Shown: piece by piece, positions 1 through 64,000 of the stretch
Numbering within the stretch: position 1 is the stretch's first letter
Layout of the letters: each line of letters begins with the position of its first letter
NCBI RefSeq assembly: GCF_001573155.1
Contig: NZ_JRWG01000003.1
Span: 62,001 to 126,000 of the forward strand
Reading direction: 5' to 3'
DNA from: Aequorivita aquimaris
Lineage (GTDB): Bacteria > Bacteroidota > Bacteroidia > Flavobacteriales > Flavobacteriaceae
DNA length: 64,000 nucleotides
The notes under the pieces: model-generated
Databases searched by the model: none
What the model was told of the DNA's origin: nothing
What the model saw: only the letters and a program-made list of their open reading frames with translations
Made by a program: the position numbers and the translations under genes

Positions 1-65
1 CAAAATCAACCGAAGCTACTAAGGCTGAAATCTACACCGGCCGCGCGGAAGCAATGAACAAATAA
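1..65 (+). CDS. C-terminal end of an upstream protein (partial)
   Basis: Twenty codons run in frame from base 3 to a TAA stop at 63-65, ending in ...YTGRAEAMNK. The stop is immediately followed by the ribH ATG at 66, so the two genes are probably one transcript. Too little is visible to identify the family. In other flavobacteria a tetratricopeptide-repeat protein often sits at this place, but that is recalled synteny and is not shown by these bases. Confidence 0.6.
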   Translation, partial: KSTEATKAEIYTGRAEAMNK

Positions 66-563
66 ATGGCTACAGCAAATACAAATTTATCGGCTTACGA
101 TAAAACAACAATCCCAAACGCGAAGGACTTTCGGTTTGGGATTGTTGTTTCAGAATGGAACCACGATATTACCGAAGGCATGTTCCAAGGTGCATTTGAT
201 GCACTAAAAGATTGTGGTGCTATCAATGAAAATATTGTCCGTTGGAATGTTCCCGGCAGTTTTGAACTTATCTATGGCTGCAAGCGAATGGCCGAGAGTT
301 ATGATATGCTAGATGCCGTAATTGCCATTGGAAGCGTGATACAAGGCGAAACAAAACACTTCGATTATGTATGCGAGGCCGTAGCCCAGGGCATAAAGGA
401 CTTAAACGTTCGTGGCAATATTCCCGTAATTTTCTGCGTGCTTACCGATAACACCATGCAACAGGCTATCGACCGAAGCGGTGGCAAACACGGCAACAAA
501 GGCACTGAAGCCGCAATTGCTGCAATTAAAATGGCGCAGCTTCGGAAGGAATCTAAATTTTAG
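66..563 (+). CDS. ribH: 6,7-dimethyl-8-ribityllumazine synthase (riboflavin synthase beta chain)
   Basis: Condenses 5-amino-6-ribitylamino-uracil with 3,4-dihydroxy-2-butanone 4-phosphate to lumazine, the penultimate riboflavin step, in the cytosol; the family forms pentamers or icosahedral shells. The 165-aa length is normal. Family motifs are in order: VPGSFELIYGCKRM (about 62-75), GSVIQGETKHFDYV (89-102) with the catalytic His near 98, IPVIFCVLT, and GGKHGNKGTEAA near the C-terminus. The ATG directly abuts the upstream stop codon, so translation is probably coupled. No other rib gene is in the window, so riboflavin synthesis is dispersed in this genome. Confidence 0.97.
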   Translation: MATANTNLSAYDKTTIPNAKDFRFGIVVSEWNHDITEGMFQGAFDALKDCGAINENIVRWNVPGSFELIYGCKRMAESYDMLDAVIAIGSVIQGETKHFDYVCEAVAQGIKDLNVRGNIPVIFCVLTDNTMQQAIDRSGGKHGNKGTEAAIAAIKMAQLRKESKF

Positions 564-648
564 TTTCAAACCACCACTCACTGTCAATTGTCACTGAGCA
601 CCCCCTACTATCTATTGGTACGGTAATTGTTCAAAAAACAATTAAATT

Positions 649-676
649 CTGAATTCATAATTCTGAATTCCTAATT
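649..676. repeat. Degenerate 7-bp tandem repeat (ctgaatt type, 4 units)
   Basis: Units ctgaatt, cataatt, ctgaatt and cctaatt follow each other without gaps in the ribH-706 intergenic space, about 9 bases before a TAACTTTG -7 element. It is one of about a dozen heptamer loci in the window. Confidence 0.75.
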
Positions 677-684
677 GAATTAAG

Positions 685-692
685 TAACTTTG
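685..692 (+). promoter_or_regulatory. Possible -7 element TAACTTTG
   Basis: TAACTTTG matches the Bacteroidota -7 consensus TAnnTTTG and lies 14 bases before the ATG at 706. I see no clear TTG at the expected -33 distance, so promoter activity is uncertain. Confidence 0.4.
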
Positions 693-705
693 AAGCACGA
701 CAATT

Positions 706-990
706 ATGGGACTAATAGGCAAGAGAAAAAATAAAAAGTACAGCTACAAACCGCGTCATTATGAATTTGACGGAGAGGGCAGCCCGTTTACCATGGGGCA
801 TAAGTTTGATGAATTTCGGACTACGGTTGGCGATAACAAAGGCTTAAAGGGAAAATTTAAAACCGCGTGGGCCGATTTGCGGCAATCTTCCGACAGAAAC
901 GCAAACCGAAGGCTGATTGTAATCATTGCCATTCTCGTCCTACTTTTCCTATTTATTATTGAATTCGATTTATCTATTTTCTACGCATAA
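706..990 (+). CDS. Small membrane-anchored protein of unknown function
   Basis: A 94-aa protein with a basic, Lys/Arg-rich N-terminus (KRKNKKYSYKPRHYEF), a polar middle section and one hydrophobic C-terminal segment (about 70-92) that should be a membrane anchor, so the bulk probably faces the cytosol. It lies between ribH and mutL. Relatives in flavobacterial genomes are sometimes labelled riboflavin synthase subunit beta, apparently only because they follow ribH; nothing in the sequence supports that function. ATG 706 is the only reasonable start. It ends 6 bases before mutL, so it probably shares its transcript. Confidence 0.8.
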   Translation: MGLIGKRKNKKYSYKPRHYEFDGEGSPFTMGHKFDEFRTTVGDNKGLKGKFKTAWADLRQSSDRNANRRLIVIIAILVLLFLFIIEFDLSIFYA

Positions 991-996
991 ATTTTA

Positions 997-2841
997 ATGG
1001 CAGACATTATTCAGTTATTACCGGACCACGTTGCAAACCAGATTGCAGCCGGCGAAGTTGTGCAACGCCCCGCCTCGGTAGTGAAGGAATTGTTGGAAAA
1101 CGCCATTGACGCAAAGGCAACTTCAATCACCCTGGTAATTAAAGATGCGGGAAAAACCCTCGTCCAAGTTACCGACAACGGCATCGGGATGAGCGTTACC
1201 GACGCCCGGCTCAGTTTTGAGCGCCACGCCACTTCAAAAATCAAATCGGCCGAAGATCTTTTTAATCTTCATACAAAAGGTTTCCGGGGTGAGGCTTTGG
1301 CATCTATCGCCGCAATTGCGCACGTTGAGCTTAAAACCAAAACTGAAAATTCCGAAATAGGAACGCATCTCACCATTGAAGGCAGCAAAGTAATTTCGCA
1401 GGACCCGGCGGTGGTTCCAAAGGGCACGACCATTTCAGTAAAAAATCTTTTCTACAACATTCCCGCCCGAAGAAATTTTCTAAAAAGCAATCCTGTGGAA
1501 ACCCGTCATATAATTGATGAATTCCATCGCGTGGCCTTGGCGCATCCAAACGTCGCGTTTCAAATGCTTCACAACGGGAGCGATGTTTTCAATCTTCCAT
1601 CGACAAATTCGCGGCAACGTATCGTAAATATCTTTGGAAGCAAAACCAATGAAAAACTGGTTCCCGTTCACGAAGAAACCGAAATCCTAAAAATTGAAGG
1701 TTTTGTTTTAAAACCGGAATTCGGAAAAAAGAGTAGGGGCGAGCAGTTCTTTTTTGTAAACGACCGCTTTATAAAAAGTCCGTATCTGCACCACGCGGTT
1801 TCATCGGCCTTTGAAGGTTTGATGAAAAATGACGTGCATCCGGGCTACTTTCTTTTTTTGGAAGTTGATCCGCATTCCATTGACATCAACATACATCCCA
1901 CAAAAACCGAGATAAAGTTTGACGATGAGCATTCCATCTATGCCATGCTCCGCGCCACGGTAAAGCACAGTTTGGGGCAGTTCAATATTGCGCCCGTGCT
2001 CGATTTTGAAAGGGATAAGGGTTTTGATACGCCTTACGAATACAGTAAAAAATCACCCACCGCGCCTTCCATTGAAGTAGATCGCGACTTTAATCCCTTT
2101 AAGGAAAAGCCAAAGCAGGGCAATATCAATTTTCCTTTTAAAAGAGAGCAATCTGCCTCGTGGGAATCATTATATGTAGGTTTAAATGATGAAAATGCTG
2201 CCGTTTCCAATTTGGGAGATATTGAGTTTGAAAGCGAGGAAGTAACCGGAAGCCTTTTTGAAAATACCGAAACCGAAACAGGACAAACAACTTTTCAGCT
2301 TCAAAATAAATACATCGTTAGCCCGCTGAAAAACGGAATGATGGTTATCCATCAAAACCTTGCTCACCAACGGATTCTTTACGAAGAGCTGTTAAAAAAT
2401 ATTACTGTAAAGGAAGCGGTTAGCCAGCAATTGTTGTTTCCGCTGCAACTGCATTTTTCAAAGCCCGATTTGGAAATTATTGAAAAAGTACGCGAGCAAT
2501 TGGAGCACACGGGCTTTATTTTTTCAGAAATAAAAGAGGAAACGATTGAGATTAGCGGTATTCCCGTGATGATTTTGGAAAGCCATGTTGTAAATTTGCT
2601 CAGCCAGTTGGTGCACGATATAAAGGAAGAAGTGCCCGAAAGTGGTTTTAGCCAGAACGATATGCTTGCAAAATCTATGGCCGCGAGTATGGCCATAAAA
2701 ACAGGGGTTTCGCTGAACAGGGAAGAACGGGAGCATTTAATCAATCAATTATTTGCGTGCAAAGAACCTTCCGTTTCGCCAAATAACAAGCTGGTTTTTA
2801 CAACGATGGACGTAAGTGACCTCGATAAAAAATTTATGTAA
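997..2841 (+). CDS. mutL: DNA mismatch repair protein MutL
   Basis: MutL couples mismatch recognition by MutS to strand removal. The N-terminal GHKL ATPase is intact: ELLENAIDA with catalytic Glu31 and Mg-binding Asn35, DNGIGM at 60-65 and KGFRGEALASI at about 94-104, followed by the transducer domain. At 614 aa it has a full C-terminal dimerisation domain starting near 430. The place of the endonuclease motif DQHA-x2-E-x4-E reads HQNLAHQRILYE (452-463), so D, H, A and the first E are changed. The final Cys motif is also altered (ACKEPSVSPNNK instead of CPHGRP). Nicking activity is therefore doubtful. It abuts the following rhomboid gene. Confidence 0.96.
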   Translation: MADIIQLLPDHVANQIAAGEVVQRPASVVKELLENAIDAKATSITLVIKDAGKTLVQVTDNGIGMSVTDARLSFERHATSKIKSAEDLFNLHTKGFRGEALASIAAIAHVELKTKTENSEIGTHLTIEGSKVISQDPAVVPKGTTISVKNLFYNIPARRNFLKSNPVETRHIIDEFHRVALAHPNVAFQMLHNGSDVFNLPSTNSRQRIVNIFGSKTNEKLVPVHEETEILKIEGFVLKPEFGKKSRGEQFFFVNDRFIKSPYLHHAVSSAFEGLMKNDVHPGYFLFLEVDPHSIDINIHPTKTEIKFDDEHSIYAMLRATVKHSLGQFNIAPVLDFERDKGFDTPYEYSKKSPTAPSIEVDRDFNPFKEKPKQGNINFPFKREQSASWESLYVGLNDENAAVSNLGDIEFESEEVTGSLFENTETETGQTTFQLQNKYIVSPLKNGMMVIHQNLAHQRILYEELLKNITVKEAVSQQLLFPLQLHFSKPDLEIIEKVREQLEHTGFIFSEIKEETIEISGIPVMILESHVVNLLSQLVHDIKEEVPESGFSQNDMLAKSMAASMAIKTGVSLNREEREHLINQLFACKEPSVSPNNKLVFTTMDVSDLDKKFM

Positions 2842-3585
2842 ATGGGAAGAATAACCGATACCGTAAAATTTCTGTTAATACTGAATGTGATCTTTTATAT
2901 AGGATCATTTATTATTGGTGACTTATCGATTAAGTTGTTTGCGCTTTACTATTTTGAAAACCCCAATTTTCAATATTGGCAGCCTATCACGCATATGTTT
3001 ATGCACGACCCGTCGTCTATATTCCACATACTTTTTAATATGTATGCGCTCTGGGCTTTTGGTTCGCCGTTGGAAATGCGCTGGGGACAAAAAAAGTTTC
3101 TTTTCTTCTACTTTTCAGCGGGTTTGGGCGCAGCCATTATCCATACTTTGGTAAATTATTTCCAGATTCACAGTGTTATGGACGCGCTAATTGCTGGCGG
3201 CTGGAGTGAAGCTGAAGTAATGAGTTATTTATCAGGCGGCAACGGCGGTAGCAGGGCGGTTTTGGACACCGTTTCCATGGAAAATATTCGGGCCATGGCT
3301 CAATCTTATAACGGCGTGGCTTTGGGAGCTTCCGGGGCGGTTTATGGAATTTTGGTTGCCTTCGGAATTATGTTCCCGAATATTGAACTGATGTTAATCT
3401 TTCTCCCAATTCCAATTAAGGCGAAATATTTTATCCCCGGAATAATCTTATTGGATTTAATTTTTGGCATTACCGGAACCGCCACGGGTATTGCGCATTG
3501 GGCCCACATTGGTGGCGCGCTCTTCGGTTTTATAATGGCTTGGTACTGGAAAAAGAATAGTTTTGATAACCATCGTTGGAATTAA
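2842..3585 (+). CDS. Rhomboid family intramembrane serine protease
   Basis: A 247-aa polytopic inner-membrane protein of the GlpG/rhomboid family, which cleaves transmembrane substrates within the bilayer. The HILFNMYALWAFG stretch (about 60-72) is the conserved L1/TM2 region, GASGAVYG (about 163-170) carries the catalytic Ser and AHWAHIGGALFGF (about 217-229) the catalytic His. A roughly 40-residue insert rich in Gly and Ser precedes the serine helix. Its ATG follows the mutL TAA with no gap. A second rhomboid gene starts two bases after its stop, so the pair is probably co-translated. Confidence 0.93.
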   Translation: MGRITDTVKFLLILNVIFYIGSFIIGDLSIKLFALYYFENPNFQYWQPITHMFMHDPSSIFHILFNMYALWAFGSPLEMRWGQKKFLFFYFSAGLGAAIIHTLVNYFQIHSVMDALIAGGWSEAEVMSYLSGGNGGSRAVLDTVSMENIRAMAQSYNGVALGASGAVYGILVAFGIMFPNIELMLIFLPIPIKAKYFIPGIILLDLIFGITGTATGIAHWAHIGGALFGFIMAWYWKKNSFDNHRWN

Positions 3586-3587
3586 CT

Positions 3588-4463
3588 ATGGCAGCTACCA
3601 GTCTTTCATATAAGTATAAAACCGCCAATATTTTGGTAAAGCTCATTGTCATCAATGTAGCGGCATTTTTGGTGGTAAGGTTGGGGTCCTTCTTTTTGAG
3701 TGTGAGTCCGCAATACTTCTCTCGATGGTTTGTTTTAGGCGATGATTTCGACACTCTTTTGTTTCGGCCGTGGACGCTTATTACCTATGGGTTTTTGCAT
3801 TTCGGTTTTTTCCATATTCTCTTTAATATGCTTTGGCTGTACTGGTTTGGGCAGTTTGTGCTCAACCTTTTTACAGGAAAACGACTGTTGACCATCTATC
3901 TGTTGGGGGCTGCATTTGGCGGGCTGTTATTTATTTTGTCCTATAACTTTTTTCCGGTTTTTGAAATGCAACGCGGGTTTTTAATTGGCGCCTCGGGAGC
4001 AGTTATGGCCCTGATGGTTTTTATCGCCACCTACACCCCGAATACCGAAGTCCGAATCTTTACCTTCACTATAAAACTGTGGCACATTGCGCTTTTCCTT
4101 TTTCTTTTTGATTTGGTACGCATACCTTCATCGGGAAATGCCGGCGGATTGATGGCCCACGTGGGTGGTGCAATTTTCGGTTATATCTATGCAGTTCAAC
4201 TCGCTAAGGGGAACGACATTGGCAAGTGGTTCGAGAATTTTATGGATTGGATTGCCAACCTTTTCAAGCCACGAACAAAAAAGCCTTTTAAAAAAGTACA
4301 CCGCACAACACAACCCGCTTCGCAACGTTCTAAACCAAGAGCTGAAAAATCTGAAAACCAAAAAAAGGTGGACAGTATTTTGGACAAAATAGGCAAAAGT
4401 GGCTACGAAAGTCTTACAAAGGAAGAAAAGGACTTTCTGTTCAAGGCCGGAAAAGACGACTAA
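3588..4463 (+). CDS. Rhomboid family intramembrane serine protease with cytosolic tail
   Basis: Second rhomboid, 292 aa. HILFNMLWLYWFG is the L1/TM2 region, LIGASGAVMAL (about 132-142) contains the catalytic Ser and MAHVGGAIFGY (about 188-198) the catalytic His. After the last helix there is a basic, Lys/Arg-rich linker (about 220-255) and a short conserved tail (VDSILDKIGKSGYESLTKEE) of the kind named DUF6576, probably cytosolic. I chose ATG 3588, two bases after the previous stop, over an upstream in-frame TTG at 3576 that would overlap it. Tandem divergent rhomboids suggest different substrates. Confidence 0.93.
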   Translation: MAATSLSYKYKTANILVKLIVINVAAFLVVRLGSFFLSVSPQYFSRWFVLGDDFDTLLFRPWTLITYGFLHFGFFHILFNMLWLYWFGQFVLNLFTGKRLLTIYLLGAAFGGLLFILSYNFFPVFEMQRGFLIGASGAVMALMVFIATYTPNTEVRIFTFTIKLWHIALFLFLFDLVRIPSSGNAGGLMAHVGGAIFGYIYAVQLAKGNDIGKWFENFMDWIANLFKPRTKKPFKKVHRTTQPASQRSKPRAEKSENQKKVDSILDKIGKSGYESLTKEEKDFLFKAGKDD

Positions 4464-4466
4464 CCC

Positions 4467-5483
4467 ATGCGGAAATCTCTCAACAAATTCATTTACTGGG
4501 GCAATCTGCTCGCGGCATTTTTATTGTTGATTTCCTTCGTTCTGCCGTATTTGCCACCCAAAAGTTTCCCGACATTGTCCTTGCTGAGTTTGGTGGTCTC
4601 ATTGCTAATAATTGTGAATATAATCTTCGCTATCTATTGGGCCGTGCAGTTTAGGCGCAGATTCTTAGTGTCGTTCACCGTACTTTTGATTTCCTATTTT
4701 TACTTCAACGTATTTTACGAAGTTTCCTCGGAAGGCGACGCTTCCCAATATAAAAATACCCTCAGTGTTTTATCTTACAATGTGCGGCTTTTTAATGCCT
4801 ACGAAAAAAATCCAGACACCGATGCACCTCAAATAATTGCTGAAATGCTTTTTGAGGAAAATCCCGACGTGGTCTGCGTGCAGGAATACTACAATCCCAA
4901 TACCATCGACTTTTCCGGCTATCCCTATCAATACATTCACTTTAAATCTGAAAAGGCAAAACTGGGCCACGCCATCTTTTCAAAATATCCGTTGGTAAAT
5001 ACCGGGGCCTTCGATTTTGAGGATACCTATAACAATACGCTTTACGCCGATGTGGTAAAGGGCACCGATACCCTTCGTATTTACAGCTTACATTTGCAGT
5101 CGCTCGGCATTATTCCGCGGGTAAGTTTTTTACAGGAAAGCGATAACGAAAAACTCCGCAAACGGGTGTCGCGAGCCTTTGAAATGCAACAGCAACAGGT
5201 AGCGGCCATCTTGGAACACAAAGCGAAAACCAAGCATCCGGTGATCCTTTCCGGCGATTTCAACAATACGCCTTTTTCGTACAGTTATCGAAAATTGAAA
5301 GATGGGATGCAGGACGCCTTCCGCGAGCGGGGCAATGGGTTGGGGACCACCTTCAAATTTGAGGGTTTCCCGATGCGGATCGATTATATCTTTGCTTCAA
5401 ATGGGCTCGATATACTGTCATTCGATACTATGAAGAAAACTTTTTCCGACCATTATGCCGTGCGGGCCACCGTGGGCTGGTAA
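4467..5483 (+). CDS. Membrane-anchored endonuclease/exonuclease/phosphatase family protein
   Basis: A 338-aa protein with three hydrophobic segments in the first 90 residues followed by an EEP (DNase I-like) fold. Signature pieces are LSVLSYNVRLFNAY (about 97-110), VCVQEYY with the metal-binding Glu (about 137), LSGDFNNTPFSY (about 261-272), RIDYIFAS and the terminal FSDHYAVRA with the catalytic Asp-His (about 328). The topology puts the hydrolase outside or on the membrane face. The substrate (nucleic acid, phospholipid or inositol phosphate) cannot be told. The gene begins three bases after the rhomboid stop, so it ends a mutL-rhomboid-rhomboid-EEP run. Confidence 0.88.
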   Translation: MRKSLNKFIYWGNLLAAFLLLISFVLPYLPPKSFPTLSLLSLVVSLLIIVNIIFAIYWAVQFRRRFLVSFTVLLISYFYFNVFYEVSSEGDASQYKNTLSVLSYNVRLFNAYEKNPDTDAPQIIAEMLFEENPDVVCVQEYYNPNTIDFSGYPYQYIHFKSEKAKLGHAIFSKYPLVNTGAFDFEDTYNNTLYADVVKGTDTLRIYSLHLQSLGIIPRVSFLQESDNEKLRKRVSRAFEMQQQQVAAILEHKAKTKHPVILSGDFNNTPFSYSYRKLKDGMQDAFRERGNGLGTTFKFEGFPMRIDYIFASNGLDILSFDTMKKTFSDHYAVRATVGW

Positions 5484-5486
5484 TTT

Positions 5487-5514
5487 CGATTTTTGATTTA
5501 CGATTTTCGATTTA
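5487..5514. repeat. 7-bp tandem repeat (cgattta type, 4 strong units)
   Basis: Units cgatttt, tgattta, cgatttt and cgattta are contiguous just after the EEP gene stop; weaker copies continue to about 5528. The complement of this repeat type occurs again at 48354-48388. Confidence 0.8.
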
Positions 5515-5540
5515 CTAATATCGAATCACAACCACGATAG

Positions 5541-6164
5541 CTATTGGTACCTAATCGCGTTTCTTTCCAAATAATTTAAAGTATTCGCCCCTTCATTGAA
5601 AAGTAAGTCCAAAACCGAAAGATTGGGCAGAAATGGGTGGTTTGCCTGATGCACCTGCGTGTATTCTTCGGCTTTAAAATCTGTTTTTCTTTTTGCATCT
5701 ACCAAAATGCGCAAATCGGTTAAATCAGGATTTTTTTCGAAGGAAATAGTTTTTGAAATTTCAACATCAATCCCAATCAGTTCACACAGCAGGTTGAATA
5801 TTTTTAGATTGTGTTCCATCAAGTTGCCGACGGTTTCGGTGAACAATGGCTCCAAATCATCTTCGTAATATTCAAAAAAAGGAGAGGTTCGATAGGCGCT
5901 CTGCAAACTCTTCCAGTGCTGTTCCTGCCACGGAAAATCATTTTCAACCACTACATCCTTCGTTTTTCTGCGTTTCCCCGTGTGTTTTATGGGAATGTTC
6001 AGCAAAAGCCGACCGTTGCTGTGCGCAATGTAGGCACGGTTGCGGTAGGTTTGCTTTTGGTAGTTGTCCTCCACCTCAAAAACCACTTTATCGGCCTGCG
6101 CCACCGCAGCCATCTGCTCAATGGACGGAAAATAGGAGGGATGGAGGAGGATTGTTTTCATCAT
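5541..6164 (-). CDS. WbqC family protein
   Basis: A 207-aa protein whose N-terminus (ILLHPSYFPSIEQMAAV) and TYRNRAYIAHSNGRLLLNIP stretch match the WbqC-like family. Founding members come from O-antigen and capsule clusters and are thought to act in sugar or amino-acid modification, but the reaction is not established for this branch. There is no signal peptide or membrane helix, so it is cytosolic. It is the only - strand gene in the first 15 kb and sits alone between two repeat-rich gaps. Two tandem ATG codons open the frame; either could be used. Confidence 0.85.
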   Translation of the reverse strand: MMKTILLHPSYFPSIEQMAAVAQADKVVFEVEDNYQKQTYRNRAYIAHSNGRLLLNIPIKHTGKRRKTKDVVVENDFPWQEQHWKSLQSAYRTSPFFEYYEDDLEPLFTETVGNLMEHNLKIFNLLCELIGIDVEISKTISFEKNPDLTDLRILVDAKRKTDFKAEEYTQVHQANHPFLPNLSVLDLLFNEGANTLNYLERNAIRYQ

Positions 6165-6186
6165 TTCAAAAATAGGAAAGAAGTGT

Positions 6187-6221
6187 GAAATACAAAATAC
6201 GAAATACGAGATACGAAATTA
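6187..6221. repeat. 7-bp tandem repeat (gaaatac type, 5 units)
   Basis: Units gaaatac, aaaatac, gaaatac, gagatac and gaaatta are contiguous between the divergent WbqC-like and udk genes. A short two-unit relative (agatacg, gaatacg) is at 54064-54077. Confidence 0.8.
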
Positions 6222-6223
6222 AA

Positions 6224-6291
6224 GTCGATGAGTTTAGAAGTCGATGAGTTTAGCATTACTTACGTTTTTCTAAACTCATAAACTCATCGAC
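6224..6291. repeat. 16-bp direct repeat with inverted copy (potential long hairpin)
   Basis: gtcgatgagtttag occurs at 6224-6237 and again at 6240-6253, 16 bases apart. The complementary sequence follows as ctaaactca (6270-6278) and taaactcatcgac (6279-6291). The transcript or single strand could fold into a stem of about 13 bp in two alternative registers. It lies 20 bases upstream of the udk promoter and is not followed by a T-run, so it is not an ordinary terminator. Confidence 0.7.
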
Positions 6292-6298
6292 TCTTTTC

Positions 6299-6326
6299 AG
6301 AACCTGAAACTTGAAACCTGCAACCC
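6299..6326. repeat. 7-bp tandem repeat (gaaacct type, 4 units)
   Basis: Units agaacct, gaaactt, gaaacct and gcaaccc are contiguous. The TTG that fits the -33 element of the udk promoter (6311-6313) spans the boundary of the second and third units. Confidence 0.8.
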
Positions 6327-6341
6327 TTTTCCCTACCTTTG
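6311..6341 (+). promoter_or_regulatory. Promoter of the udk-mutB operon
   Basis: TTG at 6311-6313, 20 bases, then TACCTTTG at 6334-6341, matching the Bacteroidota TTG/TAnnTTTG pattern. It lies 16 bases before the udk ATG. The -33 part is inside a heptamer repeat. Confidence 0.75.
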
Positions 6342-6357
6342 TATAAACCTTTAAAAT

Positions 6358-6978
6358 ATGCTCATAATTGGCATCGCCGGCGGCACCGGCAGCGGAAAAA
6401 CAACAGTGGTGGACCAAATAGTCGCAGAGCTTCCCGCAGATGAAGTATGCGTTATTTCACAAGATTCCTATTATCACGACACCAGTCATCTTTCGTTTGA
6501 GGAACGTACAAAAATAAACTTTGACCATCCCAAAGCTATCGATTTCGATTTGTTGGTAGGGCATTTAAAGGAGCTTCGCGAAGGGAATTCCTTTGAGCAG
6601 CCCGTCTATTCCTTTGTGGAGCACAATAGAACTGGAGAAACAATCACTACCTTTCCAAAAAAAGTTATTATTGTTGAGGGAATTTTAATCTTGGCGCATC
6701 CCGACATTCGCGAAATGTTTGATATAAAAATTTTCGTGCACGCAGATAGTGACGAACGCTTGATACGAAGGTTGAAACGCGACATAGCCACCCGCGGCCG
6801 CGATTTGGAGGAAGTGCTGAACCGTTACCAAACCACGCTAAAACCGATGCACCAGCAATTTATAGAACCGACCAAGGAATTTGCGGATATTATCATTCCA
6901 ACAAATAAATACAATACAGTAGCGGTAAACGTTATAAGAAGCATTATCCACCAAAAAATAAGTTATACCGAATCGTGA
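6358..6978 (+). CDS. udk: Uridine kinase
   Basis: Phosphorylates uridine and cytidine to UMP and CMP in pyrimidine salvage, in the cytosol. At 206 aa it has the family's usual length. It starts with the P-loop GIAGGTGSGKTT (4-15), then SQDSYYHD (about 36-43), INFDHPKAIDFD and a lid region with RRLKRDIATRGR (about 138-149). It is first in an operon: its TGA stop overlaps the GTG start of the divIC-like gene. A consensus promoter lies just upstream. Confidence 0.96.
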   Translation: MLIIGIAGGTGSGKTTVVDQIVAELPADEVCVISQDSYYHDTSHLSFEERTKINFDHPKAIDFDLLVGHLKELREGNSFEQPVYSFVEHNRTGETITTFPKKVIIVEGILILAHPDIREMFDIKIFVHADSDERLIRRLKRDIATRGRDLEEVLNRYQTTLKPMHQQFIEPTKEFADIIIPTNKYNTVAVNVIRSIIHQKISYTES

Positions 6979-7307
6979 ATTTAAAGGAGTTTAAAAATAA
7001 AAAGTGGGTACGGTTTATAAGCAATAAATATGTGCTTATCCTTATCCTTTTTATTGTTTGGATGATTTTTTTCGACGCCAATTCATACCTTATTCATCAC
7101 GAATTGGATAGTGATATCAATGCTTTGGAAGACAACGCTGAATTCTACCAACAGGAAATAGACCGCGATAAAAGCTTCATCCAGAAAATGGAGGACAGCA
7201 ATGAGATGGAGAAATTTGCCCGCGAAAAGTATTATTTGAAAAAGGAAAACGAAGATATTTATATAATTGAGCACGAAGACAGTATCAAAAAAGAAGAAAA
7301 GCGATGA
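6975..7307 (+). CDS. Septum formation initiator family protein (FtsB/DivIC-like)
   Basis: A 110-aa single-pass membrane protein: a short basic N-terminus, a transmembrane segment at about 19-35 and an extracytoplasmic coiled coil (about 40-85, with EFYQQEIDRDKSFIQKMEDS). A FAREKYYLKKENEDIYIIE stretch follows, as in FtsB/DivIC proteins that join FtsL and FtsQ at the division site. The start is GTG 6975, overlapping the udk stop by four bases, and its own stop overlaps the mutA ATG, so three genes are translationally linked. Confidence 0.9.
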   Translation: MNLKEFKNKKWVRFISNKYVLILILFIVWMIFFDANSYLIHHELDSDINALEDNAEFYQQEIDRDKSFIQKMEDSNEMEKFAREKYYLKKENEDIYIIEHEDSIKKEEKR

Positions 7308-8695
7308 GTGATTTTTTGTTCGAGGATTTTGATGAAGTTTCCGCAAAACAATGGAAACAAAAAATTCAGTACGATTTAAAGGGCGCCGACTATAACGAAA
7401 CCTTGGTCTGGCAAAGTCCCGAAGGGGTTCACGTGAAACCGTTTTACCATCAAGACGATTTCGAGGAAGAATTCCAACCCATTCCCGGGCAGCCGAAGTC
7501 GTGGAGAATAGCCCAAAAAATCTTTATCGATAATGAAAAAATAGCGAATAACATCGCCTTGGATGCCGCGGAAAGAGGGGCGGAGGCAATTATTTTTAGT
7601 GCCGCGGAAGAATTTGACCCAAAAACCGTGTTTAAAGATTTTCCTTTTGAAACGGTTTCAATCTACTTCAACCTAACATTCCTTTCCGAAGCATTTTATA
7701 ATAAGCTCATCAAATTCTTTTCAGACCTACCTGCCAATTCGGAGAGAAAAGCAATAGTTTATTACAATATAGATTTAATAGGAAATCTCGCCCGCACGGG
7801 CAACTGGTTTCATAATTTGAAAAAGGACCACGAAATTCTGGACAGTATTTTTGAAAAGAACCTTTCGCAAAACCTGCTTTCCGTTGATGCAACTTTATAT
7901 CAAAATGCAGGGGCAAATTCAGTACAACAGTTGGCGTATGCGTTGGCGCATGCCAATGAATATTTAAACCACATCGCGACTGAAACGAAGCAACCTTTAA
8001 GTTTAACCTTCAAGCTCGCCATAGGCCCAAACTACTTCTTCGAAATAGCAAAAATCCGGGCTCTGCGTAAACTTTACGCAGCCCTGGCAAAGGAATACGG
8101 AACATCCGAAACCTGCCACATTATATCCACCCCTTCAAAACGAAACAAAACCCTTTACGATTACAATGTAAACCTACTCCGCAGCACCACCGAATGTATG
8201 AGCGCAATTTTGGGCGGGGGCGATACTGTTTGCAATTTGCCGTATGATGCGCTCTACCACAAGAGCAACGAGTTTGGCGAGCGCATTGCCCGCAACCAAC
8301 TGCTTATCTTAAAGCACGAAAGTTATTTCGACACGGTCAGCAATCCTGTAGACGGAACCTATTATATTGAAAGCCTCACAGATGAATTGGCCGAAAAAGC
8401 GCTTCAATTGTTTAAGGAAATAGAAAAGGGCGGCGGTTTTCTACAGCAGTTAAAGGATGGAACCATTCAAAAGAAAATAAAGGAAAGCGCCGAAAAGGAA
8501 CAACAACTTTTTGACAGTGGCGAACTGAAATTATTGGGCACAAACTATCACCCCAACAAAAACGACCGAATGAAAGGCGATTTGGAACTTTTCCCTTTCG
8601 TAAAACACAACCCCACCAAAACCTTAATCGCCCCGATTGTAGAAAAAAGATTATCAGAAAACACGGAACAGGAACGCTTAAAAACTGAATCATGA
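7304..8695 (+). CDS. mutA: Methylmalonyl-CoA mutase small subunit
   Basis: Non-catalytic partner of MutB in the heterodimeric B12-dependent mutase that interconverts methylmalonyl-CoA and succinyl-CoA in propionate metabolism. The 463 aa cover the mutase TIM-barrel domain (SPEGVHVKPFY near the N-terminus; SILGGGDTVCNLPYDALYH at about 300). There is no C-terminal cobalamin-binding Rossmann domain, so it is shorter than classical small subunits and should not bind B12. It overlaps divIC by four bases, and its stop overlaps the next small gene. Two small envelope genes separate it from mutB. Confidence 0.93.
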   Translation: MSDFLFEDFDEVSAKQWKQKIQYDLKGADYNETLVWQSPEGVHVKPFYHQDDFEEEFQPIPGQPKSWRIAQKIFIDNEKIANNIALDAAERGAEAIIFSAAEEFDPKTVFKDFPFETVSIYFNLTFLSEAFYNKLIKFFSDLPANSERKAIVYYNIDLIGNLARTGNWFHNLKKDHEILDSIFEKNLSQNLLSVDATLYQNAGANSVQQLAYALAHANEYLNHIATETKQPLSLTFKLAIGPNYFFEIAKIRALRKLYAALAKEYGTSETCHIISTPSKRNKTLYDYNVNLLRSTTECMSAILGGGDTVCNLPYDALYHKSNEFGERIARNQLLILKHESYFDTVSNPVDGTYYIESLTDELAEKALQLFKEIEKGGGFLQQLKDGTIQKKIKESAEKEQQLFDSGELKLLGTNYHPNKNDRMKGDLELFPFVKHNPTKTLIAPIVEKRLSENTEQERLKTES

Positions 8696-8865
8696 GTATA
8701 GAAGCACTAAAAGTTATCGTAGGTATTATTTTCGCCATTTTGGGTCTTGCAATTCTTATCCGGCTCAAAAAACTTAGCAAATCAAAATACTACCGCTATC
8801 TGTTTTTGGTAACGGCAATCCTTTTGATTGGCTTCGGAATTTATTTGGCAACAAACAGTTTATAG
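8692..8865 (+). CDS. 57-aa two-helix membrane protein
   Basis: A small frame from ATG 8692, overlapping the mutA TGA as ATGA, to TAG 8863-8865. The product (MSIEALKVIVGIIFAIL... to ...YLATNSL) has two hydrophobic stretches, about 7-23 and 39-53, around a basic loop KKLSKSKYYR, so it should be a hairpin in the inner membrane with the loop in the cytosol. The four-base overlap and five-base gap to the next ATG fit an expressed operon gene. I do not recognise a family. Confidence 0.65.
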   Translation: MSIEALKVIVGIIFAILGLAILIRLKKLSKSKYYRYLFLVTAILLIGFGIYLATNSL

Positions 8866-8869
8866 CATT

Positions 8870-9517
8870 ATGTTTAAAAAATCGGCTTTCTTCCTACTTG
8901 CCGCCATATTGGCAACCACACTTTTTTCCTGTCTGGAAGTTGGCAAACAGGTAGTGGATTGGATGGAATTAAAGGAAGGCAATCCAGAGCTGGAACTAAA
9001 AGGCGAATATCATTTTTTGGAAGAAGATGGCGCACGGGTTTTTCTGCCGCTTAGCTTTGAACGCTACTCGATGGCAGAATACCAGCAGACCTTAAAGGAG
9101 AAACTTTCCGAAGAGGAAGCCAATGCACAGATTGTGAACATCAACCAAAAAGCAAGTCTGGACGGAGAGCTGTATATATATTTTGATAAGGAATCGGGTT
9201 CCACCTGTTTGGTTTTTGGAATTCCCTATATGGAAATTTCAAAAAAAGATGCCCAATTGTTTTTGGGAATGATGCGTACCCAAACTGAAAATCTATTGGA
9301 CGCCAGCTCTTCCTACGAAAAAATTACCGCTAAATATGTGGGCTACCCAAAGAACTGTATCTTTAAAAGCGTCTATAAAATTTCTTCCGAAGCGAAGAAC
9401 TTTGAGTATTACAACGCTCTGTACTTTATTACCCGTAACGGGAAGACAATAGCCTATCAGCTTATTACGCCAGTAGGGGTTTATTTTGACCCTTTTATTG
9501 AAAAATTGGAAATATAA
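8870..9517 (+). CDS. Predicted lipoprotein of unknown function
   Basis: From ATG 8870 the 215-aa product has a lipoprotein signal ([20 protein letters not shown] followed by Cys21), so it should be lipid-anchored in the envelope. The mature part is soluble, acidic and without a recognised domain; one further Cys is near 118. In-frame codons upstream of 8870 would overlap the 57-aa gene and spoil the signal peptide. Its TAA shares a base with the mutB ATG. Being sandwiched between mutA and mutB suggests co-expression with the mutase, but no functional link is visible. Confidence 0.8.
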
Positions 9518-11685
9518 TGGCCAGAAAAAATATACAACATATCGATTTGAAGACAGAAGCTGGAAGCCGGGAACCGGAAGCAAATAATAACTTGCAACCT
9601 GAAACCAGTAACCTGAAACCCGAAACTTTTACCACAGCCGAAGAAATAGAAATAAAAAAGCAATACACAGCTGAAGACATTGCCAATCTTAAACACCTAA
9701 ACTTCGTAGCTGGAATCGCGCCACACCTGCGCGGGCCATATTCAACCATGTACGTCCGCCGCCCGTGGACCATCCGCCAATACGCCGGTTTTTCAACGGC
9801 GGAGGATAGCAACGCTTTTTACAGAAGAAACTTAGCAGCTGGCCAAAAAGGACTTTCGGTAGCTTTCGATCTTGCCACCCATCGAGGTTACGATAGCGAC
9901 CATCCCCGCGTGGAGGGCGATGTGGGCAAAGCAGGCGTAGCAATTGACAGCGTGGAGGATATGAAAATCCTCTTCGACCAAATTCCGTTGGACAAGATGA
10001 GCGTCTCCATGACGATGAACGGCGCCGTGCTTCCCATTATGGCGTTCTACATTGTGGCTGCGGAAGAGCAGGGCGTTTTGCCAAAAGATTTGGCAGGAAC
10101 TATCCAAAATGATATTCTAAAGGAATTCATGGTGCGCAATACCTACATCTATCCGCCCACGCCTTCCATGAAAATCATCAGCGATATTTTTGAATTCACT
10201 TCGAAAAATATGCCTAAGTTCAACAGCATTTCAATCTCTGGTTACCATATGCAGGAAGCGGGCGCCACGGCTGATATTGAACTTGCATACACTCTTGCAG
10301 ACGGTCTGGAATACATCCGCACCGGAATAAAAGCGGGAATGGATATTGACACTTTTGCACCAAGACTTTCCTTTTTCTGGGCAATCGGGATGAACCATTT
10401 TATGGAAATCGCAAAAATGCGCGCTGCCCGTATGCTATGGGCAAAGATTGTAAAACAGTTCAATCCAAAGGACGAAAAATCACTCGCCCTGCGCACCCAC
10501 TGCCAAACCAGCGGTTGGAGCCTTACCGAGCAGGACCCATTCAACAATGTAGCCCGAACCGCCATTGAAGCCGCCGCAGCGGTTTTCGGCGGCACGCAAT
10601 CGTTGCACACAAACGCTTTGGATGAGGCCATTGCATTACCAACCGATTTCTCTGCCCGTATCGCCAGAAACACCCAGATTTTCCTGCAAACCGAAACCCA
10701 GATCACCAAAACGGTTGACCCTTGGGCGGGCAGTTATTATGTGGAAAACCTTACCGACGAAATTGCCAACAAAGCCTGGGCGCTAATAGAGGAAGTAGAA
10801 GAACTCGGTGGCATGACCAAAGCCATAGAGGCCGGCATCCCCAAACTGCGCATAGAGGAAGCCTCTGCCCGTAAGCAGGCGCGTATTGATAGCGGACAGG
10901 ACATAATAGTAGGCGTAAACAAATTCCGTCTTGAAAAGGAAGACCCGTTGCAAATCCTCGATGTGGACAACCAAAAAGTCCGCACCTCGCAGATTGAACG
11001 CCTAAACCGCATAAAAGCCACCCGCGACACCAAAAAGGTAGAAAATGCCCTGGCAGATATTACCGAATGTGCAAAGACAGGTGAAGGAAATTTATTAGCT
11101 TTAGCCGTAGAAGCCGCCCGCCACAGGGCAACGCTTGGCGAAATCTCCACCGCAATGGAAAAGGAATTCGGCAGGTATAAGGCACAGATACGCTCCTTTA
11201 GCGGTGTATATAGCAAAGAGATGAAAAAGGACCCAAGTTTTGATAAGGCAAGGCAAATGGCAGACAAGTTCGCCGAACTTGAAGGCCGCCGCCCCCGTAT
11301 TATGATTGCCAAAATGGGGCAGGACGGTCACGACCGCGGCGCCAAGGTAGTAGCCACAGGCTATGCCGATGTAGGTTTTGACGTGGACATAGGCCCACTC
11401 TTCCAAACCCCTGCCGAAGCCGCCAAACAGGCGGTGGAAAACGATGTGCACATTCTCGGCGTTTCCTCCCTTGCCGCTGGGCACAAAACCTTAGTGCCAC
11501 AGGTGATTGAAGCCCTAAAAAAGTATGGCCGTGAAGATATTATGGTTATCGTGGGCGGCGTAATACCCGCGCAGGACTACCAATACCTTTTTGATGCCGG
11601 CGCGGTTGCTGTTTATGGCCCAGGAACTCGTATTAGCGATGCTGCTATTGAAATGTTGGGGGTTTTGATTGAGGGGGTGGAGTGA
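9517..11685 (+). CDS. mutB: Methylmalonyl-CoA mutase large (catalytic) subunit
   Basis: Adenosylcobalamin-dependent mutase interconverting (R)-methylmalonyl-CoA and succinyl-CoA. The 722 aa comprise an unusual N-terminal extension, the TIM barrel ([18 protein letters not shown], then [12 protein letters not shown] and [16 protein letters not shown]) and the C-terminal B12 domain with [11 protein letters not shown], whose DxHxxG His is the lower cobalt ligand. [10 protein letters not shown] and VGGVIP complete the cobalamin site. Residues about 13-36 ([20 protein letters not shown] and four more) are translated from a 7-bp tandem repeat at 9555-9624 and are probably an unstructured insertion. 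The start shares a base with the lipoprotein stop. Confidence 0.96.
9555..9624. repeat. 7-bp tandem repeat inside the mutB coding region (about 10 units)
   Basis: Units agaagct, ggaagcc, gggaacc, ggaagca, aataata, acttgca, acctgaa, accagta, acctgaa and acccgaa run for 70 bases within the first 36 codons of mutB. The acctgaa part is the same type as the intergenic repeat before udk (6299-6326). The frame stays open across it. Confidence 0.8.
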
Positions 11686-11695
11686 TAAAAATATT

Positions 11696-12541
11696 GTGAT
11701 TAAAATACAATCTTATAAGGAAGGAATATGTTGGTGGTGTGGTAAACTAGCCGACTCACAGGAACATCGACATAAAAAATCTGATATTAAACATATTTTT
11801 GGAAATAAGTTTGAAGGTAATCCAATAATAATTGGAGATAATTACCAAAAGGAAATACAGGGGCCTAATTCTAAGCTATTAAAATTTGATAACGTTCTAT
11901 GTCAAGTTTGCAACAATAAAAGAAGCCAACCTTTTGACAAAGCTTATGTGCTTTTTGTTAATTACGTTCTAAAAAATTATGAGAGTATATTAGATAAAGG
12001 TATTATTGACTTAAATAATATTGTAAAAACAAATGTTATAAATTTTAAACATAATATATTCAGATACTTTACAAAATTTATTTGCTGCAGATTAGCTTCT
12101 AATAATATTTCTATTGATAAGAAACTCCTCGGATTCTTAAATAACGAGGAACCACTAAATTTTTTGTATTTTAAATTTGAATTAAGACCTGATATTTATT
12201 CTTTTCTTAATAGAGATGGAGTTGATGAATATGAAGGAAATATTTATTTGTCGCCTTTAAGATATTTCCTATCTGAGGACCAAATTAATATCAATCTTGT
12301 GTATCAATTTTACAATTTACAATGGTTTCGAATTTACACTTTTTATAGTGAAACAATGACAAATGAAAACTATGCGGGTTTTCAAAAATACAATGACTCA
12401 CACCTTATTCCCATTGAATCTAAGTATTCAATCCATCCTGATAAGTTATTTGATCAAATTTATGATAGTGGCTTAAAAGAGAAAGAAGATGGTGAATGGT
12501 TAGACGAATACTTGGATTATAATATATTTATAAAATCCTAA
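11696..12541 (+). CDS. HNH-nuclease-like zinc-finger protein, function unknown
   Basis: About 281 aa from GTG 11696 (an in-frame TTG at 11669 would overlap mutB). The N-terminal 80 residues contain CWWCG, then SQEHRHKKSD, then LCQVCNNKRSQPFD. That is the two-CxxC, (S/T)xEH, CxxCNN pattern of HNH-type nucleases, where Cys pairs bind structural zinc and the His is catalytic. The remaining roughly 200 residues are AT-rich, rich in Asn, Ile, Tyr and Phe, and unrecognised. Base composition differs sharply from mutB, so recent acquisition is likely. It could be a nuclease of a defence or mobile system; no partner enzyme is adjacent. Confidence 0.6.
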   Translation: MIKIQSYKEGICWWCGKLADSQEHRHKKSDIKHIFGNKFEGNPIIIGDNYQKEIQGPNSKLLKFDNVLCQVCNNKRSQPFDKAYVLFVNYVLKNYESILDKGIIDLNNIVKTNVINFKHNIFRYFTKFICCRLASNNISIDKKLLGFLNNEEPLNFLYFKFELRPDIYSFLNRDGVDEYEGNIYLSPLRYFLSEDQININLVYQFYNLQWFRIYTFYSETMTNENYAGFQKYNDSHLIPIESKYSIHPDKLFDQIYDSGLKEKEDGEWLDEYLDYNIFIKS

Positions 12542-12595
12542 ATTAAGACTAGCCCCGCTAACGCGAACGTCCCGCTCGTGCCTCAATCTCTTTAA

Positions 12596-12946
12596 ATGAA
12601 CAAACCCTTCCTCATAAAACATCAAGACCATCTAAAGCTCTATGTTTTGGTAAAGGATACAATTAAGTTTGAAGATTTAATGAACCGTAAACAGATACCT
12701 TTCTATTCAGACATCAACGAACAGCCCAATACAGCAGAAGGAATAAGGTATTTTATATTAGACACAGACCGCAAAAGAGTAGATAAATTACTTGTTGAAA
12801 ACGATATAATCGCAAGCACTGAAACTATTTCAAATCATGATTTCCGCGATATAAAGAAGCTTTATAAAGTGTATGTTTGGGTTGCAATAAGCATCATTTT
12901 ATTAATTTTCATTGGTTTTATTATAGAGGCTTTGTTTAATAAATAA
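12596..12946 (+). CDS. Hypothetical protein with C-terminal membrane anchor
   Basis: A 116-aa protein: a soluble N-terminal part of about 88 residues (DHLKLYVLVKDTIKFEDLMN..., DTDRKRVDKLLVENDII) followed by one hydrophobic segment (about 92-112) and a short Lys tail. The soluble part resembles small alpha/beta modules that sit on the cytosolic face, but I do not recognise a family with confidence. It is AT-rich like its upstream neighbour and separated from it by 54 bases, so both may belong to one acquired segment. Confidence 0.65.
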   Translation: MNKPFLIKHQDHLKLYVLVKDTIKFEDLMNRKQIPFYSDINEQPNTAEGIRYFILDTDRKRVDKLLVENDIIASTETISNHDFRDIKKLYKVYVWVAISIILLIFIGFIIEALFNK

Positions 12947-12956
12947 AACTCCCCCT

Positions 12957-12979
12957 AGCGCGCTTTTGTAAAGCGTGCT
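12957..12979. repeat. Imperfect inverted repeat after the 116-aa gene
   Basis: agcgcgcttt, spacer tgt, aaagcgtgct: a 10-bp stem with one mismatch and a three-base loop, 11 bases after the gene's stop. No T-run follows, so it may be a dispersed palindromic element or the edge of an inserted segment. Confidence 0.55.
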
Positions 12980-13022
12980 CATTTAAAAATCATACCCATC
13001 CCCACAAACCCACCACATTCAC

Positions 13023-13080
13023 AAACTCACCTATTCCCAAACTCACCTATTCCCAAACTCACCTATTCCCAAACTCCCCC
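13023..13080. repeat. 16-bp tandem repeat, 3.5 copies
   Basis: Three exact copies of aaactcacctattccc (13023-13038, 13039-13054, 13055-13070) and a partial fourth (aaactccccc). It lies about 80 bases upstream of the 243-aa gene. Exact identity of the copies suggests recent expansion. Confidence 0.9.
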
Positions 13081-13161
13081 AAAAATACGTGCAAACTCGT
13101 ATTTCCATAAAAGTCCGATTTCATACTTTTAGTTTAATATTAATCTAAAACCATAGAAATC

Positions 13162-13893
13162 ATGGCTAAACAAAATGAAACCGGCCATGTAATAAACGTG
13201 GACAACTTTTACGAACTCATGCAGTTTCCCATCTCCTACGGCGCACAGTACGACCCGCCCATGGCTGCATTACAAATTCCACAGCTAAATGTAAAGTACA
13301 CCGCATCGCAAAACATTATGCAGTCGCTGTTAGATGAACTTACCGTGTACAACAACTTCGTAAACGCCCGACAGCAGGTATTTGCAGACCGCAGGCCGCT
13401 CGCCACCCGCATCATCAACATTCTGGCAACCTCCGGCGCCTCTAAGGAAATCGTGGAAGATGCAAAAACCATTAACCGCAAGATACAAGGGCAGCGCGCC
13501 ACGCCAAAAACTCCCCTAGAACCAGATACTTCCGCGCCCAGAGACATTAGCGCCAGCCAGATGTCCTTCGCGCAGACCATCTCGCACTGGGCAGAGCTCA
13601 TCTCGCTCTTAGAAAGTGAGCCACTCTACGCACCAACCGATGTTGCTTTGCAAACCGATACCCTATCCGAAATGCACGAGGCAATGGTAAGCGCAAACGA
13701 GGCCGTGGCAGCGGCACACCCCTCCGTGGCAGAAAAGATGAACGAGCGGGACGAAATTATGTACGCCCCAGACACAGGCTTGGTAGCCGTTGCGGCCCTG
13801 GTAAAGCAATACATAAAAGGATTATTCGGCGCCCGAAGCCCACAGTTTAAGGATGTAAACCGAATTAAATTCCGCACCTTTAAAAGAAGGTAA
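13162..13893 (+). CDS. Uncharacterised 243-aa protein flanked by tandem-repeat arrays
   Basis: A soluble, mostly helical protein without signal peptide or membrane helix; it begins MAKQNETGHVINVDNFYELM and ends in a basic KFRTFKRR tail. The middle (about 95-130) has a basic stretch INRKIQGQRATPKTP followed by a Pro/Asp-rich linker. The C-terminal part contains LVAVAALVKQYIKGLFGARSPQFKDV. I believe similar orphan proteins of about 240 aa occur in other flavobacteria, but I cannot name a domain. It is transcriptionally isolated, with a 16-bp array upstream and a 21-bp array 130 bases downstream. Its codons are C-rich compared with the AT-rich genes before it. Confidence 0.75.
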   Translation: MAKQNETGHVINVDNFYELMQFPISYGAQYDPPMAALQIPQLNVKYTASQNIMQSLLDELTVYNNFVNARQQVFADRRPLATRIINILATSGASKEIVEDAKTINRKIQGQRATPKTPLEPDTSAPRDISASQMSFAQTISHWAELISLLESEPLYAPTDVALQTDTLSEMHEAMVSANEAVAAAHPSVAEKMNERDEIMYAPDTGLVAVAALVKQYIKGLFGARSPQFKDVNRIKFRTFKRR

Positions 13894-14023
13894 GCCCACG
13901 GCATAACTCCCCAGTTATTTCGTATTATAATACTCCCCAATTTTTGAACTCCCAATTTTTTCCTTCCAAAGCAACCCTTCTATCACGGAAGGTTTTACTT
14001 TTTCCATAATACCTTCTCAAAAA

Positions 14024-14245
14024 CCCATAGAATTAGCGTCTGCACGCATAGAGTTGACGTCTGTACGCATAGAATTAGCATCTGCACGCATAGAATTAGC
14101 GTCTGCACGCATAGAATTGCCGTCTGCACGCATAGAGTTAGCGTCTGCACACATAGAATTGGCGTCTGCACGCATAGAGTTGGCGTCTGCACGCATAGAG
14201 TTTGCGTCTGCACGCATAGAATTGGCGTCTGCACGCATAGGGTGA
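14024..14245. repeat. 21-bp tandem array, ten full copies
   Basis: Consensus cgcatagaattggcgtctgca. Ten full units run from 14024 to 14233 and an eleventh decays after cgcatagggtg. Variation is confined mostly to the a/g after atag, the two or three bases after gatt, and single changes elsewhere. Across unit boundaries most copies keep a self-complementary CGT-ctgc-ACG core that could form a small hairpin per unit (eight of ten junctions). Confidence 0.92.
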
Positions 14246-14275
14246 ATAATTTTTTTTTTGAAATAAAGACTTTTC

Positions 14276-14352
14276 GGCTCACAGCTCACCGCTTACCGCT
14301 TACAGCTCACGGCTCACGGCTCACAGCTCACAGCTCACAGCTCACAGCTTAA
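14276..14352. repeat. 7-bp tandem repeat (agctcac type, 11 units)
   Basis: Units ggctcac, agctcac, cgcttac (x2), agctcac, ggctcac (x2), agctcac (x3) and agcttaa are contiguous, just after the 21-bp array. It is the longest heptamer array in the window. Confidence 0.92.
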
Positions 14353-14384
14353 AGCATATAGCCCAAACCCAGAAGAATTTTTTC

Positions 14385-14392
14385 TATATTTG
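14385..14392 (+). promoter_or_regulatory. -7 element TATATTTG before the DinB remnant
   Basis: TATATTTG matches TAnnTTTG and ends one base before an ATG at 14394. This may be the relic of the promoter and start of the original DinB-family gene. No TTG is at the expected -33 distance, where heptamer repeat now lies close by. Confidence 0.4.
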
Positions 14393-14393
14393 A

Positions 14394-14570
14394 ATGATAA
14401 CCTCCATCAACAATCAACAATCAACAATCAACAATCAACCATTACCAAAGGCAGATTTTGAAAAGGAATATCCCACAAACAAACACAGCTACTACAAGCA
14501 CATTCACGGCATTATTCAGCACGATGCCTATCACTTGGGGCAGATAGTGCTTTTGGCAAAAATGGTATAA
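14394..14570 (+). pseudogene. Truncated DinB-family protein remnant
   Basis: A 58-codon frame: ATG 14394, a repeat-encoded stretch (MITSINNQQSTINNQPLPKA), then a C-terminus YYKHIHGIIQHDAYHLGQIV ending LLAKMV. That end is the conserved last helix of DinB/YfiT-type four-helix proteins, with the metal-ligand HxxxH spacing of QHDAYH. Intact members have about 150-170 residues, so roughly the first two thirds are missing and replaced by a caatcaa-type heptamer repeat. I read it as an internal deletion with the repeat at the junction. Expression as a short peptide is possible but function is unlikely. Confidence 0.7.
14407..14441. repeat. 7-bp tandem repeat (tcaacaa type, 5 units)
   Basis: Four exact tcaacaa units and a final tcaacca, at the 5' end of the DinB-family remnant and in frame with it. 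Confidence 0.9.
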
Positions 14571-14584
14571 CCCAAAACCCATCG

Positions 14585-14890
14585 ATGCTCCAAACCCTAG
14601 TACATTACACGCTGCACCTATTAGTCCCGGGACTCATAGCATATATTTTTTTCAGAAAGGAGTGGAAAAAGGCTTGGCTCATTATGCTCGCCACAATGCT
14701 GGTCGATTTGGACCATCTTTTCGCCACCCCAATCTTCGATCCCGGTCGTTGCAGCATAAAATTCCACCCACTGCACACCTATTGGGCAATGGCGGTGTAT
14801 GTGGTATTGTTATTTTTTAAAAAGACAAGAATTATAGCCGTTGGTCTATTATTCCATATGCTAACGGACTTTATAGATTGCCAATGGTAG
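14585..14890 (+). CDS. DUF6122 family small membrane protein
   Basis: A 101-aa protein with three to four hydrophobic segments (about 9-24, 28-42, 66-80, 83-97) and a polar loop carrying FDPGRCSIKFHPLHTYW. The motifs MLVDLDHL (about 39-46) and HMLTDFIDC near the end resemble the DxDH-type sites of membrane-bound metal-dependent hydrolases of the YdjM kind. DUF6122 is a flavobacterial family with this layout. The enzymatic role is unproven. It starts 14 bases after the DinB-family remnant stop and is followed by a repeat-rich gap. Confidence 0.8.
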   Translation: MLQTLVHYTLHLLVPGLIAYIFFRKEWKKAWLIMLATMLVDLDHLFATPIFDPGRCSIKFHPLHTYWAMAVYVVLLFFKKTRIIAVGLLFHMLTDFIDCQW

Positions 14891-14954
14891 TCCAAAAAAA
14901 GCCCCCCTTTGAAGTGGTTTTCAGATACTAGCGTAAACCATAGCTTGTTAATGG

Positions 14955-14978
14955 AAAAAGTCCCCCCTTTGAAGGGGG
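14955..14978 (-). terminator. Possible terminator after rlmH, dispersed C/G-rich repeat
   Basis: Read on the - strand, CCCCCTTCAAAGGGGGG followed by ACTTTTT can form a short G/C hairpin with a U-run, placed 50 bases beyond the rlmH stop. A related ccccccttt-gaag element is at 14902-14914 without its partner arm. Confidence 0.4.
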
Positions 14979-14993
14979 CTAGGGGGATGTTCA

Positions 14994-15035
14994 CCACTCA
15001 CCACTCACCACTCACCACTCACTACTCACTACCTA
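14994..15035. repeat. 7-bp tandem repeat (ccactca type, 6 units) at the rlmH stop
   Basis: Four exact ccactca units, then ctactca and ctaccta. The last unit contains the rlmH stop codon (complement of 15029-15031) and its final Arg codon. Confidence 0.9.
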
Positions 15036-15502
15036 TGATGATACGGTTCATTCCTCAAAATAGTAAACCCCCGATAAAGTTGCTCAATAAAGAACAAACG
15101 AACCATTTGGTGCGAAAACGTCATGGACGAAAGTGAAACCTTTCCATTGGCCCGTGCGTAAACCGCTTCGCTAAAACCATACGGTCCACCAATAACGAAG
15201 ATGAGGTTCTTCAGTCCGCTGTTCATTTTCTTCTGAAGAAACTGAGCAAACCCTTCCGAAGTATAGGTTTTTCCTTTTTCGTCTAGCAGAATCAAAACAT
15301 CGGCAGTAGTGGTTCGCTTCAATATTTCTTCCCCTTCAGCTTGCTTTTGAAGCGCTTCCGAAAGATTCTTGGCATTTTTCACATCGGGTATCACCTCCAT
15401 TTCAAACGAAATGTAAAACCCCAACCTTTTGGTGTAATCATCCATCAAGGATTGCAGCTGCTTGTTGTCAGTTTTGCCAATGGCGAGAAGTGTAATTTTC
15501 AT
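15029..15502 (-). CDS. rlmH: 23S rRNA (pseudouridine(1915)-N(3))-methyltransferase
   Basis: SPOUT-class methyltransferase that methylates pseudouridine 1915 in helix 69 of 23S rRNA using SAM, on assembled 70S ribosomes. The 157 aa match the family length: MKITLLAIGKTD start, LLDEKGKTYTSEGFA, the SAM-knot IGGPYGFSEAVYARA (about 103-117) and the conserved end FSHQMVRLFFIEQLYRGFTI...NEPYHH. I chose the ATG before KITLL at 15502. The family usually ends near YHH; here one extra Arg and the TAG stop come from the adjoining heptamer array. Confidence 0.95.
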   Translation of the reverse strand: MKITLLAIGKTDNKQLQSLMDDYTKRLGFYISFEMEVIPDVKNAKNLSEALQKQAEGEEILKRTTTADVLILLDEKGKTYTSEGFAQFLQKKMNSGLKNLIFVIGGPYGFSEAVYARANGKVSLSSMTFSHQMVRLFFIEQLYRGFTILRNEPYHHR

Positions 15503-15545
15503 TAAAAACTTTTCAGATGCCAAAAATACAAAGATAAAAGTTGCT

Positions 15546-15573
15546 ACTTCCCACTTCCCACTTCGTCCTTCTA
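15546..15573. repeat. 7-bp tandem repeat (acttccc type, 4 units)
   Basis: Units acttccc, acttccc, acttcgt and ccttcta lie between the divergent rlmH and nadC starts, about 36 bases before the nadC ATG. Confidence 0.75.
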
Positions 15574-15608
15574 ACTTTTTAAAGTATTTTAGCTAAAATT
15601 ATCTTGCA

Positions 15609-16469
15609 ATGATTTCAGAAAAACAATTCAATAAGGAAATAGATATCATTATAGCCAATGCGATCAGAGAGGATGTAGGCGATGGCGACCATAGCTCGCT
15701 GGCCTGTATTTCAGAAGATGCGCGAGGCTCTGCAAAACTTTTGGTAAAAGATGAAGGTATTATAGCAGGAATAGACTTTGCCCGCCAGGTTTTTGAGTTT
15801 GTTGATCCTGGCCTAGAGCTGGATATAAAGATAAAGGACGGCAGCCCAGTAAAGTATGGAGATGTGGCCTTTTACGTTTCGGGACTTTCACAATCCATCC
15901 TAAAATCGGAAAGATTGGTTTTGAACGCAATGCAGCGTATGAGCGCCATTGCTACCAAAACCAACGAATATGTGAAACTACTGGAAGGCACAAATACCAA
16001 AATCCTCGACACCCGTAAAACCACCCCGGGAATACGCGCTTTGGAAAAGTGGGCCGTAAAGATTGGCGGCGGCGAGAACCACCGCTTTGCACTTTATGAT
16101 ATGGTAATGTTAAAGGACAACCACATAGACTTCTGCGGTGGAATAACAAAGGCAATTGAAAAGACAAAGAATTATTTAAGGGAGAATCAGTTGGGGCTTA
16201 AAATTATTGTTGAAGCCCGAAACCTGGACGAGATTGAGGAAATATTAAAATCCGAAGGTGTATATAGAATCTTGATAGACAATTTCAATTACGAAGATAC
16301 CCGCAAGGCAGTACGCTTAATAAACGGAAAATGTCTAACCGAATCCAGTGGCGGCATTACTTTGGAAACCGCAAGAAAATATGCCGAATGTGGGGTAGAT
16401 TATATTTCCAGTGGGGCCTTGACGCATTCCGTTTATAATATGGATTTGAGTTTAAAAGCCATTAAATGA
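15609..16469 (+). CDS. nadC: Nicotinate-nucleotide pyrophosphorylase (carboxylating)
   Basis: Quinolinate phosphoribosyltransferase: converts quinolinate and PRPP to nicotinate mononucleotide with loss of CO2, the entry to NAD in the de novo pathway. At 286 aa it has the normal length. Visible motifs are REDVGDGDHSS near residue 20, ILDTRKTTPGIRALEKWAV (about 132-150) with the conserved Arg/Lys of the active site, GGGENHRFALYDMVMLKDNH (about 154-173), IIVEARNLDE and ESSGGI. The next gene overlaps its stop by four bases. Confidence 0.96.
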   Translation: MISEKQFNKEIDIIIANAIREDVGDGDHSSLACISEDARGSAKLLVKDEGIIAGIDFARQVFEFVDPGLELDIKIKDGSPVKYGDVAFYVSGLSQSILKSERLVLNAMQRMSAIATKTNEYVKLLEGTNTKILDTRKTTPGIRALEKWAVKIGGGENHRFALYDMVMLKDNHIDFCGGITKAIEKTKNYLRENQLGLKIIVEARNLDEIEEILKSEGVYRILIDNFNYEDTRKAVRLINGKCLTESSGGITLETARKYAECGVDYISSGALTHSVYNMDLSLKAIK

Positions 16470-17380
16470 GCGAAGAGAAGGAAAAGGAAATAAACATTCC
16501 GGTAATTCGGGATTTGGTACGCTTCAGTAAACAGATAAAACTTCCCGGTATGGGTGGTTTTTCCCTATATAACTTACTGGATGTTTACGGCACCGGCATC
16601 CTGAATGGTACCTTTTCCTTTAGGGCCAGCTCCATAGCTTACAGTTTTTTTCTTGCGTTATTCCCTTTTCTATTATTTCTCTTAAACCTAATTCCCTATA
16701 TTCCCATAGATGGTTTCCAAACCCGCTTCTTAATATTTATGGAAGCCTTGTTACCAGCCCAAACCACAGAATTCTTTTATCCCATAATTGCAGATATTGC
16801 GGTAAATCCTCGCGCAGGATTAATATCGTTTGTATTCTTTTTATCTATTTTTTTATCTGCCAATGGTGTTAATACCATCTTTAGTGCTTTTGAGCATTCG
16901 TTTCACGTAACAATAAACCGTAGTTTTTTCAAGCAATATTTTGTTGCGATTATTGTTTCTATTTTCTTGGCATTGTTGTTGTTAACTTCGGTAGGGGTCA
17001 TATTATATGGTGAATATATTATACACGACCTTCAGTCCAGAGCGTATATAGACAATGATGTTTTCTGGATTTCGTTCTTTCAGTTTATTGTGTTTGTAAT
17101 AATGATCTACGGGGTTATTGCCACCTTGTATTATTTTGGAACCAAAGAAGGGAAGGAGTCCCGCTTTTTTTCAGTGGGAGCCATTACTACAACGGTCCTA
17201 TTCATTGTCACAACGTACCTTTTTGGAGTTTACATCAATAACTTTTCAAATTATAACGAGTTATACGGTTCCATTGGTGCACTTTTAATTTTGATGTTCT
17301 ATATTTGGATAAACGCAAACCTATTGCTGCTAGGGTTTGAATTGAATGTTTCTATAAGGCGGCTAAAAGATAAACTTTAA
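16466..17380 (+). CDS. YihY/BrkB family inner-membrane protein
   Basis: A 304-aa polytopic membrane protein of the YihY (once called ribonuclease BN) family, with about six hydrophobic segments. The family signature RASSIAYSFFLALFPFLLFL is at about 52-71 and the last helices include GALLILMFYIWINANLLLLG. The former RNase BN assignment was shown to belong to another gene; the true role of YihY proteins, probably a transporter or envelope function, is unresolved. The ATGA overlap with nadC indicates co-translation. Confidence 0.9.
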   Translation: MSEEKEKEINIPVIRDLVRFSKQIKLPGMGGFSLYNLLDVYGTGILNGTFSFRASSIAYSFFLALFPFLLFLLNLIPYIPIDGFQTRFLIFMEALLPAQTTEFFYPIIADIAVNPRAGLISFVFFLSIFLSANGVNTIFSAFEHSFHVTINRSFFKQYFVAIIVSIFLALLLLTSVGVILYGEYIIHDLQSRAYIDNDVFWISFFQFIVFVIMIYGVIATLYYFGTKEGKESRFFSVGAITTTVLFIVTTYLFGVYINNFSNYNELYGSIGALLILMFYIWINANLLLLGFELNVSIRRLKDKL

Positions 17381-17404
17381 CTATAAACCTAAATTTTTAA
17401 ACAG

Positions 17405-17833
17405 ATGAAAAAAATACTTTTAACATGCTCCCTAATTGTCTTAACACTTTTAACTGCCACGGCGCAGGATGTAACCGGAAAGTGGAAAACCATTGACGAC
17501 GAGACGGGCGAGGCAAAATCCATTGTAGAAATCTATAAGCAAAATGGAAAGGTTTACGGAAAAATCGTAGAAATCCTCAACCCCGCAAAAAGAAATGTAA
17601 AATGCGACAAATGCCCGGGAGAGGACAAAAACAAACCGGTGCTTGGCCTGGTAATCATTAAAGGACTTGAAAAAGACGGCGATGAATACAATGACGGTAC
17701 CATCATGGATCCCAACAATGGAAAAGTATATAAGTGCTACATAGAACTTGATGGCCCAAACAAATTGGATGTTCGCGGTTACATAGGTTTTTCTCTTTTG
17801 GGGAGAACACAAACCTGGACGCGCGTCGATTAA
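17405..17833 (+). CDS. DUF2147 domain secreted protein
   Basis: A 142-aa protein with a cleavable signal peptide (MKKILLTCSLIVLTLLTATA, cut near residue 20) and a DUF2147 beta-barrel-like domain: DVTGKWKTIDDETGEAKSIV, a KCDKCPGED loop, GLVIIKGLEKDG and the terminal GYIGFSLLGRTQTWTRV. Members are periplasmic and resemble small lipocalin-like folds; no enzymatic function is established. It lies 24 bases after the yihY-like gene and ends at a strong terminator. Confidence 0.9.
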   Translation: MKKILLTCSLIVLTLLTATAQDVTGKWKTIDDETGEAKSIVEIYKQNGKVYGKIVEILNPAKRNVKCDKCPGEDKNKPVLGLVIIKGLEKDGDEYNDGTIMDPNNGKVYKCYIELDGPNKLDVRGYIGFSLLGRTQTWTRVD

Positions 17834-17858
17834 AAAATTATAAAAGCATTATCTTTAG

Positions 17859-17882
17859 GCCACCATTTTTGGTGGCTTTTTT
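17859..17882 (+). terminator. Rho-independent terminator after the DUF2147 gene
   Basis: gccacc, loop atttttt-like, ggtggc and then a run of six T. Ends the nadC-yihY-DUF2147 transcript. Confidence 0.9.
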
Positions 17883-17920
17883 ATAGTATTTTCAATAACC
17901 TTTAACAATAAATACTCTCC

Positions 17921-20371
17921 TTGTATTTCATAGATGTAATCCTTCCCATTCCATTAAAGCAAGCATTCACCTATAGCGTGAACAAAGATGAAGCTGCTTT
18001 TTTAAAGCAGGGAATGCGCGTTGCCATTCCTTTTGGAAAGTCGAAGGTTTACACCGGAATTGTTTACCAAGTACACGACCAGCCGCCCGTGGGCTATGAA
18101 ACCAAGTCCATTGACCATATCTTGGACGAAAACCCCATTATCACACCGCTACAATTGAAACATTGGGAATGGCTTGCCGCCTATTATATGTGTTCTTTAG
18201 GCGAAGTGATTAAAGCAGCGCTGCCCAGCGCATTTCTTTTGGAAAGCGAAACCATTATCAAACTTTCATCCCGAAATTTTCAGGATGAGGAATCGCTAAG
18301 CGATGATGAGTTTGTTTTATACGAAGCCTTGCAACACCAGTCTTCGCTTCACATAAACGATGCGCGAGCTATTTTGGACAGAAAAAACATCGTTTCCATT
18401 ATCCAAAAATTGTTGGATAAAAATATTATCGAAGTGGAGGAGACGGTGTATGAGCAGTATGTGCCCAAGATGAAGCGCTACATAAAGCTGGCCCCTAAAT
18501 ACACTTCCGAAGAAAAGCTGCGCGAACTTCTGGATTCACTCACCCGCGCCCACAAACAGCGCGAAGTCTTGATGCATTTTTTTATGCTGAATACCAAAAC
18601 CAAAAAGCCAATCAGCAGTACGGCGCTTCAAAAGAAAAGTGAGGCATCTGCCGCAACCCTGAAAGCGTTGATTGATAAAGGTATTTTGGAGGAGTATTAC
18701 GTTCAGCAGGATCGCGTGGAGTTTTCCGACGAAGCTTCCTCAGAAATCAAAACGCTGAACGAAGCGCAAATAAAAGCGTACGGCGAAATAAAATCTTCTT
18801 TTGAAACAAACGATGTGGTTTTGCTGCACGGCGTAACTTCCAGCGGAAAAACCGAAATCTATGTTCGTTTGATTGAAGAAGTGATTGCCACGGGAAAGCA
18901 AGTGCTCTATATGCTTCCTGAAATTGCTTTAACAACACAACTTATCACGCGACTTCAAAAATATTTTGGGGAAAGGATTTCGGTATATCATTCTAAATTT
19001 TCGGTAAATGAGAGGGTTGAGGTTTGGAAGAACGTACTTTCCGAAAAACCAAAATCACAAATAATTATCGGTGCCCGCTCTTCGTTATTTCTTCCTTTTA
19101 AGAATTTAGGGCTTATTATTGTGGATGAGGAACACGAGCCATCCTTTAAACAATACAGTCCCGCGCCGCGCTATAATGCCCGCGACAGTGCCATTGTGCT
19201 GGCAAATCTTCACAAGGCTAAACTTTTGATGGGCTCCGCAACGCCTTCCCTGGAAAGTTACCACAATGCAAAAACCGGGAAGTTTGGATTGGTAACCTTA
19301 AAGAAGCGCTTCGGAAATGTGTTAATGCCGGATATTGAATTGGTAGATATAAAAGAAAAAACCCGTAAGAAACAAATGACGGGCCATTTCAGTGATAGAC
19401 TTTTGGAAGAAATGCAAGAAGTTTTAAAAAATGACGAGCAGGTCATTCTTTTTCAAAATAGAAGAGGTTTTTCGCCCGTGGTGGAATGTACCACCTGCGG
19501 CATCTCACCACAATGTCCCAATTGTGATGTGAGCCTAACATTTCACCAGTATAAAAACCAGTTGCGTTGCCATTACTGCGGCTATCATATGGCGATGATG
19601 AAAAGCTGCATTGCCTGCGGAAGCGAGACATTGGATACCAAAGGTTTCGGCACTGAACAGATTGAAACAGAGTTGAAAACCTTGTTCCCAAACAGTAAAG
19701 TGGCGCGCATGGACCAGGACACCACCAAGGGCAAGCACGCTTATTCAAAATTGATTGAAGCTTTGGAAAATGAGGAGATTGATATTCTAGTAGGTACACA
19801 GATGCTCGCGAAAGGCTTAGATTTCAGAAACATAAGTTTGGTGGGTGTAATGAATGCCGACAACCTTTTGAACTTTCCCGATTTTCGTGCGCACGAACGC
19901 AGTTTTCAGTTGCTACAACAAGTTTCGGGTAGGGCAGGACGCACCCAAAAGCGTGGCAAGGTTTTGATACAAACATATAATCCGTACCATCAAATATTGA
20001 AGCAAGTAAGCGTGAACGACTATGAAGCGATGTATAAAGAACAATTGGAAGAGCGTTACAATTATAAATACCCGCCATTTTACCGAACCATTAAAATTGT
20101 TTTTAAGGATAAAAATTTAACGCGTGTGCAGAAAGCATCGGTATGGTTTGGCCAAGCTTTGGAATTGCAGTTCAAAGAAAATATATTGGGGCCAGAGCCA
20201 CCACCAGTGGGAAGAATAAAGAATAAGTATATTATGAATATACTTGTGAAAATTCCTAAAAACCAATCTTTGGAAAAGACGAAAAAATATATTGACAACG
20301 TACAGCGAAGCTTTAATTCTATTAAAGAATTTTCAAGCGTTCGCGTAAATATAGATGTGGATAATTATTAA
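17921..20371 (+). CDS. priA: Primosomal protein N' (replication restart helicase PriA)
   Basis: A 3'-to-5' helicase that reloads the replisome at stalled forks. The 816 aa contain the N-terminal 3'-DNA-binding domain (FIDVILPIPLKQAFTYSV), Walker A GVTSSGKTEIYV (about 305-316), the DEEH box IIVDEEHEPSFKQY (about 403-416), an eight-cysteine zinc region (CTTCGISPQCPNCD to CGYHMAMMKSCIACG, about 524-567) and helicase motifs GTQMLAKGLDF and QVSGRAGR. The start is TTG 17921, since no ATG precedes the conserved YFIDVILP. Its 3' end overlaps the convergent LytTR gene by four bases. Confidence 0.97.
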   Translation: MYFIDVILPIPLKQAFTYSVNKDEAAFLKQGMRVAIPFGKSKVYTGIVYQVHDQPPVGYETKSIDHILDENPIITPLQLKHWEWLAAYYMCSLGEVIKAALPSAFLLESETIIKLSSRNFQDEESLSDDEFVLYEALQHQSSLHINDARAILDRKNIVSIIQKLLDKNIIEVEETVYEQYVPKMKRYIKLAPKYTSEEKLRELLDSLTRAHKQREVLMHFFMLNTKTKKPISSTALQKKSEASAATLKALIDKGILEEYYVQQDRVEFSDEASSEIKTLNEAQIKAYGEIKSSFETNDVVLLHGVTSSGKTEIYVRLIEEVIATGKQVLYMLPEIALTTQLITRLQKYFGERISVYHSKFSVNERVEVWKNVLSEKPKSQIIIGARSSLFLPFKNLGLIIVDEEHEPSFKQYSPAPRYNARDSAIVLANLHKAKLLMGSATPSLESYHNAKTGKFGLVTLKKRFGNVLMPDIELVDIKEKTRKKQMTGHFSDRLLEEMQEVLKNDEQVILFQNRRGFSPVVECTTCGISPQCPNCDVSLTFHQYKNQLRCHYCGYHMAMMKSCIACGSETLDTKGFGTEQIETELKTLFPNSKVARMDQDTTKGKHAYSKLIEALENEEIDILVGTQMLAKGLDFRNISLVGVMNADNLLNFPDFRAHERSFQLLQQVSGRAGRTQKRGKVLIQTYNPYHQILKQVSVNDYEAMYKEQLEERYNYKYPPFYRTIKIVFKDKNLTRVQKASVWFGQALELQFKENILGPEPPPVGRIKNKYIMNILVKIPKNQSLEKTKKYIDNVQRSFNSIKEFSSVRVNIDVDNY

Positions 20372-21081
20372 GCGTTCTGGGTTGCTGCCAGTGCCTCTAC
20401 AAGATCAGATTTTCTATTTCTGCTCAACGGCAATTGGTCTTTCTCGAGTTCAATTGTTTTGCTGTTGTAACGTTGCACCTTGTCTAAATTCACAATATAA
20501 GACTTGTGGATTCTTAAAAACCGTTCCTTAGGAAGAAGCGCTTGAAAAGCCTTCATTGTTGAAAGCACAACAAGTGATTCGTGCTCTGTTACAAGCTTTA
20601 CATAATCACCCAAAGCCTCAATATAACGTAATTCATTGAGGAAAACTTTTCGCTTTTTAAGGTTGCTTTTTACAAAGATGAAATCTTCATCATCAAAACC
20701 TTCTTCATGCTTAAGTTTATAATTGGTAATTGCTTTGTGAACAGCGTTTAAAAATCTGTCTTTGGCTATAGGTTTCCGAAGATAATCAACAGCATCATAG
20801 TCAAATGCCTTGAAAGCATACTTGGTTTTTCCTGTAACAAAAATGACTTGGGGTTTTCTTTGAATATCATCCAAAAGATCAAATCCAGAAAGAATGGGCA
20901 TTTCTATATCTAGAAAGATGAGGTCAATTTCATTGGAAGCGAGGCCCATTTTGGCCTCAATTGCGTTTTTATACTCCCCAACAAGTTCAAGTGAGGGGTG
21001 CATTTGGATAAGCTTTACAATGGAAAGCCGCTGCAGTGTAGAATCATCTACAATTGCGCATTTAAGTATTGTTTTCTCCAC
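20368..21081 (-). CDS. LytTR-type response regulator transcription factor
   Basis: A 237-aa two-domain regulator. The receiver domain (about 1-125) has acidic pair Asp12-Asp13 in IVDDS, the phospho-acceptor Asp58 in LIFLDIEMP and Lys in YLRKPIA. The C-terminal LytTR DNA-binding domain (about 135-235) contains DFIFVKSNLKKRK, IEALGDYVKLVT and FLRIHKSYIVNLDKV. Such regulators usually pair with a membrane histidine kinase, but none is adjacent, so it is an orphan here. It converges on priA and has its own promoter region facing rpsF. Confidence 0.93.
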   Translation of the reverse strand: MEKTILKCAIVDDSTLQRLSIVKLIQMHPSLELVGEYKNAIEAKMGLASNEIDLIFLDIEMPILSGFDLLDDIQRKPQVIFVTGKTKYAFKAFDYDAVDYLRKPIAKDRFLNAVHKAITNYKLKHEEGFDDEDFIFVKSNLKKRKVFLNELRYIEALGDYVKLVTEHESLVVLSTMKAFQALLPKERFLRIHKSYIVNLDKVQRYNSKTIELEKDQLPLSRNRKSDLVEALAATQNA

Positions 21082-21209
21082 AATAGTAGGTTTTGCTTAA
21101 GGCAATAATATGCAAATAATCGATGAAATGCAACTTTTTTTGATTTTAATCGAAAAAATTGCGCACTTCGTCTAAAATCGCTTTTTCTGAAGACAATTCA
21201 AAATAAGGT

Positions 21210-21239
21210 TTGATAATACCAAATAAAGTATTATTTTTG
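21210..21239 (+). promoter_or_regulatory. Promoter of the rpsF-rpsR-rplI operon
   Basis: TTG at 21210-21212, 19 bases, TATTTTTG at 21232-21239: a near-perfect Bacteroidota promoter. About 50 bases of leader separate it from the rpsF ATG, room for the S6-S18 autoregulatory structure known in other bacteria, though I did not identify one. Confidence 0.85.
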
Positions 21240-21293
21240 CACCCTCTTTGGCAGAAAGCCAAGGATTTAAACATTAATTTTAATAGATTTTTT

Positions 21294-21632
21294 ATGAATC
21301 ATTACGAAACTGTTTTCATCTTAAATCCCGTTTTATCTGAAGACCAGATAAAGGAAACAGTAAAGAAATACGAAGATCTTCTTGTTTCTAAAGGTGCTGA
21401 GATGATATCCAAAGAAAATTGGGGCTTGAAAAAACTTGCTTACCCAATCCAGAACAAAAAAAGTGGGTTTTATCACCTTTTTGAATTCACCGTTGACGGT
21501 GAAGTAGTTCACGAACTTGAAACTGAATTTAAAAGGGACGAGCGTTTTATGCGTTACCTTACAGTGAGCCTTGACAAGCACGCAATTGCTTGGGCAGAAA
21601 AAAGAAGAAATCGCAATAAAAAATCAGCTTAA
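21294..21632 (+). CDS. rpsF: 30S ribosomal protein S6
   Basis: Platform protein of the small subunit that binds S18 as a heterodimer. From ATG 21294 it is 112 aa, starting MNHYETVFILNPVLSEDQIK. It contains GAEMISKENWGLKKLAYPI, GFYHLFEFTVDGEVV, RDERFMRYLTVSLDKHAI and the basic KKRRNRNKK-type tail. Codons upstream of 21294 are open but lie in the leader, directly downstream of the promoter. It is followed after three bases by rpsR. Confidence 0.97.
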   Translation: MNHYETVFILNPVLSEDQIKETVKKYEDLLVSKGAEMISKENWGLKKLAYPIQNKKSGFYHLFEFTVDGEVVHELETEFKRDERFMRYLTVSLDKHAIAWAEKRRNRNKKSA

Positions 21633-21635
21633 ATT

Positions 21636-21932
21636 ATGGCTACATTACAACAACAAGCAAAAGGTAAAAAAGACGGAGAGATTAGATATCTTACTCCGCT
21701 TAACATAGAGACCAACAAGACCAAGAAATATTGCATGTTCAAAAGGTCTGGTATTAAATATGTTGATTATAAAGATCCAGATTTCTTATTGAAATTTGTA
21801 AACGAACAAGGTAAGATCCTTCCAAGAAGACTTACCGGAACTTCATTGAAGTATCAGCGCAAAGTGGCCGTTGCCGTTAAAAGAGCACGCCATTTGGCAC
21901 TTATGCCGTACGTAGCCGATTTATTAAAATAA
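21636..21932 (+). CDS. rpsR: 30S ribosomal protein S18
   Basis: A 98-aa S18, binding S6 in the 30S platform. It has the family core [40 protein letters not shown] and [20 protein letters not shown]. The order rpsF-rpsR-rplI is conserved in many bacteria. Confidence 0.97.
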
Positions 21933-21948
21933 AAAACCAGAGAACATT

Positions 21949-22494
21949 ATGGAACTTATATTAAAAAAAGACGTAGAAAATCTGGGATTTACAGATGATG
22001 TGGTAACCGTAAAGAACGGTTACGGAAGAAACTTTTTGATTCCACAAGGGCACGCAGTACTTGCAACCCCTTCGGCTAAAAAAGTATTGGCTGAAACTTT
22101 GAAGCAACGTGCCTTTAAAGAAAAGAAAGTGGTTGACGAAGCTAAAACACAGGCCGAGAAACTAAACGGACTTGAAATTAAAATCACTGCCAAAACTGGC
22201 GAAGGCGATAAACTGTTTGGTTCTGTGACAAATGCAGACCTTGCTGATGCCCTTGAAAAAGAAGGCGTTTCTATTGAGAAAAAGTATATCATTATAGCTG
22301 GTAGCGCCGTTAAGCGCACCGGACCTTATGAGGCTACAATTCGTTTTCACAGAGACGTAGTGAGCAATTTCCCTTTTGAAGTGATTGCTGAAGCTAAGCC
22401 AGCTACTAAATCAAAGGCTGAGGCTAAGCCTAAGGCAGAAGCTAAAACTGAAGAGACTGCCTCTGAAGAAGCAAATTCGGAAGAAGTAAACTAA
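21949..22494 (+). CDS. rplI: 50S ribosomal protein L9 with extended acidic/Ala-Lys tail
   Basis: L9 binds domain V of 23S rRNA near the L1 stalk. The N-terminal domain (MELILKKDVENLGFTDDVVT, KNGYGRNFLIPQGHAVLATP) and C-terminal domain (GDKLFGSVTNADLADALEKE) are complete by about residue 150. A tail of some 30 residues built from repeats of KAEAKP and EEANSEE follows, making 181 aa compared with about 150 in most bacteria. The tail is low in complexity and probably disordered. It is last in the operon, before a terminator. Confidence 0.96.
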   Translation: MELILKKDVENLGFTDDVVTVKNGYGRNFLIPQGHAVLATPSAKKVLAETLKQRAFKEKKVVDEAKTQAEKLNGLEIKITAKTGEGDKLFGSVTNADLADALEKEGVSIEKKYIIIAGSAVKRTGPYEATIRFHRDVVSNFPFEVIAEAKPATKSKAEAKPKAEAKTEETASEEANSEEVN

Positions 22495-22516
22495 ATAACA
22501 CGATTAATTGTTTTAA

Positions 22517-22552
22517 GACCTTTCCCGTTTTCGGGAGAGGTTTTATTTTTTT
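22517..22552 (+). terminator. Rho-independent terminator after rplI
   Basis: acctttcccg, loop tttt, cgggagaggt followed by tttatttttttat; ends the rpsF operon. Confidence 0.88.
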
Positions 22553-22560
22553 ATAAACTT

Positions 22561-23034
22561 ATGAAGTACGCCAGATTAACAAAAGAACAATTTGAGGAAC
22601 TGCAACAGGAATTCATTAATTTTCTTGCCACACAGTCCATTACCGCTGATGAATGGAAAAAACTTAAAATTGAAAAACCCGAAGTTGCCGAACAGGAACT
22701 CGATATTTTCAGCGATCTAATTTGGGAGGGAGTATTAAATAAGGTGAAGTATTTGGAACACATTTCACCAAAACAATTAATGCTTTTTCATATTTCTGAA
22801 GCATTTATGGAATTGATAGCCATAAAGATTGATGATGAAAATATAGACATTACCACAGAATACGGTTACAAATGGCTTCAGCAAAATCTCCACGACGATT
22901 CGGTAAACTTATATACATCCACAAAAGCAATTACCGATGACCGCAACAAAGATATTTTCGTTTTGATACAGCAAGGTTCGGTAATAACCAAAGGAGAGCT
23001 TTATACGTATTTCAGCGACTTGTTGAGCGAATAA
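22561..23034 (+). CDS. DUF6495 family protein
   Basis: A 157-aa soluble protein, acidic, with MKYARLTKEQFEELQQEFIN at its start and a central KVKYLEHISPKQLMLFHISE. This matches the uncharacterised flavobacterial DUF6495 family commonly found after rplI. There is no signal peptide, membrane segment or cysteine pair. It begins ten bases after the operon terminator, so some read-through or a promoter overlapping the hairpin is needed for expression. Confidence 0.78.
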   Translation: MKYARLTKEQFEELQQEFINFLATQSITADEWKKLKIEKPEVAEQELDIFSDLIWEGVLNKVKYLEHISPKQLMLFHISEAFMELIAIKIDDENIDITTEYGYKWLQQNLHDDSVNLYTSTKAITDDRNKDIFVLIQQGSVITKGELYTYFSDLLSE

Positions 23035-23081
23035 TTAAAAGCACCGGTTAAAATTCCTCAAATCCAAAATTGAATATGATT

Positions 23082-23109
23082 GGGATTTGGAATTTGTTAT
23101 TTGTAATTT
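23082..23109. repeat. 7-bp tandem repeat (ggaattt type, 4 units)
   Basis: Units gggattt, ggaattt, gttattt and gtaattt, between the convergent DUF6495 and ABC permease genes. The preceding aaattcctcaaatcc (23051-23065) is nearly complementary and could form a hairpin serving both transcripts. Confidence 0.75.
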
Positions 23110-23115
23110 TCTCTA

Positions 23116-24357
23116 TTATTCATAACGCAAACTTTCAATAGGGTCCAACCGCGCGGCTTTTGAAGCAGGATAGGAACCTGCAATTATAGCAACTATAAAA
23201 GTGATGATGGTTGCCCAAATTATTGCAGCCCAGGGAAGTGTAAAGTCAAACTCAAAAATTTTAGCAAAGGCGAAGCCGGTTAAAATTCCAAGTATAATTC
23301 CCAGAATACTTCCGAATTGCCCAATAACAATGGTCTCCATAAAAAATTGGGTAGAAATCGTGGAGCGTTTTGCCCCCATGGCTTTCCGAACGCCAATTTC
23401 ACGGGTGCGCTCAGTTACCGAAACCAGCATAATGTTCATTAATGCTATGGAAGATCCCAGAATGGTAATAATGCTAATTATCCAAGCCGCTGCTTCCAAG
23501 TAGCCCGTAATCATTGCGATACGGTTTATTAAATCGTCACTGCGCTCAATACCGAAATTGTTTTCTTCCACAGGGTTTAAACCTCTAATATTTCTGAAAG
23601 TAATAATGGCTTCGTCCTGCGCGGCTTCCATCATTTGCTTGTCGTCAACCTTTACGCTTAAGTTGTAATTAATATTGGGTTGTGTAAAAATGCCGCGAGC
23701 AACCTGCACGGGAATCAAAATCTTTAAATCCTGATTGTTTCCAAAAGTAGATCCTTTTGATTCCAATAAACCGATTACCTTAAATTTCACCCCGCGAATG
23801 CTAATGGTCTTGTTGATGGGGTCTTCATCCTCAAAAAGATTTTTTACAAAATCTGCACCTATTAAGCACACTTTATTGTTATTCTGAACATCAAAAATGG
23901 TAAAATTTCGCCCTTTGTCAATTTCGGTCCCGGTGTTTTCCAAATAGTTTTCATTCACACCATAAACCTGTACTTCTGGATCGGTTTTTTCGGAGCCATA
24001 TTTTACTTCGGCCGTTGATGTGCCTTGGAATGAAAGGGACGTTTGTGTGTACGGAAATTCATATTTGTCAATAAATTCACGAACATTATTGTAGCTAATT
24101 ATGGGGTTGATTTTCTCTCTTTCCCCACTTCTATTTGACTGAACGGAAAATTCGTATTGCTGTATATTAAAAGTATTGGCGCCCATGGAGGCAAAGTTGC
24201 CCGAAATAGTATTTTCAAGTGCCGTCACAGCACTCAAAATGCCAACAAGCGCCCATATCCCAATTCCAATAATAACAATAGTAAGTATGGTCCTTAAGAG
24301 TTGGCTTTTAATGGAATCCAACGCAATTCGAACATTTTCCCGGAAAAGTGAAAACAT
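23116..24357 (-). CDS. ABC transporter permease, MacB/FtsX family
   Basis: A 413-aa type VII ABC permease: an N-terminal helix (about 21-46, in LRTILTIVIIGIGIWALVGI), a large periplasmic MacB_PCD domain (about 50-275), and three C-terminal helices of the FtsX domain with the ending GSYPASKAARLDPIESLRYE. The motif TERTREIGVRKAMGAK is the cytosolic coupling region that meets the ATPase. Such proteins move lipoproteins, peptides or toxins by mechanotransmission. No ATPase gene is adjacent, so its partner is encoded elsewhere. Confidence 0.92.
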   Translation of the reverse strand: MFSLFRENVRIALDSIKSQLLRTILTIVIIGIGIWALVGILSAVTALENTISGNFASMGANTFNIQQYEFSVQSNRSGEREKINPIISYNNVREFIDKYEFPYTQTSLSFQGTSTAEVKYGSEKTDPEVQVYGVNENYLENTGTEIDKGRNFTIFDVQNNNKVCLIGADFVKNLFEDEDPINKTISIRGVKFKVIGLLESKGSTFGNNQDLKILIPVQVARGIFTQPNINYNLSVKVDDKQMMEAAQDEAIITFRNIRGLNPVEENNFGIERSDDLINRIAMITGYLEAAAWIISIITILGSSIALMNIMLVSVTERTREIGVRKAMGAKRSTISTQFFMETIVIGQFGSILGIILGILTGFAFAKIFEFDFTLPWAAIIWATIITFIVAIIAGSYPASKAARLDPIESLRYE

Positions 24358-24446
24358 ATTTTTTGGTTCTGTTTACCGTTAGACTGCAAACGGGCCATAA
24401 AGTTACAGAATAACGGTGAAGCTTATAATTTTTTCAAGCAATCTTA

Positions 24447-24480
24447 TTGTGGCAAACTTCATTAATATTTAGGATATTTG
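24447..24480 (+). promoter_or_regulatory. Possible hisS promoter
   Basis: TTG at 24447-24449 and GATATTTG at 24473-24480, 23 bases apart. One mismatch to TAnnTTTG and spacing at the upper limit make it a weaker match than the other promoters. Confidence 0.45.
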
Positions 24481-24506
24481 CCTAATCAAATAAAAACCTG
24501 AAAGTC

Positions 24507-25880
24507 TTGTCCAAAAAACCATCCATTCCAAAAGGAACGCGCGATTTCAACCCTGAGGAAGTTACGCGCCGCAATTATATTTTCAATGTAATCAAAGAAA
24601 CCTTTGCGCTCTATGGTTTTCAACCTATTGAAACGCCGTCTTTTGAAAACAGCGAGACTTTGATGGGCAAATATGGCGAAGAGGGCGATAGATTGATTTT
24701 TAAGATTTTGAACAGTGGGGACTTTCTTTCCAAAGTAGACGATAAACTATATTCTGAAAAGGACAGCAATAAAATAACTACAAAAATCTCCGAAAAAGCG
24801 CTTCGTTACGACCTCACAGTGCCTTTTGCACGTTACGTGGTGCAGCACCAAAACCAAATTACCTTTCCTTTTAAACGCTACCAAATACAACCCGTTTGGA
24901 GGGCAGACAGACCACAAAAAGGCCGTTTTCGTGAGTTTTTCCAGTGCGATGCCGATGTTGTGGGCTCCACTTCGCTTTGGCAGGAAGTTGAATTTGTGCA
25001 ATTGTACGATGCCGTTTTTACCAAACTCGGCTTAAAGGACGTAACCATAAAAATCAACAACCGAAAAATTTTGAGCGGCATCGCCGAAACCATCGGCGCC
25101 GAAGATAAATTGATAGATTTTACGGTTGCTCTGGATAAGCTCGATAAAATAGGGGAGGATGGTGTGAAAAAGGAAATGCGTGAAAAAAGCATTTCGGAAG
25201 ATGCTTTGCAAAAACTACAGCCCCTGTTCTCCTTTAAGGGAAGTAATGACGAAAAGTTAAACGCTTTAAGTGAAATGCTAAAGACTTCCGAATTGGGAAT
25301 GAAAGGTGTGGAAGAACTGGAATTTATAGCCAAGACTATTGAAAAGCTCGGATTGCAAACCGCTTCGTTGCAAATTGATGTTACCCTTGCCCGCGGATTG
25401 AATTATTACACAGGTGCCATTTTTGAGGTTTCTGCCCCGGCCGAAGTAAATATGGGAAGCATTGGCGGTGGCGGAAGGTACGATGACCTAACGGGAATTT
25501 TTGGAATGCCGAATATTAGCGGTGTTGGTATTTCTTTCGGATTGGACCGTATTTATTTGGTTCTTGAGGAACTGAATCTTTTCCCCAAAACGGTTTCAGA
25601 AAACAGTAAGGCGCTTTTTATAAATTTTGGTAATAAGGAAGCGCTGTATGCAATGGAAGCGATAACAAATTTGCGCAACGCAGGGATAAAGGCTGAATTG
25701 TATCCTGATGATACTAAGATGGGCAAGCAAATGGGCTATGCGGACAAACGGAATATTCCTTTTACGGTATTGGCAGGCGAAAAGGAAATGGAAGCACAAC
25801 AATACACACTTAAGGACATGAAAAGTGGTGCGCAATCATCCGTGAGCTATTCAGAATTGGAAAAAATGCTGGCCCAATAA
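24507..25880 (+). CDS. hisS: Histidine--tRNA ligase
   Basis: Class II synthetase charging tRNA-His. The 457 aa show [11 protein letters not shown] at the start, motif 1 region, [13 protein letters not shown] (about 94-106), motif 2 [20 protein letters not shown] (about 128-147) with QCDADVVG, the His-binding [15 protein letters not shown] (about 294-308), motif 3 [10 protein letters not shown] (about 338-347) and a C-terminal anticodon domain. TTG 24507 is the only start that keeps the conserved N-terminus. It is a stand-alone gene. Confidence 0.97.
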
Positions 25881-25894
25881 AGTTTCAATTATTT

Positions 25895-26038
25895 TCAAAC
25901 AAAATTTATTCGAGCTTCATCTTCTGAATACTCCTGTTTGCGTTTTTCCATTATTTTTTGCTCAGCTTCCCGTTGGGCCGCTTCCGAAAGCATACCGGAA
26001 ATACGCAGTTTAGTAAGGTTGGTCATTGTTTGTTTCAT
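25895..26038 (-). CDS. 47-aa small basic/acidic helical protein
   Basis: The frame starts ATG 26038 inside the stop of the upstream membrane gene (ATGA overlap) and ends TGA 25895. The product, MKQTMTNLTKLRISGMLSEA then AQREAEQKIMEKRKQEYSED..., is one long amphipathic helix rich in Glu, Lys and Gln. The four-base overlap argues for real translation coupled to its neighbour. I know no family for it. Confidence 0.5.
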   Translation of the reverse strand: MKQTMTNLTKLRISGMLSEAAQREAEQKIMEKRKQEYSEDEARINFV

Positions 26039-26634
26039 TCATCCCCAATTTCGTTAATAATCTTTTCATAGGAAATAACATAGTCAATCTGTTTTTCCTC
26101 TGAAACGTGTTTGCGGGGAGTTTCAAGAATTATAAAGTCGAAAAGTTTTGATATTATTTTTTTGAGGCGTTGTTCTGTAGTAAATATAGCCCGGTGTAAA
26201 AAATGAGCGGCAAAAGTAAGGGCAACTGAAAGTATAAATAGAGAGATAAAATATATAGAGGTGGAAAAATCTGTTAATGGAACCAAGGTGTAAATTATAA
26301 AAAATATTCCAACGAAAAGAAATGAATGGCTTATAAAAATTAAAAACATTCTAAATTCCAAAACTTGTTGAGCAACAAATTTTAAAAGTAATCCAGAACA
26401 GATTGCCATAAGTGGAAGGCTCAAAGAATACATAAAAGAGGACATGTATGAAAATCCAAATATGCCCTCTCTATCATTAAAAATATAAAAGATGTGTAAG
26501 AACGGTGATAGCACCGCTACAATTGCAAGAAAAATTAAGTAAAAACTTATTTTAGTCTTCTTGATTATCAGGAATCCCGTTACAGTTTCGGTCTCCTGGC
26601 GGACATATTTTGACTTTGTCGATTTGTTGCTCAT
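26035..26634 (-). CDS. Four-helix membrane protein of unknown function
   Basis: A 199-aa protein: a polar N-terminus (MSNKSTKSKYVRQETETVTG), four hydrophobic segments (about 31-51, 65-84, 93-115, 124-146) and a cytosolic C-terminal region with LHRAIFTTEQRLKKIISKLF and KQIDYVISYEKIINEIGDE. AT-rich. The ATG at 26634 lies inside the preceding lipoprotein frame, giving an 83-base overlap in a different frame; no usable start exists later before the first helix. No family is recognised. Confidence 0.65.
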   Translation of the reverse strand: MSNKSTKSKYVRQETETVTGFLIIKKTKISFYLIFLAIVAVLSPFLHIFYIFNDREGIFGFSYMSSFMYSLSLPLMAICSGLLLKFVAQQVLEFRMFLIFISHSFLFVGIFFIIYTLVPLTDFSTSIYFISLFILSVALTFAAHFLHRAIFTTEQRLKKIISKLFDFIILETPRKHVSEEKQIDYVISYEKIINEIGDE

Positions 26635-26710
26635 CGCTAATTTGGTTTTCTGGGGTACAGCTAAAAGCTAGACCTGCTAGCATTACTAATGCAAATAAAT
26701 AATTTTTCAT
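26552..26710 (-). CDS. 52-aa predicted lipoprotein
   Basis: From ATG 26710 the product is MKNYLFALVMLAGLAFS followed by Cys18, a clear lipoprotein signal. Only 35 mature residues follow, including KICPPGDRNCNGIPDNQED with two further cysteines and an acidic, thrombospondin-repeat-like DRNCNGIPD motif that could bind calcium. The 3' half overlaps the start of the membrane-protein gene by 83 bases in another frame. The signal peptide and motif make it likely real despite its size. Confidence 0.68.
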   Translation of the reverse strand: MKNYLFALVMLAGLAFSCTPENQISDEQQIDKVKICPPGDRNCNGIPDNQED

Positions 26711-26924
26711 AATAATAGGTTTTAAAAGTTCAAGAGTAAAATTAAACGTTTAATCTACCTATATAAAGCTGTTGCTCAATTATTTATTAACTAGATTTTA
26801 ACAAATGTAAGAATAATGGGCATATACCCAAGAAATTTTCGACCAACGGAAGATTTTTTCGTTTTCGAAAGACATTTCTTACAGAAGTAGCATTGATTAT
26901 TTTTCCAGTATAAAGGTATCAAAC

Positions 26925-26959
26925 AAAAAAATCCCCTTGGAATTATCCTTGGGGATTTT
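26925..26959 (-). terminator. Terminator of the tRNA gene
   Basis: On the - strand aaaatcccc pairs with ggggatttt around a 14-base loop, followed by a T-run (complement of aaacaaaaaaa), immediately after the tRNA 3' end. Confidence 0.85.
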
Positions 26960-26961
26960 AG

Positions 26962-27035
26962 TAGCGAGAGCGAGACTTGAACTCGCGACCTCCGGGTTAT
27001 GAATCCGACGCTCTAACCAGCTGAGCTACCTCGCC
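26962..27035 (-). tRNA. tRNA-Met (anticodon CAT)
   Basis: A 74-nt cloverleaf read on the - strand: acceptor GGCGAGG paired to TCTCGCT, D-arm GCTC...GAGC, anticodon loop TTCATAA with CAT, variable AGGTC, T-arm GCGAG-TTCAAGT-CTCGC and discriminator A. CCA is not encoded. The anticodon stem lacks the three G-C pairs of initiator tRNA, so it is elongator Met. A lysidine-modified tRNA-Ile(CAT) cannot be fully excluded by reading alone. It has its own promoter and terminator. Confidence 0.93.
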
Positions 27036-27072
27036 ATATTTTTTTGCTGCAAACTTTATGTCTAAGCGGCTG

Positions 27073-27102
27073 CAAAGATAGAAACAAAATAATCTGTCGC
27101 AA
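27073..27102 (-). promoter_or_regulatory. Promoter of the tRNA gene
   Basis: On the - strand TTG (complement of 27100-27102), 19 bases, TATCTTTG (complement of 27073-27080): a consensus Bacteroidota promoter 38 bases before the tRNA 5' end. Confidence 0.82.
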
Positions 27103-27231
27103 ATATTAGGTTCTGTTTTTTATTGAAATTATTTCCTCTTTTTAGCAAATTCATTTGAATGAAAAATTTTCAATCTTTCATTTGAGGTTAAAATTAATAT
27201 ATATATATTGGGCATCAACTAACAAAGAGCT

Positions 27232-27618
27232 ATGGAAGATAAAATAAAATATGAAATGGAATTCCCCATCCAGGTTTCCCCTTCACTTTTATATCAATAT
27301 ATTTCAACGCCTTCGGGGCTTTCCGAATGGTATGCAGATAACGTAAATTCACGTGGTGAGTTTTATACATTTATTTGGTCTGAAAGTGAAGAGCGCGCAA
27401 AACTGCTCAGTAAAAAAAGCCCTGAACGCATCAAATTTAGGTGGGTAGAAGATGAGGGTGAAGATTTTTACTTTGAACTTCGCATTCAGGTTGATGAAAT
27501 TACAAAAGATGTTTCGCTAATGGTAACTGATTTTGCCGAAGAGGACGAAGTAGAAGAAGGAAAAATGCTTTGGGAAAATATGATTTCGAATCTAAAGTCT
27601 ATTTTGGGTTCTACTTAA
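27232..27618 (+). CDS. START-like (SRPBCC superfamily) domain protein
   Basis: A 128-aa cytosolic protein of the START-like/AHSA1-type fold: EFPIQVSPSLLYQYISTPSG, then LSEWYADNV at about 31-39, typical of helix 1 and the first strand, PERIKFRWVEDEG and the C-terminal helix GKMLWENMISNLKSILG. Such folds bind hydrophobic ligands or partner proteins; the ligand is unknown. It stands alone, with the next gene's promoter beginning 20 bases after its stop. Confidence 0.87.
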   Translation: MEDKIKYEMEFPIQVSPSLLYQYISTPSGLSEWYADNVNSRGEFYTFIWSESEERAKLLSKKSPERIKFRWVEDEGEDFYFELRIQVDEITKDVSLMVTDFAEEDEVEEGKMLWENMISNLKSILGST

Positions 27619-27637
27619 AATCCCTTTAAAATATTAA

Positions 27638-27645
27638 TACCTTTG
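27638..27645 (+). promoter_or_regulatory. -7 element TACCTTTG
   Basis: TACCTTTG lies 30 bases before the aminotransferase ATG and directly before a terminator-like hairpin. No TTG occurs at the usual -33 distance. Confidence 0.45.
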
Positions 27646-27646
27646 C

Positions 27647-27674
27647 ACCGTCCCTCCAAAAGGACGGTTTTTTT
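27647..27674 (+). terminator. Terminator-like hairpin abutting the aminotransferase start
   Basis: accgtcc, loop ctccaaaa, ggacggt followed by seven T; the A of the next gene's ATG is the very next base (27675). It either ends the START-like transcript or acts as an attenuator/leader for the aminotransferase. Confidence 0.75.
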
Positions 27675-28520
27675 ATGGTAAATTTAAACGGTACGGTACT
27701 AAAGGATGCTGAAGCAGCAGTTGCTATAGATAATAGGGGCTTAAATTATGGCGATGCCGTTTTTGAAACGATGCGTTTTTCTGCCAGAAAAATATACTTC
27801 TGGGAAGACCATTACTTTAGATTAATGGCATCCATGCGAATTCTTCGTATGGAAATACCAATGAATTTTACTTTGGAATTTCTGGAGGAAGAGATATTGC
27901 GAACCGTCAATTCATTTGAAAATAATAATGCTGCGCTTCGAATAAAGTTCTTGGTTTGGCGTAAAACAGGAGGAAAATATACACCAGAGACAAATGATAT
28001 TGAATATGTTATTTCGTTTGAAAAACTCGCCACTCCATTTTATGTATTAAGCGAAACAAATTATGAGGTCGAGCTCTTCAAAGATCATTTTATTACCTCA
28101 GGTTTGCTGTCAACATTGAAAACGAACAATAGGCTCATAAATATTTTGGGAAGTATTTATGCGAAGGAAAACGAGTATGAAAACTGTTTATTATTGAACG
28201 AAAACAAGCAAATTGTAGAGGCGCTGAACGGAAATATATTTATGGTTTCTGGCAATACTATTAAAACCCCGCCGCTTTCAGAGGGTTGCTTAAACGGGAT
28301 TATGCGCAAGCAGCTCATCGCTATCATTAAATTACTTCCAGATTTTAGTCTTGAAGAAACTTCGATTTCGCCTTTTGAACTTCAAAAAGCGGACGAAATT
28401 TTCATAACAAATACCATTCAAGGAATTGTTTCAGTAACAAAATACAGAAAAAAGAAATTTGTGAATTCTACAGCTAAGATATTGCTGCCAAAGTTGAACC
28501 TAAAAGCTAGAATGGATTAA
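27675..28520 (+). CDS. Class IV aminotransferase (aminodeoxychorismate lyase-like)
   Basis: A 281-aa PLP enzyme of fold type IV, the family of branched-chain aminotransferases, D-amino-acid transaminases and 4-amino-4-deoxychorismate lyase. It has NRGLNYGDAVFETMRF at about 20-35, and the PLP lysine in LSTLKTNNRLINILG near 149, whose KxxNR context is closer to PabC lyases than to IlvE. EALNGNIFMV and TPPLSEGCLNGIMR follow. Its role could be folate (p-aminobenzoate) synthesis or D-amino-acid transamination; there are no pab genes nearby to decide. It converges on yqgE with a four-base overlap. Confidence 0.88.
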   Translation: MVNLNGTVLKDAEAAVAIDNRGLNYGDAVFETMRFSARKIYFWEDHYFRLMASMRILRMEIPMNFTLEFLEEEILRTVNSFENNNAALRIKFLVWRKTGGKYTPETNDIEYVISFEKLATPFYVLSETNYEVELFKDHFITSGLLSTLKTNNRLINILGSIYAKENEYENCLLLNENKQIVEALNGNIFMVSGNTIKTPPLSEGCLNGIMRKQLIAIIKLLPDFSLEETSISPFELQKADEIFITNTIQGIVSVTKYRKKKFVNSTAKILLPKLNLKARMD

Positions 28521-29077
28521 TTGAAACTTGGATTTTCTGGTGCATTGGACCATAGAATATAGTCCCCTCCAAATTCAATCATTTTTTCCTTCCAAAAGTT
28601 GATATTGGTTTTGCCAATAATTGCATTATTGTAATTATTTGGCACTACCACCCAACTGTTTACTTCAAGTTCCTGCTCCAATTGCTCACTTTCCCAGCCT
28701 GAATAACCGAGAAAAAAACGTATTTGGTTTTTATTTAATTTGTCTTCCTTGAGTAAATCGATTATGGCACTAAAATCCCCGCCCCAATAAATACCATTGG
28801 AGATTTCAATACTATCTGGAATAATTTCTGGGATGCAATGAATAAAATAAAGATTGTCCTGTTCAACCGGACCTCCGTTAAAAACGGGAAGTTTTGAATT
28901 TATTTCAGGAACGAAGTCACGAAGCTTATATTGAAGGGGTTTGTTGAGAATAAACCCCACAGATCCACTTTCATTATACTCGGCCAAAAGCACCACAGAT
29001 CGGTTGAAGGATACATCCCCAATAATAGAGGGTTCCGCGACCAATAAGAGTCCCTTGGCTGGTTTTAAAGTGGTCAT
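28517..29077 (-). CDS. YqgE/AlgH family protein
   Basis: A 186-aa cytosolic protein of the YqgE/AlgH family: KPAKGLLLVAEPSIIGDVSF at the start (like GxLLIA.P...D..F), VGFILNKPL, VFNGGPVEQDNLYFIH (about 68-83), RFFLGYSGWESEQLEQE (about 120-136). The fold is known but the molecular function is not; AlgH was linked genetically to alginate regulation in Pseudomonas. ATG 29077 gives the standard length. Confidence 0.93.
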   Translation of the reverse strand: MTTLKPAKGLLLVAEPSIIGDVSFNRSVVLLAEYNESGSVGFILNKPLQYKLRDFVPEINSKLPVFNGGPVEQDNLYFIHCIPEIIPDSIEISNGIYWGGDFSAIIDLLKEDKLNKNQIRFFLGYSGWESEQLEQELEVNSWVVVPNNYNNAIIGKTNINFWKEKMIEFGGDYILWSNAPENPSFN

Positions 29078-29216
29078 ATAGTTTTTTTGGTAATTTAAAT
29101 CTAAGTAATAATTTTAGAAATACCAAAAAATTACCGTGATGGTTGTTTGATTGATATATTATTAGTTAAATATAAATTTTTATTGAAAATTCGTAATTAA
29201 CTATGGATCAGATTAA

Positions 29217-29256
29217 TAAAAAAGCCCTTCCTTTCATTTAAATGAAAAGAAGGGCT
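29217..29256 (-). terminator. Terminator of the HU gene
   Basis: On the - strand agcccttc and gaagggct flank an inner self-complementary tttcatttaaatgaaa, followed by a run of six T. A strong hairpin 26 bases after the HU stop. Confidence 0.9.
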
Positions 29257-29282
29257 AACAATGTTGTAAAATATTTTACAAT

Positions 29283-29555
29283 TTAGTTTACACTGTTTTG
29301 TAAATCTGAACCAGCTTTGAATTTAACTACTTTTTTAGCAGCAATTTTAATGGTTTTACCAGTTTGAGGGTTTCTTCCTTCTCTAGCAGCTCTTTTTGAT
29401 ACTGACCAAGATCCGAATCCTACAAGTGATACTCTGTTACCTTTTTTAAGGGACTTTTGAACGTTGCCCAAGAAAGACTCTAAAGATTTCTTAGCAGCAG
29501 CTTTTGTAATTCCGGCATCAGCTGCCATTGCATCGATTAAATCTGATTTGTTCAT
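29283..29555 (-). CDS. HU family DNA-binding protein
   Basis: A 90-aa histone-like HU/IHF protein that bends and compacts DNA as a dimer. MNKSDLIDAMAADAGITKAA forms the N-terminal helices and VSLVGFGSWSVSKRAAREGR the start of the arm, with the family signature GRNPQTGKTIKIAAKKVVKF at about 59-78. The gene is monocistronic with a consensus promoter and a strong terminator, as expected for a highly expressed nucleoid protein. Confidence 0.97.
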   Translation of the reverse strand: MNKSDLIDAMAADAGITKAAAKKSLESFLGNVQKSLKKGNRVSLVGFGSWSVSKRAAREGRNPQTGKTIKIAAKKVVKFKAGSDLQNSVN

Positions 29556-29602
29556 AATTTTTTTAAATTAAATTGTTGGTTAAACTTCGATTAATTGCCC
29601 TA

Positions 29603-29632
29603 CAAATTTAACAGGAATATCCGTTCAGGCAA
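29603..29632 (-). promoter_or_regulatory. Promoter of the HU gene
   Basis: On the - strand TTG (complement of 29630-29632), 19 bases, TAAATTTG (complement of 29603-29610), about 47 bases before the HU ATG. Confidence 0.85.
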
Positions 29633-29736
29633 GTAACCACGCAGGAAATCGTTATTTTTGTTGATAACTTAGGGTGTTTGTTAATAAACTTGGTGTTTTT
29701 TTATATGTTTTTAAAAGTATCAGTAGTGACAAGGGT

Positions 29737-30687
29737 TCACGATAGTTTAGAATCTTCATCAAATGAATAACCATTTAAAAGCGAAGAAACGTCCATCTTG
29801 CGTTTACCGGGAAGTTGTATTTCATTAATAATAATGAATCCATCTGCACAGGCTACTTTTAGTTCTTTTTTGGAAATTAGAATACTGCCAGGTTTTAAAT
29901 TTTGCTCACTTCTCTCAAAATTTGCACTATAAATCTTTGTCTTCGATTCTTCATTATTATTATGAAGAATAGTCCATGCCACTGGATACGGGGAAAGCCC
30001 TCTTATAAAAGCTTCTATCTCTTTTCCTGATTTTGACCAATTTATACGCGTGTTTTCTGAAGTGAGTTTTGGAGCTTCTTTTAAATTGCTTGTCTTGGGC
30101 TGCGGTTTTGGGTTTGCTTTTCCCTTCTCAATCAAGTCAAGTGTTTCCAAAACCAGCTTGCTTCCTTCATCCATCAATTTATCGTGAAGTGTTTCCGCGG
30201 TTTCGTCTTTTTCAATATAAACTTCTTTATTGGCGATGATGGAACCCGTGTCAATCTTTTCATCAATAAAGAAAGTGGTAACGCCCGTCTTCTTTTCATT
30301 ATTAATAATGGCCCAATTTATAGGCGCCGCACCTCTGTATTGTGGAAGTAGCGATGCGTGAAGATTAAAAGTACCAAATTCCGGCATCTGCCAGACCACC
30401 TTGGGAAGCATTCTAAAAGCAACCACTACTTGAAGATTGGCGTCCAACTTTTTTAATTCCTTTAAAAATGACTCGTCCTTTAAATTTGTGGGCTGTAATA
30501 CTTTCAAATCTTGCGAAACTGCATAATCCTTCACCGCAGAGGCCATCAGCTTTCTGCCACGGCCAGCTGGCCTATCCGGCGCTGTGATTACGCCCACGAT
30601 ATTTTTGCCCGCTTCCACCATTTTTTTTAAAACCCCGACTGCAAAATCTGGGGTGCCCATAAATACTATTCTCAAATCGTTTTGCAT
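29737..30687 (-). CDS. fmt: Methionyl-tRNA formyltransferase
   Basis: Formylates Met on initiator tRNA with 10-formyl-THF. The 316 aa show RIVFMGTPDFAVGVL at the start, the catalytic region FNLHASLLPQYRGAAPINWA (about 107-126) and GVTTFFIDEKIDTGSII (about 134-150), ending in an OB-like tRNA-binding domain from about 210. It follows recQ after four bases, so recQ and fmt are one transcript, a pairing seen in other Bacteroidota. Confidence 0.96.
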   Translation of the reverse strand: MQNDLRIVFMGTPDFAVGVLKKMVEAGKNIVGVITAPDRPAGRGRKLMASAVKDYAVSQDLKVLQPTNLKDESFLKELKKLDANLQVVVAFRMLPKVVWQMPEFGTFNLHASLLPQYRGAAPINWAIINNEKKTGVTTFFIDEKIDTGSIIANKEVYIEKDETAETLHDKLMDEGSKLVLETLDLIEKGKANPKPQPKTSNLKEAPKLTSENTRINWSKSGKEIEAFIRGLSPYPVAWTILHNNNEESKTKIYSANFERSEQNLKPGSILISKKELKVACADGFIIINEIQLPGKRKMDVSSLLNGYSFDEDSKLS

Positions 30688-30691
30688 CTTT

Positions 30692-32590
30692 TCAGTTTAG
30701 ATAATATTGGTTTTTCGGATTGGCATTAATTTTCTCGGCATCCATTAGTAAACGGAGTACTTTCAAAATATCTGTTTCGGCAAAAGTAAGTTTTTCTGAA
30801 ATCTCTCGCGAAGTTAATTCCGCTTCTTCAAGCAAAGCTAAAATCTGCTCTGCCAATTGTTGCATTTCAGTTTTTGAAAGTTTCTTTGTTTGCGTTTTGC
30901 ATACGGAACAAATACCACATTTTGAAGCAGTAGTTTCGCCAAAATACATAACAAGCTGTACGCTTCGGCAGGTTTTGGTATTCGCAATATAATTGAGAAC
31001 GGAATTTACCTGCGCCTTCTTTTTGCGGTTCAGTGCTTCCACCTCGCGTGAAATTACGTTTATGGTTTTATCATCTTCCCTTGGAACCAAAAAGGTGAGA
31101 GTGGCGTCAGTTATCTGCAGCGTCATTTCCACAACCTGGTCGCGCTCCATTTTTTTTAATATTGAAATTACGGTTTCAATGGGCTGACCAGTTTTATTCA
31201 CAATCAAATCCAGATTGATGGCGGTGGGCATCTCAAAAATGCCACCGTAGATACGGAGAATGGTTTTTCCGATTACCGATGTGGTTATATCTTTTTCAAA
31301 ATATTGCAGCACTTTTTCCGAAGATATTAAAAATTGGACGATTGATTTTCGTCCAAATTCCTGCGAAAGTTGAATAATACCCAAACGGTCCAAACTGTTG
31401 AGCGCATTGTACGCTAAAAGGGTGTTCAGGCTGTAAGTTTTGCAAAATTCTGAAAAACCAAAATTGTGCTTTGTGAATTCCCCTTCGCCATAGGGAATCT
31501 GAAAATAATTGCTCAGCGTTCGGTAAATATTTTTCAGATCTGAAGTTGTTGGCAACGATTCCACAAACTGCTGCTTTACATATATTTTGTCGTATTCATT
31601 ATAAAGTAATACCGCTGCGGCATATTGGCCATCGCGGCCCGCACGTCCTGCTTCCTGAAAATAGCTTTCCAGACTTTCGGGAATCTGTAGGTGTATCACG
31701 AAACGCACATTGGCGTGGTCAATGCCCATCCCAAACGCGTTGGTTGCAACCATAGTAGAGACAACCCCGTTGCGCCACGCTTGCAGTTTTTGCGCTTTTT
31801 CCTTTGCTGAAATTCCCCCGTGATAAAAAGTGGCAGAAATGCCCAGGCTATTGAGTTGTTCACTGATTTCAATTGTGCCCTTTCTATTTCTTACATATAC
31901 AATTGCGGAGCCGTTGTTTGTTTTAAGGAATTGTTCGGTTTTGTAGAGTTTGTCTTCTTCCTTAAAAACTTGATACGACAGATTTTCGCGAACGAAGGAA
32001 TTTCTGAAAACCGCCGGCAGTTCCATCTTTAGTTCTGAAATGGTATCTTCCAAAACTTCGGGTGTTGCCGTGGCAGTGAGTGCTATAATTGGAATTAACG
32101 GGTGTATTTCCCGAAGCAGTGTAATGTTTTTGTATGCAGGGCGAAAATCGTTTCCCCATTGCGAAATACAGTGCGCCTCATCAACCGCGATTAAATTCAC
32201 GTTCATCTGCTTGATGTAGTTTTGGACTATTTCCTGCTGAAGCCGTTCGGGCGATAGGTAAAGAAATTTATAATTGCCGTAAAGGGTGTTGTCCAAAAGA
32301 GTATTCAGTTCATCAAAGGAAATACCGCCAGTTAATTTTAGGGCTTTTATCCCACGCTCTTTTAAGGCATTTACTTGATCGCCCATCAGTGCCACCAATG
32401 GTGAAACCACAATACAAATGCCGTCCATTGCCATTGCCGGAATTTGAAAACACAACGATTTTCCGCCTCCAGTGGGCAGAAGCGCCACAGTATCCTTCCC
32501 ATCCATTACTGACGTGATTATTTCTTCCTGCATTGGTTTGAAGGAAGTATAGCCCCAGTATTTGGTCAGGATGTCGCGGACATTTGTCAA
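30692..32590 (-). CDS. recQ: RecQ-family ATP-dependent DNA helicase
   Basis: A 3'-5' helicase for recombination and fork repair. The 632 aa contain motif 0 (YWGYTSFKPMQEEII), Walker A LLPTGGGKSLCFQIP (about 35-49), DEAH in AVDEAHCISQWG (about 134-145), TATATPEV, QEAGRAGRDG and an RQC-type zinc site CRSVQLVMYFG...KCGICSVC (about 547-571). A winged-helix end follows; no HRDC domain is apparent. The start is TTG 32590, overlapping the stop of the upstream ATPase gene as TTGA. It differs from the longer RecQ of many flavobacteria and may be a paralogue. Confidence 0.94.
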   Translation of the reverse strand: MTNVRDILTKYWGYTSFKPMQEEIITSVMDGKDTVALLPTGGGKSLCFQIPAMAMDGICIVVSPLVALMGDQVNALKERGIKALKLTGGISFDELNTLLDNTLYGNYKFLYLSPERLQQEIVQNYIKQMNVNLIAVDEAHCISQWGNDFRPAYKNITLLREIHPLIPIIALTATATPEVLEDTISELKMELPAVFRNSFVRENLSYQVFKEEDKLYKTEQFLKTNNGSAIVYVRNRKGTIEISEQLNSLGISATFYHGGISAKEKAQKLQAWRNGVVSTMVATNAFGMGIDHANVRFVIHLQIPESLESYFQEAGRAGRDGQYAAAVLLYNEYDKIYVKQQFVESLPTTSDLKNIYRTLSNYFQIPYGEGEFTKHNFGFSEFCKTYSLNTLLAYNALNSLDRLGIIQLSQEFGRKSIVQFLISSEKVLQYFEKDITTSVIGKTILRIYGGIFEMPTAINLDLIVNKTGQPIETVISILKKMERDQVVEMTLQITDATLTFLVPREDDKTINVISREVEALNRKKKAQVNSVLNYIANTKTCRSVQLVMYFGETTASKCGICSVCKTQTKKLSKTEMQQLAEQILALLEEAELTSREISEKLTFAETDILKVLRLLMDAEKINANPKNQYYLN

Positions 32591-33132
32591 GGTGTGTTTT
32601 TAAGGTGATTCAGAATATATTCAACTCTATCTTTAATAGTGCCCACGGGTACTTCGTGAATTTTATAGCCAAAGTTTTCATAACCGCTTTTTAGGAAATG
32701 AAATATCTTTTCGGCCTGCTCAAAAGATTCGTAACGCTCGTTGTCCTGTTCATAGATTTCTTCCCAAGGGGGGAGCACAAATATTTCATCATATCGGTAT
32801 TCATTGCACGTTTCACAAAAATTTTCAGGATAATGGGTAGCAACAAAGTCCATATAGGCAGTAACGTCTGGCATCCCGCGGTCATAAAAAAGTACAGGGG
32901 CTGCGCAATTTTTTCCTTCGTGAAACTGCTTCAATCTGCCTTCCAATAATTTTTCACTGAATAAAATAGGGTTCTCCAAAAACAATTGTTCAATCCCTTC
33001 CTTTTGTGCTTCAAGAATTACATCTCTTGAAATTTCGTGCATCACGGGATAGCCTTCTTTTTCCAGATAATTAATAAGTGCCGTTTTTCCTGAGCCGGGC
33101 CCTCCGGTAATTACAATTCTTCTCGTGTCCAA
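32587..33132 (-). CDS. AAA-type ATP-binding protein (NadR-kinase-like)
   Basis: A 181-aa single-domain P-loop protein: RIVITGGPGSGKTALINYLE (about 5-24) with the Walker A, VMHEISRDVILEAQKEG and the acidic strand VLFYDRGMPDVTAYMDF (about 77-93). This layout matches the AAA_28 family related to the NadR ribosylnicotinamide kinase domain. The substrate is unknown. The start is TTG 33132; the stop overlaps the recQ start, so the two are co-translated. Confidence 0.83.
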   Translation of the reverse strand: MDTRRIVITGGPGSGKTALINYLEKEGYPVMHEISRDVILEAQKEGIEQLFLENPILFSEKLLEGRLKQFHEGKNCAAPVLFYDRGMPDVTAYMDFVATHYPENFCETCNEYRYDEIFVLPPWEEIYEQDNERYESFEQAEKIFHFLKSGYENFGYKIHEVPVGTIKDRVEYILNHLKNTP

Positions 33133-33214
33133 AAGTTACAATTTTCTACAAAGTAAGTAAATAAATATTTGTGGTGAAAGTGTATCTTTGTTGATCACAG
33201 AGCAAAATTATTTG

Positions 33215-33505
33215 ATGGATCAAGGAAAAAACACCACAGAATTTTACGACCGATTAAAAAAACAACTTGAGGAGGATACCACGTGGCCTTCACCTTATCT
33301 ATTTAAGTTTATAGTACCCGCCAGCTTAGAGAAAATAGCAGAAATAGAAGCTATTTTTGACGGTACCGATGCCGAAATTGCAACCCGTGATTCATCAAAA
33401 GGAACCTATTCCAGCATTTCAATAAAAGTTACGATGGAATCTCCCGATGATGTTGTAAAAAAATATCTTGAAGTTTCCAACGTTGAAGGTGTTATTTCAC
33501 TTTAA
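33215..33505 (+). CDS. DUF493 (YbeD-like) family protein
   Basis: A 96-aa cytosolic protein with the ferredoxin-like/ACT-type fold of YbeD: TEFYDRLKKQLEEDTTWPSP, YLFKFIVPASLEKIAEIEAI, TRDSSKGTYSSISIKVTMES, and SPDDVVKKYLEVSNVEGVISL at the C-terminus. In E. coli YbeD lies beside lipoate genes, but its role is unproven. I placed the start at ATG 33215; a TATCTTTG -7 motif at 33183-33190 sits suitably upstream and rules out the earlier TTG. Confidence 0.87.
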   Translation: MDQGKNTTEFYDRLKKQLEEDTTWPSPYLFKFIVPASLEKIAEIEAIFDGTDAEIATRDSSKGTYSSISIKVTMESPDDVVKKYLEVSNVEGVISL

Positions 33506-33580
33506 TTTTTAGTATTTTGCGAGAGAAATGATTTTCAATCTTTCCGAATACACAAATATTCTTCCCTTAATTAAAACATT

Positions 33581-34234
33581 TTGATACAAGAAGTAGCACA
33601 AATAGAATATAATACAGAGCGTCCAAAATTGATTATTCCCGAATACGGCCGCCATATACAAAAGATGGTAGATCAGGCCATCGCCACCGAAGATAAGGAA
33701 GAGCGCAATAAAATTGCCAAAAGCATAATAGCGGTTATGGGTAACCTTAACCCGCATCTTCGCGATGTGCCGGACTTTCAACCCATGCTTTGGGACCAAC
33801 TTTTTATAATCTCAGACTTTAAACTGGATGTAGATTCTCCCTTCCCAATTCCTTCACGTGAAGAATTGATGGAAAGACCCGAACCTTTGAGTTATCCCCA
33901 AAACCATCCCAAATATCGTTTTTATGGAAACAACATAAAACGAATGATTGATGTGGCAAACAGTTGGGAGGAAGGAGACAAAAAAGAGGGGCTTATCCTT
34001 ACTATTGCCAATCACATGAAAAAATGTTTTCTAAACTGGAACAAGGACACTGTGGAGGACGAAGTTATCTTTGAACATCTTTTTGAACTTTCCGGTGGCA
34101 AGATAAACCTTAAAAATAGCGATGAGGATCTGAGCAACGCTTCCGATTTGATGAAAAACAAAAAGCGTTTCAACACCAACTCTTCCAACAAGAAAAATTA
34201 CAAATCAAATAACCGCAACCGCAAGCGTTATTAA
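33581..34234 (+). CDS. DUF4290 family protein
   Basis: A 217-aa soluble protein that matches the Bacteroidota family DUF4290: EYNTERPKLIIPEYGRHIQK at the start, RNKIAKSIIAVMGNLNPHLR (about 46-65), KYRFYGNNIKRMIDVA and MKKCFLNWNKDTV. The C-terminal 30 residues are a basic Asn/Lys-rich tail, probably nucleic-acid-binding or disordered. The start is TTG 33581. It precedes murA by 17 bases, an arrangement conserved in this phylum, so a role linked to the cell wall is possible but unproven. Confidence 0.86.
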   Translation: MIQEVAQIEYNTERPKLIIPEYGRHIQKMVDQAIATEDKEERNKIAKSIIAVMGNLNPHLRDVPDFQPMLWDQLFIISDFKLDVDSPFPIPSREELMERPEPLSYPQNHPKYRFYGNNIKRMIDVANSWEEGDKKEGLILTIANHMKKCFLNWNKDTVEDEVIFEHLFELSGGKINLKNSDEDLSNASDLMKNKKRFNTNSSNKKNYKSNNRNRKRY

Positions 34235-34251
34235 AATATCAACCATTATTT

Positions 34252-35565
34252 ATGGGAACTTTCCAAATAGAGGGCGGGCATAAACTAAAGGGCGAAATAA
34301 CGCCTCAGGGTGCCAAAAACGAAGCCTTACAAATTCTTTGCGCAGTATTGTTAACCCCAGAAAAGGTAATAATTGAGAATATTCCGGATATTCTGGACGT
34401 AAATAAACTCATAAAAATATTAGAGAACCTTGGGGTGAAAATCCAAAAATTGGCAAAAGGTAAATACGCCTTTATCGCTGATGAAATTAATCTGGAATAT
34501 CTAGAGTCAGAGCTTTTCAAGCAGGAGGGAAGCTCCCTTCGTGGATCCATTATGATTGTAGGTCCATTATTGGCTAGATTTGGAAAAGGATATATACCGC
34601 GTCCGGGAGGTGACAAAATTGGGAGAAGAAGGCTCGACACCCACTTTGAAGGTTTTATAAATCTTGGGGCGAAGTTCCGCTATAATAAAGAAGAGCGTTT
34701 TTATGGAGTGGAGGCGCCCAAAGGGTTAAAGGGTACGTATATGCTTTTAGACCAAGCTTCCGTTACCGGGACGGCCAATATTATTATGGCTGCCGTTTTA
34801 GCTAAGGGAACCACAACCATTTACAACGCTGCTTGCGAACCTTATATCCAACAACTTTGCAAAATGCTGAATGCCATGGGTGCCAATATTTCAGGAGTTG
34901 GCTCAAATTTATTGGTTATTGAAGGTGTAAAAAATCTAGGTGGCTGCACACATCGTATTCTGCCAGATATGATAGAAATTGGTAGTTGGATTGGCCTTGC
35001 GGCTATGACGAAAAGTGAAATCACCATTAAAAACGTGAGTTGGGAAAATTTGGGATTGATTCCTGAAACCTTTAGAAAACTTGGAATTAAACTGAACAAA
35101 AAAGGAGATGATATTCACATTCCATCGCAAAAGGAATACGAAATACAAGGCTATATTGACGGGTCTATACTAACGGTTGCCGATGCGCCTTGGCCTGGTT
35201 TTACACCAGATTTGTTGAGTATTGTACTCGTGGTTTGTACCCAAGCAAAGGGTAGCGTGCTTATTCACCAAAAAATGTTTGAAAGCCGTTTGTTTTTTGT
35301 AGACAAACTGATTGATATGGGTGCCAAAATCATTCTTTGCGATCCGCACCGGGCAACTGTAATTGGCCATAACTTCCAATCAAACCTGAAAGCTACTACT
35401 ATGGTATCACCAGATATTCGGGCGGGAATTTCACTATTGATTGCAGCGCTCTCGGCACAAGGTACAAGCACCATCCACAATATTGAACAGATAGATAGGG
35501 GTTACGAAAATATTGATGAAAGACTTCGGGCCATTGGGGCGAAAATTACGAGGACTGATCTATAA
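34252..35565 (+). CDS. murA: UDP-N-acetylglucosamine 1-carboxyvinyltransferase, Cys-to-Asp active site
   Basis: Transfers enolpyruvate from PEP to UDP-GlcNAc, the first committed step of peptidoglycan synthesis. The 437 aa match the EPSP-synthase-type two-domain fold, with GAKNEALQILCAVLL (about 20-34) carrying the conserved Lys-Asn. Instead of the usual PGGCxIGxRP loop it has RPGGDKIGRRRLDTHF, with Asp121 in place of the cysteine that fosfomycin alkylates. This replacement is known from Mycobacterium and Chlamydia and gives intrinsic fosfomycin insensitivity. It is probably transcribed with the DUF4290 gene. Confidence 0.96.
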   Translation: MGTFQIEGGHKLKGEITPQGAKNEALQILCAVLLTPEKVIIENIPDILDVNKLIKILENLGVKIQKLAKGKYAFIADEINLEYLESELFKQEGSSLRGSIMIVGPLLARFGKGYIPRPGGDKIGRRRLDTHFEGFINLGAKFRYNKEERFYGVEAPKGLKGTYMLLDQASVTGTANIIMAAVLAKGTTTIYNAACEPYIQQLCKMLNAMGANISGVGSNLLVIEGVKNLGGCTHRILPDMIEIGSWIGLAAMTKSEITIKNVSWENLGLIPETFRKLGIKLNKKGDDIHIPSQKEYEIQGYIDGSILTVADAPWPGFTPDLLSIVLVVCTQAKGSVLIHQKMFESRLFFVDKLIDMGAKIILCDPHRATVIGHNFQSNLKATTMVSPDIRAGISLLIAALSAQGTSTIHNIEQIDRGYENIDERLRAIGAKITRTDL

Positions 35566-35604
35566 AATAATTTATCTCACATTTAAAATATAAATTTTGC
35601 TGAA

Positions 35605-36171
35605 TTGATAAAGCACAAATCGGATTTTAATATTGAGCAAATTGGGTGTTTCCGATTTTATAGCGGACTAATAATCGGATTCATTTTTAGTCTGGTTTTA
35701 AACCAATTCTTTTTGAGTATTATTCGAATAAGCGATTCTTTAGTTTTAGCAACGGATAGTTATTCGAAAATTCCTATTGATTCAAAACCAACTTTTTATT
35801 ATTCGTTTTTCTGGAGTTTGTTCTCAATAAGTCTTGCCTTTAGTTTTACAGTCTACTTATGGACATGTAAACCTATTTTGAATACAAGACGTGAAACAAG
35901 ACTAAACCGAATTGCACAAACGAACTCTTTATTCATTTTCGCTCTGATATTTTTATCTGTATCTCGCCTTCTGCAATTTTATATTGGATTTCATTATGTT
36001 GATTTTGAAATAAAAGAAGAAGTTGGAATTTTACTCTTTATGATACCAATTTTTATTTTTGCATATAATTGGGTCTATATTTCAAAAATTTACAAAGCCA
36101 CTAAATCTTTTATGATATCAATATTGATATTCGTAATTTATGGACTGGTATTGAGCGGAATAAAAATGTAG
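35605..36171 (+). CDS. Hypothetical polytopic membrane protein
   Basis: A 188-aa protein with four hydrophobic segments (about 20-42, 68-88, 106-124, 139-157) and possibly a fifth at the end (168-185). Polar residues are few; the loop CKPILNTRRETRLNRIAQTN is basic, so probably cytosolic. Strongly AT-rich, no cysteine motif or recognised domain. The only start near the frame's beginning is TTG 35605, which makes the start and even expression less certain. It follows murA by 39 bases. Confidence 0.6.
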   Translation: MIKHKSDFNIEQIGCFRFYSGLIIGFIFSLVLNQFFLSIIRISDSLVLATDSYSKIPIDSKPTFYYSFFWSLFSISLAFSFTVYLWTCKPILNTRRETRLNRIAQTNSLFIFALIFLSVSRLLQFYIGFHYVDFEIKEEVGILLFMIPIFIFAYNWVYISKIYKATKSFMISILIFVIYGLVLSGIKM

Positions 36172-36244
36172 GAATAAATATTTTACAAGCTATGGCTTCA
36201 TTAATACCATTTTAAAACTTCATCTATTTTATCGACTGTTTATT

Positions 36245-36832
36245 TTAAGCTTTCCGGTTTTTGTTAATCTCGTCCTGAAGTTTTCTGCGAAGCTTTTGCT
36301 CGCGTTCAAGACTGTTTCTTCGGTAATCTTCCAGTTCAATTTCCATTTCTGCCATTTTCAGTTGGGCAGCGTTGGTAATTTTATGGCTGTTCAAAAATCT
36401 GTAGAATAAGAAGCCGCTAATCAATAATAAAATAAGGATAATGCTCCACATAATAGCATTATAAGTGGCTTTTGAAGTAAGAATGCCAAAAATTTCAATC
36501 CCGTCTTCCTTTTCTTTAGCAATAGCCAAGCTTTGTTTGGTGTTTTGAAGATTTTGACGAAGCGAATCAATTTCGTTTTTCTGAAGACTTAATTCACTTT
36601 CTTGAGTATTTATTTTCTTCTCTAATGAAGAAACGGAATCTAAAATATTTCGCTTTAAAGTAGCAAGCTGGGTCTTCTTAATTACTTTGTATTCTTGATA
36701 GCTGTTGCTTTTATCGAAAGCATCCGTCATCTGTTCGTTCAAAGTGTTTTTTCGAACTTGGATTGAGTCTTGTGCTGCCGCATGCAGCGTAAATAGAAAT
36801 AGGGGGAGGGTTAGTACTAAAATCTTCTTCAT
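36245..36832 (-). CDS. Secreted/membrane coiled-coil protein of unknown function
   Basis: A 195-aa protein with a signal peptide (MKKILVLTLPLFLFTLHAAA, cut before Gln21), a long coiled coil (about 45-110, VSSLEKKINTQESELSLQKN and on), one transmembrane helix (about 125-147) and a second charged coiled coil to the end (MEIELEDYRRNSLEREQKLR). The first coil would be periplasmic and the last cytosolic. Homologues are common in flavobacteria and sometimes carry a tRNA methyltransferase label that has no support here. Confidence 0.8.
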   Translation of the reverse strand: MKKILVLTLPLFLFTLHAAAQDSIQVRKNTLNEQMTDAFDKSNSYQEYKVIKKTQLATLKRNILDSVSSLEKKINTQESELSLQKNEIDSLRQNLQNTKQSLAIAKEKEDGIEIFGILTSKATYNAIMWSIILILLLISGFLFYRFLNSHKITNAAQLKMAEMEIELEDYRRNSLEREQKLRRKLQDEINKNRKA

Positions 36833-36910
36833 GTCTTCAGGTTTGTTTGCAATGCTTTATTTAACAGTGCAAGAGTAGAAAAAATTGTCCACAACCACTC
36901 AAATTTTGTT

Positions 36911-37159
36911 TCAAATTACAAAATCTTTAACAAATTCCCTAGATCTTATTTTGGTACAGGTTAATGCTCCGGAGGGGCATTTCTTTACTTGAGAAATGAT
37001 TTTTTTTGTACTGGCACCGTCTAAATCTATCCAAGGTATCACCGAGGTTTTAAAAACTTCGGAAAGTCCTTTTGCGCAAGCCTCGGCGTGAATGCATCGA
37101 CTGGGTTCATAAGTTACAATCACTTCACCATTACTGTAAACATTTTTGTAGGTTTCCAT
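36911..37159 (-). CDS. (4Fe-4S) mono-cluster protein YjdI family
   Basis: An 82-aa protein with the divergent ferredoxin-like Fer4_19 arrangement: CIHAEACAKGL (about 22-32) and VKKCPSGALTC (about 57-67), giving four cysteines for one iron-sulphur cluster. The stretch between, VFKTSVIPWIDLDGASTKKI, is typical of YjdI. In many bacteria YjdI is encoded with the small acetyltransferase YjdJ; a YjdJ-like gene is in this window at 53699 but not adjacent. The redox partner is unknown. Confidence 0.9.
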   Translation of the reverse strand: METYKNVYSNGEVIVTYEPSRCIHAEACAKGLSEVFKTSVIPWIDLDGASTKKIISQVKKCPSGALTCTKIRSREFVKDFVI

Positions 37160-37269
37160 ACTTTACAATTTGGGGGTTTGTAAAATTAAACGTGAAAATA
37201 TCGATAAAACTACATATTTTATCGATATAATACACAAAATAGGAATAATCGTACAGAAATTAACATATT

Positions 37270-38574
37270 TTAGGAAACCGTTTTTTTATAAACCTGTAAA
37301 CATCTTTCTCTCGCTTCTTTGTGATCTACTATTTTTTCGGGATAGTTTTCAGTCCCAAATTCGGGAACGTATTTTTTGATGTATTTGTGGTTTTTGTCAA
37401 ATTTTTCAATTTGTGTGGTGGGATTGAAAATTCTAAAATACGGAGCCGCATCTACGCCACTGCCGGCGGCCCATTGCCAATTGCCCACGTTGCTAGCCAT
37501 TTCGTAATCGAGGAGTTTTTCTGCAAAATAAGCCTCGCCCCAACGCCAATCTATTAGCAGGTGTTTGCACAAAAAGCTTGCGACCACCATGCGTACCCGG
37601 TTGTGCATATAGCCGGTTTTGTTCAATTGTCGCATTCCTGCGTCAACCAGCGGATAGCCGGTTTTACCATCTTTCCACTTTTTAAATTCGGTTTCATTAT
37701 TTCGCCATTCAATGCGATCGTATTTCTTTTTAAAGGCATTTTCTACCGTTTCCGGGAAATGCCACAGAATCTGCATAAAGAATTCACGCCAAATAAGTTC
37801 CTGCCAAAACACTTCATTCTTTTCAGCAGTAGCCTTTTTCATTATTTTCCGAATGCTTACGGTGCCAAAACGAAGGTGTGGGCCCAAATGCGACGTTGCG
37901 TCTTCCGCCGGGAAGTTTCTTCGTTTTTCGTACTCTTGGATTGTTGTGGGGGTAACATCATAATCGGGAATTTCTATGTTGGATTTTTTGAATCCAATAT
38001 CGCTCAAAGTGAGATTTGGAAGCCGCGAATTTTGATATAGATTTTTTAAAAATTCGTTGGTATAATAAATTTTTTCATCATACTCTTTTTTGAATTTTGC
38101 CTTCCAGGTCTTCATAAAAGGGGTGTAAACCACATAAGGGTCGCCGTCATCCTTTACTACTTCATCTTTCTCAAAAATCACCTGATCTTTATAAGTGTAA
38201 AAACCGATGTCTTTTCCTTCAAGAAGTTCCTGAATGTATTCATCACGCTTTTTGGCATACGGTTCATAATCACGGTTGGTGATTACATTTTGGACTTCAA
38301 AATCAGAGATAACTTTTTTGAAAACTTCCTCCGGTTTACCGTGGTAGATTGCGAGACTGCTGCCATGTTCCTGCAGTTGGTTTCGCATTTTTTGCAGGGT
38401 TTCAAATATAAAGGTTATCCGCGCATCGTCTTCGGGCAGTTCGTTCAATATTTCGGAATCGAATATAAAAAGTGGCAATACCGGATATTTTCCGTGAAGG
38501 GCTTTGTAAAACCCTACATTATCGTCCAAGCGCAGATCTCTTCGGAACCAAAATATATTTACTTTTTCCGCCAA
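37270..38574 (-). CDS. phr: Deoxyribodipyrimidine photo-lyase (class I)
   Basis: Light-driven repair of UV-induced pyrimidine dimers. The 434 aa start with the photolyase N-domain NIFWFRRDLRLDDNVGFYKA and contain the FAD domain: WQELIWREFFMQILWHFPE, TGYPLVDAGMRQLNKTGYMH (about 308-327), RMVVASFLCKHLLIDWRWGE and MASNVGNWQWAAGSGVDAAP (about 377-396), as in CPD-type enzymes. The start is TTG 38574, three bases after the upstream SDR stop. It is last in a four-gene operon (small ORF, SRPBCC, SDR, photolyase). Confidence 0.95.
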   Translation of the reverse strand: MAEKVNIFWFRRDLRLDDNVGFYKALHGKYPVLPLFIFDSEILNELPEDDARITFIFETLQKMRNQLQEHGSSLAIYHGKPEEVFKKVISDFEVQNVITNRDYEPYAKKRDEYIQELLEGKDIGFYTYKDQVIFEKDEVVKDDGDPYVVYTPFMKTWKAKFKKEYDEKIYYTNEFLKNLYQNSRLPNLTLSDIGFKKSNIEIPDYDVTPTTIQEYEKRRNFPAEDATSHLGPHLRFGTVSIRKIMKKATAEKNEVFWQELIWREFFMQILWHFPETVENAFKKKYDRIEWRNNETEFKKWKDGKTGYPLVDAGMRQLNKTGYMHNRVRMVVASFLCKHLLIDWRWGEAYFAEKLLDYEMASNVGNWQWAAGSGVDAAPYFRIFNPTTQIEKFDKNHKYIKKYVPEFGTENYPEKIVDHKEARERCLQVYKKTVS

Positions 38575-38577
38575 AAC

Positions 38578-39273
38578 TTAATTTATGTTTAAAGTTGAAA
38601 GACCTCCGTCCACGCCAAAAACCTGACCGGAAATCCATTGCGATTCATCGCTCAGCAGAAATGTAGCCATAGCTGCGATATCATCTGCCGTTCCGACTTT
38701 CTTCAGCGGATGCCGTTCTGCCATTTTTTCTTTTTTGGAATCACTATTCAATAATTTTGAGGCTAAGGAAGTATCCGTTAGTGAAGGAGCGATTACATTT
38801 ACTCTAAAATTGGGAGCGTACTCAGCTGCCAATGCCTTGGCGAAACCTTCAATAGCTCCTTTTGCAGCAGCCACACTGGTGTGGAAAGGCATTCCCACTT
38901 TCACCGCCACGGTACTGAAAAATACTAGACTTGTAGCTTCCGCATTCTTTAACTTGTGCAATAGGCCGTGCACTACGCGAACCAGGGCGTGGAAGTTGAG
39001 CTCCATATCCTCGCAAAAGGTTTCGGGACTCATCATTTTAAAAGGTTTCAGATTAATGCTTCCGGGAAGATACACAAGGCCGTGGATTTCTTCAGGCAGG
39101 TCAAGTTCTGAAATGTCATCCTTTAAAACATCAAAGGTGTGATGTAAAATGTCTTCGGAAATATCCTCCTTGGTGCGGGAAGCGATAATAACATTGTGGT
39201 TAACCTTTAGTTTTTTTGCAATTGCCGCACCAATACCGTAGGAACCGCCAATGAGAAGTATATTTTTTTGCAT
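38578..39273 (-). CDS. SDR-family oxidoreductase-like protein lacking the catalytic Tyr
   Basis: A 231-aa Rossmann protein of the short-chain dehydrogenase family: NAD(P)-binding LIGGSYGIGAAIAK (7-20), LVYLPGSIN (about 67-75) in place of the NNAG motif, catalytic-like Ser120 in LVFFSTVAV and the end LLSDESQWISGQVFGVDGGL. The YxxxK motif reads V134-A-A-A-K138, so the catalytic Tyr is Val. It may be a degenerate or differently acting SDR. It lies between the SRPBCC and photolyase genes, a light-related cluster seen in other marine flavobacteria. Confidence 0.87.
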   Translation of the reverse strand: MQKNILLIGGSYGIGAAIAKKLKVNHNVIIASRTKEDISEDILHHTFDVLKDDISELDLPEEIHGLVYLPGSINLKPFKMMSPETFCEDMELNFHALVRVVHGLLHKLKNAEATSLVFFSTVAVKVGMPFHTSVAAAKGAIEGFAKALAAEYAPNFRVNVIAPSLTDTSLASKLLNSDSKKEKMAERHPLKKVGTADDIAAMATFLLSDESQWISGQVFGVDGGLSTLNIN

Positions 39274-39291
39274 AAAATTATTTTTATGGAA

Positions 39292-39753
39292 TTACATAGA
39301 GCCGAAAAGCTCCACCAATTTGTTTTTTCGATATTCAAAAATTTCGTCCAGTTTCGGTTTTACCAAAAAAGGGTGCGCTAATTGGCCTAAAAACCCGTAG
39401 GGTAATTTATAATGAAGCAAGTCTTCCATTTCCACACCGCCTTCAATTTCTCTTATAAAATGCTTGTGGTGCCACAGGGCGTACGGCCCAAAGCGTTGTT
39501 CATCTACGAAGTATTCTTGATCTACCACGTGGGTTATCTCTGTTACCCAGCGGTTTTTTATTCCTAAAATGGGAGTGACTATATATTCTATTATTTGCCC
39601 AGCGTACATGGTCCTATCAGCACCGGCTTGAATGTTGAAACCCATATAATCTGGCGTTATAACTTTCAAATTTTTAGGATCAGATAAAAACTGCCATGCC
39701 TGTTCCCGGGATATGGGCAGGTTCTGTTTGGCATGTAGCGTATAAATCTTCAT
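39292..39753 (-). CDS. SRPBCC family protein
   Basis: A 153-aa START-like protein: KIYTLHAKQNLPISREQAWQ, FLSDPKNLKVITPDYMGFNI, QIIEYIVTPILGIKNRWVTE, and the C-terminal VEMEDLLHYKLPYGFLGQLA. This matches the polyketide-cyclase/SRPBCC group that flavobacterial annotations often call cell division inhibitor, on weak grounds. It probably binds a hydrophobic ligand. It lies upstream of the SDR and photolyase genes in the same direction, with an 18-base gap. Confidence 0.87.
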   Translation of the reverse strand: MKIYTLHAKQNLPISREQAWQFLSDPKNLKVITPDYMGFNIQAGADRTMYAGQIIEYIVTPILGIKNRWVTEITHVVDQEYFVDEQRFGPYALWHHKHFIREIEGGVEMEDLLHYKLPYGFLGQLAHPFLVKPKLDEIFEYRKNKLVELFGSM

Positions 39754-39763
39754 CTACCGCCTA

Positions 39764-39880
39764 TTATTTGCCTTGTTTGAACGAAAGTTTCCGATTCATG
39801 CGCAAGAGCCTGTAGGTATTGTTCTCTATCGCACTGTTGCGGAAGCGTATCCTAAATATTCTTTTCACTAACTTCAACAT
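39764..39880 (-). CDS. 38-aa basic small protein
   Basis: A short frame, ATG 39880 to TAA 39764, encoding MLKLVKRIFRIRFRNSAIEN then NTYRLLRMNRKLSFKQGK; strongly basic (Arg/Lys rich). It is positioned 10 bases before the SRPBCC gene, like a first cistron of the photolyase operon. It could equally be chance; a hydrophilic basic peptide of this type may bind nucleic acid. Confidence 0.4.
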   Translation of the reverse strand: MLKLVKRIFRIRFRNSAIENNTYRLLRMNRKLSFKQGK

Positions 39881-40092
39881 GATTTTTTAATTTTTGCTTA
39901 AAAATACTTTGTTTTATTATATCAAAAAAAGTTTAAACAAAATATTAACTATTCTACCGCATTTAAACTATAATCGTGGATTGCGCCATTTTCTTTTGTT
40001 GTAAATTCTTTAGATTTTAGGTTTTCCTTAACGATTAAAAAATTTCCAAACAGTAACTTCGTGAAAATTATAATCACCTTAAAACCATTACA

Positions 40093-40938
40093 ATGAAAAA
40101 AATTATTTTACTTTTTTCCGCTTTGATGTTAACCGTTGGCATTCAAGCGCAAATACAGACACCGCAGCCCAGCCCATTTCAAAAAATTGAACAAAAAGTA
40201 GGACTTACAGATGTTACTTTGGAATATTCAAGACCTTCTATGAAAGGGAGAACTATTTTTGGAGGTTTGGTTCCTTATAATGCTATGTGGCGTACCGGTG
40301 CAAATGCCAACACAAAAATTACTTTTAGTAACGATGTTGAAATAGGAGGCAAAACCCTTAAGGCAGGATCGTACGCAATTTATACTAAACCAGGAGCCTC
40401 AAGCTGGGACGTTTATTTTTATGATGAAACCGACAATTGGGGGAATCCTGAAAAATGGGACGATAGCAAAGTTGCTGCCCAGGTATCTGTTCAGGCCTAT
40501 CCAATGCCTATGAATATTGAAACTTTCACGATGAGTTTTGACGAGTTGAAAAACGATTCAGCTTTATTGGGAATGCTTTGGGAAAAAACTTATGTTGGCG
40601 TGCCGATTAAATTCAATACGGATAAAACTGTTACGGCAAGCATTCAAAGGGTAATGAACGGCCCTTCGGCAAACGATTATTACGCCGCTGCTGTTTATTA
40701 TTTGGAAGCTGGCAAGGATATCAACCAGGCTAAAACTTGGATCGATAAATCAATTGAAATGAACAAAGATCCAAAATTCTGGCAACTGCGTCAAAAATCG
40801 CTTATTTATGCGAAAGCGGGTGATAAAAAAGGAGCAATAGAAGCAGCTAAAAAATCTTTGGAACTAGCCAAAGCGGCCGGAAACGATGATTATGTTGCAC
40901 TGAACGAAAAGTCCTTGAAGGAATGGGGCGCCAAATAA
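40093..40938 (+). CDS. DUF2911 secreted protein with C-terminal TPR-like helices
   Basis: A 281-aa protein with a signal peptide (MKKIILLFSALMLTVGIQAQ, cut before residue 21). The DUF2911 domain (about 28-180) contains VTLEYSRPSMKGRTIFGGLV, WRTGANANTKITFSNDVEI and YAIYTKPGASSWDVYFYDE. The C-terminal third (about 195-281) is built of helical hairpins, NDYYAAAVYYLEAGKDINQA and AGDKKGAIEAAKKSLELA, resembling TPR units. It is periplasmic or surface located, function unknown, and common in Bacteroidota. A strong terminator follows. Confidence 0.91.
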   Translation: MKKIILLFSALMLTVGIQAQIQTPQPSPFQKIEQKVGLTDVTLEYSRPSMKGRTIFGGLVPYNAMWRTGANANTKITFSNDVEIGGKTLKAGSYAIYTKPGASSWDVYFYDETDNWGNPEKWDDSKVAAQVSVQAYPMPMNIETFTMSFDELKNDSALLGMLWEKTYVGVPIKFNTDKTVTASIQRVMNGPSANDYYAAAVYYLEAGKDINQAKTWIDKSIEMNKDPKFWQLRQKSLIYAKAGDKKGAIEAAKKSLELAKAAGNDDYVALNEKSLKEWGAK

Positions 40939-40961
40939 TAAACCTGCTTCAATAAATTACG

Positions 40962-40988
40962 AAAGCCCCAATTTTTGGGGCTTTTTTT
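40962..40988 (+). terminator. Bidirectional terminator between DUF2911 gene and ECF operon
   Basis: aaagcccc, loop aattttt, ggggcttt followed by seven T on the + strand; A-rich on the other side, so it can serve both convergent transcripts. Confidence 0.9.
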
Positions 40989-41448
40989 ATTTAGGACCTT
41001 TCGGACCCTTTTCACCTTTTTCGCCTTTGCCGTGCCTGTAGCGGTCTAATAGCTCTCTTTTAAAATCATTTTCCGCTTTTTTAAGGGTGATTATCTTTTT
41101 TGGCGAAAGCACCTTTCGCAATTCGGCCGTCAACTGTTTGCGCAGTTCCAATTCACTAGTTTCAATGGATAGGTTTTTGTCAATCAATTCATTGGCCTCG
41201 GCATCGGAAAGATTTTCAAGACCATTGCGGAGCTTGTGGAAAATCTCGGTGCGCTCCTTTTTTCGCAACTCGTGAAATTTTTCATCGAAGTTGTTGTATA
41301 TGGGCCAGAATTTTTCCGCCTCTGAAGATGTGAGCGAGAGTTTTTCGGTAATGTAGGCTGTTTTCCAAGCCTTTATTTTTTCGTGTTTTCCGTCCTGCGC
41401 CTGCACGGTTGCGGCCAAAAGGAAAAGTATGATAACTAATTTATTCAT
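40987..41448 (-). CDS. Spy/CpxP-like periplasmic protein of the ECF operon
   Basis: A 153-aa secreted protein with signal peptide MNKLVIILFLLAATVQAQ and a helical periplasmic domain: KIKAWKTAYITEKLSLTSSE, AEKFWPIYNNFDEKFHELRK. These resemble the LTxxQ-type helices of Spy-like chaperones encoded beside ECF sigma factors. It ends in a short Gly-X-Lys series (GEKGEKGPKGPK) like a miniature collagen repeat. As third gene of a sigma-antisigma operon it probably senses or buffers envelope stress. Confidence 0.82.
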   Translation of the reverse strand: MNKLVIILFLLAATVQAQDGKHEKIKAWKTAYITEKLSLTSSEAEKFWPIYNNFDEKFHELRKKERTEIFHKLRNGLENLSDAEANELIDKNLSIETSELELRKQLTAELRKVLSPKKIITLKKAENDFKRELLDRYRHGKGEKGEKGPKGPK

Positions 41449-41945
41449 TGCTCATTAATTAAGGTTTCGGTATCTATATTTTCCAAAAGATATTCTTTTA
41501 GCGAACTGTCACTAAAATACTTCGCATCCAAATCTATATCGGGAACGTCTTCATCTTCTATATAGGAAGTAAGATCGTAAAGGTCCATATTTAAATTGCC
41601 CTCTTCAATATAGGTATCAATAGCAGCCAGTTGAAGCGAATCAAGACTCGAAGTATTGCTCGTGGTATTGAAAAGTGAAAAGCCAATTACCAATGAAGCG
41701 GCAATGGCAGCGGCATAGCCAAAATATTTCCGCGGAAAGAGCGGGATAACTTTATTGGGTTTTTCTAAAGCTGAAACTTCTTTTAAAACTCGTGTTTCCA
41801 ATTTTTCAAAATAATCTTCCGGCGTTTTAAAGCCAGCGGTTTTCGGAAAATTCTCTTCCGCCATTTTGCTGAAAAGGCGCTCCTCAAAAGTTTCGAAATA
41901 ACCTTCGGGTATGCTAAAATTGGGTATATTTTCTTCTCTTTTCAC
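41445..41945 (-). CDS. Single-pass membrane protein, probable anti-sigma factor
   Basis: A 166-aa protein with a cytosolic N-terminus containing two related short motifs, FSIPEGYFETFEERLFSKM and FKTPEDYFEKLETRVLKEV (about 10-28 and 39-57), one transmembrane segment (about 73-93, FGYAAAIAASLVIGFSLF) and an acidic periplasmic tail. The layout and the place directly after an ECF sigma gene suggest an anti-sigma factor, although no zinc anti-sigma motif is present. It overlaps the Spy-like gene by four bases. Confidence 0.75.
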   Translation of the reverse strand: MKREENIPNFSIPEGYFETFEERLFSKMAEENFPKTAGFKTPEDYFEKLETRVLKEVSALEKPNKVIPLFPRKYFGYAAAIAASLVIGFSLFNTTSNTSSLDSLQLAAIDTYIEEGNLNMDLYDLTSYIEDEDVPDIDLDAKYFSDSSLKEYLLENIDTETLINEQ

Positions 41946-41968
41946 TTTAAATCTTGAATACCGTTACA

Positions 41969-42520
41969 TTATAAGGTTTCATCTGTTTTTATAAATTCCG
42001 TGATTTTTTTCACGGCTATGTGATAGCTGCTTTTCAATCCGCCCACCGAGGTTTCGAGTATTTCTGAAAGTTCCTCAAAGGTGTGGTCCTCAAAATATTT
42101 CATTGTAAAAATCAATCGTTGTCTCTCGGGCAGCGTTGCGATGGCCTTTTGAAATTGCAGTTGCAGTTGGTCGCCTTCAAAATATACGTCGGTTTCCAAT
42201 TTGCGCACCGCATTGCTCTTTACATTGTCAATCGACACATTGTTTCGCTTCGCTTTTTTATTGAGAAATGTGATGGACTCATTGGCGGCGATGCGATACA
42301 TCCACGTGTGCAACTTGCTTTCCCCTTTGAACGAATTGATATTTCTAAAAATTTTTATAAAGGTGTTTTGAAGCACATCATCGGCATCATCGTGGTCCAA
42401 AACCATATTCCTGATTTGCCAATAGAGCCGTTCCTTGTACTGCGCCACCAATTCCCGAAAGGCGGCTTCTTTGGCTCCTTCGGTCTGTAATGCGGTTACC
42501 AGTTCTTGTTCTTCAACCAT
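41969..42520 (-). CDS. ECF-type RNA polymerase sigma-70 factor
   Basis: A 183-aa group IV sigma factor. Region 2 (about 25-90) holds DADDVLQNTFIKIFRNINSF and KGESKLHTWMYRIAANESIT; region 4 (about 125-180) holds LPERQRLIFTMKYFEDHTFE and ELSEILETSVGGLKSSYHIA, a helix-turn-helix for -35 recognition. It leads an operon with a membrane protein and a secreted helical protein, a usual sigma/anti-sigma/sensor set, and probably controls envelope stress genes. Confidence 0.94.
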   Translation of the reverse strand: MVEEQELVTALQTEGAKEAAFRELVAQYKERLYWQIRNMVLDHDDADDVLQNTFIKIFRNINSFKGESKLHTWMYRIAANESITFLNKKAKRNNVSIDNVKSNAVRKLETDVYFEGDQLQLQFQKAIATLPERQRLIFTMKYFEDHTFEELSEILETSVGGLKSSYHIAVKKITEFIKTDETL

Positions 42521-42593
42521 TGTTTGCGCAATCGGTTATATGACGGAAATATTTCGGAAAGGTTTAATTTGGTACGGAATTTTTTAATATCCG

Positions 42594-44420
42594 TTACGCC
42601 AACGACTGCATTTCCACCAAACTGTAATACACGCCTTTTTTTTCCAAAAGTTCTTGATGTTTGCCCTGTTCAACGATTTTTCCTTTGGAGAGTACCACGA
42701 TATTATCGGCATTTTGAATGGTAGAGAGCCTGTGGGCAATAACGATGGAAGTTCGGTTTCTCATCATTTTTTCCAAGGCATCCTGTACCAAACGCTCGCT
42801 CTCGGTGTCCAATGCCGAAGTTGCCTCGTCCAAAATCATAATCGGCGGGTTTTTCAGAACCGCTCGGGCAATGCTCAACCGCTGCTTTTGGCCGCCGCTC
42901 AGTTTGTTACCGCTGTCGCCAATGTTGGTCTCAAAACCTTCGGGAAGGTCTTTTATAAATTCGTATGAATTGCTAATTTCCGCGGCTTCTTTTAATTCTT
43001 CATCGGTTGCGAGTGGTTTTCCAAGCTTTAAATTATTCGCCACCGTATCGTTAAAAAGAATGGAATCCTGCGAAACAATCCCCATTAGGCCCCGCAGCGA
43101 TTGCTTTGAAATATTTTTTATATCCACCCCGTCAATCTCGATAGTGCCTTGGTTTACGTCGTAAAAACGTGTCAATAGGTTTGCAATCGTACTTTTTCCG
43201 CTACCGGATTGGCCCACGAGGGCAACGGTTTTCCCTTTTGGAATTTCAAGTGAAAAGTCCTTTAAAACGTACTGATCCTCGTATTTAAACGAAATGTTTT
43301 TGATTGAAATGAGTCCGTCAAAACCTTCCTTTTGTATTGGGTTTTCAATATCGGTAATTGTGTTTTCGGCTTCCAGCAATTCTAAAATACGCTGGGCAGA
43401 ACCGTCGGCGCGTTTAACAGAATAACTTGCTTTAGCAATGGCCTTGGCGGGTGTTAAAATATTGTACGCCAACATTATGTAGCCAAGAAAGAAACTAGCG
43501 TCCAACGTTCTGTCAACAAACACCAAATAGCCACCATAAATTAAGAGGATTCCAATGGTTATAATTCCCAATAACTCGCTTAATGGCGAAGCGAGGTTCT
43601 GCCGGTTCATTACCTTATTTGAATGTCTGTAAAACCTTTGGTTGCTATCTTCAAATTTTTTCTGAAATAAGTTTTCAGCGTGAAAAGCTTTTATAATGCG
43701 CAGTCCTCCCATAGTTTCTTCTAGAATTGAAAGGAAAACGCCCTGCTCTTGCTGTACTTTTAACGAACCTCTTTTCAACGACTTTCCAACTTTCGATATC
43801 AAAAAACCTGAAATCGGCAAAAATAGAAACACGAAAAGCGTTAATTTGGGACTAATAAATAGCATAGTTGCCAATGAAAAAAGGATTGTCAATGGCTCGC
43901 GAACAATCATTTCCAAAACGGAAAGCACCGAGTTTTTCACCTCGTCCACATCGCCACTTAAGCGAGAAATAGTGTCTCCCTTTCTTTTTTCAGAATAAAA
44001 GGCCAATGGAAATTGAATTACTTTGCTGTACAGATCGTTTCGAAGGTCTCTTAACACGCCATTCCGCAAAAAAGTAGAATAATACATTGCGAGATAATTG
44101 CTCAAGTTTTTAAGTAGAAAGATCGTAACGATCAATCCTATCATAAAAAGCAACACTTTAAAATCACCGTATTCATTGATGTACTTTACCAAATGATAGT
44201 TAAGCGAATCTTGAATGTAAGTGGTTAATTTGGTGATGCTTTCGTAAACTGGCTCTTGACCAACTTCACGCTGATCGCTAAAAATAACCTGCAACACCGG
44301 TATTAGCGCCAAAAAAGATAGGGTGCTGAATAGTGCGTAGAGCACATTAAAAAAGATATTTAAATACGCATACTTTTTATACGGAATAACATAGCGCAGT
44401 ATTTTTCTGAAATAATTCAT
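42594..44420 (-). CDS. ABC transporter, ATP-binding and permease fused (MsbA-like exporter)
   Basis: A 608-aa half-transporter that should homodimerise. The membrane domain (about 1-330) has six helices; the ATPase domain (about 350-608) has Walker A GQSGSGKST (about 401-409), Q-loop MGIVSQDSILF, signature LSGGQKQRLSIARAVL (about 503-518), Walker B IMILDEATSALD and H-loop IVIAHRLSTI. It resembles lipid A/multidrug exporters of the MsbA group, but substrate is open. Its ATG shares a base with the phospho-sugar mutase stop (TAATG). Confidence 0.94.
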   Translation of the reverse strand: MNYFRKILRYVIPYKKYAYLNIFFNVLYALFSTLSFLALIPVLQVIFSDQREVGQEPVYESITKLTTYIQDSLNYHLVKYINEYGDFKVLLFMIGLIVTIFLLKNLSNYLAMYYSTFLRNGVLRDLRNDLYSKVIQFPLAFYSEKRKGDTISRLSGDVDEVKNSVLSVLEMIVREPLTILFSLATMLFISPKLTLFVFLFLPISGFLISKVGKSLKRGSLKVQQEQGVFLSILEETMGGLRIIKAFHAENLFQKKFEDSNQRFYRHSNKVMNRQNLASPLSELLGIITIGILLIYGGYLVFVDRTLDASFFLGYIMLAYNILTPAKAIAKASYSVKRADGSAQRILELLEAENTITDIENPIQKEGFDGLISIKNISFKYEDQYVLKDFSLEIPKGKTVALVGQSGSGKSTIANLLTRFYDVNQGTIEIDGVDIKNISKQSLRGLMGIVSQDSILFNDTVANNLKLGKPLATDEELKEAAEISNSYEFIKDLPEGFETNIGDSGNKLSGGQKQRLSIARAVLKNPPIMILDEATSALDTESERLVQDALEKMMRNRTSIVIAHRLSTIQNADNIVVLSKGKIVEQGKHQELLEKKGVYYSLVEMQSLA

Positions 44421-46135
44421 TAACTCACGTTTAGTTGTGCGGCGATAGCGTCAATTTTTTTCTGAAGTACCGCTTCAAAATTATCCTTTTCGGAAGTGTT
44501 CACGCTAATGTAGAACTTTATTTTCGGTTCGGTGCCGCTGGGTCGCGCTGCAATTTTGCTACCGTCTTCGGTATAATAGATTAACACGTTGCTTTTTGGC
44601 AGGTTTAATGCCAAGGTTTTTTGATTTGTGAAATCTGTGGTTTCACCTTTTAAAACATCGTCCATCCGGATTACTTTACTGCCCGCAATTTCCTTAAACG
44701 GATTTTCGCGCAGCTTTTTCATCATCGCCGAGATTTCGGCAGCGCCCTGTTTTCCTTTCTTCGTTATTGAAATCAAATGCTCTCGGTAGTTTCCGTATTC
44801 ATTGTAAACTTCGTTTAAATATTGGAACATACTGCTGCCGGCGTGTTTTTTCTGCGCCGCAATCTCGCAGGCCAGTAGGGTAGCGGTTACGGCATCCTTA
44901 TCCCGAACAAAATCTCCCACCAAATACCCGAAACTTTCTTCGCCGCCGCCAATAAACTCAAGTTCGGGATAGTCTTTTATCATTTTGGCAATCCACTTAA
45001 AACCCGTAAGCCCTTCCAGATATTTTACGTTGAAATGCTCCGCAACCTTCTCCACCATTGGCGTGGAAACAATTGTGGAGGCCACAAACTGGTTGCCGTT
45101 CAACTTTCCAGCCTTTTGCCATTGTTCCAAAAGAAAATGCGTCATTAAAACCATGGTTTGGTTTCCGTTGAGCAAAACCATTTCATTGTTGTCATTTCTA
45201 ACGGCAACTCCCAATCGGTCGCAGTCTGGATCGGTGCCAATTACAATGTCAGCATTTTCTTTTTCGGCGAGTTCCAAAGCCATTTTTAAGGCTGCTGGTT
45301 CTTCGGGATTGGGAGATTTTACCGTTGGGAAATCGCCGTTTGGCTCTGCCTGTTCTTCAACAATGGAAACATTTTTATAGCCAGCCTGTTCCAAAACCTT
45401 CGGAATCATGGTAATTGAAGTGCCGTGGAGGGAAGTGAAAACAATTTTCAAATTGTCTTTAGCTTCCTGGGAAGTATTAAAAGTACCGTTTTCAACTGAA
45501 GCTTTTGCGAATGCTTCGTCAACTTCGGAATCTATTAATTGGATTAAATTTTCGTTCGCTTCAAACTTTATGTCTTCGTAATTCAGCGAATTTATTTCAG
45601 CAATAATTTCACCATCCTGAGGCGGCACCAGTTGTCCGCCATCTTCCCAATATACTTTATAACCATTGTATTCCGGCGGATTGTGGGAAGCTGTTAAAAC
45701 AATTCCTGCCTTGCAATCCAGCAATTTTACTGCGAAGGAAAGCTCGGGCGTGGGCCGCAATTCTGAAAAAAGAAAGACCTTAATACTGTTTGCCGAAAAA
45801 ACATCGGCTACCACTTTCGCAAATTCCTTGCTGTTGTGGCGGCAATCGTAAGCTATGGCTACCTTTATTTCTTGGTTTGGAAATTGCTTCTTTAAATAAT
45901 TTGAAAGCCCTTGGGTGTTTTTTCCTAAAGTATATTTATTGATTCGGTTGTCGCCAAGCCCCATGATGCCTCGCATTCCACCGGTACCGAATTCCAGATT
46001 TTTATAAAAGCTGTCTTCCAATCCCTCAGGATCGTAAGCGATCATTTCCTTGATTTCGTGCTGGGTTTTTTCGTCAAAAAAAGGGGTGAGCCACTGGTTA
46101 ACGCGGTCTAAAATTTTCGGATCTACGTAAATCAT
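44420..46135 (-). CDS. Phospho-sugar mutase (phosphoglucomutase/phosphomannomutase)
   Basis: Interconverts hexose 1- and 6-phosphates. About 571 aa from ATG 46135; an in-frame TTG three codons earlier is less likely. It has the alpha-D-phosphohexomutase domains: FGTGGMRGIMGLGDNRIN (about 46-63), the catalytic Ser in LTASHNPPEYNGYKVYW (about 144-160), metal-binding GTDPDCDRLG (about 300-309), sugar-binding GGGEESFGY and phosphate-binding RPSGTEPKIKF. The length fits the PGM2-like group, which can act on glucose and ribose phosphates. It is coupled to the downstream ABC exporter. Confidence 0.94.
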   Translation of the reverse strand: MIYVDPKILDRVNQWLTPFFDEKTQHEIKEMIAYDPEGLEDSFYKNLEFGTGGMRGIMGLGDNRINKYTLGKNTQGLSNYLKKQFPNQEIKVAIAYDCRHNSKEFAKVVADVFSANSIKVFLFSELRPTPELSFAVKLLDCKAGIVLTASHNPPEYNGYKVYWEDGGQLVPPQDGEIIAEINSLNYEDIKFEANENLIQLIDSEVDEAFAKASVENGTFNTSQEAKDNLKIVFTSLHGTSITMIPKVLEQAGYKNVSIVEEQAEPNGDFPTVKSPNPEEPAALKMALELAEKENADIVIGTDPDCDRLGVAVRNDNNEMVLLNGNQTMVLMTHFLLEQWQKAGKLNGNQFVASTIVSTPMVEKVAEHFNVKYLEGLTGFKWIAKMIKDYPELEFIGGGEESFGYLVGDFVRDKDAVTATLLACEIAAQKKHAGSSMFQYLNEVYNEYGNYREHLISITKKGKQGAAEISAMMKKLRENPFKEIAGSKVIRMDDVLKGETTDFTNQKTLALNLPKSNVLIYYTEDGSKIAARPSGTEPKIKFYISVNTSEKDNFEAVLQKKIDAIAAQLNVS

Positions 46136-46245
46136 TCGTTTCAATTAAAGTGCAAAAATAGCAATAAAATAAAGGAGAATATAAGATTCCAGATTTAATG
46201 TTTGAGTCGTTAAGAGTGCTAATGTTTTGGATTCCGAAGCCCCAA

Positions 46246-47193
46246 TTACTGATTGACAGTTTCTTTAATGATATAGTTTCTTGAATCTTTTTTGCTTCGA
46301 AGGATCAATTCACCCAAAAACCCAGCAAGAAAAAGTTGCGATCCCAGAACCATTGCTATTAGGGCAATAAAAAATTCAGGTCTGTCAGTAATAAGTCTTG
46401 CCGAAGGATTGATAAATAGCTTGTCGATTCCCAAATACAGTGCGAAGGAAAAGCCCACAAAAAGCATAAATGCGCCCCACGCGCCAAATAGGTGCATCGG
46501 TCTTTTTCCGAAACGTGACAAAAACCAAATGGTGATCAAATCCAAAAATCCGCGGATAAAACGTTCGGCGCCAAATTTGGTCGTTCCGTATTTTCGGGCC
46601 TGGTGCAAAACAGGTTTTTCTGAAATTCTACTGAAGCCAGCATTTTTGGCCAAAACAGGAATATAGCGGTGCATTTCGCCAGTAACTTCTATGGTTTTCA
46701 CAACATCTTTTTTATAAGCTTTCAACCCACAATTAAAGTCGTGCAATTTTACGCCAGAAGTTTTCCGTGCAGCATAATTGAACAGTTTTGAAGGCAGGTT
46801 TTTGCTCAAAACAGAATCGTATCGTTTCTTTTTCCAGCCCGAAACAAGGTCAAAACCTTCCTCGGTAATCATTTTATAGAGTTCGGGAATTTCTTCTGGA
46901 TTGTCCTGTAGATCGGCATCCATCGTAATAATCACATCGCCTTTGGCCATTGCAAAACCCGCGTGCAGGGCTTGCGATTTACCGTAATTCTTCTGAAAAC
47001 GGATTCCTTTTACCTCAGAATTTTCACGGGATAATTTTTCAATAATTTTCCAGGAACCGTCTGTACTTCCATCGTCAATAAAGATGAGCTCGTACAAAAA
47101 ACCATTGGATTGCATAACATCTGCAATCCAACGGTACAATTCATTTAGCGATTCTTCTTCGTTCAGAAGGGGTATGACGATGGAAATATTCAT
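46246..47193 (-). CDS. Family 2 glycosyltransferase with C-terminal membrane helices
   Basis: A 315-aa GT-A enzyme of the polyprenyl-phosphate sugar transferase type (GtrB/DPM1-like): ISIVIPLLNEEESLNELYRW, FIDDGSTDGSWKII (about 37-50), MDADLQDNPEEIPELY with the DxD motif (about 91-106), DFNCGLKAYKKDVV (about 152-165) and two helices near 230-255 and 266-291. It probably makes a lipid-linked sugar for envelope glycans. ATG 47193 is preferred to the TTG just before it. It directly follows the DUF4199 gene. Confidence 0.92.
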   Translation of the reverse strand: MNISIVIPLLNEEESLNELYRWIADVMQSNGFLYELIFIDDGSTDGSWKIIEKLSRENSEVKGIRFQKNYGKSQALHAGFAMAKGDVIITMDADLQDNPEEIPELYKMITEEGFDLVSGWKKKRYDSVLSKNLPSKLFNYAARKTSGVKLHDFNCGLKAYKKDVVKTIEVTGEMHRYIPVLAKNAGFSRISEKPVLHQARKYGTTKFGAERFIRGFLDLITIWFLSRFGKRPMHLFGAWGAFMLFVGFSFALYLGIDKLFINPSARLITDRPEFFIALIAMVLGSQLFLAGFLGELILRSKKDSRNYIIKETVNQ

Positions 47194-47196
47194 CAA

Positions 47197-47739
47197 TTAG
47201 TTTAACGGATTTGGATTTTTTGTCTTGAAAATAAGTGCAACCAGCAACCCAATAACACTCATAAAAGCAAGACTGAATACGTAATTTTTCAGTTGTGTGC
47301 CAATTGCAAAGTTATCCTGTTCGGCCATTTTTGCCATTTGCTTATCTATTTCAGCTTGTGGAGTGCCTAGTTTTTGTAAGAATTCAGCGGTCATTTCCAA
47401 AGTCTTTTCCTGTAAAAAAGCGGCTAATTCCGGATCGATGATGTTGAATATTAAAATTCCAACGACAGTACTTATCAAAAGCCCGATTGCAACAGTAATA
47501 AAATACACTGTAAAGGATTGTTTAAAATTCATTATTCCTCCGAGCAAGCCCTTTGCTTTTGCCACGGATACAATCCCCAAGGCGATAATTATAATGAAAC
47601 TAATAATTCCCACCCACCATTTTGTGAAAAGGTCTGGATTTAAAACATACATCAGGGTAGTCATAAGCGCAAGAACTGCACCTAAAATAAGGCCGTAGTT
47701 GACCGCCGATTTTTTAATTGAAATAGGTTGGTTTTCCAT
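47197..47739 (-). CDS. DUF4199 family membrane protein
   Basis: A 180-aa protein with four hydrophobic segments (about 14-32, 38-60, 73-96, 150-172) and an amphipathic stretch between the third and fourth (ELAAFLQEKTLEMTAEFLQK). This matches DUF4199, a Bacteroidota family of unknown function. I chose ATG 47739 (MENQPISIKKSAVNYG); a TATCTTTG -7 element on the same strand at 47776-47783 supports it, because codons before that would precede transcription. The glycosyltransferase follows after three bases. Confidence 0.87.
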   Translation of the reverse strand: MENQPISIKKSAVNYGLILGAVLALMTTLMYVLNPDLFTKWWVGIISFIIIIALGIVSVAKAKGLLGGIMNFKQSFTVYFITVAIGLLISTVVGILIFNIIDPELAAFLQEKTLEMTAEFLQKLGTPQAEIDKQMAKMAEQDNFAIGTQLKNYVFSLAFMSVIGLLVALIFKTKNPNPLN

Positions 47740-47840
47740 TTTAACGTTGTTTTTTAAGTTCGGTTGGTTAGTAAACAAAGATAGCAAAACGTTACATTTG
47801 CGGGCGATTTAGTAACGAATTAAAAAAGTGGAGAATTTTG

Positions 47841-47870
47841 TTGCTAATTTCCAATTAATACTTACATTTG
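47841..47870 (+). promoter_or_regulatory. Promoter of rpmE
   Basis: TTG at 47841-47843, 19 bases, TACATTTG at 47863-47870, consensus Bacteroidota promoter 55 bases before the L31 ATG. Confidence 0.85.
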
Positions 47871-47925
47871 CAAACTCAATTCCGAAAGGTCGGAAGAGCG
47901 TATTTTAAATTATAATATTACAGAG

Positions 47926-48207
47926 ATGAAAAAAGGTATCCACCCAGAAAATTATAGAATAGTTGCTTTTAAGGATATGAGTAATGAAGACGTTTTCCTT
48001 ACTAAATCAACTGCAGATACAAAGGAAACTATCGAGGTTGATGGTGTTGAATATCCTTTGGTGAAGATGGAAATTTCACGTTCTTCACATCCTTTCTATA
48101 CCGGAAAAGCAAAACTTATCGATACTGCGGGACGTATTGACAAATTCAAAAACAAATACGACAAGTTTAAAAAACCTGCAGCTAAAGAAGCTAAAACTGA
48201 AGAATAG
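47926..48207 (+). CDS. rpmE2: 50S ribosomal protein L31, type B (zinc-free)
   Basis: A 93-aa L31 that bridges the subunits. It begins [20 protein letters not shown] and has the type-B features [40 protein letters not shown] and [11 protein letters not shown], with none of the zinc-binding cysteines of type A. It ends in a short AAKEAKTEE tail like that of L9. Monocistronic, with its own promoter and terminator. Confidence 0.96.
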
Positions 48208-48232
48208 TCTTCACTTTTTTAGTAAAACATAG

Positions 48233-48261
48233 AAAAGCCTTCGAGAAATCGGGGGCTTTTT
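48233..48261 (+). terminator. Terminator after rpmE
   Basis: aaaagcc ... ggctttt with an inner cga/tcg and a short T-run, 26 bases after the L31 stop. Confidence 0.75.
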
Positions 48262-48269
48262 GATTTTAG

Positions 48270-48287
48270 TCCCGATAGTTATCGGGA
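48270..48287. repeat. Perfect 18-bp palindrome
   Basis: TCCCGATAGTTATCGGGA, two 8-base arms around gt. It is directly followed by a heptamer repeat. Similar CCCGATA...TATCGGG palindromes are, as I recall, dispersed in Bacteroidota genomes. Confidence 0.8.
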
Positions 48288-48290
48288 GAC

Positions 48291-48318
48291 GATTGTTGAT
48301 TGTAGATTTTTGAGTAAT
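48291..48318. repeat. 7-bp tandem repeat (gattgta type, 3-4 units)
   Basis: Units gattgtt, gattgta, gattttt and a degenerate gagtaat immediately after the palindrome. Confidence 0.6.
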
Positions 48319-48353
48319 ATTGAATTTGTATTTTTATAGCTACGATTTTTAGG

Positions 48354-48388
48354 AAATCGTAAATCAAATATCTAAAATCGTAAATCAA
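48354..48388. repeat. 7-bp tandem repeat (aaatcgt/aaatcaa, 5 units) abutting a start codon
   Basis: Units aaatcgt, aaatcaa, atatcta, aaatcgt and aaatcaa end one base before the ATG at 48390, so they form the ribosome-binding region of that gene. It is the complement of the type at 5487-5514. Confidence 0.85.
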
Positions 48389-48389
48389 A

Positions 48390-49565
48390 ATGAATTACAT
48401 CCTCTTCGACGGCAACGTCCGCAACCAGCTTTTACCATTCACTTTTACACGCCCCGTCGCCGATATTCGTGTGGGTATTTTAACTATCCGCGAAAAGTGG
48501 GAACACTTGTTGGGCTTTACCACAACTACCGTTACCGAAGACTATCTTTCAGAAAAATATCCTTTTTTGGAGCTTGAGAAGAATATTTTGATAAATGCTT
48601 CTTTCCTTCCATCGGAAAATTTAGCGAATATTATTAAAGGATTGGAGGAAAACCAGGCGGTCTTTTTTGAGGAGGAACCAATAGCTTTTTTTACGACCGA
48701 AGGACAGGAAGTAGATTTTGAAACTTTTAATATAATCCAATATGCTCACAACGATGTGTTGAGAATAGAGTACACCTGGGATATTTTTTCAAAAAATGGC
48801 GAGGCAATAAAACGCGATTTTGAAATGCTCACCCAGGGTAGAAAATCGCAGCCTATTCCCGAAGGAGTTTGGACAAAAAACCCTCAAAATATTTTTATAG
48901 AAGAAGGCGCGAAAATTGAATTTTGCACTTTAAACGCTTCCGAAGGACCCATATATATAGGTAAAGATGCCGAAATTATGGAAGGCGCATTGGTGCGCGG
49001 GCCGTTTGCGCTTTGCGAACATTCCACCTTAAAAATGGGTACCAAGATTTACACAAACACCACCGTTGGCCCGCACAGCAAGGTTGGGGGAGAGGTTAAC
49101 AACTCCGTGATATTTGGATATTCAAACAAAGGCCACGACGGGTTTTTGGGAAATTCAGTTTTGGGCGAATGGTGCAATTTGGGGGCAGATACCAACAATT
49201 CCAACCTAAAAAACAACTACGCCGAAGTGCGGCTCTGGGATTACGAAACCGAAGGTTTTGCCAGAACGGGGCTTCAATTCTGCGGGTTAATGATGGGCGA
49301 CCACAGCAAATGCGGCATCAACACCATGTTCAATACCGGAACGGTTGTGGGCGTGAGCGCCAATATCTTCGGAAGTGGTTTCCCGCGGAATTTTGTTCCC
49401 AGTTTCAGTTGGGGCGGAAGCGGTGGTTTTACAACCTATAAAACCGACAAGGCTTTTGAAGTGGCAAAAGTAGTGATGGGCCGAAGAAATATTGAATTTT
49501 CAGAAATGGACGCCAAGATTTTGGAACATGTTTTTGAGCAAACCGCTAAGTGGCGAAAGGCTTAA
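48390..49565 (+). CDS. GlmU-like sugar nucleotidyltransferase family protein
   Basis: A 391-aa protein that starts MNYILFDGNVRNQLLPFTFT and continues with RPVADIRVGILTIREKWEHL, the first part of a GT-A-like domain in which the usual GxGTRM nucleotide loop is absent. From about residue 180 it has left-handed beta-helix hexapeptides: IYIGKDAEIMEGALVRGPFA, NSVLGEWCNLGADTNNSNLK, HSKCGINTMFNTGTVVGVSA. The family is labelled putative sugar nucleotidyl transferase in Bacteroidota; activity is unverified. It might make or acetylate a UDP-sugar for cell-wall use. Its 3' end overlaps the convergent gene by four bases. Confidence 0.85.
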   Translation: MNYILFDGNVRNQLLPFTFTRPVADIRVGILTIREKWEHLLGFTTTTVTEDYLSEKYPFLELEKNILINASFLPSENLANIIKGLEENQAVFFEEEPIAFFTTEGQEVDFETFNIIQYAHNDVLRIEYTWDIFSKNGEAIKRDFEMLTQGRKSQPIPEGVWTKNPQNIFIEEGAKIEFCTLNASEGPIYIGKDAEIMEGALVRGPFALCEHSTLKMGTKIYTNTTVGPHSKVGGEVNNSVIFGYSNKGHDGFLGNSVLGEWCNLGADTNNSNLKNNYAEVRLWDYETEGFARTGLQFCGLMMGDHSKCGINTMFNTGTVVGVSANIFGSGFPRNFVPSFSWGGSGGFTTYKTDKAFEVAKVVMGRRNIEFSEMDAKILEHVFEQTAKWRKA

Positions 49566-49843
49566 TAAAAAAATAAAAGATAAACCAGGGCTGCAATAAT
49601 CACTACCATAACGCTTCCAAAGACAATGGTTAGCCGTTTTTGTCGCTCTATTTCTTTTTGACGCAGTTTTTGTTTGAATGCCTCAAATTGTGCAGGGGAC
49701 ATTTTTTTGTAATCAACAATTTTTGTTGAGGTTCCAAATTTTGAAGGAACATCTTTTTCAAAATAATTATTTCGTTTAGCAAGTTGCTTTGCATTATTGC
49801 GAAGCGTTTGTGCCATTGCCAGAGCAGAACCTCCAAATCCCAT
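49562..49843 (-). CDS. Small protein with C-terminal membrane anchor
   Basis: A 93-aa protein: a Gly-rich start (MGFGGSALAMAQTLRNNAKQ), a basic charged helix (about 48-68, SPAQFEAFKQKLRQKEIERQ) and one transmembrane segment at the end (about 73-92). Tail-anchored topology, with the bulk in the cytosol. No recognised family, but such proteins are frequent in flavobacteria. It shares four bases with the end of the convergent nucleotidyltransferase-like gene. Confidence 0.75.
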   Translation of the reverse strand: MGFGGSALAMAQTLRNNAKQLAKRNNYFEKDVPSKFGTSTKIVDYKKMSPAQFEAFKQKLRQKEIERQKRLTIVFGSVMVVIIAALVYLLFFY

Positions 49844-49880
49844 TCTTTACCTTTTTGAAGTTTAAACTGTAATTTACAAA

Positions 49881-51500
49881 TTATTTCGACTTTTTTACGT
49901 GTTTCAAAACCAAAAAATTCTGCGGGTTGATTCCGAGACCCGAAACCTTTTTATTCACAAACCGAACCGCCATGTCATAAAACAAAGGCACTACCGGCGC
50001 TTCTTCAACAATAATGGAATCCATTTTAGTATAAAGAAGTTTTCGTTCCTCAATTTCTGAAATTGTAAGCGCCTTTTCATAAATACTGTCAAAAGTAGCA
50101 TTGTGGAAGTGCATATAATTAGGGCCGTTTGGGGTAAAGTTTGGGCTGTAGAACAGTGAGAGATAATTCTCTGCATCGGGATAATCGGCAATCCAGCTGG
50201 CGCGAAAAATATCAAGTTCTCCGCTACTTTTCATCTGCCGAAGCGTGGAAGGCGGCATTACGTCTATGGTCACGGCAATCCCGAGTTTTTCGAGTTCGCG
50301 CTGCACGTATTCGCACAGATCCAAATACTGGCTGTTGGTACCGATGGTAATTTCGGGTTTTGTGTCGCCTGTTTCGGTTTTGTATTGTGCAATCAATTCT
50401 TTGGCTTTTTCAGGCTGATAGGTGTAACCGTCAATTTCAGCATAGCCGGGCAAGCCTTTCGGAATAAAACCGTGAATGGCCGGAATGCCCATGCCGTTGC
50501 GAAGATAGGTTACCATCTTTTGGCGGTCGAAGCCGTAATTGATGGCCTGTCGCAAGGTCTTGCTTTTTATTTCGGGCGTATCTGTTCCGAGGAAAAAACC
50601 GAGGTATTCCGTATTCAAATACGGTCCAGTAATCATATAGGCCAAATCGTCGTACTTGGGTTGCAGCTTTCCGCGCGTGGTTAAAAGCTCATCTTTGTAG
50701 CTGCCGTCCAAACCCGAGATGAAATCGAGCTTGCCTTGTGCGAATTGTAAAAATTCACTTTGCTTATCGGGCAAAAATGTTATTGCCACGGCCTCTAAGT
50801 AGGGGAGCCTTTCTCCGTTTTCATCCCTTTCGAAATACAGCGGATTTTTTCTGAAAACCAGCTTTACGTTTTCCTCCCACATTTTAAACTGAAAAGGTCC
50901 CGTGCCCACAGGATTACTTCGGAATTCATTGCCATAATACTCGACTGCTTCCCTCGGCACCACCGAACAATAGCGCATCGAGAGCAAGCCCAGAAAAGCG
51001 GGAAAGGGCTGCTTCAATCTGATTACAAAAGTATGGTCGTTTTCAGCCCAATATTTTTCAACATAATTCATTACCCAACTTCCCGGAGATGCCACTTTTT
51101 CATCGGTCAGACGGTCAAAACTGTACACAAAATCTTGTGCCACAACTTTTCTGGTATATCGATTTGGCCCCGCGGAATCCATTTTTGCAAAAGCTATATT
51201 TTGATGAAAATAAACATCATTACGCAGGGTAAATGTATAGGTGAAAGAGGAATCGTTTATAACCCAACTTTTCGCAATATCAGGTTTAATATTTAAGGAA
51301 TCATCCAGCTGTACCAAACCATTGTACAATTGGTTATCCGGCCAAATGGCCTGTGGATTTCGGGCAAATGCGGGGTCTAAAGTTGGTATGTTTCCGTGTT
51401 CATTATAGCGGAAGACGAGGTGGTCGCGGTCTGATTCTGCCTTTTTGGTACAGGATAGGAGCGTGAGGAATACGGTGAAAATTGATAGAATTTTAATCAT
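49881..51500 (-). CDS. Peptide/nickel ABC transporter substrate-binding lipoprotein (SBP family 5)
   Basis: A 539-aa extracytoplasmic solute-binding protein. The lipoprotein signal MIKILSIFTVFLTLLS precedes Cys17. The SBP_bac_5 domain has NEHGNIPTLDPAFARNPQAI, LDDSLNIKPDIAKSWVINDS, FRSNPVGTGPFQFKMWEENV (about 191-210) and ADYPDAENYLSLFYSPN near 440. It probably captures oligopeptides, including murein peptides. The permease and ATPase genes are not adjacent, so it stands alone. Confidence 0.92.
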   Translation of the reverse strand: MIKILSIFTVFLTLLSCTKKAESDRDHLVFRYNEHGNIPTLDPAFARNPQAIWPDNQLYNGLVQLDDSLNIKPDIAKSWVINDSSFTYTFTLRNDVYFHQNIAFAKMDSAGPNRYTRKVVAQDFVYSFDRLTDEKVASPGSWVMNYVEKYWAENDHTFVIRLKQPFPAFLGLLSMRYCSVVPREAVEYYGNEFRSNPVGTGPFQFKMWEENVKLVFRKNPLYFERDENGERLPYLEAVAITFLPDKQSEFLQFAQGKLDFISGLDGSYKDELLTTRGKLQPKYDDLAYMITGPYLNTEYLGFFLGTDTPEIKSKTLRQAINYGFDRQKMVTYLRNGMGIPAIHGFIPKGLPGYAEIDGYTYQPEKAKELIAQYKTETGDTKPEITIGTNSQYLDLCEYVQRELEKLGIAVTIDVMPPSTLRQMKSSGELDIFRASWIADYPDAENYLSLFYSPNFTPNGPNYMHFHNATFDSIYEKALTISEIEERKLLYTKMDSIIVEEAPVVPLFYDMAVRFVNKKVSGLGINPQNFLVLKHVKKSK

Positions 51501-51643
51501 TTAAAAAATTTACCATGAATGCACGAATATATAGGTTTATTGGCTCTTTAAGGTTTAGAATAGTAAAATCTCAAAACAAATAATTCGTGTATTCGTGGTT
51601 TTTAGTTTGTACTTTTGCAATCGCAATTGCCAAAAATACAACA

Positions 51644-52978
51644 ATGCATTCTTCAAAAAAAGTCGCCTTTTACACCCTCGGCTGCAAACTCAACTTCAGC
51701 GAAACTTCAACCATTGCAAGAAGTTTTGAGGGAGAAGGTTTTCAACGTGTGGATTTTTCCGAAAAAGCTGATATCTACGTAATTAACACGTGCAGCGTAA
51801 CCGAAAATGCCGACAAGCGTTTTAAGACCATTGTAAAGCAGGCGCAAAAAGCAAATCCAAAGGCCTTTGTTGCTGCCGTTGGTTGCTATGCACAATTAAA
51901 GCCGCACGAACTGGCGGATGTGGATGGGGTTGACCTGGTTTTGGGCGCGACAGAAAAATTTAAAATAACCGATTATCTAAATGACCTTTCCAAAAATGAT
52001 TTCGGGGAAGTGCATTCTTGTGAAATAGAGGATGCAGATTTTTACGTGGGTTCCTATTCCATTGGCGACAGAACGCGGGCTTTTCTGAAAGTGCAGGACG
52101 GCTGCGATTACAAATGTACCTATTGCACCATTCCTTTGGCGCGGGGCATTTCCCGAAGCGATACGTTGGAAAATGTGCTGCAGAATGCCGCCGATATTTC
52201 GGCACAGGGGATAAAGGAAATTGTTTTGACCGGCGTAAACATTGGCGATTACGGAAAAGGAGAGTTCGGAAACAAAAAACACGAGCACACGTTTCTGGAA
52301 TTGGTAAAAGCCTTGGATGAAGTGGAAGGTATTGAGCGGCTTCGCATTTCTTCCATAGAACCGAATTTGCTGAAAAACGAAACCATTGATTTTGTGGCAA
52401 AGTCGCGAACGTTTGTACCGCATTTTCACATTCCATTGCAAAGTGGGAGCAATGAAATTTTAAAATTGATGCGTCGCCGCTATATGCGCGAACTTTATGT
52501 GGAACGGGTTGCAAAAATTCGGGAAGTAATGCCGCATGCCTGCATTGGCGTTGACGTTATCGTTGGGTTTCCGGGCGAGACTGATGAGCGGTTTTTGGAA
52601 ACCTATCATTTTTTAAACGAGTTGGATATTTCCTATTTGCACGTTTTCACCTATTCCGAAAGGGACAACACGCCCGCTGCTGAAATGGAGGGGGTAGTGC
52701 CGATGAAGGTGCGAAACAAGCGCAGCAAAATGTTGCGCGGTCTTTCGGTAAAAAAGCGAAGGGCATTCTATGAAAGTCAATTGGGCACGACCCGAACCGT
52801 TCTTTTTGAAGGCGAAAACAAAGAGGGCTATATCCACGGTTTCACGGAAAATTACGTAAAAGTGAAAGCGCCGTGGAATCCGGAATTGGTGAACACCTTA
52901 AAGGAAATTACGCTTACTAAAATTGACGAGGATGGGTTGGTGCGGTTTGAGGAGCTTTCTATAGCAACGGTGGATTAA
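51644..52978 (+). CDS. mtaB: tRNA (t6A37) methylthiotransferase MtaB
   Basis: Radical-SAM enzyme that converts t6A37 to ms2t6A37 in ANN-decoding tRNAs. About 444 aa from ATG 51644 (MHSSKKVAFYTLGCKLNFSE); the upstream open codons contain the -7 element TACTTTTG (51610-51617). Cluster cysteines in the N-domain are in TLGCKLN, VINTCSVTENADKR and AVGCYAQLKP. The radical-SAM motif is CDYKCTYCTIPLARG (about 151-165) and a TRAM domain ends the protein (EGENKEGYIHGFTENYVKVK). The CTIPxARG form fits MtaB rather than MiaB or RimO. Confidence 0.93.
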   Translation: MHSSKKVAFYTLGCKLNFSETSTIARSFEGEGFQRVDFSEKADIYVINTCSVTENADKRFKTIVKQAQKANPKAFVAAVGCYAQLKPHELADVDGVDLVLGATEKFKITDYLNDLSKNDFGEVHSCEIEDADFYVGSYSIGDRTRAFLKVQDGCDYKCTYCTIPLARGISRSDTLENVLQNAADISAQGIKEIVLTGVNIGDYGKGEFGNKKHEHTFLELVKALDEVEGIERLRISSIEPNLLKNETIDFVAKSRTFVPHFHIPLQSGSNEILKLMRRRYMRELYVERVAKIREVMPHACIGVDVIVGFPGETDERFLETYHFLNELDISYLHVFTYSERDNTPAAEMEGVVPMKVRNKRSKMLRGLSVKKRRAFYESQLGTTRTVLFEGENKEGYIHGFTENYVKVKAPWNPELVNTLKEITLTKIDEDGLVRFEELSIATVD

Positions 52979-52982
52979 CACA

Positions 52983-53618
52983 TTATTCGTCAGTAATAAT
53001 TGCCCGCTTTCTTATATTTCCAATTATATTATGGATGCCTATTCCGATAAAGGTTTCATTCTTGTTCAAAATAAACAATGGTGAAATCCCTACGCCATAA
53101 ATGTGGGAGAGGAGAAATTCCAAGCGTGGATGAATGATAAATGCCGCCGAAACATCGTTTTTCCATTCAAAATCGTGTGAAGGGCTGCTGCCATAATTAA
53201 AACCGCCAAAGGTTCCATTGGACTCGTGAACCTTAAAATCAGTGGCGTAATGACGGAACTGAAGTCCCAATCCTCCATCGAATATTACCCTAAATTTGGA
53301 ACTTAACTTTAAAACATACCCTGCCGTAACAAAAGGCGTATTGTACCTGTCCATGATATCTGAATCGCCACTTCCAAGTATTCCGCTCCCTGCGGAATAG
53401 TCATTTGGTTTTTCATTGGATTCTGTTTGTAGCGAAAGTATCCCTACGTTTATAAAATATTTTTCGTTGAAAATCAAGTTTGCTCCTACATTTGCACCAA
53501 AGTAATTTCCTCCCGTAATCCCAATATTTCCATACAAATAGTTATTCTCCCAGAATTGCCCATAGCTTTGTTGGGAAAAAAGGAAGGCGAGTATGAGTAA
53601 CCAATATAGATATTTCAT
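52983..53618 (-). CDS. Secreted beta-barrel-like protein (outer-membrane protein candidate)
   Basis: A 211-aa protein with a signal peptide (MKYLYWLLILAFLFSQQSYG, cut before Gln21) and alternating hydrophobic/polar strands rich in Gly and aromatic residues: YLYGNIGITGGNYFGANVGA, LIFNEKYFINVGIL, FVTAGYVLKLSSKFRVIFDG, GLGLQFRH. It probably forms an eight-strand outer-membrane barrel. I cannot name the family. It converges on mtaB four bases from its stop. Confidence 0.75.
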   Translation of the reverse strand: MKYLYWLLILAFLFSQQSYGQFWENNYLYGNIGITGGNYFGANVGANLIFNEKYFINVGILSLQTESNEKPNDYSAGSGILGSGDSDIMDRYNTPFVTAGYVLKLSSKFRVIFDGGLGLQFRHYATDFKVHESNGTFGGFNYGSSPSHDFEWKNDVSAAFIIHPRLEFLLSHIYGVGISPLFILNKNETFIGIGIHNIIGNIRKRAIITDE

Positions 53619-53698
53619 TTAAAGGGGCATTTGGTGGAGAAAAGGCAATTAAGGATTTATTCCTGCAAAATTTCGGAAACCTTGTAGGGACCATTATT

Positions 53699-53998
53699 CT
53701 AAATATTGATGCCCACAGGAAGCAAATCTTTATATTTCCGACGGTTTTTTCGCATAAAACCTGCAATTTCTGGGCTTGTTGGCACCAAGCTTATGCCACG
53801 GTTTTTTACTTCCTCAAAAACGGCTTTGATAAAAATTTCACGAAAACCCTGCTCTTCGAGATCTTCGGGCATTTCATATTTGGTGAGAAAAATTTTTCGG
53901 TCCTGCAAAGCATATTCTATGCGGGCCATGTTGTCGCCAATTTCGAGTTCGAACTGTCTCAAAAACTCGTTGTCGGTAATTTCTACATCTTCAATCAT
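53699..53998 (-). CDS. GNAT family N-acetyltransferase, YjdJ/CG type
   Basis: A 99-aa minimal GNAT fold: NMARIEYALQDRKIFLTKYE, then MPEDLEEQGFREIFIKAVFE with the (Q/R)GxG/A-like CoA loop reduced to EEQGFREIF, and GISLVPTSPEIAGFMRKNRR near the end. This pattern (IxLTHTEVPxxxxGxGIxxxLV) belongs to the short acetyltransferases represented by YjdJ. The substrate is unknown. No neighbour on the same strand is close. Confidence 0.85.
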   Translation of the reverse strand: MIEDVEITDNEFLRQFELEIGDNMARIEYALQDRKIFLTKYEMPEDLEEQGFREIFIKAVFEEVKNRGISLVPTSPEIAGFMRKNRRKYKDLLPVGINI

Positions 53999-54160
53999 TG
54001 GGAGTCATTTTTATTTTGAAAAAAGGGTGTTCAGAATGCAGTGATATGGAACGGTCACTTTCAAGATACGGAATACGGTACCTTAAAAAGTTATTATTAT
54101 ATACGCTACTTTTCGGTGTTCGGTTTGTATTCAAAGCAAATTATTACTGAAATTTTCCAG

Positions 54161-54193
54161 TTGTTAAGAAACGGTTATATAATTCTATCTTTG
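54161..54193 (+). promoter_or_regulatory. Promoter of the alpha/beta hydrolase gene
   Basis: TTG at 54161-54163, 22 bases, TATCTTTG at 54186-54193; a 56-base leader follows before the ATG at 54250. Confidence 0.75.
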
Positions 54194-54249
54194 TACCCGT
54201 AAATTTACGAATAATCTTTGGGCTTTGCCATTTTCTTCACAAAAGACTT

Positions 54250-54909
54250 ATGAATTCTGAAAAAACACATATTTACTTCGTTCCGGGGATGGCTGCGGGA
54301 AGCGAAATATTTCGAAATATCAAATTTCCCGAAACCTATGAAGTGCATATTTTGGAATGGTTGATTCCCGAAAAAAATGAAAGCTTAAAAGCCTATGCAG
54401 AAAGAATGGCAAGGCGCATACAAGAAAAGAATCCAATTCTTATTGGGGTTTCGTTCGGTGGGGTAGTGGCACAGGAAATGAGCGATTTTCTGAAAGTGAA
54501 AAAATTAATTATTATTTCAAGTGTAAAAAGCAAGAATGAGCTACCGCGAAGGATGAAATTGGCCAGCTTAACAAAGGCCTACAAATTGATACCCACCGGT
54601 CTGGTTTTAAGTGCCGACGATTTGACGAAATATTCCATCGGTCCCAAAACAAAAAAGCGCCTGTCGCTTTATCAGGAATACTTGCACGTTCGGGATAAGC
54701 AATATTTGGATTGGGCGCTCGAAAAGATGATAACTTGGGGTAAGAAAGAGAAACTTCAGGACGTAATCCACATTCATGGTGAGAAAGACGTTGTTTTTCC
54801 TATAAAATATATTGACCAATGTGAAGTTATTAAAGGCGGAACTCATATTATGATTCTAAATAGAGGGAGAGAAATTTCACAAAAGCTTTTGGAGATTTTT
54901 GAAGAATAA
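54250..54909 (+). CDS. Alpha/beta hydrolase fold protein
   Basis: A 219-aa cytosolic hydrolase: HIYFVPGMAAGSEIFRNI with the oxyanion-hole HG-like PGM (about 11-13), nucleophile elbow GVSFGG with Ser near 74, and IHGEKDVVFPIKYID near 175-189 supplying the Asp, with the His in KGGTHIMI near 197. The triad is therefore complete. Substrate unknown; it resembles small carboxylesterase-like proteins. A consensus promoter lies upstream and the lytic transglycosylase gene follows after 59 bases. Confidence 0.87.
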   Translation: MNSEKTHIYFVPGMAAGSEIFRNIKFPETYEVHILEWLIPEKNESLKAYAERMARRIQEKNPILIGVSFGGVVAQEMSDFLKVKKLIIISSVKSKNELPRRMKLASLTKAYKLIPTGLVLSADDLTKYSIGPKTKKRLSLYQEYLHVRDKQYLDWALEKMITWGKKEKLQDVIHIHGEKDVVFPIKYIDQCEVIKGGTHIMILNRGREISQKLLEIFEE

Positions 54910-54968
54910 TGTATTCTTTACCACTTAAGAATTGATGAAATAAGTATCTTTATTAAAAATAAGACGAT

Positions 54969-55889
54969 ATGAAAATGATAGGTAAAATAGGGTTGGGCAT
55001 ATTGATAATTGCAGTTAGTGCCCTTAGCATCCACGCGGTTCAGGATGCGCCCACAGATGAGAATTTTGAAAAAAAATTGGTCAATGACTACAATGTTTAT
55101 GCTTTGCCATTGCCAGAAAAAATGGATTTTGCAGGAGAGCCCGTACCGCTCCACAATCCGGATATTCGCGAGCGGATGGATAGGGAATTGTTGGTGAACA
55201 CCTACTGGCAATCCAACGGACTGCTGCTCTTTAAAAGGGCGAACAAGTACTTTCCACAGATTGAACCTTTGCTGAAAAAATATGGCTTGCCAGACGATTT
55301 CAAATACTTAGCCGTTGCCGAAAGTGGCTTGGAGTACCAAAGTTCACCTGCCGGAGCTTCAGGGATTTGGCATTTTATGAAGGGAACAGGCCTTGAATAT
55401 GGCCTTGAAATTAACGATTATGTAGATGAACGTTACAATTTGGAAAAAGCAACAATGGTAGCTGCGGAATATTTGAAAAAATCCAAAGAGAAATTTGGAA
55501 GTTGGACAATGGCGGCAGCATCATATAATGCGGGTGTTGGCGGAATGAACAAACAGATAAACCGACAAAAGGAAACCAGCTATTACGATTTACTGCTAAA
55601 CACAGAAACCAGCAGATATGTCTTTAGGATTCTGGCCTTAAAGGAGATAATGAACAATCCCCAAAAATACGGTTTCAACTTTAGGGAAAAAGATTTGTAC
55701 ACAAATATCCCAACCTACACGGTAAAAGTGGATACGCCGGTGGACGATTGGTCGGAATGGGTAAAACCTTACGGAATAAATTACAAAATCTTAAAACTTC
55801 ACAATCCTTGGTTGCGGGATACATATTTGAAAAATGCTTCTGGCAAGGAGTACTTTATTGAAATTCCCGAGAAGGGATACTATCAATAA
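54969..55889 (+). CDS. Lytic transglycosylase domain protein (murein hydrolase)
   Basis: A 306-aa exported protein with an N-terminal hydrophobic signal (MKMIGKIGLGILIIAVSALS, about 1-25). The SLT domain (about 95-215) has KYLAVAESGLEYQSSPAGAS, where Glu in AESG is catalytic, then GIWHFMKGTGLEYGLEINDY, VAAEYLKKSKEKFGSWTMAA and ASYNAGVGGMN. This matches the MltD-like group without LysM repeats. It cleaves peptidoglycan glycan strands with 1,6-anhydro products. The C-terminal 70 residues are a short beta-rich region. A bidirectional terminator follows. Confidence 0.93.
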   Translation: MKMIGKIGLGILIIAVSALSIHAVQDAPTDENFEKKLVNDYNVYALPLPEKMDFAGEPVPLHNPDIRERMDRELLVNTYWQSNGLLLFKRANKYFPQIEPLLKKYGLPDDFKYLAVAESGLEYQSSPAGASGIWHFMKGTGLEYGLEINDYVDERYNLEKATMVAAEYLKKSKEKFGSWTMAAASYNAGVGGMNKQINRQKETSYYDLLLNTETSRYVFRILALKEIMNNPQKYGFNFREKDLYTNIPTYTVKVDTPVDDWSEWVKPYGINYKILKLHNPWLRDTYLKNASGKEYFIEIPEKGYYQ

Positions 55890-55913
55890 ATTGATGTCTA
55901 AGTGAAAATTACG

Positions 55914-55944
55914 ACCCGTGAGAAGCATTTCTCACGGGTTTTGT
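55914..55944 (+). terminator. Bidirectional terminator, overlapping the 3' end of the TlpA-like gene
   Basis: acccgtgag, loop aagcattt, ctcacgggt followed by a T-rich run on the + strand. The right arm contains the stop codon of the convergent gene (complement of 55932-55934). Confidence 0.85.
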
Positions 55945-56633
55945 TTTGATGCCAAATGTTCTTTGTCGTCTTCTCCTAAATTTTTTAGAAGTGAAATTCC
56001 GTTTAGGAAAGAGTTGTGGTTGAGCTCAAATGAAATTTCATATTTTTCATTGTACGGATGCAATACACCGCGCCTTACATCTACAATGCGTTTGTTTTCA
56101 TCAATAAAGAAAGAAGTGGGGAAACCGAGGCTGTGCTTCATTATTTGAACAATGTGGTCGTTCTTGTTTTCCTTTTCGTCCACATAAACAATATTTATTT
56201 TGTTTGAATATTCACGTGAGGATTTTCGAACGCTCTGTTTTGTGTCCCAAAAAAGAATTACAAAATCAATATCCTTATAATATTTTTCGGCTACCTCGTT
56301 AAGGGCGGGAATCTCCCCAACGCCCGGCGTGCACCAGGAGGCATAGGTCATCAGAAAAATGGGCTTTTCAAACTTATACAGCTCGATTTTTCTGCCGGAA
56401 AGCTTGCGTACCTTAAAATTGTCCAGATAGCTTCCGTTAATGACGTTGTTTATAAGCGAATCGAATAAAAACTCCGCACGTTCAAAATCGTGTTCGGCAT
56501 AGGCCTTTTGTGAATTTTTCGTGTATTTTCTTATGTTTTTTCCAATGGCTTCAGAAAAATAATCTCCCTGCCCAATCTGTGATTGCGTTGTAAACGAAAG
56601 CAATAAGAAGAGATAAAGTAGTTTTCTACCCAT
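55932..56633 (-). CDS. TlpA/thioredoxin-fold protein with a single active-site cysteine
   Basis: About 233 aa from ATG 56633 with a signal peptide (MGRKLLYLFLLLSFTTQSQI). An N-terminal helical part (about 25-70) is followed by a thioredoxin-like domain: PIFLMTYASWCTPGVGEIPA (91-110), IDFVILFWDTKQSVRKSSRE and GFPTSFFIDENKRIVDVRRG with the cis-Pro. The usual CxxC is C101-T-P-G104, so the resolving Cys is missing and ordinary disulphide exchange is unlikely. It is periplasmic. An upstream in-frame start at 56663 would spoil the signal peptide. Confidence 0.87.
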   Translation of the reverse strand: MGRKLLYLFLLLSFTTQSQIGQGDYFSEAIGKNIRKYTKNSQKAYAEHDFERAEFLFDSLINNVINGSYLDNFKVRKLSGRKIELYKFEKPIFLMTYASWCTPGVGEIPALNEVAEKYYKDIDFVILFWDTKQSVRKSSREYSNKINIVYVDEKENKNDHIVQIMKHSLGFPTSFFIDENKRIVDVRRGVLHPYNEKYEISFELNHNSFLNGISLLKNLGEDDKEHLASKQNP

Positions 56634-56752
56634 AAGCGAAAGCTTTGGGCAAAGATAGGTCATTTACTTGGTTAACAGGATGTTATTCGACAACTGGGTC
56701 TTTAATCTCGTTTAAAGACAGAATTCAAAAGATAATTTTTGTTTGGAAAAAA

Positions 56753-57319
56753 TTAGAATCTTCTCCCGCCGCGGCCACCGCGACCGAACTGCTGTCTGGG
56801 CTGTCCCATCTTTTTCATCTGCTGCTTCATCATCTTTATCTGTTCGTCCAGCATCTTGTGTTTATCTAAACTTTTAGCCTCTGCCATGAGTTGTTCTGCC
56901 TCGCGTTTGCGGTTTTTGGTCATTGCAATTCCAGCAAGGTTCAACTTTGTCATTGCCATATCCGCAGACATATTTAAGCCCAATTTTTCGGCTTTCTTGA
57001 AATATTTTTCGGCTTCCACCATATTGGTCTGCGAAACCATCAGGCCGTTCAGATAATTGTAATAACCTTCTTGTTTTGGAACGAGTGCTGCACCGGGGTC
57101 CTTAATTTTATCCAACCATTTTTTGGCGCCGGGAAAATCTTGTTTGCGCAGGCGGAGAAAGGCGAGCAGGATGATTTCATTCTTAAAATACAAAAAAACG
57201 AAAATCAGAGAAAGCAAAATTAGCATAATACCGTTGCCGATATTAGTTTCGGTAAATTGCCACACCGCAGCCCCGAGTACCAAGGCAGCTAAAACTAGTT
57301 TTATATTTTTATTATACAT
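56753..57319 (-). CDS. Membrane protein with TPR-like region and RGG tail (DUF2892-like)
   Basis: A 188-aa protein: two transmembrane segments (about 7-24 and 28-50) like the DUF2892 module, then helical repeats, YYNYLNGLMVSQTNMVEAEK, YFKKAEKLGLNMSADMAMTK and AGIAMTKNRKREAEQLMAEA, resembling TPR, then a Met/Gln/Lys-rich helix (DEQIKMMKQQMKKMGQ). The end FGRGGRGGRRF is an RGG-type motif, common in RNA-binding proteins and unusual on a membrane protein. A TACCTTTG element on this strand (57343-57350) lies 24 bases before the ATG. Confidence 0.78.
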   Translation of the reverse strand: MYNKNIKLVLAALVLGAAVWQFTETNIGNGIMLILLSLIFVFLYFKNEIILLAFLRLRKQDFPGAKKWLDKIKDPGAALVPKQEGYYNYLNGLMVSQTNMVEAEKYFKKAEKLGLNMSADMAMTKLNLAGIAMTKNRKREAEQLMAEAKSLDKHKMLDEQIKMMKQQMKKMGQPRQQFGRGGRGGRRF

Positions 57320-57472
57320 GTATCGTCTTTATCAATGGGCTGCAAAGGTATAAAATCTAAACACTTTTATGAAGATTTTGTAACTTGCGGGTTAAATTAT
57401 TTTGCACAAAGTGGCCTCAAACTGGATGAGATTTTGAATCGAAAAAAATTCTATATATTTTTCAAAAAAGGT

Positions 57473-57502
57473 TTGTCTAAGTGAAAACTTGTTGTATTTT
57501 TG
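57473..57502 (+). promoter_or_regulatory. Promoter of rpmH
   Basis: TTG at 57473-57475, 19 bases, TATTTTTG at 57495-57502; 61 bases before the L34 ATG. Confidence 0.88.
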
Positions 57503-57563
57503 CACCCGACTTTGAGTAAAGGTCAACCGAACAAAGAAATTACAGAAGTTAAAGAATACTATA

Positions 57564-57725
57564 ATGAGCAAAAGAACATTTCAGCCATCGAAAAGAAAAA
57601 GAAGAAACAAACACGGTTTTAGAGAGCGTATGGCTTCTGTAAACGGAAGAAAGGTTTTGGCTGCCCGCAGAGCGAAAGGCAGAAAGAGACTATCTGTATC
57701 TTCTGAAGCCCGTCACAAAAAGTAA
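57564..57725 (+). CDS. rpmH: 50S ribosomal protein L34
   Basis: A 53-aa very basic protein, [20 protein letters not shown] followed by [20 protein letters not shown] and a [13 protein letters not shown] tail, matching L34 over its whole length; the family's usual 44-46 residues are extended by a few at the C-terminus, as in other Bacteroidota. In most bacteria rpmH lies beside rnpA and dnaA at the origin. Here neither is adjacent, so it is a monocistronic gene with its own promoter and terminator. Confidence 0.97.
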
Positions 57726-57744
57726 TGTTGATAAATTATATATA

Positions 57745-57779
57745 AAAGGTGTTGTTTAACTAAGCAACACCTTTTTTTT
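57745..57779 (+). terminator. Terminator after rpmH
   Basis: aaaggtgttg, loop tttaactaag, caacaccttt and a run of T; a strong intrinsic terminator. Confidence 0.92.
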
Positions 57780-57825
57780 ATACCCTAATGCGCCGTAAAT
57801 TTGCGGCACCGAAAAAGAAACGAAA

Positions 57826-60678
57826 ATGCCTAAAAATCCCTCCATTAAATCTGTTCTTATCATTGGCTCCGGGCCTATTGTTATTGGTCAAGCTTGTGAG
57901 TTTGACTATTCCGGTTCACAATCGCTGCGGTCATTGCGCGAAGATGGAATAGAAACCGTTTTGATAAACAGCAACCCGGCAACCATTATGACGGATCCGT
58001 CAATGGCCGATCATATTTACCTGCTTCCGCTTACCACAAAATCAATTGTTAAAATCTTGAAAGAACATCCGCAGATTGACGCGGTGCTTCCCACCATGGG
58101 CGGACAAACAGCGCTCAACTTGTGTATTGAGGCGGACGAAAAGGGAATTTGGAAAGACTTTGGGGTAAAGTTGATAGGTGTTGATATAAACGCAATAAAT
58201 ATTACAGAAGACAGGGAGGAATTTAGGGAATTGATGGAAAAAATTGGGGTAAAAATGGCACCCCAGGCCACGGCAAACTCCTATCTACAAGGAAAGGAAA
58301 TCGCACAGGAATTTGGCTTTCCATTGGTTATCCGAGCATCCTTTACCTTAGGGGGCGCAGGTGCTTCCATTGTTTATAGAGAAGAAGATTTTGACGAGCT
58401 GCTATCGCACGGTTTGGAAATTTCACCCATACACGAAGTAATGATCGATAAGGCAATGATGGGGTGGAAGGAATATGAACTCGAGCTGCTCCGCGATAAA
58501 AATGACAATGTTGTTATTATCTGTACCATTGAAAATATGGACCCAATGGGCATCCACACGGGCGATTCCATTACCGTGGCCCCGGCAATGACACTCAACG
58601 ACCGCACTTTCCAGCGAATGCGCGATATGGCCATACATATGATGCGCAGTATTGGCGATTTTGCCGGAGGCTGTAACGTTCAGTTTGCGGTAAGCCCCGA
58701 TGAGGAGGAAGAAATAATTGCCATTGAAATCAATCCACGGGTTTCCCGATCTTCAGCTTTGGCTTCAAAAGCAACGGGATATCCAATTGCCAAAATCGCT
58801 ACCAAGTTGGCCATTGGTTATACTTTGGATGAATTGAAAAACCAAATTACAAAGTCAACTTCCGCGTTGTTTGAACCTACTTTGGATTACGTAATCGTAA
58901 AAATCCCACGTTGGAATTTTGATAAATTTGAAGGATCAGACCGTACTTTGGGGCTTCAAATGAAATCTGTTGGCGAAGTGATGGGCATTGGCCGTTCCTT
59001 TCAGGAAGCGCTTCACAAGGCCACCCAATCCTTGGAAATCAAAAGAAATGGAATTGGTGCCGACGGGAAAAGTTACACCAACTACGAGCAAATTCTCGAC
59101 AAACTGAAAAACGCAAGCTGGGACCGTGTTTTTGTGATTTATGATGCAATCCAGATTGGCATTCCGCTCAGCAGGATTCACGAAATCACAAAGATTGATA
59201 TGTGGTTCCTTCGTCAATATGAAGAATTGTTTCTATTGGAAAAGGAAATTTCAAAATATACCTTGGAAACCCTTCCGAGGGAATTATTGTTGGAAGCAAA
59301 ACAAAAAGGCTACGGCGATCGTCAGATAGCGCATATGCTGAAATGTCTTGAGAGCCAAGTTTACAAAAAACGTGAAGAGATGAACATCCAGCGCGTTTAT
59401 AAATTGGTGGACACCTGTGCTGCCGAATTTAAGGCGGAAACACCCTACTACTATTCAACCTTTGAGAACGAAATGCAGCTTGCGGGCGAAAAGCCATATT
59501 CTGAAAACGATAGCATTGTAACTGAAAAGAAAAAAATTATCGTTCTCGGTTCCGGTCCCAACAGGATAGGACAGGGCATCGAGTTTGATTATTGCTGTGT
59601 CCACGGAGTGCTTGCAGCGGCGGAATGTGGTTATGAAACCATAATGATAAACTGTAATCCTGAAACGGTTTCAACAGATTTTGACGTGGCGGACAAATTA
59701 TATTTTGAACCAGTTTTTTGGGAACACATATACGACATTATACGCCACGAAAAGCCTGAGGGCGTTATCGTTCAGCTCGGTGGACAAACGGCCTTGAAGC
59801 TTGCCGAAAAACTAGATCGTTACGGTATTAATATTATCGGCACCACATATAAATCGCTGGACTTAGCAGAAGACCGAGGAAGTTTCTCAACACTTTTAAA
59901 AGAAAACAACATTCCTTACCCAGAATTTGGAACGGCAGAAACCACAGAAGAAGCACTTGCACTTGCAGACCAGCTTGACTTTCCGTTATTGATTCGTCCT
60001 TCCTATGTTTTGGGTGGACAAGGGATGAAAATCGTGATCAACAAAAAGGAATTGGAAGAGCACGTGGTTGATTTACTTCGAAAAATTCCGAATAACAAAT
60101 TATTGCTGGACCATTATTTGGACGGCGCCATTGAAGCCGAAGCAGATGCAATCTGCGATGGTGAAAATGTATATATTATTGGCATAATGGAACATATTGA
60201 GCCCTGCGGAATCCATTCCGGAGACTCAAACGCAACCTTGCCACCTTTCAACATCGGGGAATTTGTAATGCAACAAATAAAGGACCATACCACGAAAATT
60301 GCCAAATCACTCAACACAGTTGGACTCATAAATGTCCAGTTCGCCATAAAAGACGATATAGTTTACATTATTGAGGCCAATCCGCGCGCCTCGCGAACAG
60401 TTCCCTTTATTGCGAAAGCCTACGGAGAACCTTATGTAAATTACGCCACAAAAGTAATGCTGGGCCACAATAAGGTTACCGATTTCGACTTCAATCCTAA
60501 GTTGGAAGGATTTGCGATAAAACAGCCAGTGTTTAGTTTCAATAAATTTCCAAATGTAAACAAACAGCTAGGTCCCGAAATGAAGAGCACGGGCGAAAGT
60601 ATTCTTTTTATTGATAGTTTAAAGGACGATGCATTTTACGACCTCTACGCGAGAAGAAAGATGTACCTGAGCAAATAA
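57826..60678 (+). CDS. carB: Carbamoyl-phosphate synthase large subunit, lacking the C-terminal allosteric domain
   Basis: Makes carbamoyl phosphate from ammonia (delivered by CarA), bicarbonate and two ATP, feeding pyrimidine and arginine synthesis. Both ATP-grasp halves are present: SVLIIGSGPIVIGQACEFDY (about 8-27) with FPLVIRASFTLGGAGAS, and IIVLGSGPNRIGQGIEFDYC (about 570-589) with FPLLIRPSYVLGGQGMK (about 721-737). The protein ends at 950 aa after YDLYARRKMYLSK. E. coli CarB has about 1,073 aa, so the MGS-like regulatory domain that binds UMP, IMP and ornithine is missing. A TAAATTTG -7 motif (57796-57803) precedes it. CarA is not in the window. Confidence 0.97.
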   Translation: MPKNPSIKSVLIIGSGPIVIGQACEFDYSGSQSLRSLREDGIETVLINSNPATIMTDPSMADHIYLLPLTTKSIVKILKEHPQIDAVLPTMGGQTALNLCIEADEKGIWKDFGVKLIGVDINAINITEDREEFRELMEKIGVKMAPQATANSYLQGKEIAQEFGFPLVIRASFTLGGAGASIVYREEDFDELLSHGLEISPIHEVMIDKAMMGWKEYELELLRDKNDNVVIICTIENMDPMGIHTGDSITVAPAMTLNDRTFQRMRDMAIHMMRSIGDFAGGCNVQFAVSPDEEEEIIAIEINPRVSRSSALASKATGYPIAKIATKLAIGYTLDELKNQITKSTSALFEPTLDYVIVKIPRWNFDKFEGSDRTLGLQMKSVGEVMGIGRSFQEALHKATQSLEIKRNGIGADGKSYTNYEQILDKLKNASWDRVFVIYDAIQIGIPLSRIHEITKIDMWFLRQYEELFLLEKEISKYTLETLPRELLLEAKQKGYGDRQIAHMLKCLESQVYKKREEMNIQRVYKLVDTCAAEFKAETPYYYSTFENEMQLAGEKPYSENDSIVTEKKKIIVLGSGPNRIGQGIEFDYCCVHGVLAAAECGYETIMINCNPETVSTDFDVADKLYFEPVFWEHIYDIIRHEKPEGVIVQLGGQTALKLAEKLDRYGINIIGTTYKSLDLAEDRGSFSTLLKENNIPYPEFGTAETTEEALALADQLDFPLLIRPSYVLGGQGMKIVINKKELEEHVVDLLRKIPNNKLLLDHYLDGAIEAEADAICDGENVYIIGIMEHIEPCGIHSGDSNATLPPFNIGEFVMQQIKDHTTKIAKSLNTVGLINVQFAIKDDIVYIIEANPRASRTVPFIAKAYGEPYVNYATKVMLGHNKVTDFDFNPKLEGFAIKQPVFSFNKFPNVNKQLGPEMKSTGESILFIDSLKDDAFYDLYARRKMYLSK

Positions 60679-60738
60679 TAAATTTTGTGTTATTTTTTTT
60701 TCTTAAATTAGATTACTAACCTACTGAAATATTCTTTT

Positions 60739-61314
60739 ATGAAAAAAATTACTTTGTTCTTATGTTTTATTACAATGAACATTCTGACGGGTCAGAATGT
60801 TGTTGAAATTGCTTGGGGGCAAGGTGTAAATGAATCTGTTGCAAGCCCCACCATAGAAGTGGGAGATACTGTGATTTGGGTCTGGAAAGACAGTTCCCAA
60901 AAAAGCGTTACGAGTCTCCCGAACGGCAGTGAAAATTTCGGCAGCGGTACTCTTGATGGTTTGAACACTGAATTCTCATACACTTTTCAAAAAAGAGGAG
61001 TTACGGAATATGAAAATGAATCAAATCCTCTAATGCGAGGAAAAGTAACCGTGGTCGGGAAACTTTCCGTAGAAGAGAAATTTGTGAAAAACCTAAATTT
61101 CTATCCCAATCCGGTTAAAAATGATTTAATTATATCATCTATTTTTAAAATAGATAATTATCAAATCTATAACGTTCTTGGCACCTTGGTTTCTGAAGGA
61201 AAGGGTACAGGCACTTTGACCCAAGTTGACATGAGCCGATTGAATAGTGGGCTGTATTTTGTGAAAGTGACATCCAATAATTTACAGACTACGCTGAAAA
61301 TAGCAAAAAAATAA
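60739..61314 (+). CDS. T9SS-secreted cupredoxin-like protein without copper ligands
   Basis: A 191-aa secreted protein. After a signal peptide (about 1-18) comes a plastocyanin-like domain (about 20-108): VVEIAWGQGVNESVASPTIE, VGDTVIWVWKDSSQKSVTSL, EFSYTFQKRGVTEYENESNP and LMRGKVTVVG. In related proteins the ligands are His, Cys, His and Met; here those positions are Lys55, Asn93, Asn96 and Met99. The last 75 residues are a type A Por sorting domain (FYPNPVKNDLIISS, YQIYNVLGTLVSEGKG, LNSGLYFVKVTSNNLQTTLK), so it is exported by type IX secretion and likely surface-attached. Confidence 0.88.
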   Translation: MKKITLFLCFITMNILTGQNVVEIAWGQGVNESVASPTIEVGDTVIWVWKDSSQKSVTSLPNGSENFGSGTLDGLNTEFSYTFQKRGVTEYENESNPLMRGKVTVVGKLSVEEKFVKNLNFYPNPVKNDLIISSIFKIDNYQIYNVLGTLVSEGKGTGTLTQVDMSRLNSGLYFVKVTSNNLQTTLKIAKK

Positions 61315-61323
61315 CCCTCAGAT

Positions 61324-61692
61324 CTATTCGCGGTTAAAATGCGGTGACTGTTCTTTTACCACATCGTTTATAAAATACTTGGTATCACCCCAAAAGAAGA
61401 AGGTCGTAAAACGTTCTACATAGCTTACCTTTACATAGCTGCCTTGATACTCCTTTAATTTTTCAATAACATCCTTTTCTTGGTCCAAAACCGAAAAGGA
61501 AAAAATCTGTGCGCCGCTAATGCCCTGGCTAATCTCTCCTTCCCAAGTTTTTACAAGGACTCCTTTATGACTAAATTTTATAAGCTCGCCGGCTCTTGTT
61601 CCCTCACTATACGGTACAAAATACACGAAGGCGAAATATAACAGGTATAATGCCAAAAGGCTGCCAAGGATGATAATGAGGACTTTTTTCAT
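61324..61692 (-). CDS. Small membrane-anchored protein of unknown function
   Basis: About 122 aa from ATG 61692, with an N-terminal hydrophobic anchor (MKKVLIIILGSLLALYLLYF) and an extracytoplasmic domain: SEGTRAGELIKFSHKGVLVK, TWEGEISQGISGAQIFSFSV, VKVSYVERFTTFFFWGDTKY. Homologues in flavobacteria are sometimes labelled 6-phosphogluconate dehydrogenase, which has no support in this short sequence. It starts seven bases after the rmuC stop and is probably its operon partner. Confidence 0.82.
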   Translation of the reverse strand: MKKVLIIILGSLLALYLLYFAFVYFVPYSEGTRAGELIKFSHKGVLVKTWEGEISQGISGAQIFSFSVLDQEKDVIEKLKEYQGSYVKVSYVERFTTFFFWGDTKYFINDVVKEQSPHFNRE

Positions 61693-61699
61693 AACTTTC

Positions 61700-63028
61700 T
61701 TATTGGTTGTCAAAGTTTTCCTCCGCTTTTTTCAGCAATTTTTCGTTTACTTGCTTACTCGCCTTGGAACCTAATTTTTTTAGACGCTCTACCTTGGATA
61801 TCAAATTTCCTTTTCCGGTAAGTTTCACCATTGTGCTGTCGTAACTGCCTTTTACGGTATTTAACTGGTTGCCTACTTTTATCAAGTCTTCGGTTAGGTT
61901 TACAAATTGGTCATAAAGCCTGCCTGCCTGTGTGGCAATTTCAATAGCATTCTGTTGTTGTTTCTCGTTGGTCCACATACTGTCCACTGTTCGCAAGGTT
62001 GCCAGTAGGGTAGAAGGAGTAACAATCACTATGTTTTTCTCAAAAGCCCAGTTGTAAATATTGTTGTCCTGATTAATGGCAACTGCAAATGCAGGCTCAA
62101 TAGGAACAAATAGCAAAACAAAATCCGGACTTTCAATTTCGTAGAGCGTGTGGTAATTTTTGCCGCTTAGTTGCTCAATATGCTTTTTCAGGGAGGTTAC
62201 GTGCTCTTTTAAGAAACGGGCCCTTTGGTCTTCATCTTCCTCGTTTACAAAACGCTCATACGCCACCAGGGAAACCTTTGAATCTATAATCATTTTCTTG
62301 TTATCCGGAAGGTGCAGCACGACGTCGGGCAATACACGCCTCCCCTCATCAGTAGTGAAACTGTTTTGAACAAAATATTCACGGTCTTTTTCCAAACCAC
62401 TCTTTTCGAGTACACGTTCCAAAACCAATTCGCCCCAATTTCCCTGTATTTTGCTATCCCCTTTCAAGGCTTTGGTCAAGTTTGTAGCCTCCTTGCTCAT
62501 TTGCTCGTTCAGCTCTTTCAAACCAATAATTTGCTGTCGCAACATTGCGTGGCGGTCAATACTTTCCTTATGGGTGTCTTCCACGCGTTTTTCGAAATTT
62601 TTTATTTTCTCCTGAAGTGGATTCAGAATTATTTCCAGACTTTCCTTATTCTGTTTTGAAAATTTAGTGGATTTTTCATCCAGGATTTTATTGGCAAGAT
62701 TTTCAAATTCCTTGGTAAATTTCTCCTGAAGTTTTTCAACCTCTGCTTTCTGTTCGCGGTTGCGGTTTTCAAGATTTTCAAATTCTGAATTGCGCCGCGT
62801 GAGCAACATATTAATCTGCTCCTTTTCCTGCCTGATTTGTTCTTTTTCGCGCAAGGCGGTCTCAAAACGCTCGTTCAGTTTTTCTGATTGCAGTTGCGCG
62901 TTTTCCAGGCGTTCTTCCAGTTTGCTGGTTTCGGTTTTACCCTTTAAACGGGCAAAATAATTACCCAAAAAAGCTCCGATTAATAAGCAAATGGCAGCAA
63001 GTAAGAGGAATAGAAAAGTTTCGTTCAA
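61700..63028 (-). CDS. rmuC: DNA recombination protein RmuC
   Basis: A 442-aa protein with an N-terminal transmembrane anchor (about 4-24), a long coiled coil (about 32-175, with LENAQLQSEKLNERFETALR) and the RmuC nuclease-like domain (about 190-420): GDSKIQGNWGELVLERVLEK, VLPDVVLHLPDNKKMIIDSK and NWAFEKNIVIVTPSTLLATL. RmuC limits inversions at short inverted repeats in E. coli. The start is TTG 63028, because no ATG lies before the anchor. A homologue in a repeat-rich genome is worth noting. Confidence 0.92.
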   Translation of the reverse strand: MNETFLFLLLAAICLLIGAFLGNYFARLKGKTETSKLEERLENAQLQSEKLNERFETALREKEQIRQEKEQINMLLTRRNSEFENLENRNREQKAEVEKLQEKFTKEFENLANKILDEKSTKFSKQNKESLEIILNPLQEKIKNFEKRVEDTHKESIDRHAMLRQQIIGLKELNEQMSKEATNLTKALKGDSKIQGNWGELVLERVLEKSGLEKDREYFVQNSFTTDEGRRVLPDVVLHLPDNKKMIIDSKVSLVAYERFVNEEDEDQRARFLKEHVTSLKKHIEQLSGKNYHTLYEIESPDFVLLFVPIEPAFAVAINQDNNIYNWAFEKNIVIVTPSTLLATLRTVDSMWTNEKQQQNAIEIATQAGRLYDQFVNLTEDLIKVGNQLNTVKGSYDSTMVKLTGKGNLISKVERLKKLGSKASKQVNEKLLKKAEENFDNQ

Positions 63029-63146
63029 TTTTTTAAGTTATTAGGTTAATGAGTAATTTGAAAAAAGACTATTTTTCAAAGTTTTGGTTTGATGATAAAG
63101 ATAAGAAGTTATACTGAATCAATTAGCTCAGTACCTGTATAACTAA

Positions 63147-63941
63147 TTAACTTTTTATCTTAAACCGCCCCGTTTTTCCATCGAAATCAATAGTTTCTTT
63201 TGGAAATAATGTATCAAACCGTCCGGCCTCAATCAGCTTGCACGGATCATCGAAATAGGTTTCATTCTTTGCCATCACCAGCATCTTGTCGGTAAGTTGG
63301 ATAGCCAAATCTATTTCGTGGGTCGAAAAAAGAATCGTCTTTTGCGTTTCCGAGGCTAACTTTTTCAATAATTTCAGAATATAGGCACGGTGGTAAATAT
63401 CCAAATGCGTTGTTGGTTCGTCTAGAATAATTAACGGCGTGTCCTGCGCCAATGCTCTCGCTATCGCCACCCGCTGCATTTGGCCATCGCTCAGTTCAAA
63501 ACATTTTCTATTTGCAAGGGTTGCAGTTTCGGTTGCTTCCAGCGCAGCTTGAATTTCTTTTTTATCTGCTTCGGAAAGTGAACCCATCCAATTTGTGTAA
63601 GGCTGTCTGCCCAAGGAAACCAGCTCCAGCACCGACAGGTTTTTTGAGGCAGGGGCTTCGGTCAAAACAACGCTTAAACGGGTTGCGAGTTGGAAAGCGG
63701 AATAATCCGAGATATTCTTCCCATTTAAAAAAACGTCACCTTTTAAAGCAGCCTGCATACCCGTTAATGTGCGCAGCAAGGTGGATTTACCAATTCCATT
63801 AGCACCCACGAGTCCTACCAATTCCCCTTTTTTAATGGAAAAATTGATTCTATCGGCAATTATAAGATTGTCGCCTTTTTTCGAATAACCCACCGCAAGG
63901 TTTCGCGTTTGTAAAATACTATGTTTTTCTTCCAAAGCCAT
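63147..63941 (-). CDS. ABC transporter ATP-binding protein, FecE/BtuD type
   Basis: A 264-aa ATPase of the iron-siderophore/heme/cobalamin importer family. Walker A is LVGANGIGKSTLLRTL (about 39-54), the signature is LSDGQMQRVAIARAL (about 143-157; Asp replaces the first Gly of LSGGQ), Walker B is LIILDEPTTHLDI and the H-loop FSTHEID. ATG 63941 shares a base with the stop of the upstream permease (TAATG). B12 import would fit the presence of methylmalonyl-CoA mutase, but iron chelates are equally possible. Confidence 0.93.
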   Translation of the reverse strand: MALEEKHSILQTRNLAVGYSKKGDNLIIADRINFSIKKGELVGLVGANGIGKSTLLRTLTGMQAALKGDVFLNGKNISDYSAFQLATRLSVVLTEAPASKNLSVLELVSLGRQPYTNWMGSLSEADKKEIQAALEATETATLANRKCFELSDGQMQRVAIARALAQDTPLIILDEPTTHLDIYHRAYILKLLKKLASETQKTILFSTHEIDLAIQLTDKMLVMAKNETYFDDPCKLIEAGRFDTLFPKETIDFDGKTGRFKIKS

Positions 63942-64000
63942 TAAAAGAAAAGTTTTCGTTTGCGTACCAACAGCCAAATTACCACCGGCGCGCCTACCAG
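63941..64000 (-). CDS. C-terminus of a FecCD-family permease (partial)
   Basis: Twenty codons at the window edge, ending LVGAPVVIWLLVRKRKLFF and TAA (complement of 63941-63943). GAPVVIWLLVRKRK is the typical end of BtuC/FecC/FecD permeases, the last transmembrane helix and cytosolic tail. It is directly upstream of and coupled to the ATPase gene. Confidence 0.85.
   Translation of the reverse strand: MVGAPVVIWLLVRKRKLFF

Follow-up and report, generated by a model that had tools for sequence, protein, structure and literature searches.

The noncoding DNA of Aequorivita aquimaris and of many of its relatives is dotted with short heptad arrays of varied words, and arrays that lie just before genes are mostly oriented in a way that is predicted to keep the message unfolded. 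Bacterial heptamer repeats are known from earlier work, which includes short mentions of Aequorivita and Gramella; what is new here is the strand rule at start codons. The account that we somewhat favour has two layers, with slippage in steps of seven creating the arrays and selection on translation sorting their strands next to starts.

Period seven in the window and in the genome

An initial annotation of the window (the whole stretch of DNA analysed, 64 kb) had listed twelve loci made of seven-base units, and their coordinates and words are present as given (Table 1). Twenty order-2 Markov sequences, each of 64 kb, served as the background: lag-7 segments like those of 11 of the 12 loci were expected at most 0.15 times per window, so that these exceed chance, whereas 48291-48318 cannot be told apart from it. 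The listed words are indeed many, although the claim that they differ between most loci has to accommodate the GAAACCT type at both 6299 and 9596. At a score of 12, the window contained 11 segments of period 7, compared with 1, 1, 0 and 1 for periods 5, 6, 8 and 9. Tandem Repeats Finder, run at a low threshold of 30, reported arrays at nearly all listed places, some of them called as period 14. A tRNA was the sole Rfam match in the window at gathering score, with no known RNA family at the arrays.

The excess of period 7 over its neighbours, on which the initial annotation had staked its claim, holds also in a sample of the genome. This sample joined the window with 40 further pieces of 20 kb each and covered 27% of the genome (864 kb of 3,146,406 bases); in it, 33 arrays had period 7, compared with 1, 4, 4 and 5 for periods 5, 6, 8 and 9, and an order-3 Markov control yielded none with period 7. 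With strong arrays masked, intergenic autocorrelation still peaked at lag 7 (0.3016), above its values at lags 6 and 8 (0.2944 and 0.2942). A score of at least 13 defined arrays in this sample, at the RlmH loci, in the Bacteroidota spectrum and in the counts of identical words, gap orientation and closeness to starts and stops; a score of at least 11 was used for the Rho-strand count, the column test, the strand rule, and leader folding with its controls. At the higher score some arrays are perfect and many are degenerate. Genes were called by a simple codon-score script, which makes starts approximate, and some "coding" arrays may sit in leaders.

Table 1. Heptad arrays of the window
Position	Strand	Repeat	Context
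645..676	.	AATTCTG/AATTCAT degenerate heptads	upstream of small ORF and mutL
5484..5526	.	GATTNNN heptads	immediately after stop codon; convergent endonuclease/exonuclease family and WbqC-like genes
6188..6219	.	GAAATAC array	between divergent WbqC-like and uridine-kinase-family genes
6301..6325	.	GAAACCT/GAAACTT array	before uridine-kinase-family gene; same word in G252
9549..9626	+	degenerate heptads	inside coding N-terminal extension of methylmalonyl-CoA mutase
14277..14362	.	GCTCACA/GCTCACC/GCTTACC and variants, 12 units	strongest array
14406..14439	.	ATCAACA array, perfect, about 5 units	
14991..15032	.	TCACCAC/TCACTAC array	convergent gap behind rlmH and DUF6122 gene
15530..15571	.	ACTTCCC array	between divergent rlmH and nadC; identical heptads in G252
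23080..23109	.	GGAATTT/GTTATTT array	convergent gap; nearly letter-identical in G252
48291..48313	.	GATTGTT units	alone not above chance (1.4 expected per window)
48354..48386	+	AATCGTA/AATCAAA-type heptads	end at start codon (48390) of sugar-nucleotidyltransferase-like gene

The heptads at 9555-9624 are coding and lie ahead of the Pfam domain of the mutase, which starts at residue 39. When the window was compared by eye with a relative of 84.5% nucleotide identity (G252), the word was kept at 3 sites, changed at 3 and absent at 2. The gap of the 645..676 array carries other heptad words in this relative and that of the 5484..5526 array carries AATTACC units; no counterpart of the GAAATAC array was seen there, and the heptads at 48354..48386 are absent from it.

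Distribution over Bacteroidota and word turnover at one gap

Among intergenic arrays of all sampled Bacteroidota loci, orthologous loci included and phylum-level loci below 5 kb skipped, 113 had period 7, followed by 14 (29 arrays), 8 (21), 16 (18), 21 (17), 9 (6) and 6 (5); the spectrum of the RlmH loci also favours period 7. Divergent and convergent gaps showed no consistent difference in array preference, and proximity to starts or stops by itself had a weak effect. Period 21 in coding DNA was considered as an in-frame form of the seven-step and found no support (10 arrays at 21 vs 11 at 18).

Words turn over among Aequorivita species in the gap that holds the 14991..15032 array, 3' of rlmH. 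With one genome per species and a score of at least 7, this gap was mapped at 25 of 27 loci (L247 and L262 were unmappable). The best period was 7 in 14 of the 25 genomes (one tied with 9) and 8 in 4, no array reached the score in 7, and the other periods (4-6 and 9-12) reached it only twice, with 9 in L251 and 6 in L260. The words differ between species. The copy-number comparison at an orthologous locus that had been proposed for these repeats gave, at one site, three species whose TTTGGAA-type arrays have nearly identical flanks and number 4, 6 and 11 units.

The distribution is patchy, and a property common to polymerases does not account for this: 13 loci (218 kb) from other Flavobacteriaceae and relatives had no period-7 array at score 13. 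Loss of MutL was rejected as the cause, since all 41 genomes tested have MutL; Y-family polymerases, found in 38 of the 41, showed no visible link with heptads, and reverse transcriptase was rejected on its PF00078 matches. The 13 loci include Ulvibacter, Halomarinibacterium and Winogradskyella, and one of them (L044) has a weaker period-7 array at score 11. A more speculative reading, to which we give a minor but appreciable chance, is that the period is heritable without the sequence being so. A property of the replisome or a lineage-specific enzyme would impose the seven-step at given intergenic sites, and translation would then filter the strand. If true, the form would persist from species to species as words were exchanged, and such an enzyme would occur in Aequorivita and Flavobacterium, whereas some related genera would lack it or have it silenced.

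Words, cores and linkers

After 45 of 106 arrays had been dropped as orthologous, the 61 remaining words formed 28 identical pairs, compared with 4.5 expected and a maximum of 13 over 60 permutations. Three successive GAAACYT units were found at 324 places in 247 genomes (14 for the reversed control). Cores with free linkers were frequent in 28 Aequorivita genomes, with 889 places for GATT and 703 for CAGT (reversed controls 420 and 270); at spacing 8, GATT gave 115 places and its reversed control 86. These place counts were summed by hand and the places overlap.

Such cores could suggest that the arrays are binding sites, in which a protein (S1, cold-shock, CsrA-like or DNA-binding) reads 4-5 bases every seven and leaves the linkers free, as MacGregor proposed for TAACTGA repeats (PMC4679880). 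Runs in which a core returns at least 4 times at spacing 7 while its linkers vary do exist, and 27 of 30 fall in intergenic DNA plus 30 bases on either side; free-linker GATT and CAGT arrays occur in the majority of the searched Aequorivita genomes and also in some distant families. However, the core varies by locus, the word changes between species at one gap, and an unbiased column test of 63 arrays, each with 4 or more units and 3 or more changes, gave 3.75 invariant columns vs 3.77 simulated, with variation spread evenly over the heptad. Contiguity of the invariant columns was slightly raised (p=0.012). Because the column test reveals no excess, the fixed core, striking in core-based searches, is treated as mostly ascertainment and was rejected as a real architecture; binding sites are accordingly an improbable explanation. 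In heterogeneous core-defined arrays, linker likeness at lags 1, 2 and 3 was 0.63, 0.63 and 0.65 in the own genome and 0.65, 0.69 and 0.58 in G252, a near equality that counts against serial duplication, under which neighbours should be most alike.

A role of the spacing in placing stop codons in all frames was rejected (43 of 61 words with stops vs 46 for permuted words). ATG or CAT occurs in 6 of the 61 words, compared with 15.5 expected from permuted words, which parallels the reported underrepresentation of AUG near starts in Bacteroidetes (PMC6847099). TAACTGA is not among the 61 printed words, and CAGTNNN arrays, which would include its complement, were found at 3 places in the own genome. 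The word lists show mostly words without GGG or CCC and do not provide the four G-tracts, each of three or more G, expected of a quadruplex.

Orientation of arrays at start codons

Removal of redundancy left 20 arrays at starts and 28 at stops (34 and 60 beforehand). Arrays lying at most 20 bases ahead of start codons had an A+C content of 0.686 on the mRNA strand (n=20) vs 0.536 (n=2096; p=1.7e-7). A exceeded T in 17 against 2 (p=0.004); the excess of C over G by itself (17 to 3, where the background is 67%) was not significant (p=0.10). Arrays after stops were tried as a mirror image of this rule, which was rejected (C>G in 12, G>C in 16); their A+C content, 0.570 vs 0.526 (p=0.04), is raised, as it is ahead of starts.

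Predicted leader folding went from -2.6 to -8.5 kcal/mol when the array was flipped in silico, and structure increased in all 15 leaders, these being the ones among 27 with gaps of at least 35 bases. In array-free control leaders (500 of 1903, with gaps of at least 50 bases and a fixed 35-base stretch flipped), the mean difference was 0.96 and 61% changed in the same direction. Shuffling the array letters changed folding little (-3.4 vs -2.6, p=0.09), so the effect of the flip is one of composition. The strand rule fits with translation without Shine-Dalgarno sites.

Leaders with arrays are predicted to be unusually unstructured, which argues against hairpins acting as terminators or in coupling, where an array behind a stop would pair with an inverted one that precedes the following start. 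By eye, Flavobacterium GAAACYT arrays often face an inverted GTTTC array, and all 8 close plus/minus GATT pairs among the places listed read GATT..AATC, but a clear inverted partner was seen in 1 (L020) of 15 contexts of the own genome, and we rate hairpins slightly below binding sites. It is very doubtful that the arrays are Rho-utilisation sites, in which the nascent mRNA would carry pyrimidine-C dimers at intervals of seven bases: the strand of the opposite gene looks C-rich by eye at the rlmH gap in nearly all array-bearing species, but in co-directional gaps the sense strand had more C than G in 42 arrays and more G than C in 33, with one tie (summed by hand), no clear bias.

Proposed origin of the arrays

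The data are best matched by slippage that prefers steps of seven bases and accepts nearly any word. Replication slippage would duplicate short noncoding sequences in Aequorivita, Flavobacterium and some other Bacteroidota, with 7 nucleotides as the preferred step and 8 as the second, largely independently of the word. Arrays would then gain or lose whole units, drift in word with the register kept, and give way to other words in a given gap. Slippage as the mechanism, and the grip of the replicative polymerase as the source of the seven, are what we infer from these patterns. Near start codons, selection may keep arrays A+C-rich on the mRNA strand, possibly because initiation without Shine-Dalgarno sites depends on unstructured, AUG-poor leaders; selection on translation would thus be the cause of the strand rule.

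The initial annotation had proposed a seven-base slippage or templating process acting on any sequence. One period with many words, the unit-wise copy difference and the change of word at an orthologous gap point to a word-tolerant process that moves by seven bases, for which slippage fits, but "any sequence" is too strong, because some words recur between genera far above the reversed control and strands are limited before starts. Templating fared worse: the same words recur across genera, as might be expected if a reverse transcriptase or other templated enzyme wrote them, but PF00078 has no match in the own genome or in G252, G254, G257 and G272, all rich in GATT-type heptads, and its matches in 16 of 41 genomes include G198, G013 and G230, which have no GATT or CAGT places, so that PF00078-type enzymes are largely refuted as writers and this origin is barely credible.

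Relation to known heptad repeats

The preference of bacterial repeats for units of seven has called for an explanation since at least 2007 (cited in PMC4679880). The genus offers a natural comparison for finding the cause, with period 7 or 8 and many words in 18 of 25 mapped Aequorivita at one gap and samples of several related genera almost free of arrays. The strand rule would tie the birth of repeats to translation in bacteria without Shine-Dalgarno sites.

Among long simple repeats, heptanucleotides were reported to be the most frequent class in the majority of genomes (Mrazek et al. 2007, cited in PMC4679880). The cause proposed for this is that the polymerase contacts about 7 bases (cited in PMC4679880 and PMC4692102). 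Period 7 is likewise favoured among the longer of these prokaryotic repeats (cited in PMC4679880 and PMC4692102), and two of their features were found here, a period-7 excess in noncoding DNA and, at one site, a whole-unit copy difference between relatives. Compared with what is cited of them, the present arrays are often short and degenerate, change word at one site and follow a strand rule at starts. TAACTGA repeats are likewise reported as mostly intergenic, mostly just before starts and in forward direction (MacGregor 2015, PMC4679880), in Beggiatoaceae, cyanobacteria and five Bacteroidetes including Aequorivita sublithincola and Gramella forsetii (PMC4679880). The view that such repeats are not well described in flavobacteria is therefore half right, as this 2015 paper already mentions heptamers in both of the latter species. 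That study reports a single word with near variants rare in its main genome (PMC4679880), whereas many words occur here.

The GGGNATC and GGGGA(C/T)T heptads of Xanthomonas and Nostoc are degenerate as here (Rehm et al. 2015, PMC4692102). Near ORFs, their G-rich strand tends to be antisense before starts, giving a C-rich mRNA as here, and sense behind stops (PMC4692102). Their consensus repeats form G-quadruplexes in vitro (PMC4692102), whereas most words here have no G-tract; quadruplexes are thus not needed for the strand rule, and the published explanation does not cover most of the present words. Known degenerate heptads inside an intron hairpin share period 7 and length change by repeat copies with the present arrays, which differ in being intergenic.

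Period 7 in the genome and its relatives

In the draft genome of Aequorivita aquimaris (3,146,406 bases, 65 contigs), tandem arrays of seven-base units (heptads), whose letters (the word) may drift along the array, are far more frequent than arrays of neighboring periods. An excess of period 7 had been named beforehand as the test of the initial annotation, and it was found: the window and 40 sampled stretches, together 864 kb or 27% of the genome, contained 33 period-7 arrays, against 1, 4, 4 and 5 at periods 5, 6, 8 and 9, and an order-3 Markov control of this sample contained none at period 7. By our own gene calls, 26 of the 33 are intergenic, though intergenic DNA makes up only about 10% of the sample. 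Once strong arrays are masked, intergenic DNA still has its top autocorrelation, among lags above 2, at lag 7; lags 6 and 8 form shoulders, and echoes follow at 14-15 and 21. Coding DNA has no lag-7 peak. Within the window, Tandem Repeats Finder, run with a permissive threshold, recovered arrays at nearly all of the twelve heptad loci initially annotated, and 11 of them stood above chance in a lag-7 scan against Markov sequences, the exception being 48291-48318.

The RlmH protein of the window is 91-96% identical to that of five named Aequorivita species, and relatives were sampled at 80 loci around rlmH. Seven Aequorivita-type loci held 13 arrays of period 7 and 3 of period 8, and 58 mostly Flavobacterium loci held 39 of period 7 (Markov control, 1) and 1, 1, 5 and 3 at periods 5, 6, 8 and 9. 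At score 13, no period-7 array was detected in two Algoriphagus loci or in 13 loci of other relatives (Ulvibacter, Halomarinibacterium, Winogradskyella and several metagenome-assembled Flavobacteriaceae), one of which (L044) has a weaker array. Further out, the wider class gave 4 arrays in 336 kb (control, 1) and the wider phylum 4 in 638 kb (control, 0). The pooled intergenic spectrum of all loci and the relative G252, in which orthologous loci are counted separately, has 113 arrays at period 7, 29 at 14, 21 at 8, 18 at 16 and 17 at 21; no remaining period from 4 to 45 exceeds 8. Neither reverse transcriptases, Y-family polymerases nor MutL track the array distribution.

Turnover of words and copy number

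The intergenic gap 3' of rlmH was mapped in 25 genomes of the genus, and 18 carry an array (score at least 7). The best period is 7 in 14 of these, among them one tie with period 9, and 8 in the other 4; at the other tested periods only two scores reached 7, one at period 9 and one at 6. Among the words in this gap are TCACCAC, TCACTAC, AGCGAAA, TTTGGAA, GAGATTT, GACGAGG, GGTTCTT and an eight-base TTGGATTG type. In genomes that share a word and have nearly matching flanks, copy number at this orthologous locus, a comparison that the initial annotation proposed between strains, is 4, 6 or 11 units. Compared by eye with G252 (84.5% nucleotide identity), the window has the same word at 6299, 15546 and 23080 and a different heptad word at 649, 5487 and 14991; G252 has no array at 6187 or 48291-48388 and dissimilar sequence in place of the coding array at 9555. 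The region 13005-14441, including two of the strongest arrays, has no simple mapping onto G252. Inside arrays, words drift with the register retained (for example, L138 19678 and L147 7446). Word drift with the register kept, word turnover and unit-wise copy numbers are as would be left by slippage in seven-base steps and later mutation. Word turnover at one gap was not reported in the literature searched for heptamer repeats in Bacteroidetes and Flavobacteria.

Some Aequorivita genomes (e.g., at L243, L249, L250 and L252) have eight-base repeats, often of GATTNTTG type, where others carry heptads. In the rlmH-nadC gap of some species (L240, L253, L250, L254), heptads are replaced by dispersed-looking sequence around TTCGGCTTCGCTCAGC.

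Fixed core or free word

A fixed core with free linkers was considered and is regarded mostly as a search-selection effect, because reversed controls are also abundant and an unbiased column test gave no excess. A tetramer repeated four times at spacing 7 occurs in 30 runs inside or next to intergenic DNA, with unequal linkers in 27, against 0, 2, 0, 1 and 2 runs at spacings 5, 6, 8, 9 and 10. Free-linker GATT and CAGT occur at hundreds of places in 28 Aequorivita genomes, as do their reversed controls, and 63 arrays have 3.75 invariant columns versus 3.77 under evenly spread mutation, with contiguity of such columns slightly raised (p=0.012). Once the core is discounted, a preference for certain words remains. 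Among arrays kept as non-orthologous there are 28 identical-word pairs against 4.5 in permuted words (six-fold), and three-fold GAAACYT occurs at 324 places against 14 for its reversed control in 247 genomes of the phylum, all of them in 13 genomes belonging to 5 of the 122 genera. The initial proposal of slippage or templating acting on any sequence is supported for the seven-base step, where slippage fits the arrays, but goes too far in its indifference to sequence, since certain words recur. Neighboring linkers are no more alike than those of units further apart, whereas simple serial duplication predicts otherwise.

Strand rule at start codons

Repeats of TAACTGA, mostly just 5' of start codons, have been described in Beggiatoaceae, cyanobacteria and five Bacteroidetes, with other heptamers noted alongside them in Aequorivita and Gramella (MacGregor 2015, PMC4679880). 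Here, with redundant arrays removed, those whose end lies no more than 20 bases from a start codon (GAAACCT, TAACCCT, AATCGTA, ACTGAAC, AACAGAC, CCTAATC and similar words) have an mRNA-strand A+C content of 0.686 (n=20), compared with 0.536 in array-free stretches (n=2096; p=1.7e-7). With redundancy likewise removed, A exceeds T in 17 to 2 (p=0.004); C over G alone (17 to 3, p=0.10) is not significant because the background leans the same way, and arrays behind stop codons follow no mirror-image rule. In Xanthomonas and Nostoc, GGGNATC heptads form quadruplexes in vitro and, before starts, have their G-rich strand preferentially antisense (Rehm 2015, PMC4692102); the bias direction is equal here, but the words mostly lack a G-tract. 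Six array sequences used as literature text queries gave no match, and the search on heptamer repeats in Bacteroidetes and Flavobacteria found no strand rule across many words.

Predicted leader folding in the own genome and G252 is -0.8 kcal/mol with arrays (n=13) and -3.9 without (n=767). In all 15 cases from five data sets, the predicted leader gained structure when the array was reverse-complemented in place (mean 5.9 kcal/mol); a comparable flip did so in 61% of 500 array-free leaders (mean 1.0 kcal/mol). Composition underlies the effect, as shuffled array letters alter folding little. ATG/CAT is scarce in array words (6 of 61, 15.5 expected). In Flavobacterium johnsoniae, which is without Shine-Dalgarno sites, mRNA structure and bases 5' of the start tune translation, and AUG is underrepresented near starts in Bacteroidetes (PMC6847099). 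The strand rule, the folding and the AUG scarcity are naturally read as selection for open leaders, which we infer here. Arrays would be born by slippage with a seven-base step, mutate afterwards and be sorted at start codons by this selection, and we lean towards slippage plus sorting as their explanation.

Other repeats

Inverted array pairs of the types GTTTC..GAAAC and GATT..AATC occur. At least eight close opposite-strand GATT pairs were seen by eye, all GATT..AATC, with no AATC..GATT among the matches listed.

Repeat and gene features, in window coordinates unless a genome or locus is named
Feature	Coordinates	Description
Coding heptad array	9549-9626	methylmalonyl-CoA mutase N-terminal extension, upstream of the Pfam domain
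Mismatch-repair gene mutL	997-2841	lies a short distance 3' of one array
Direct and inverted units	6222-6287	between two diverging genes; two direct copies of 16-base AAGTCGATGAGTTTAG, then inverted counterpart of TAAACTCA units; possible hairpin
16-base unit CAAACTCACCTATTCC	13005-13076	4.4 copies
Ten 21-base units	14017-14240, minus strand	73-residue open frame, mostly heptapeptide RADANSM with MGF-stop at its end; no match in Pfam
21-base array	sampled locus L020, 5921-6138	open frame with AIGFEGV-like repeats
Opposite-strand GATT pairs	own genome (G000), C4:78547/78588 and C6:42893/42937	
Opposite-strand GATT pairs	genomes G247, G033 and G049	

Another flavobacterial genome (G103) has nineteen reverse-transcriptase matches, many with an identical score.
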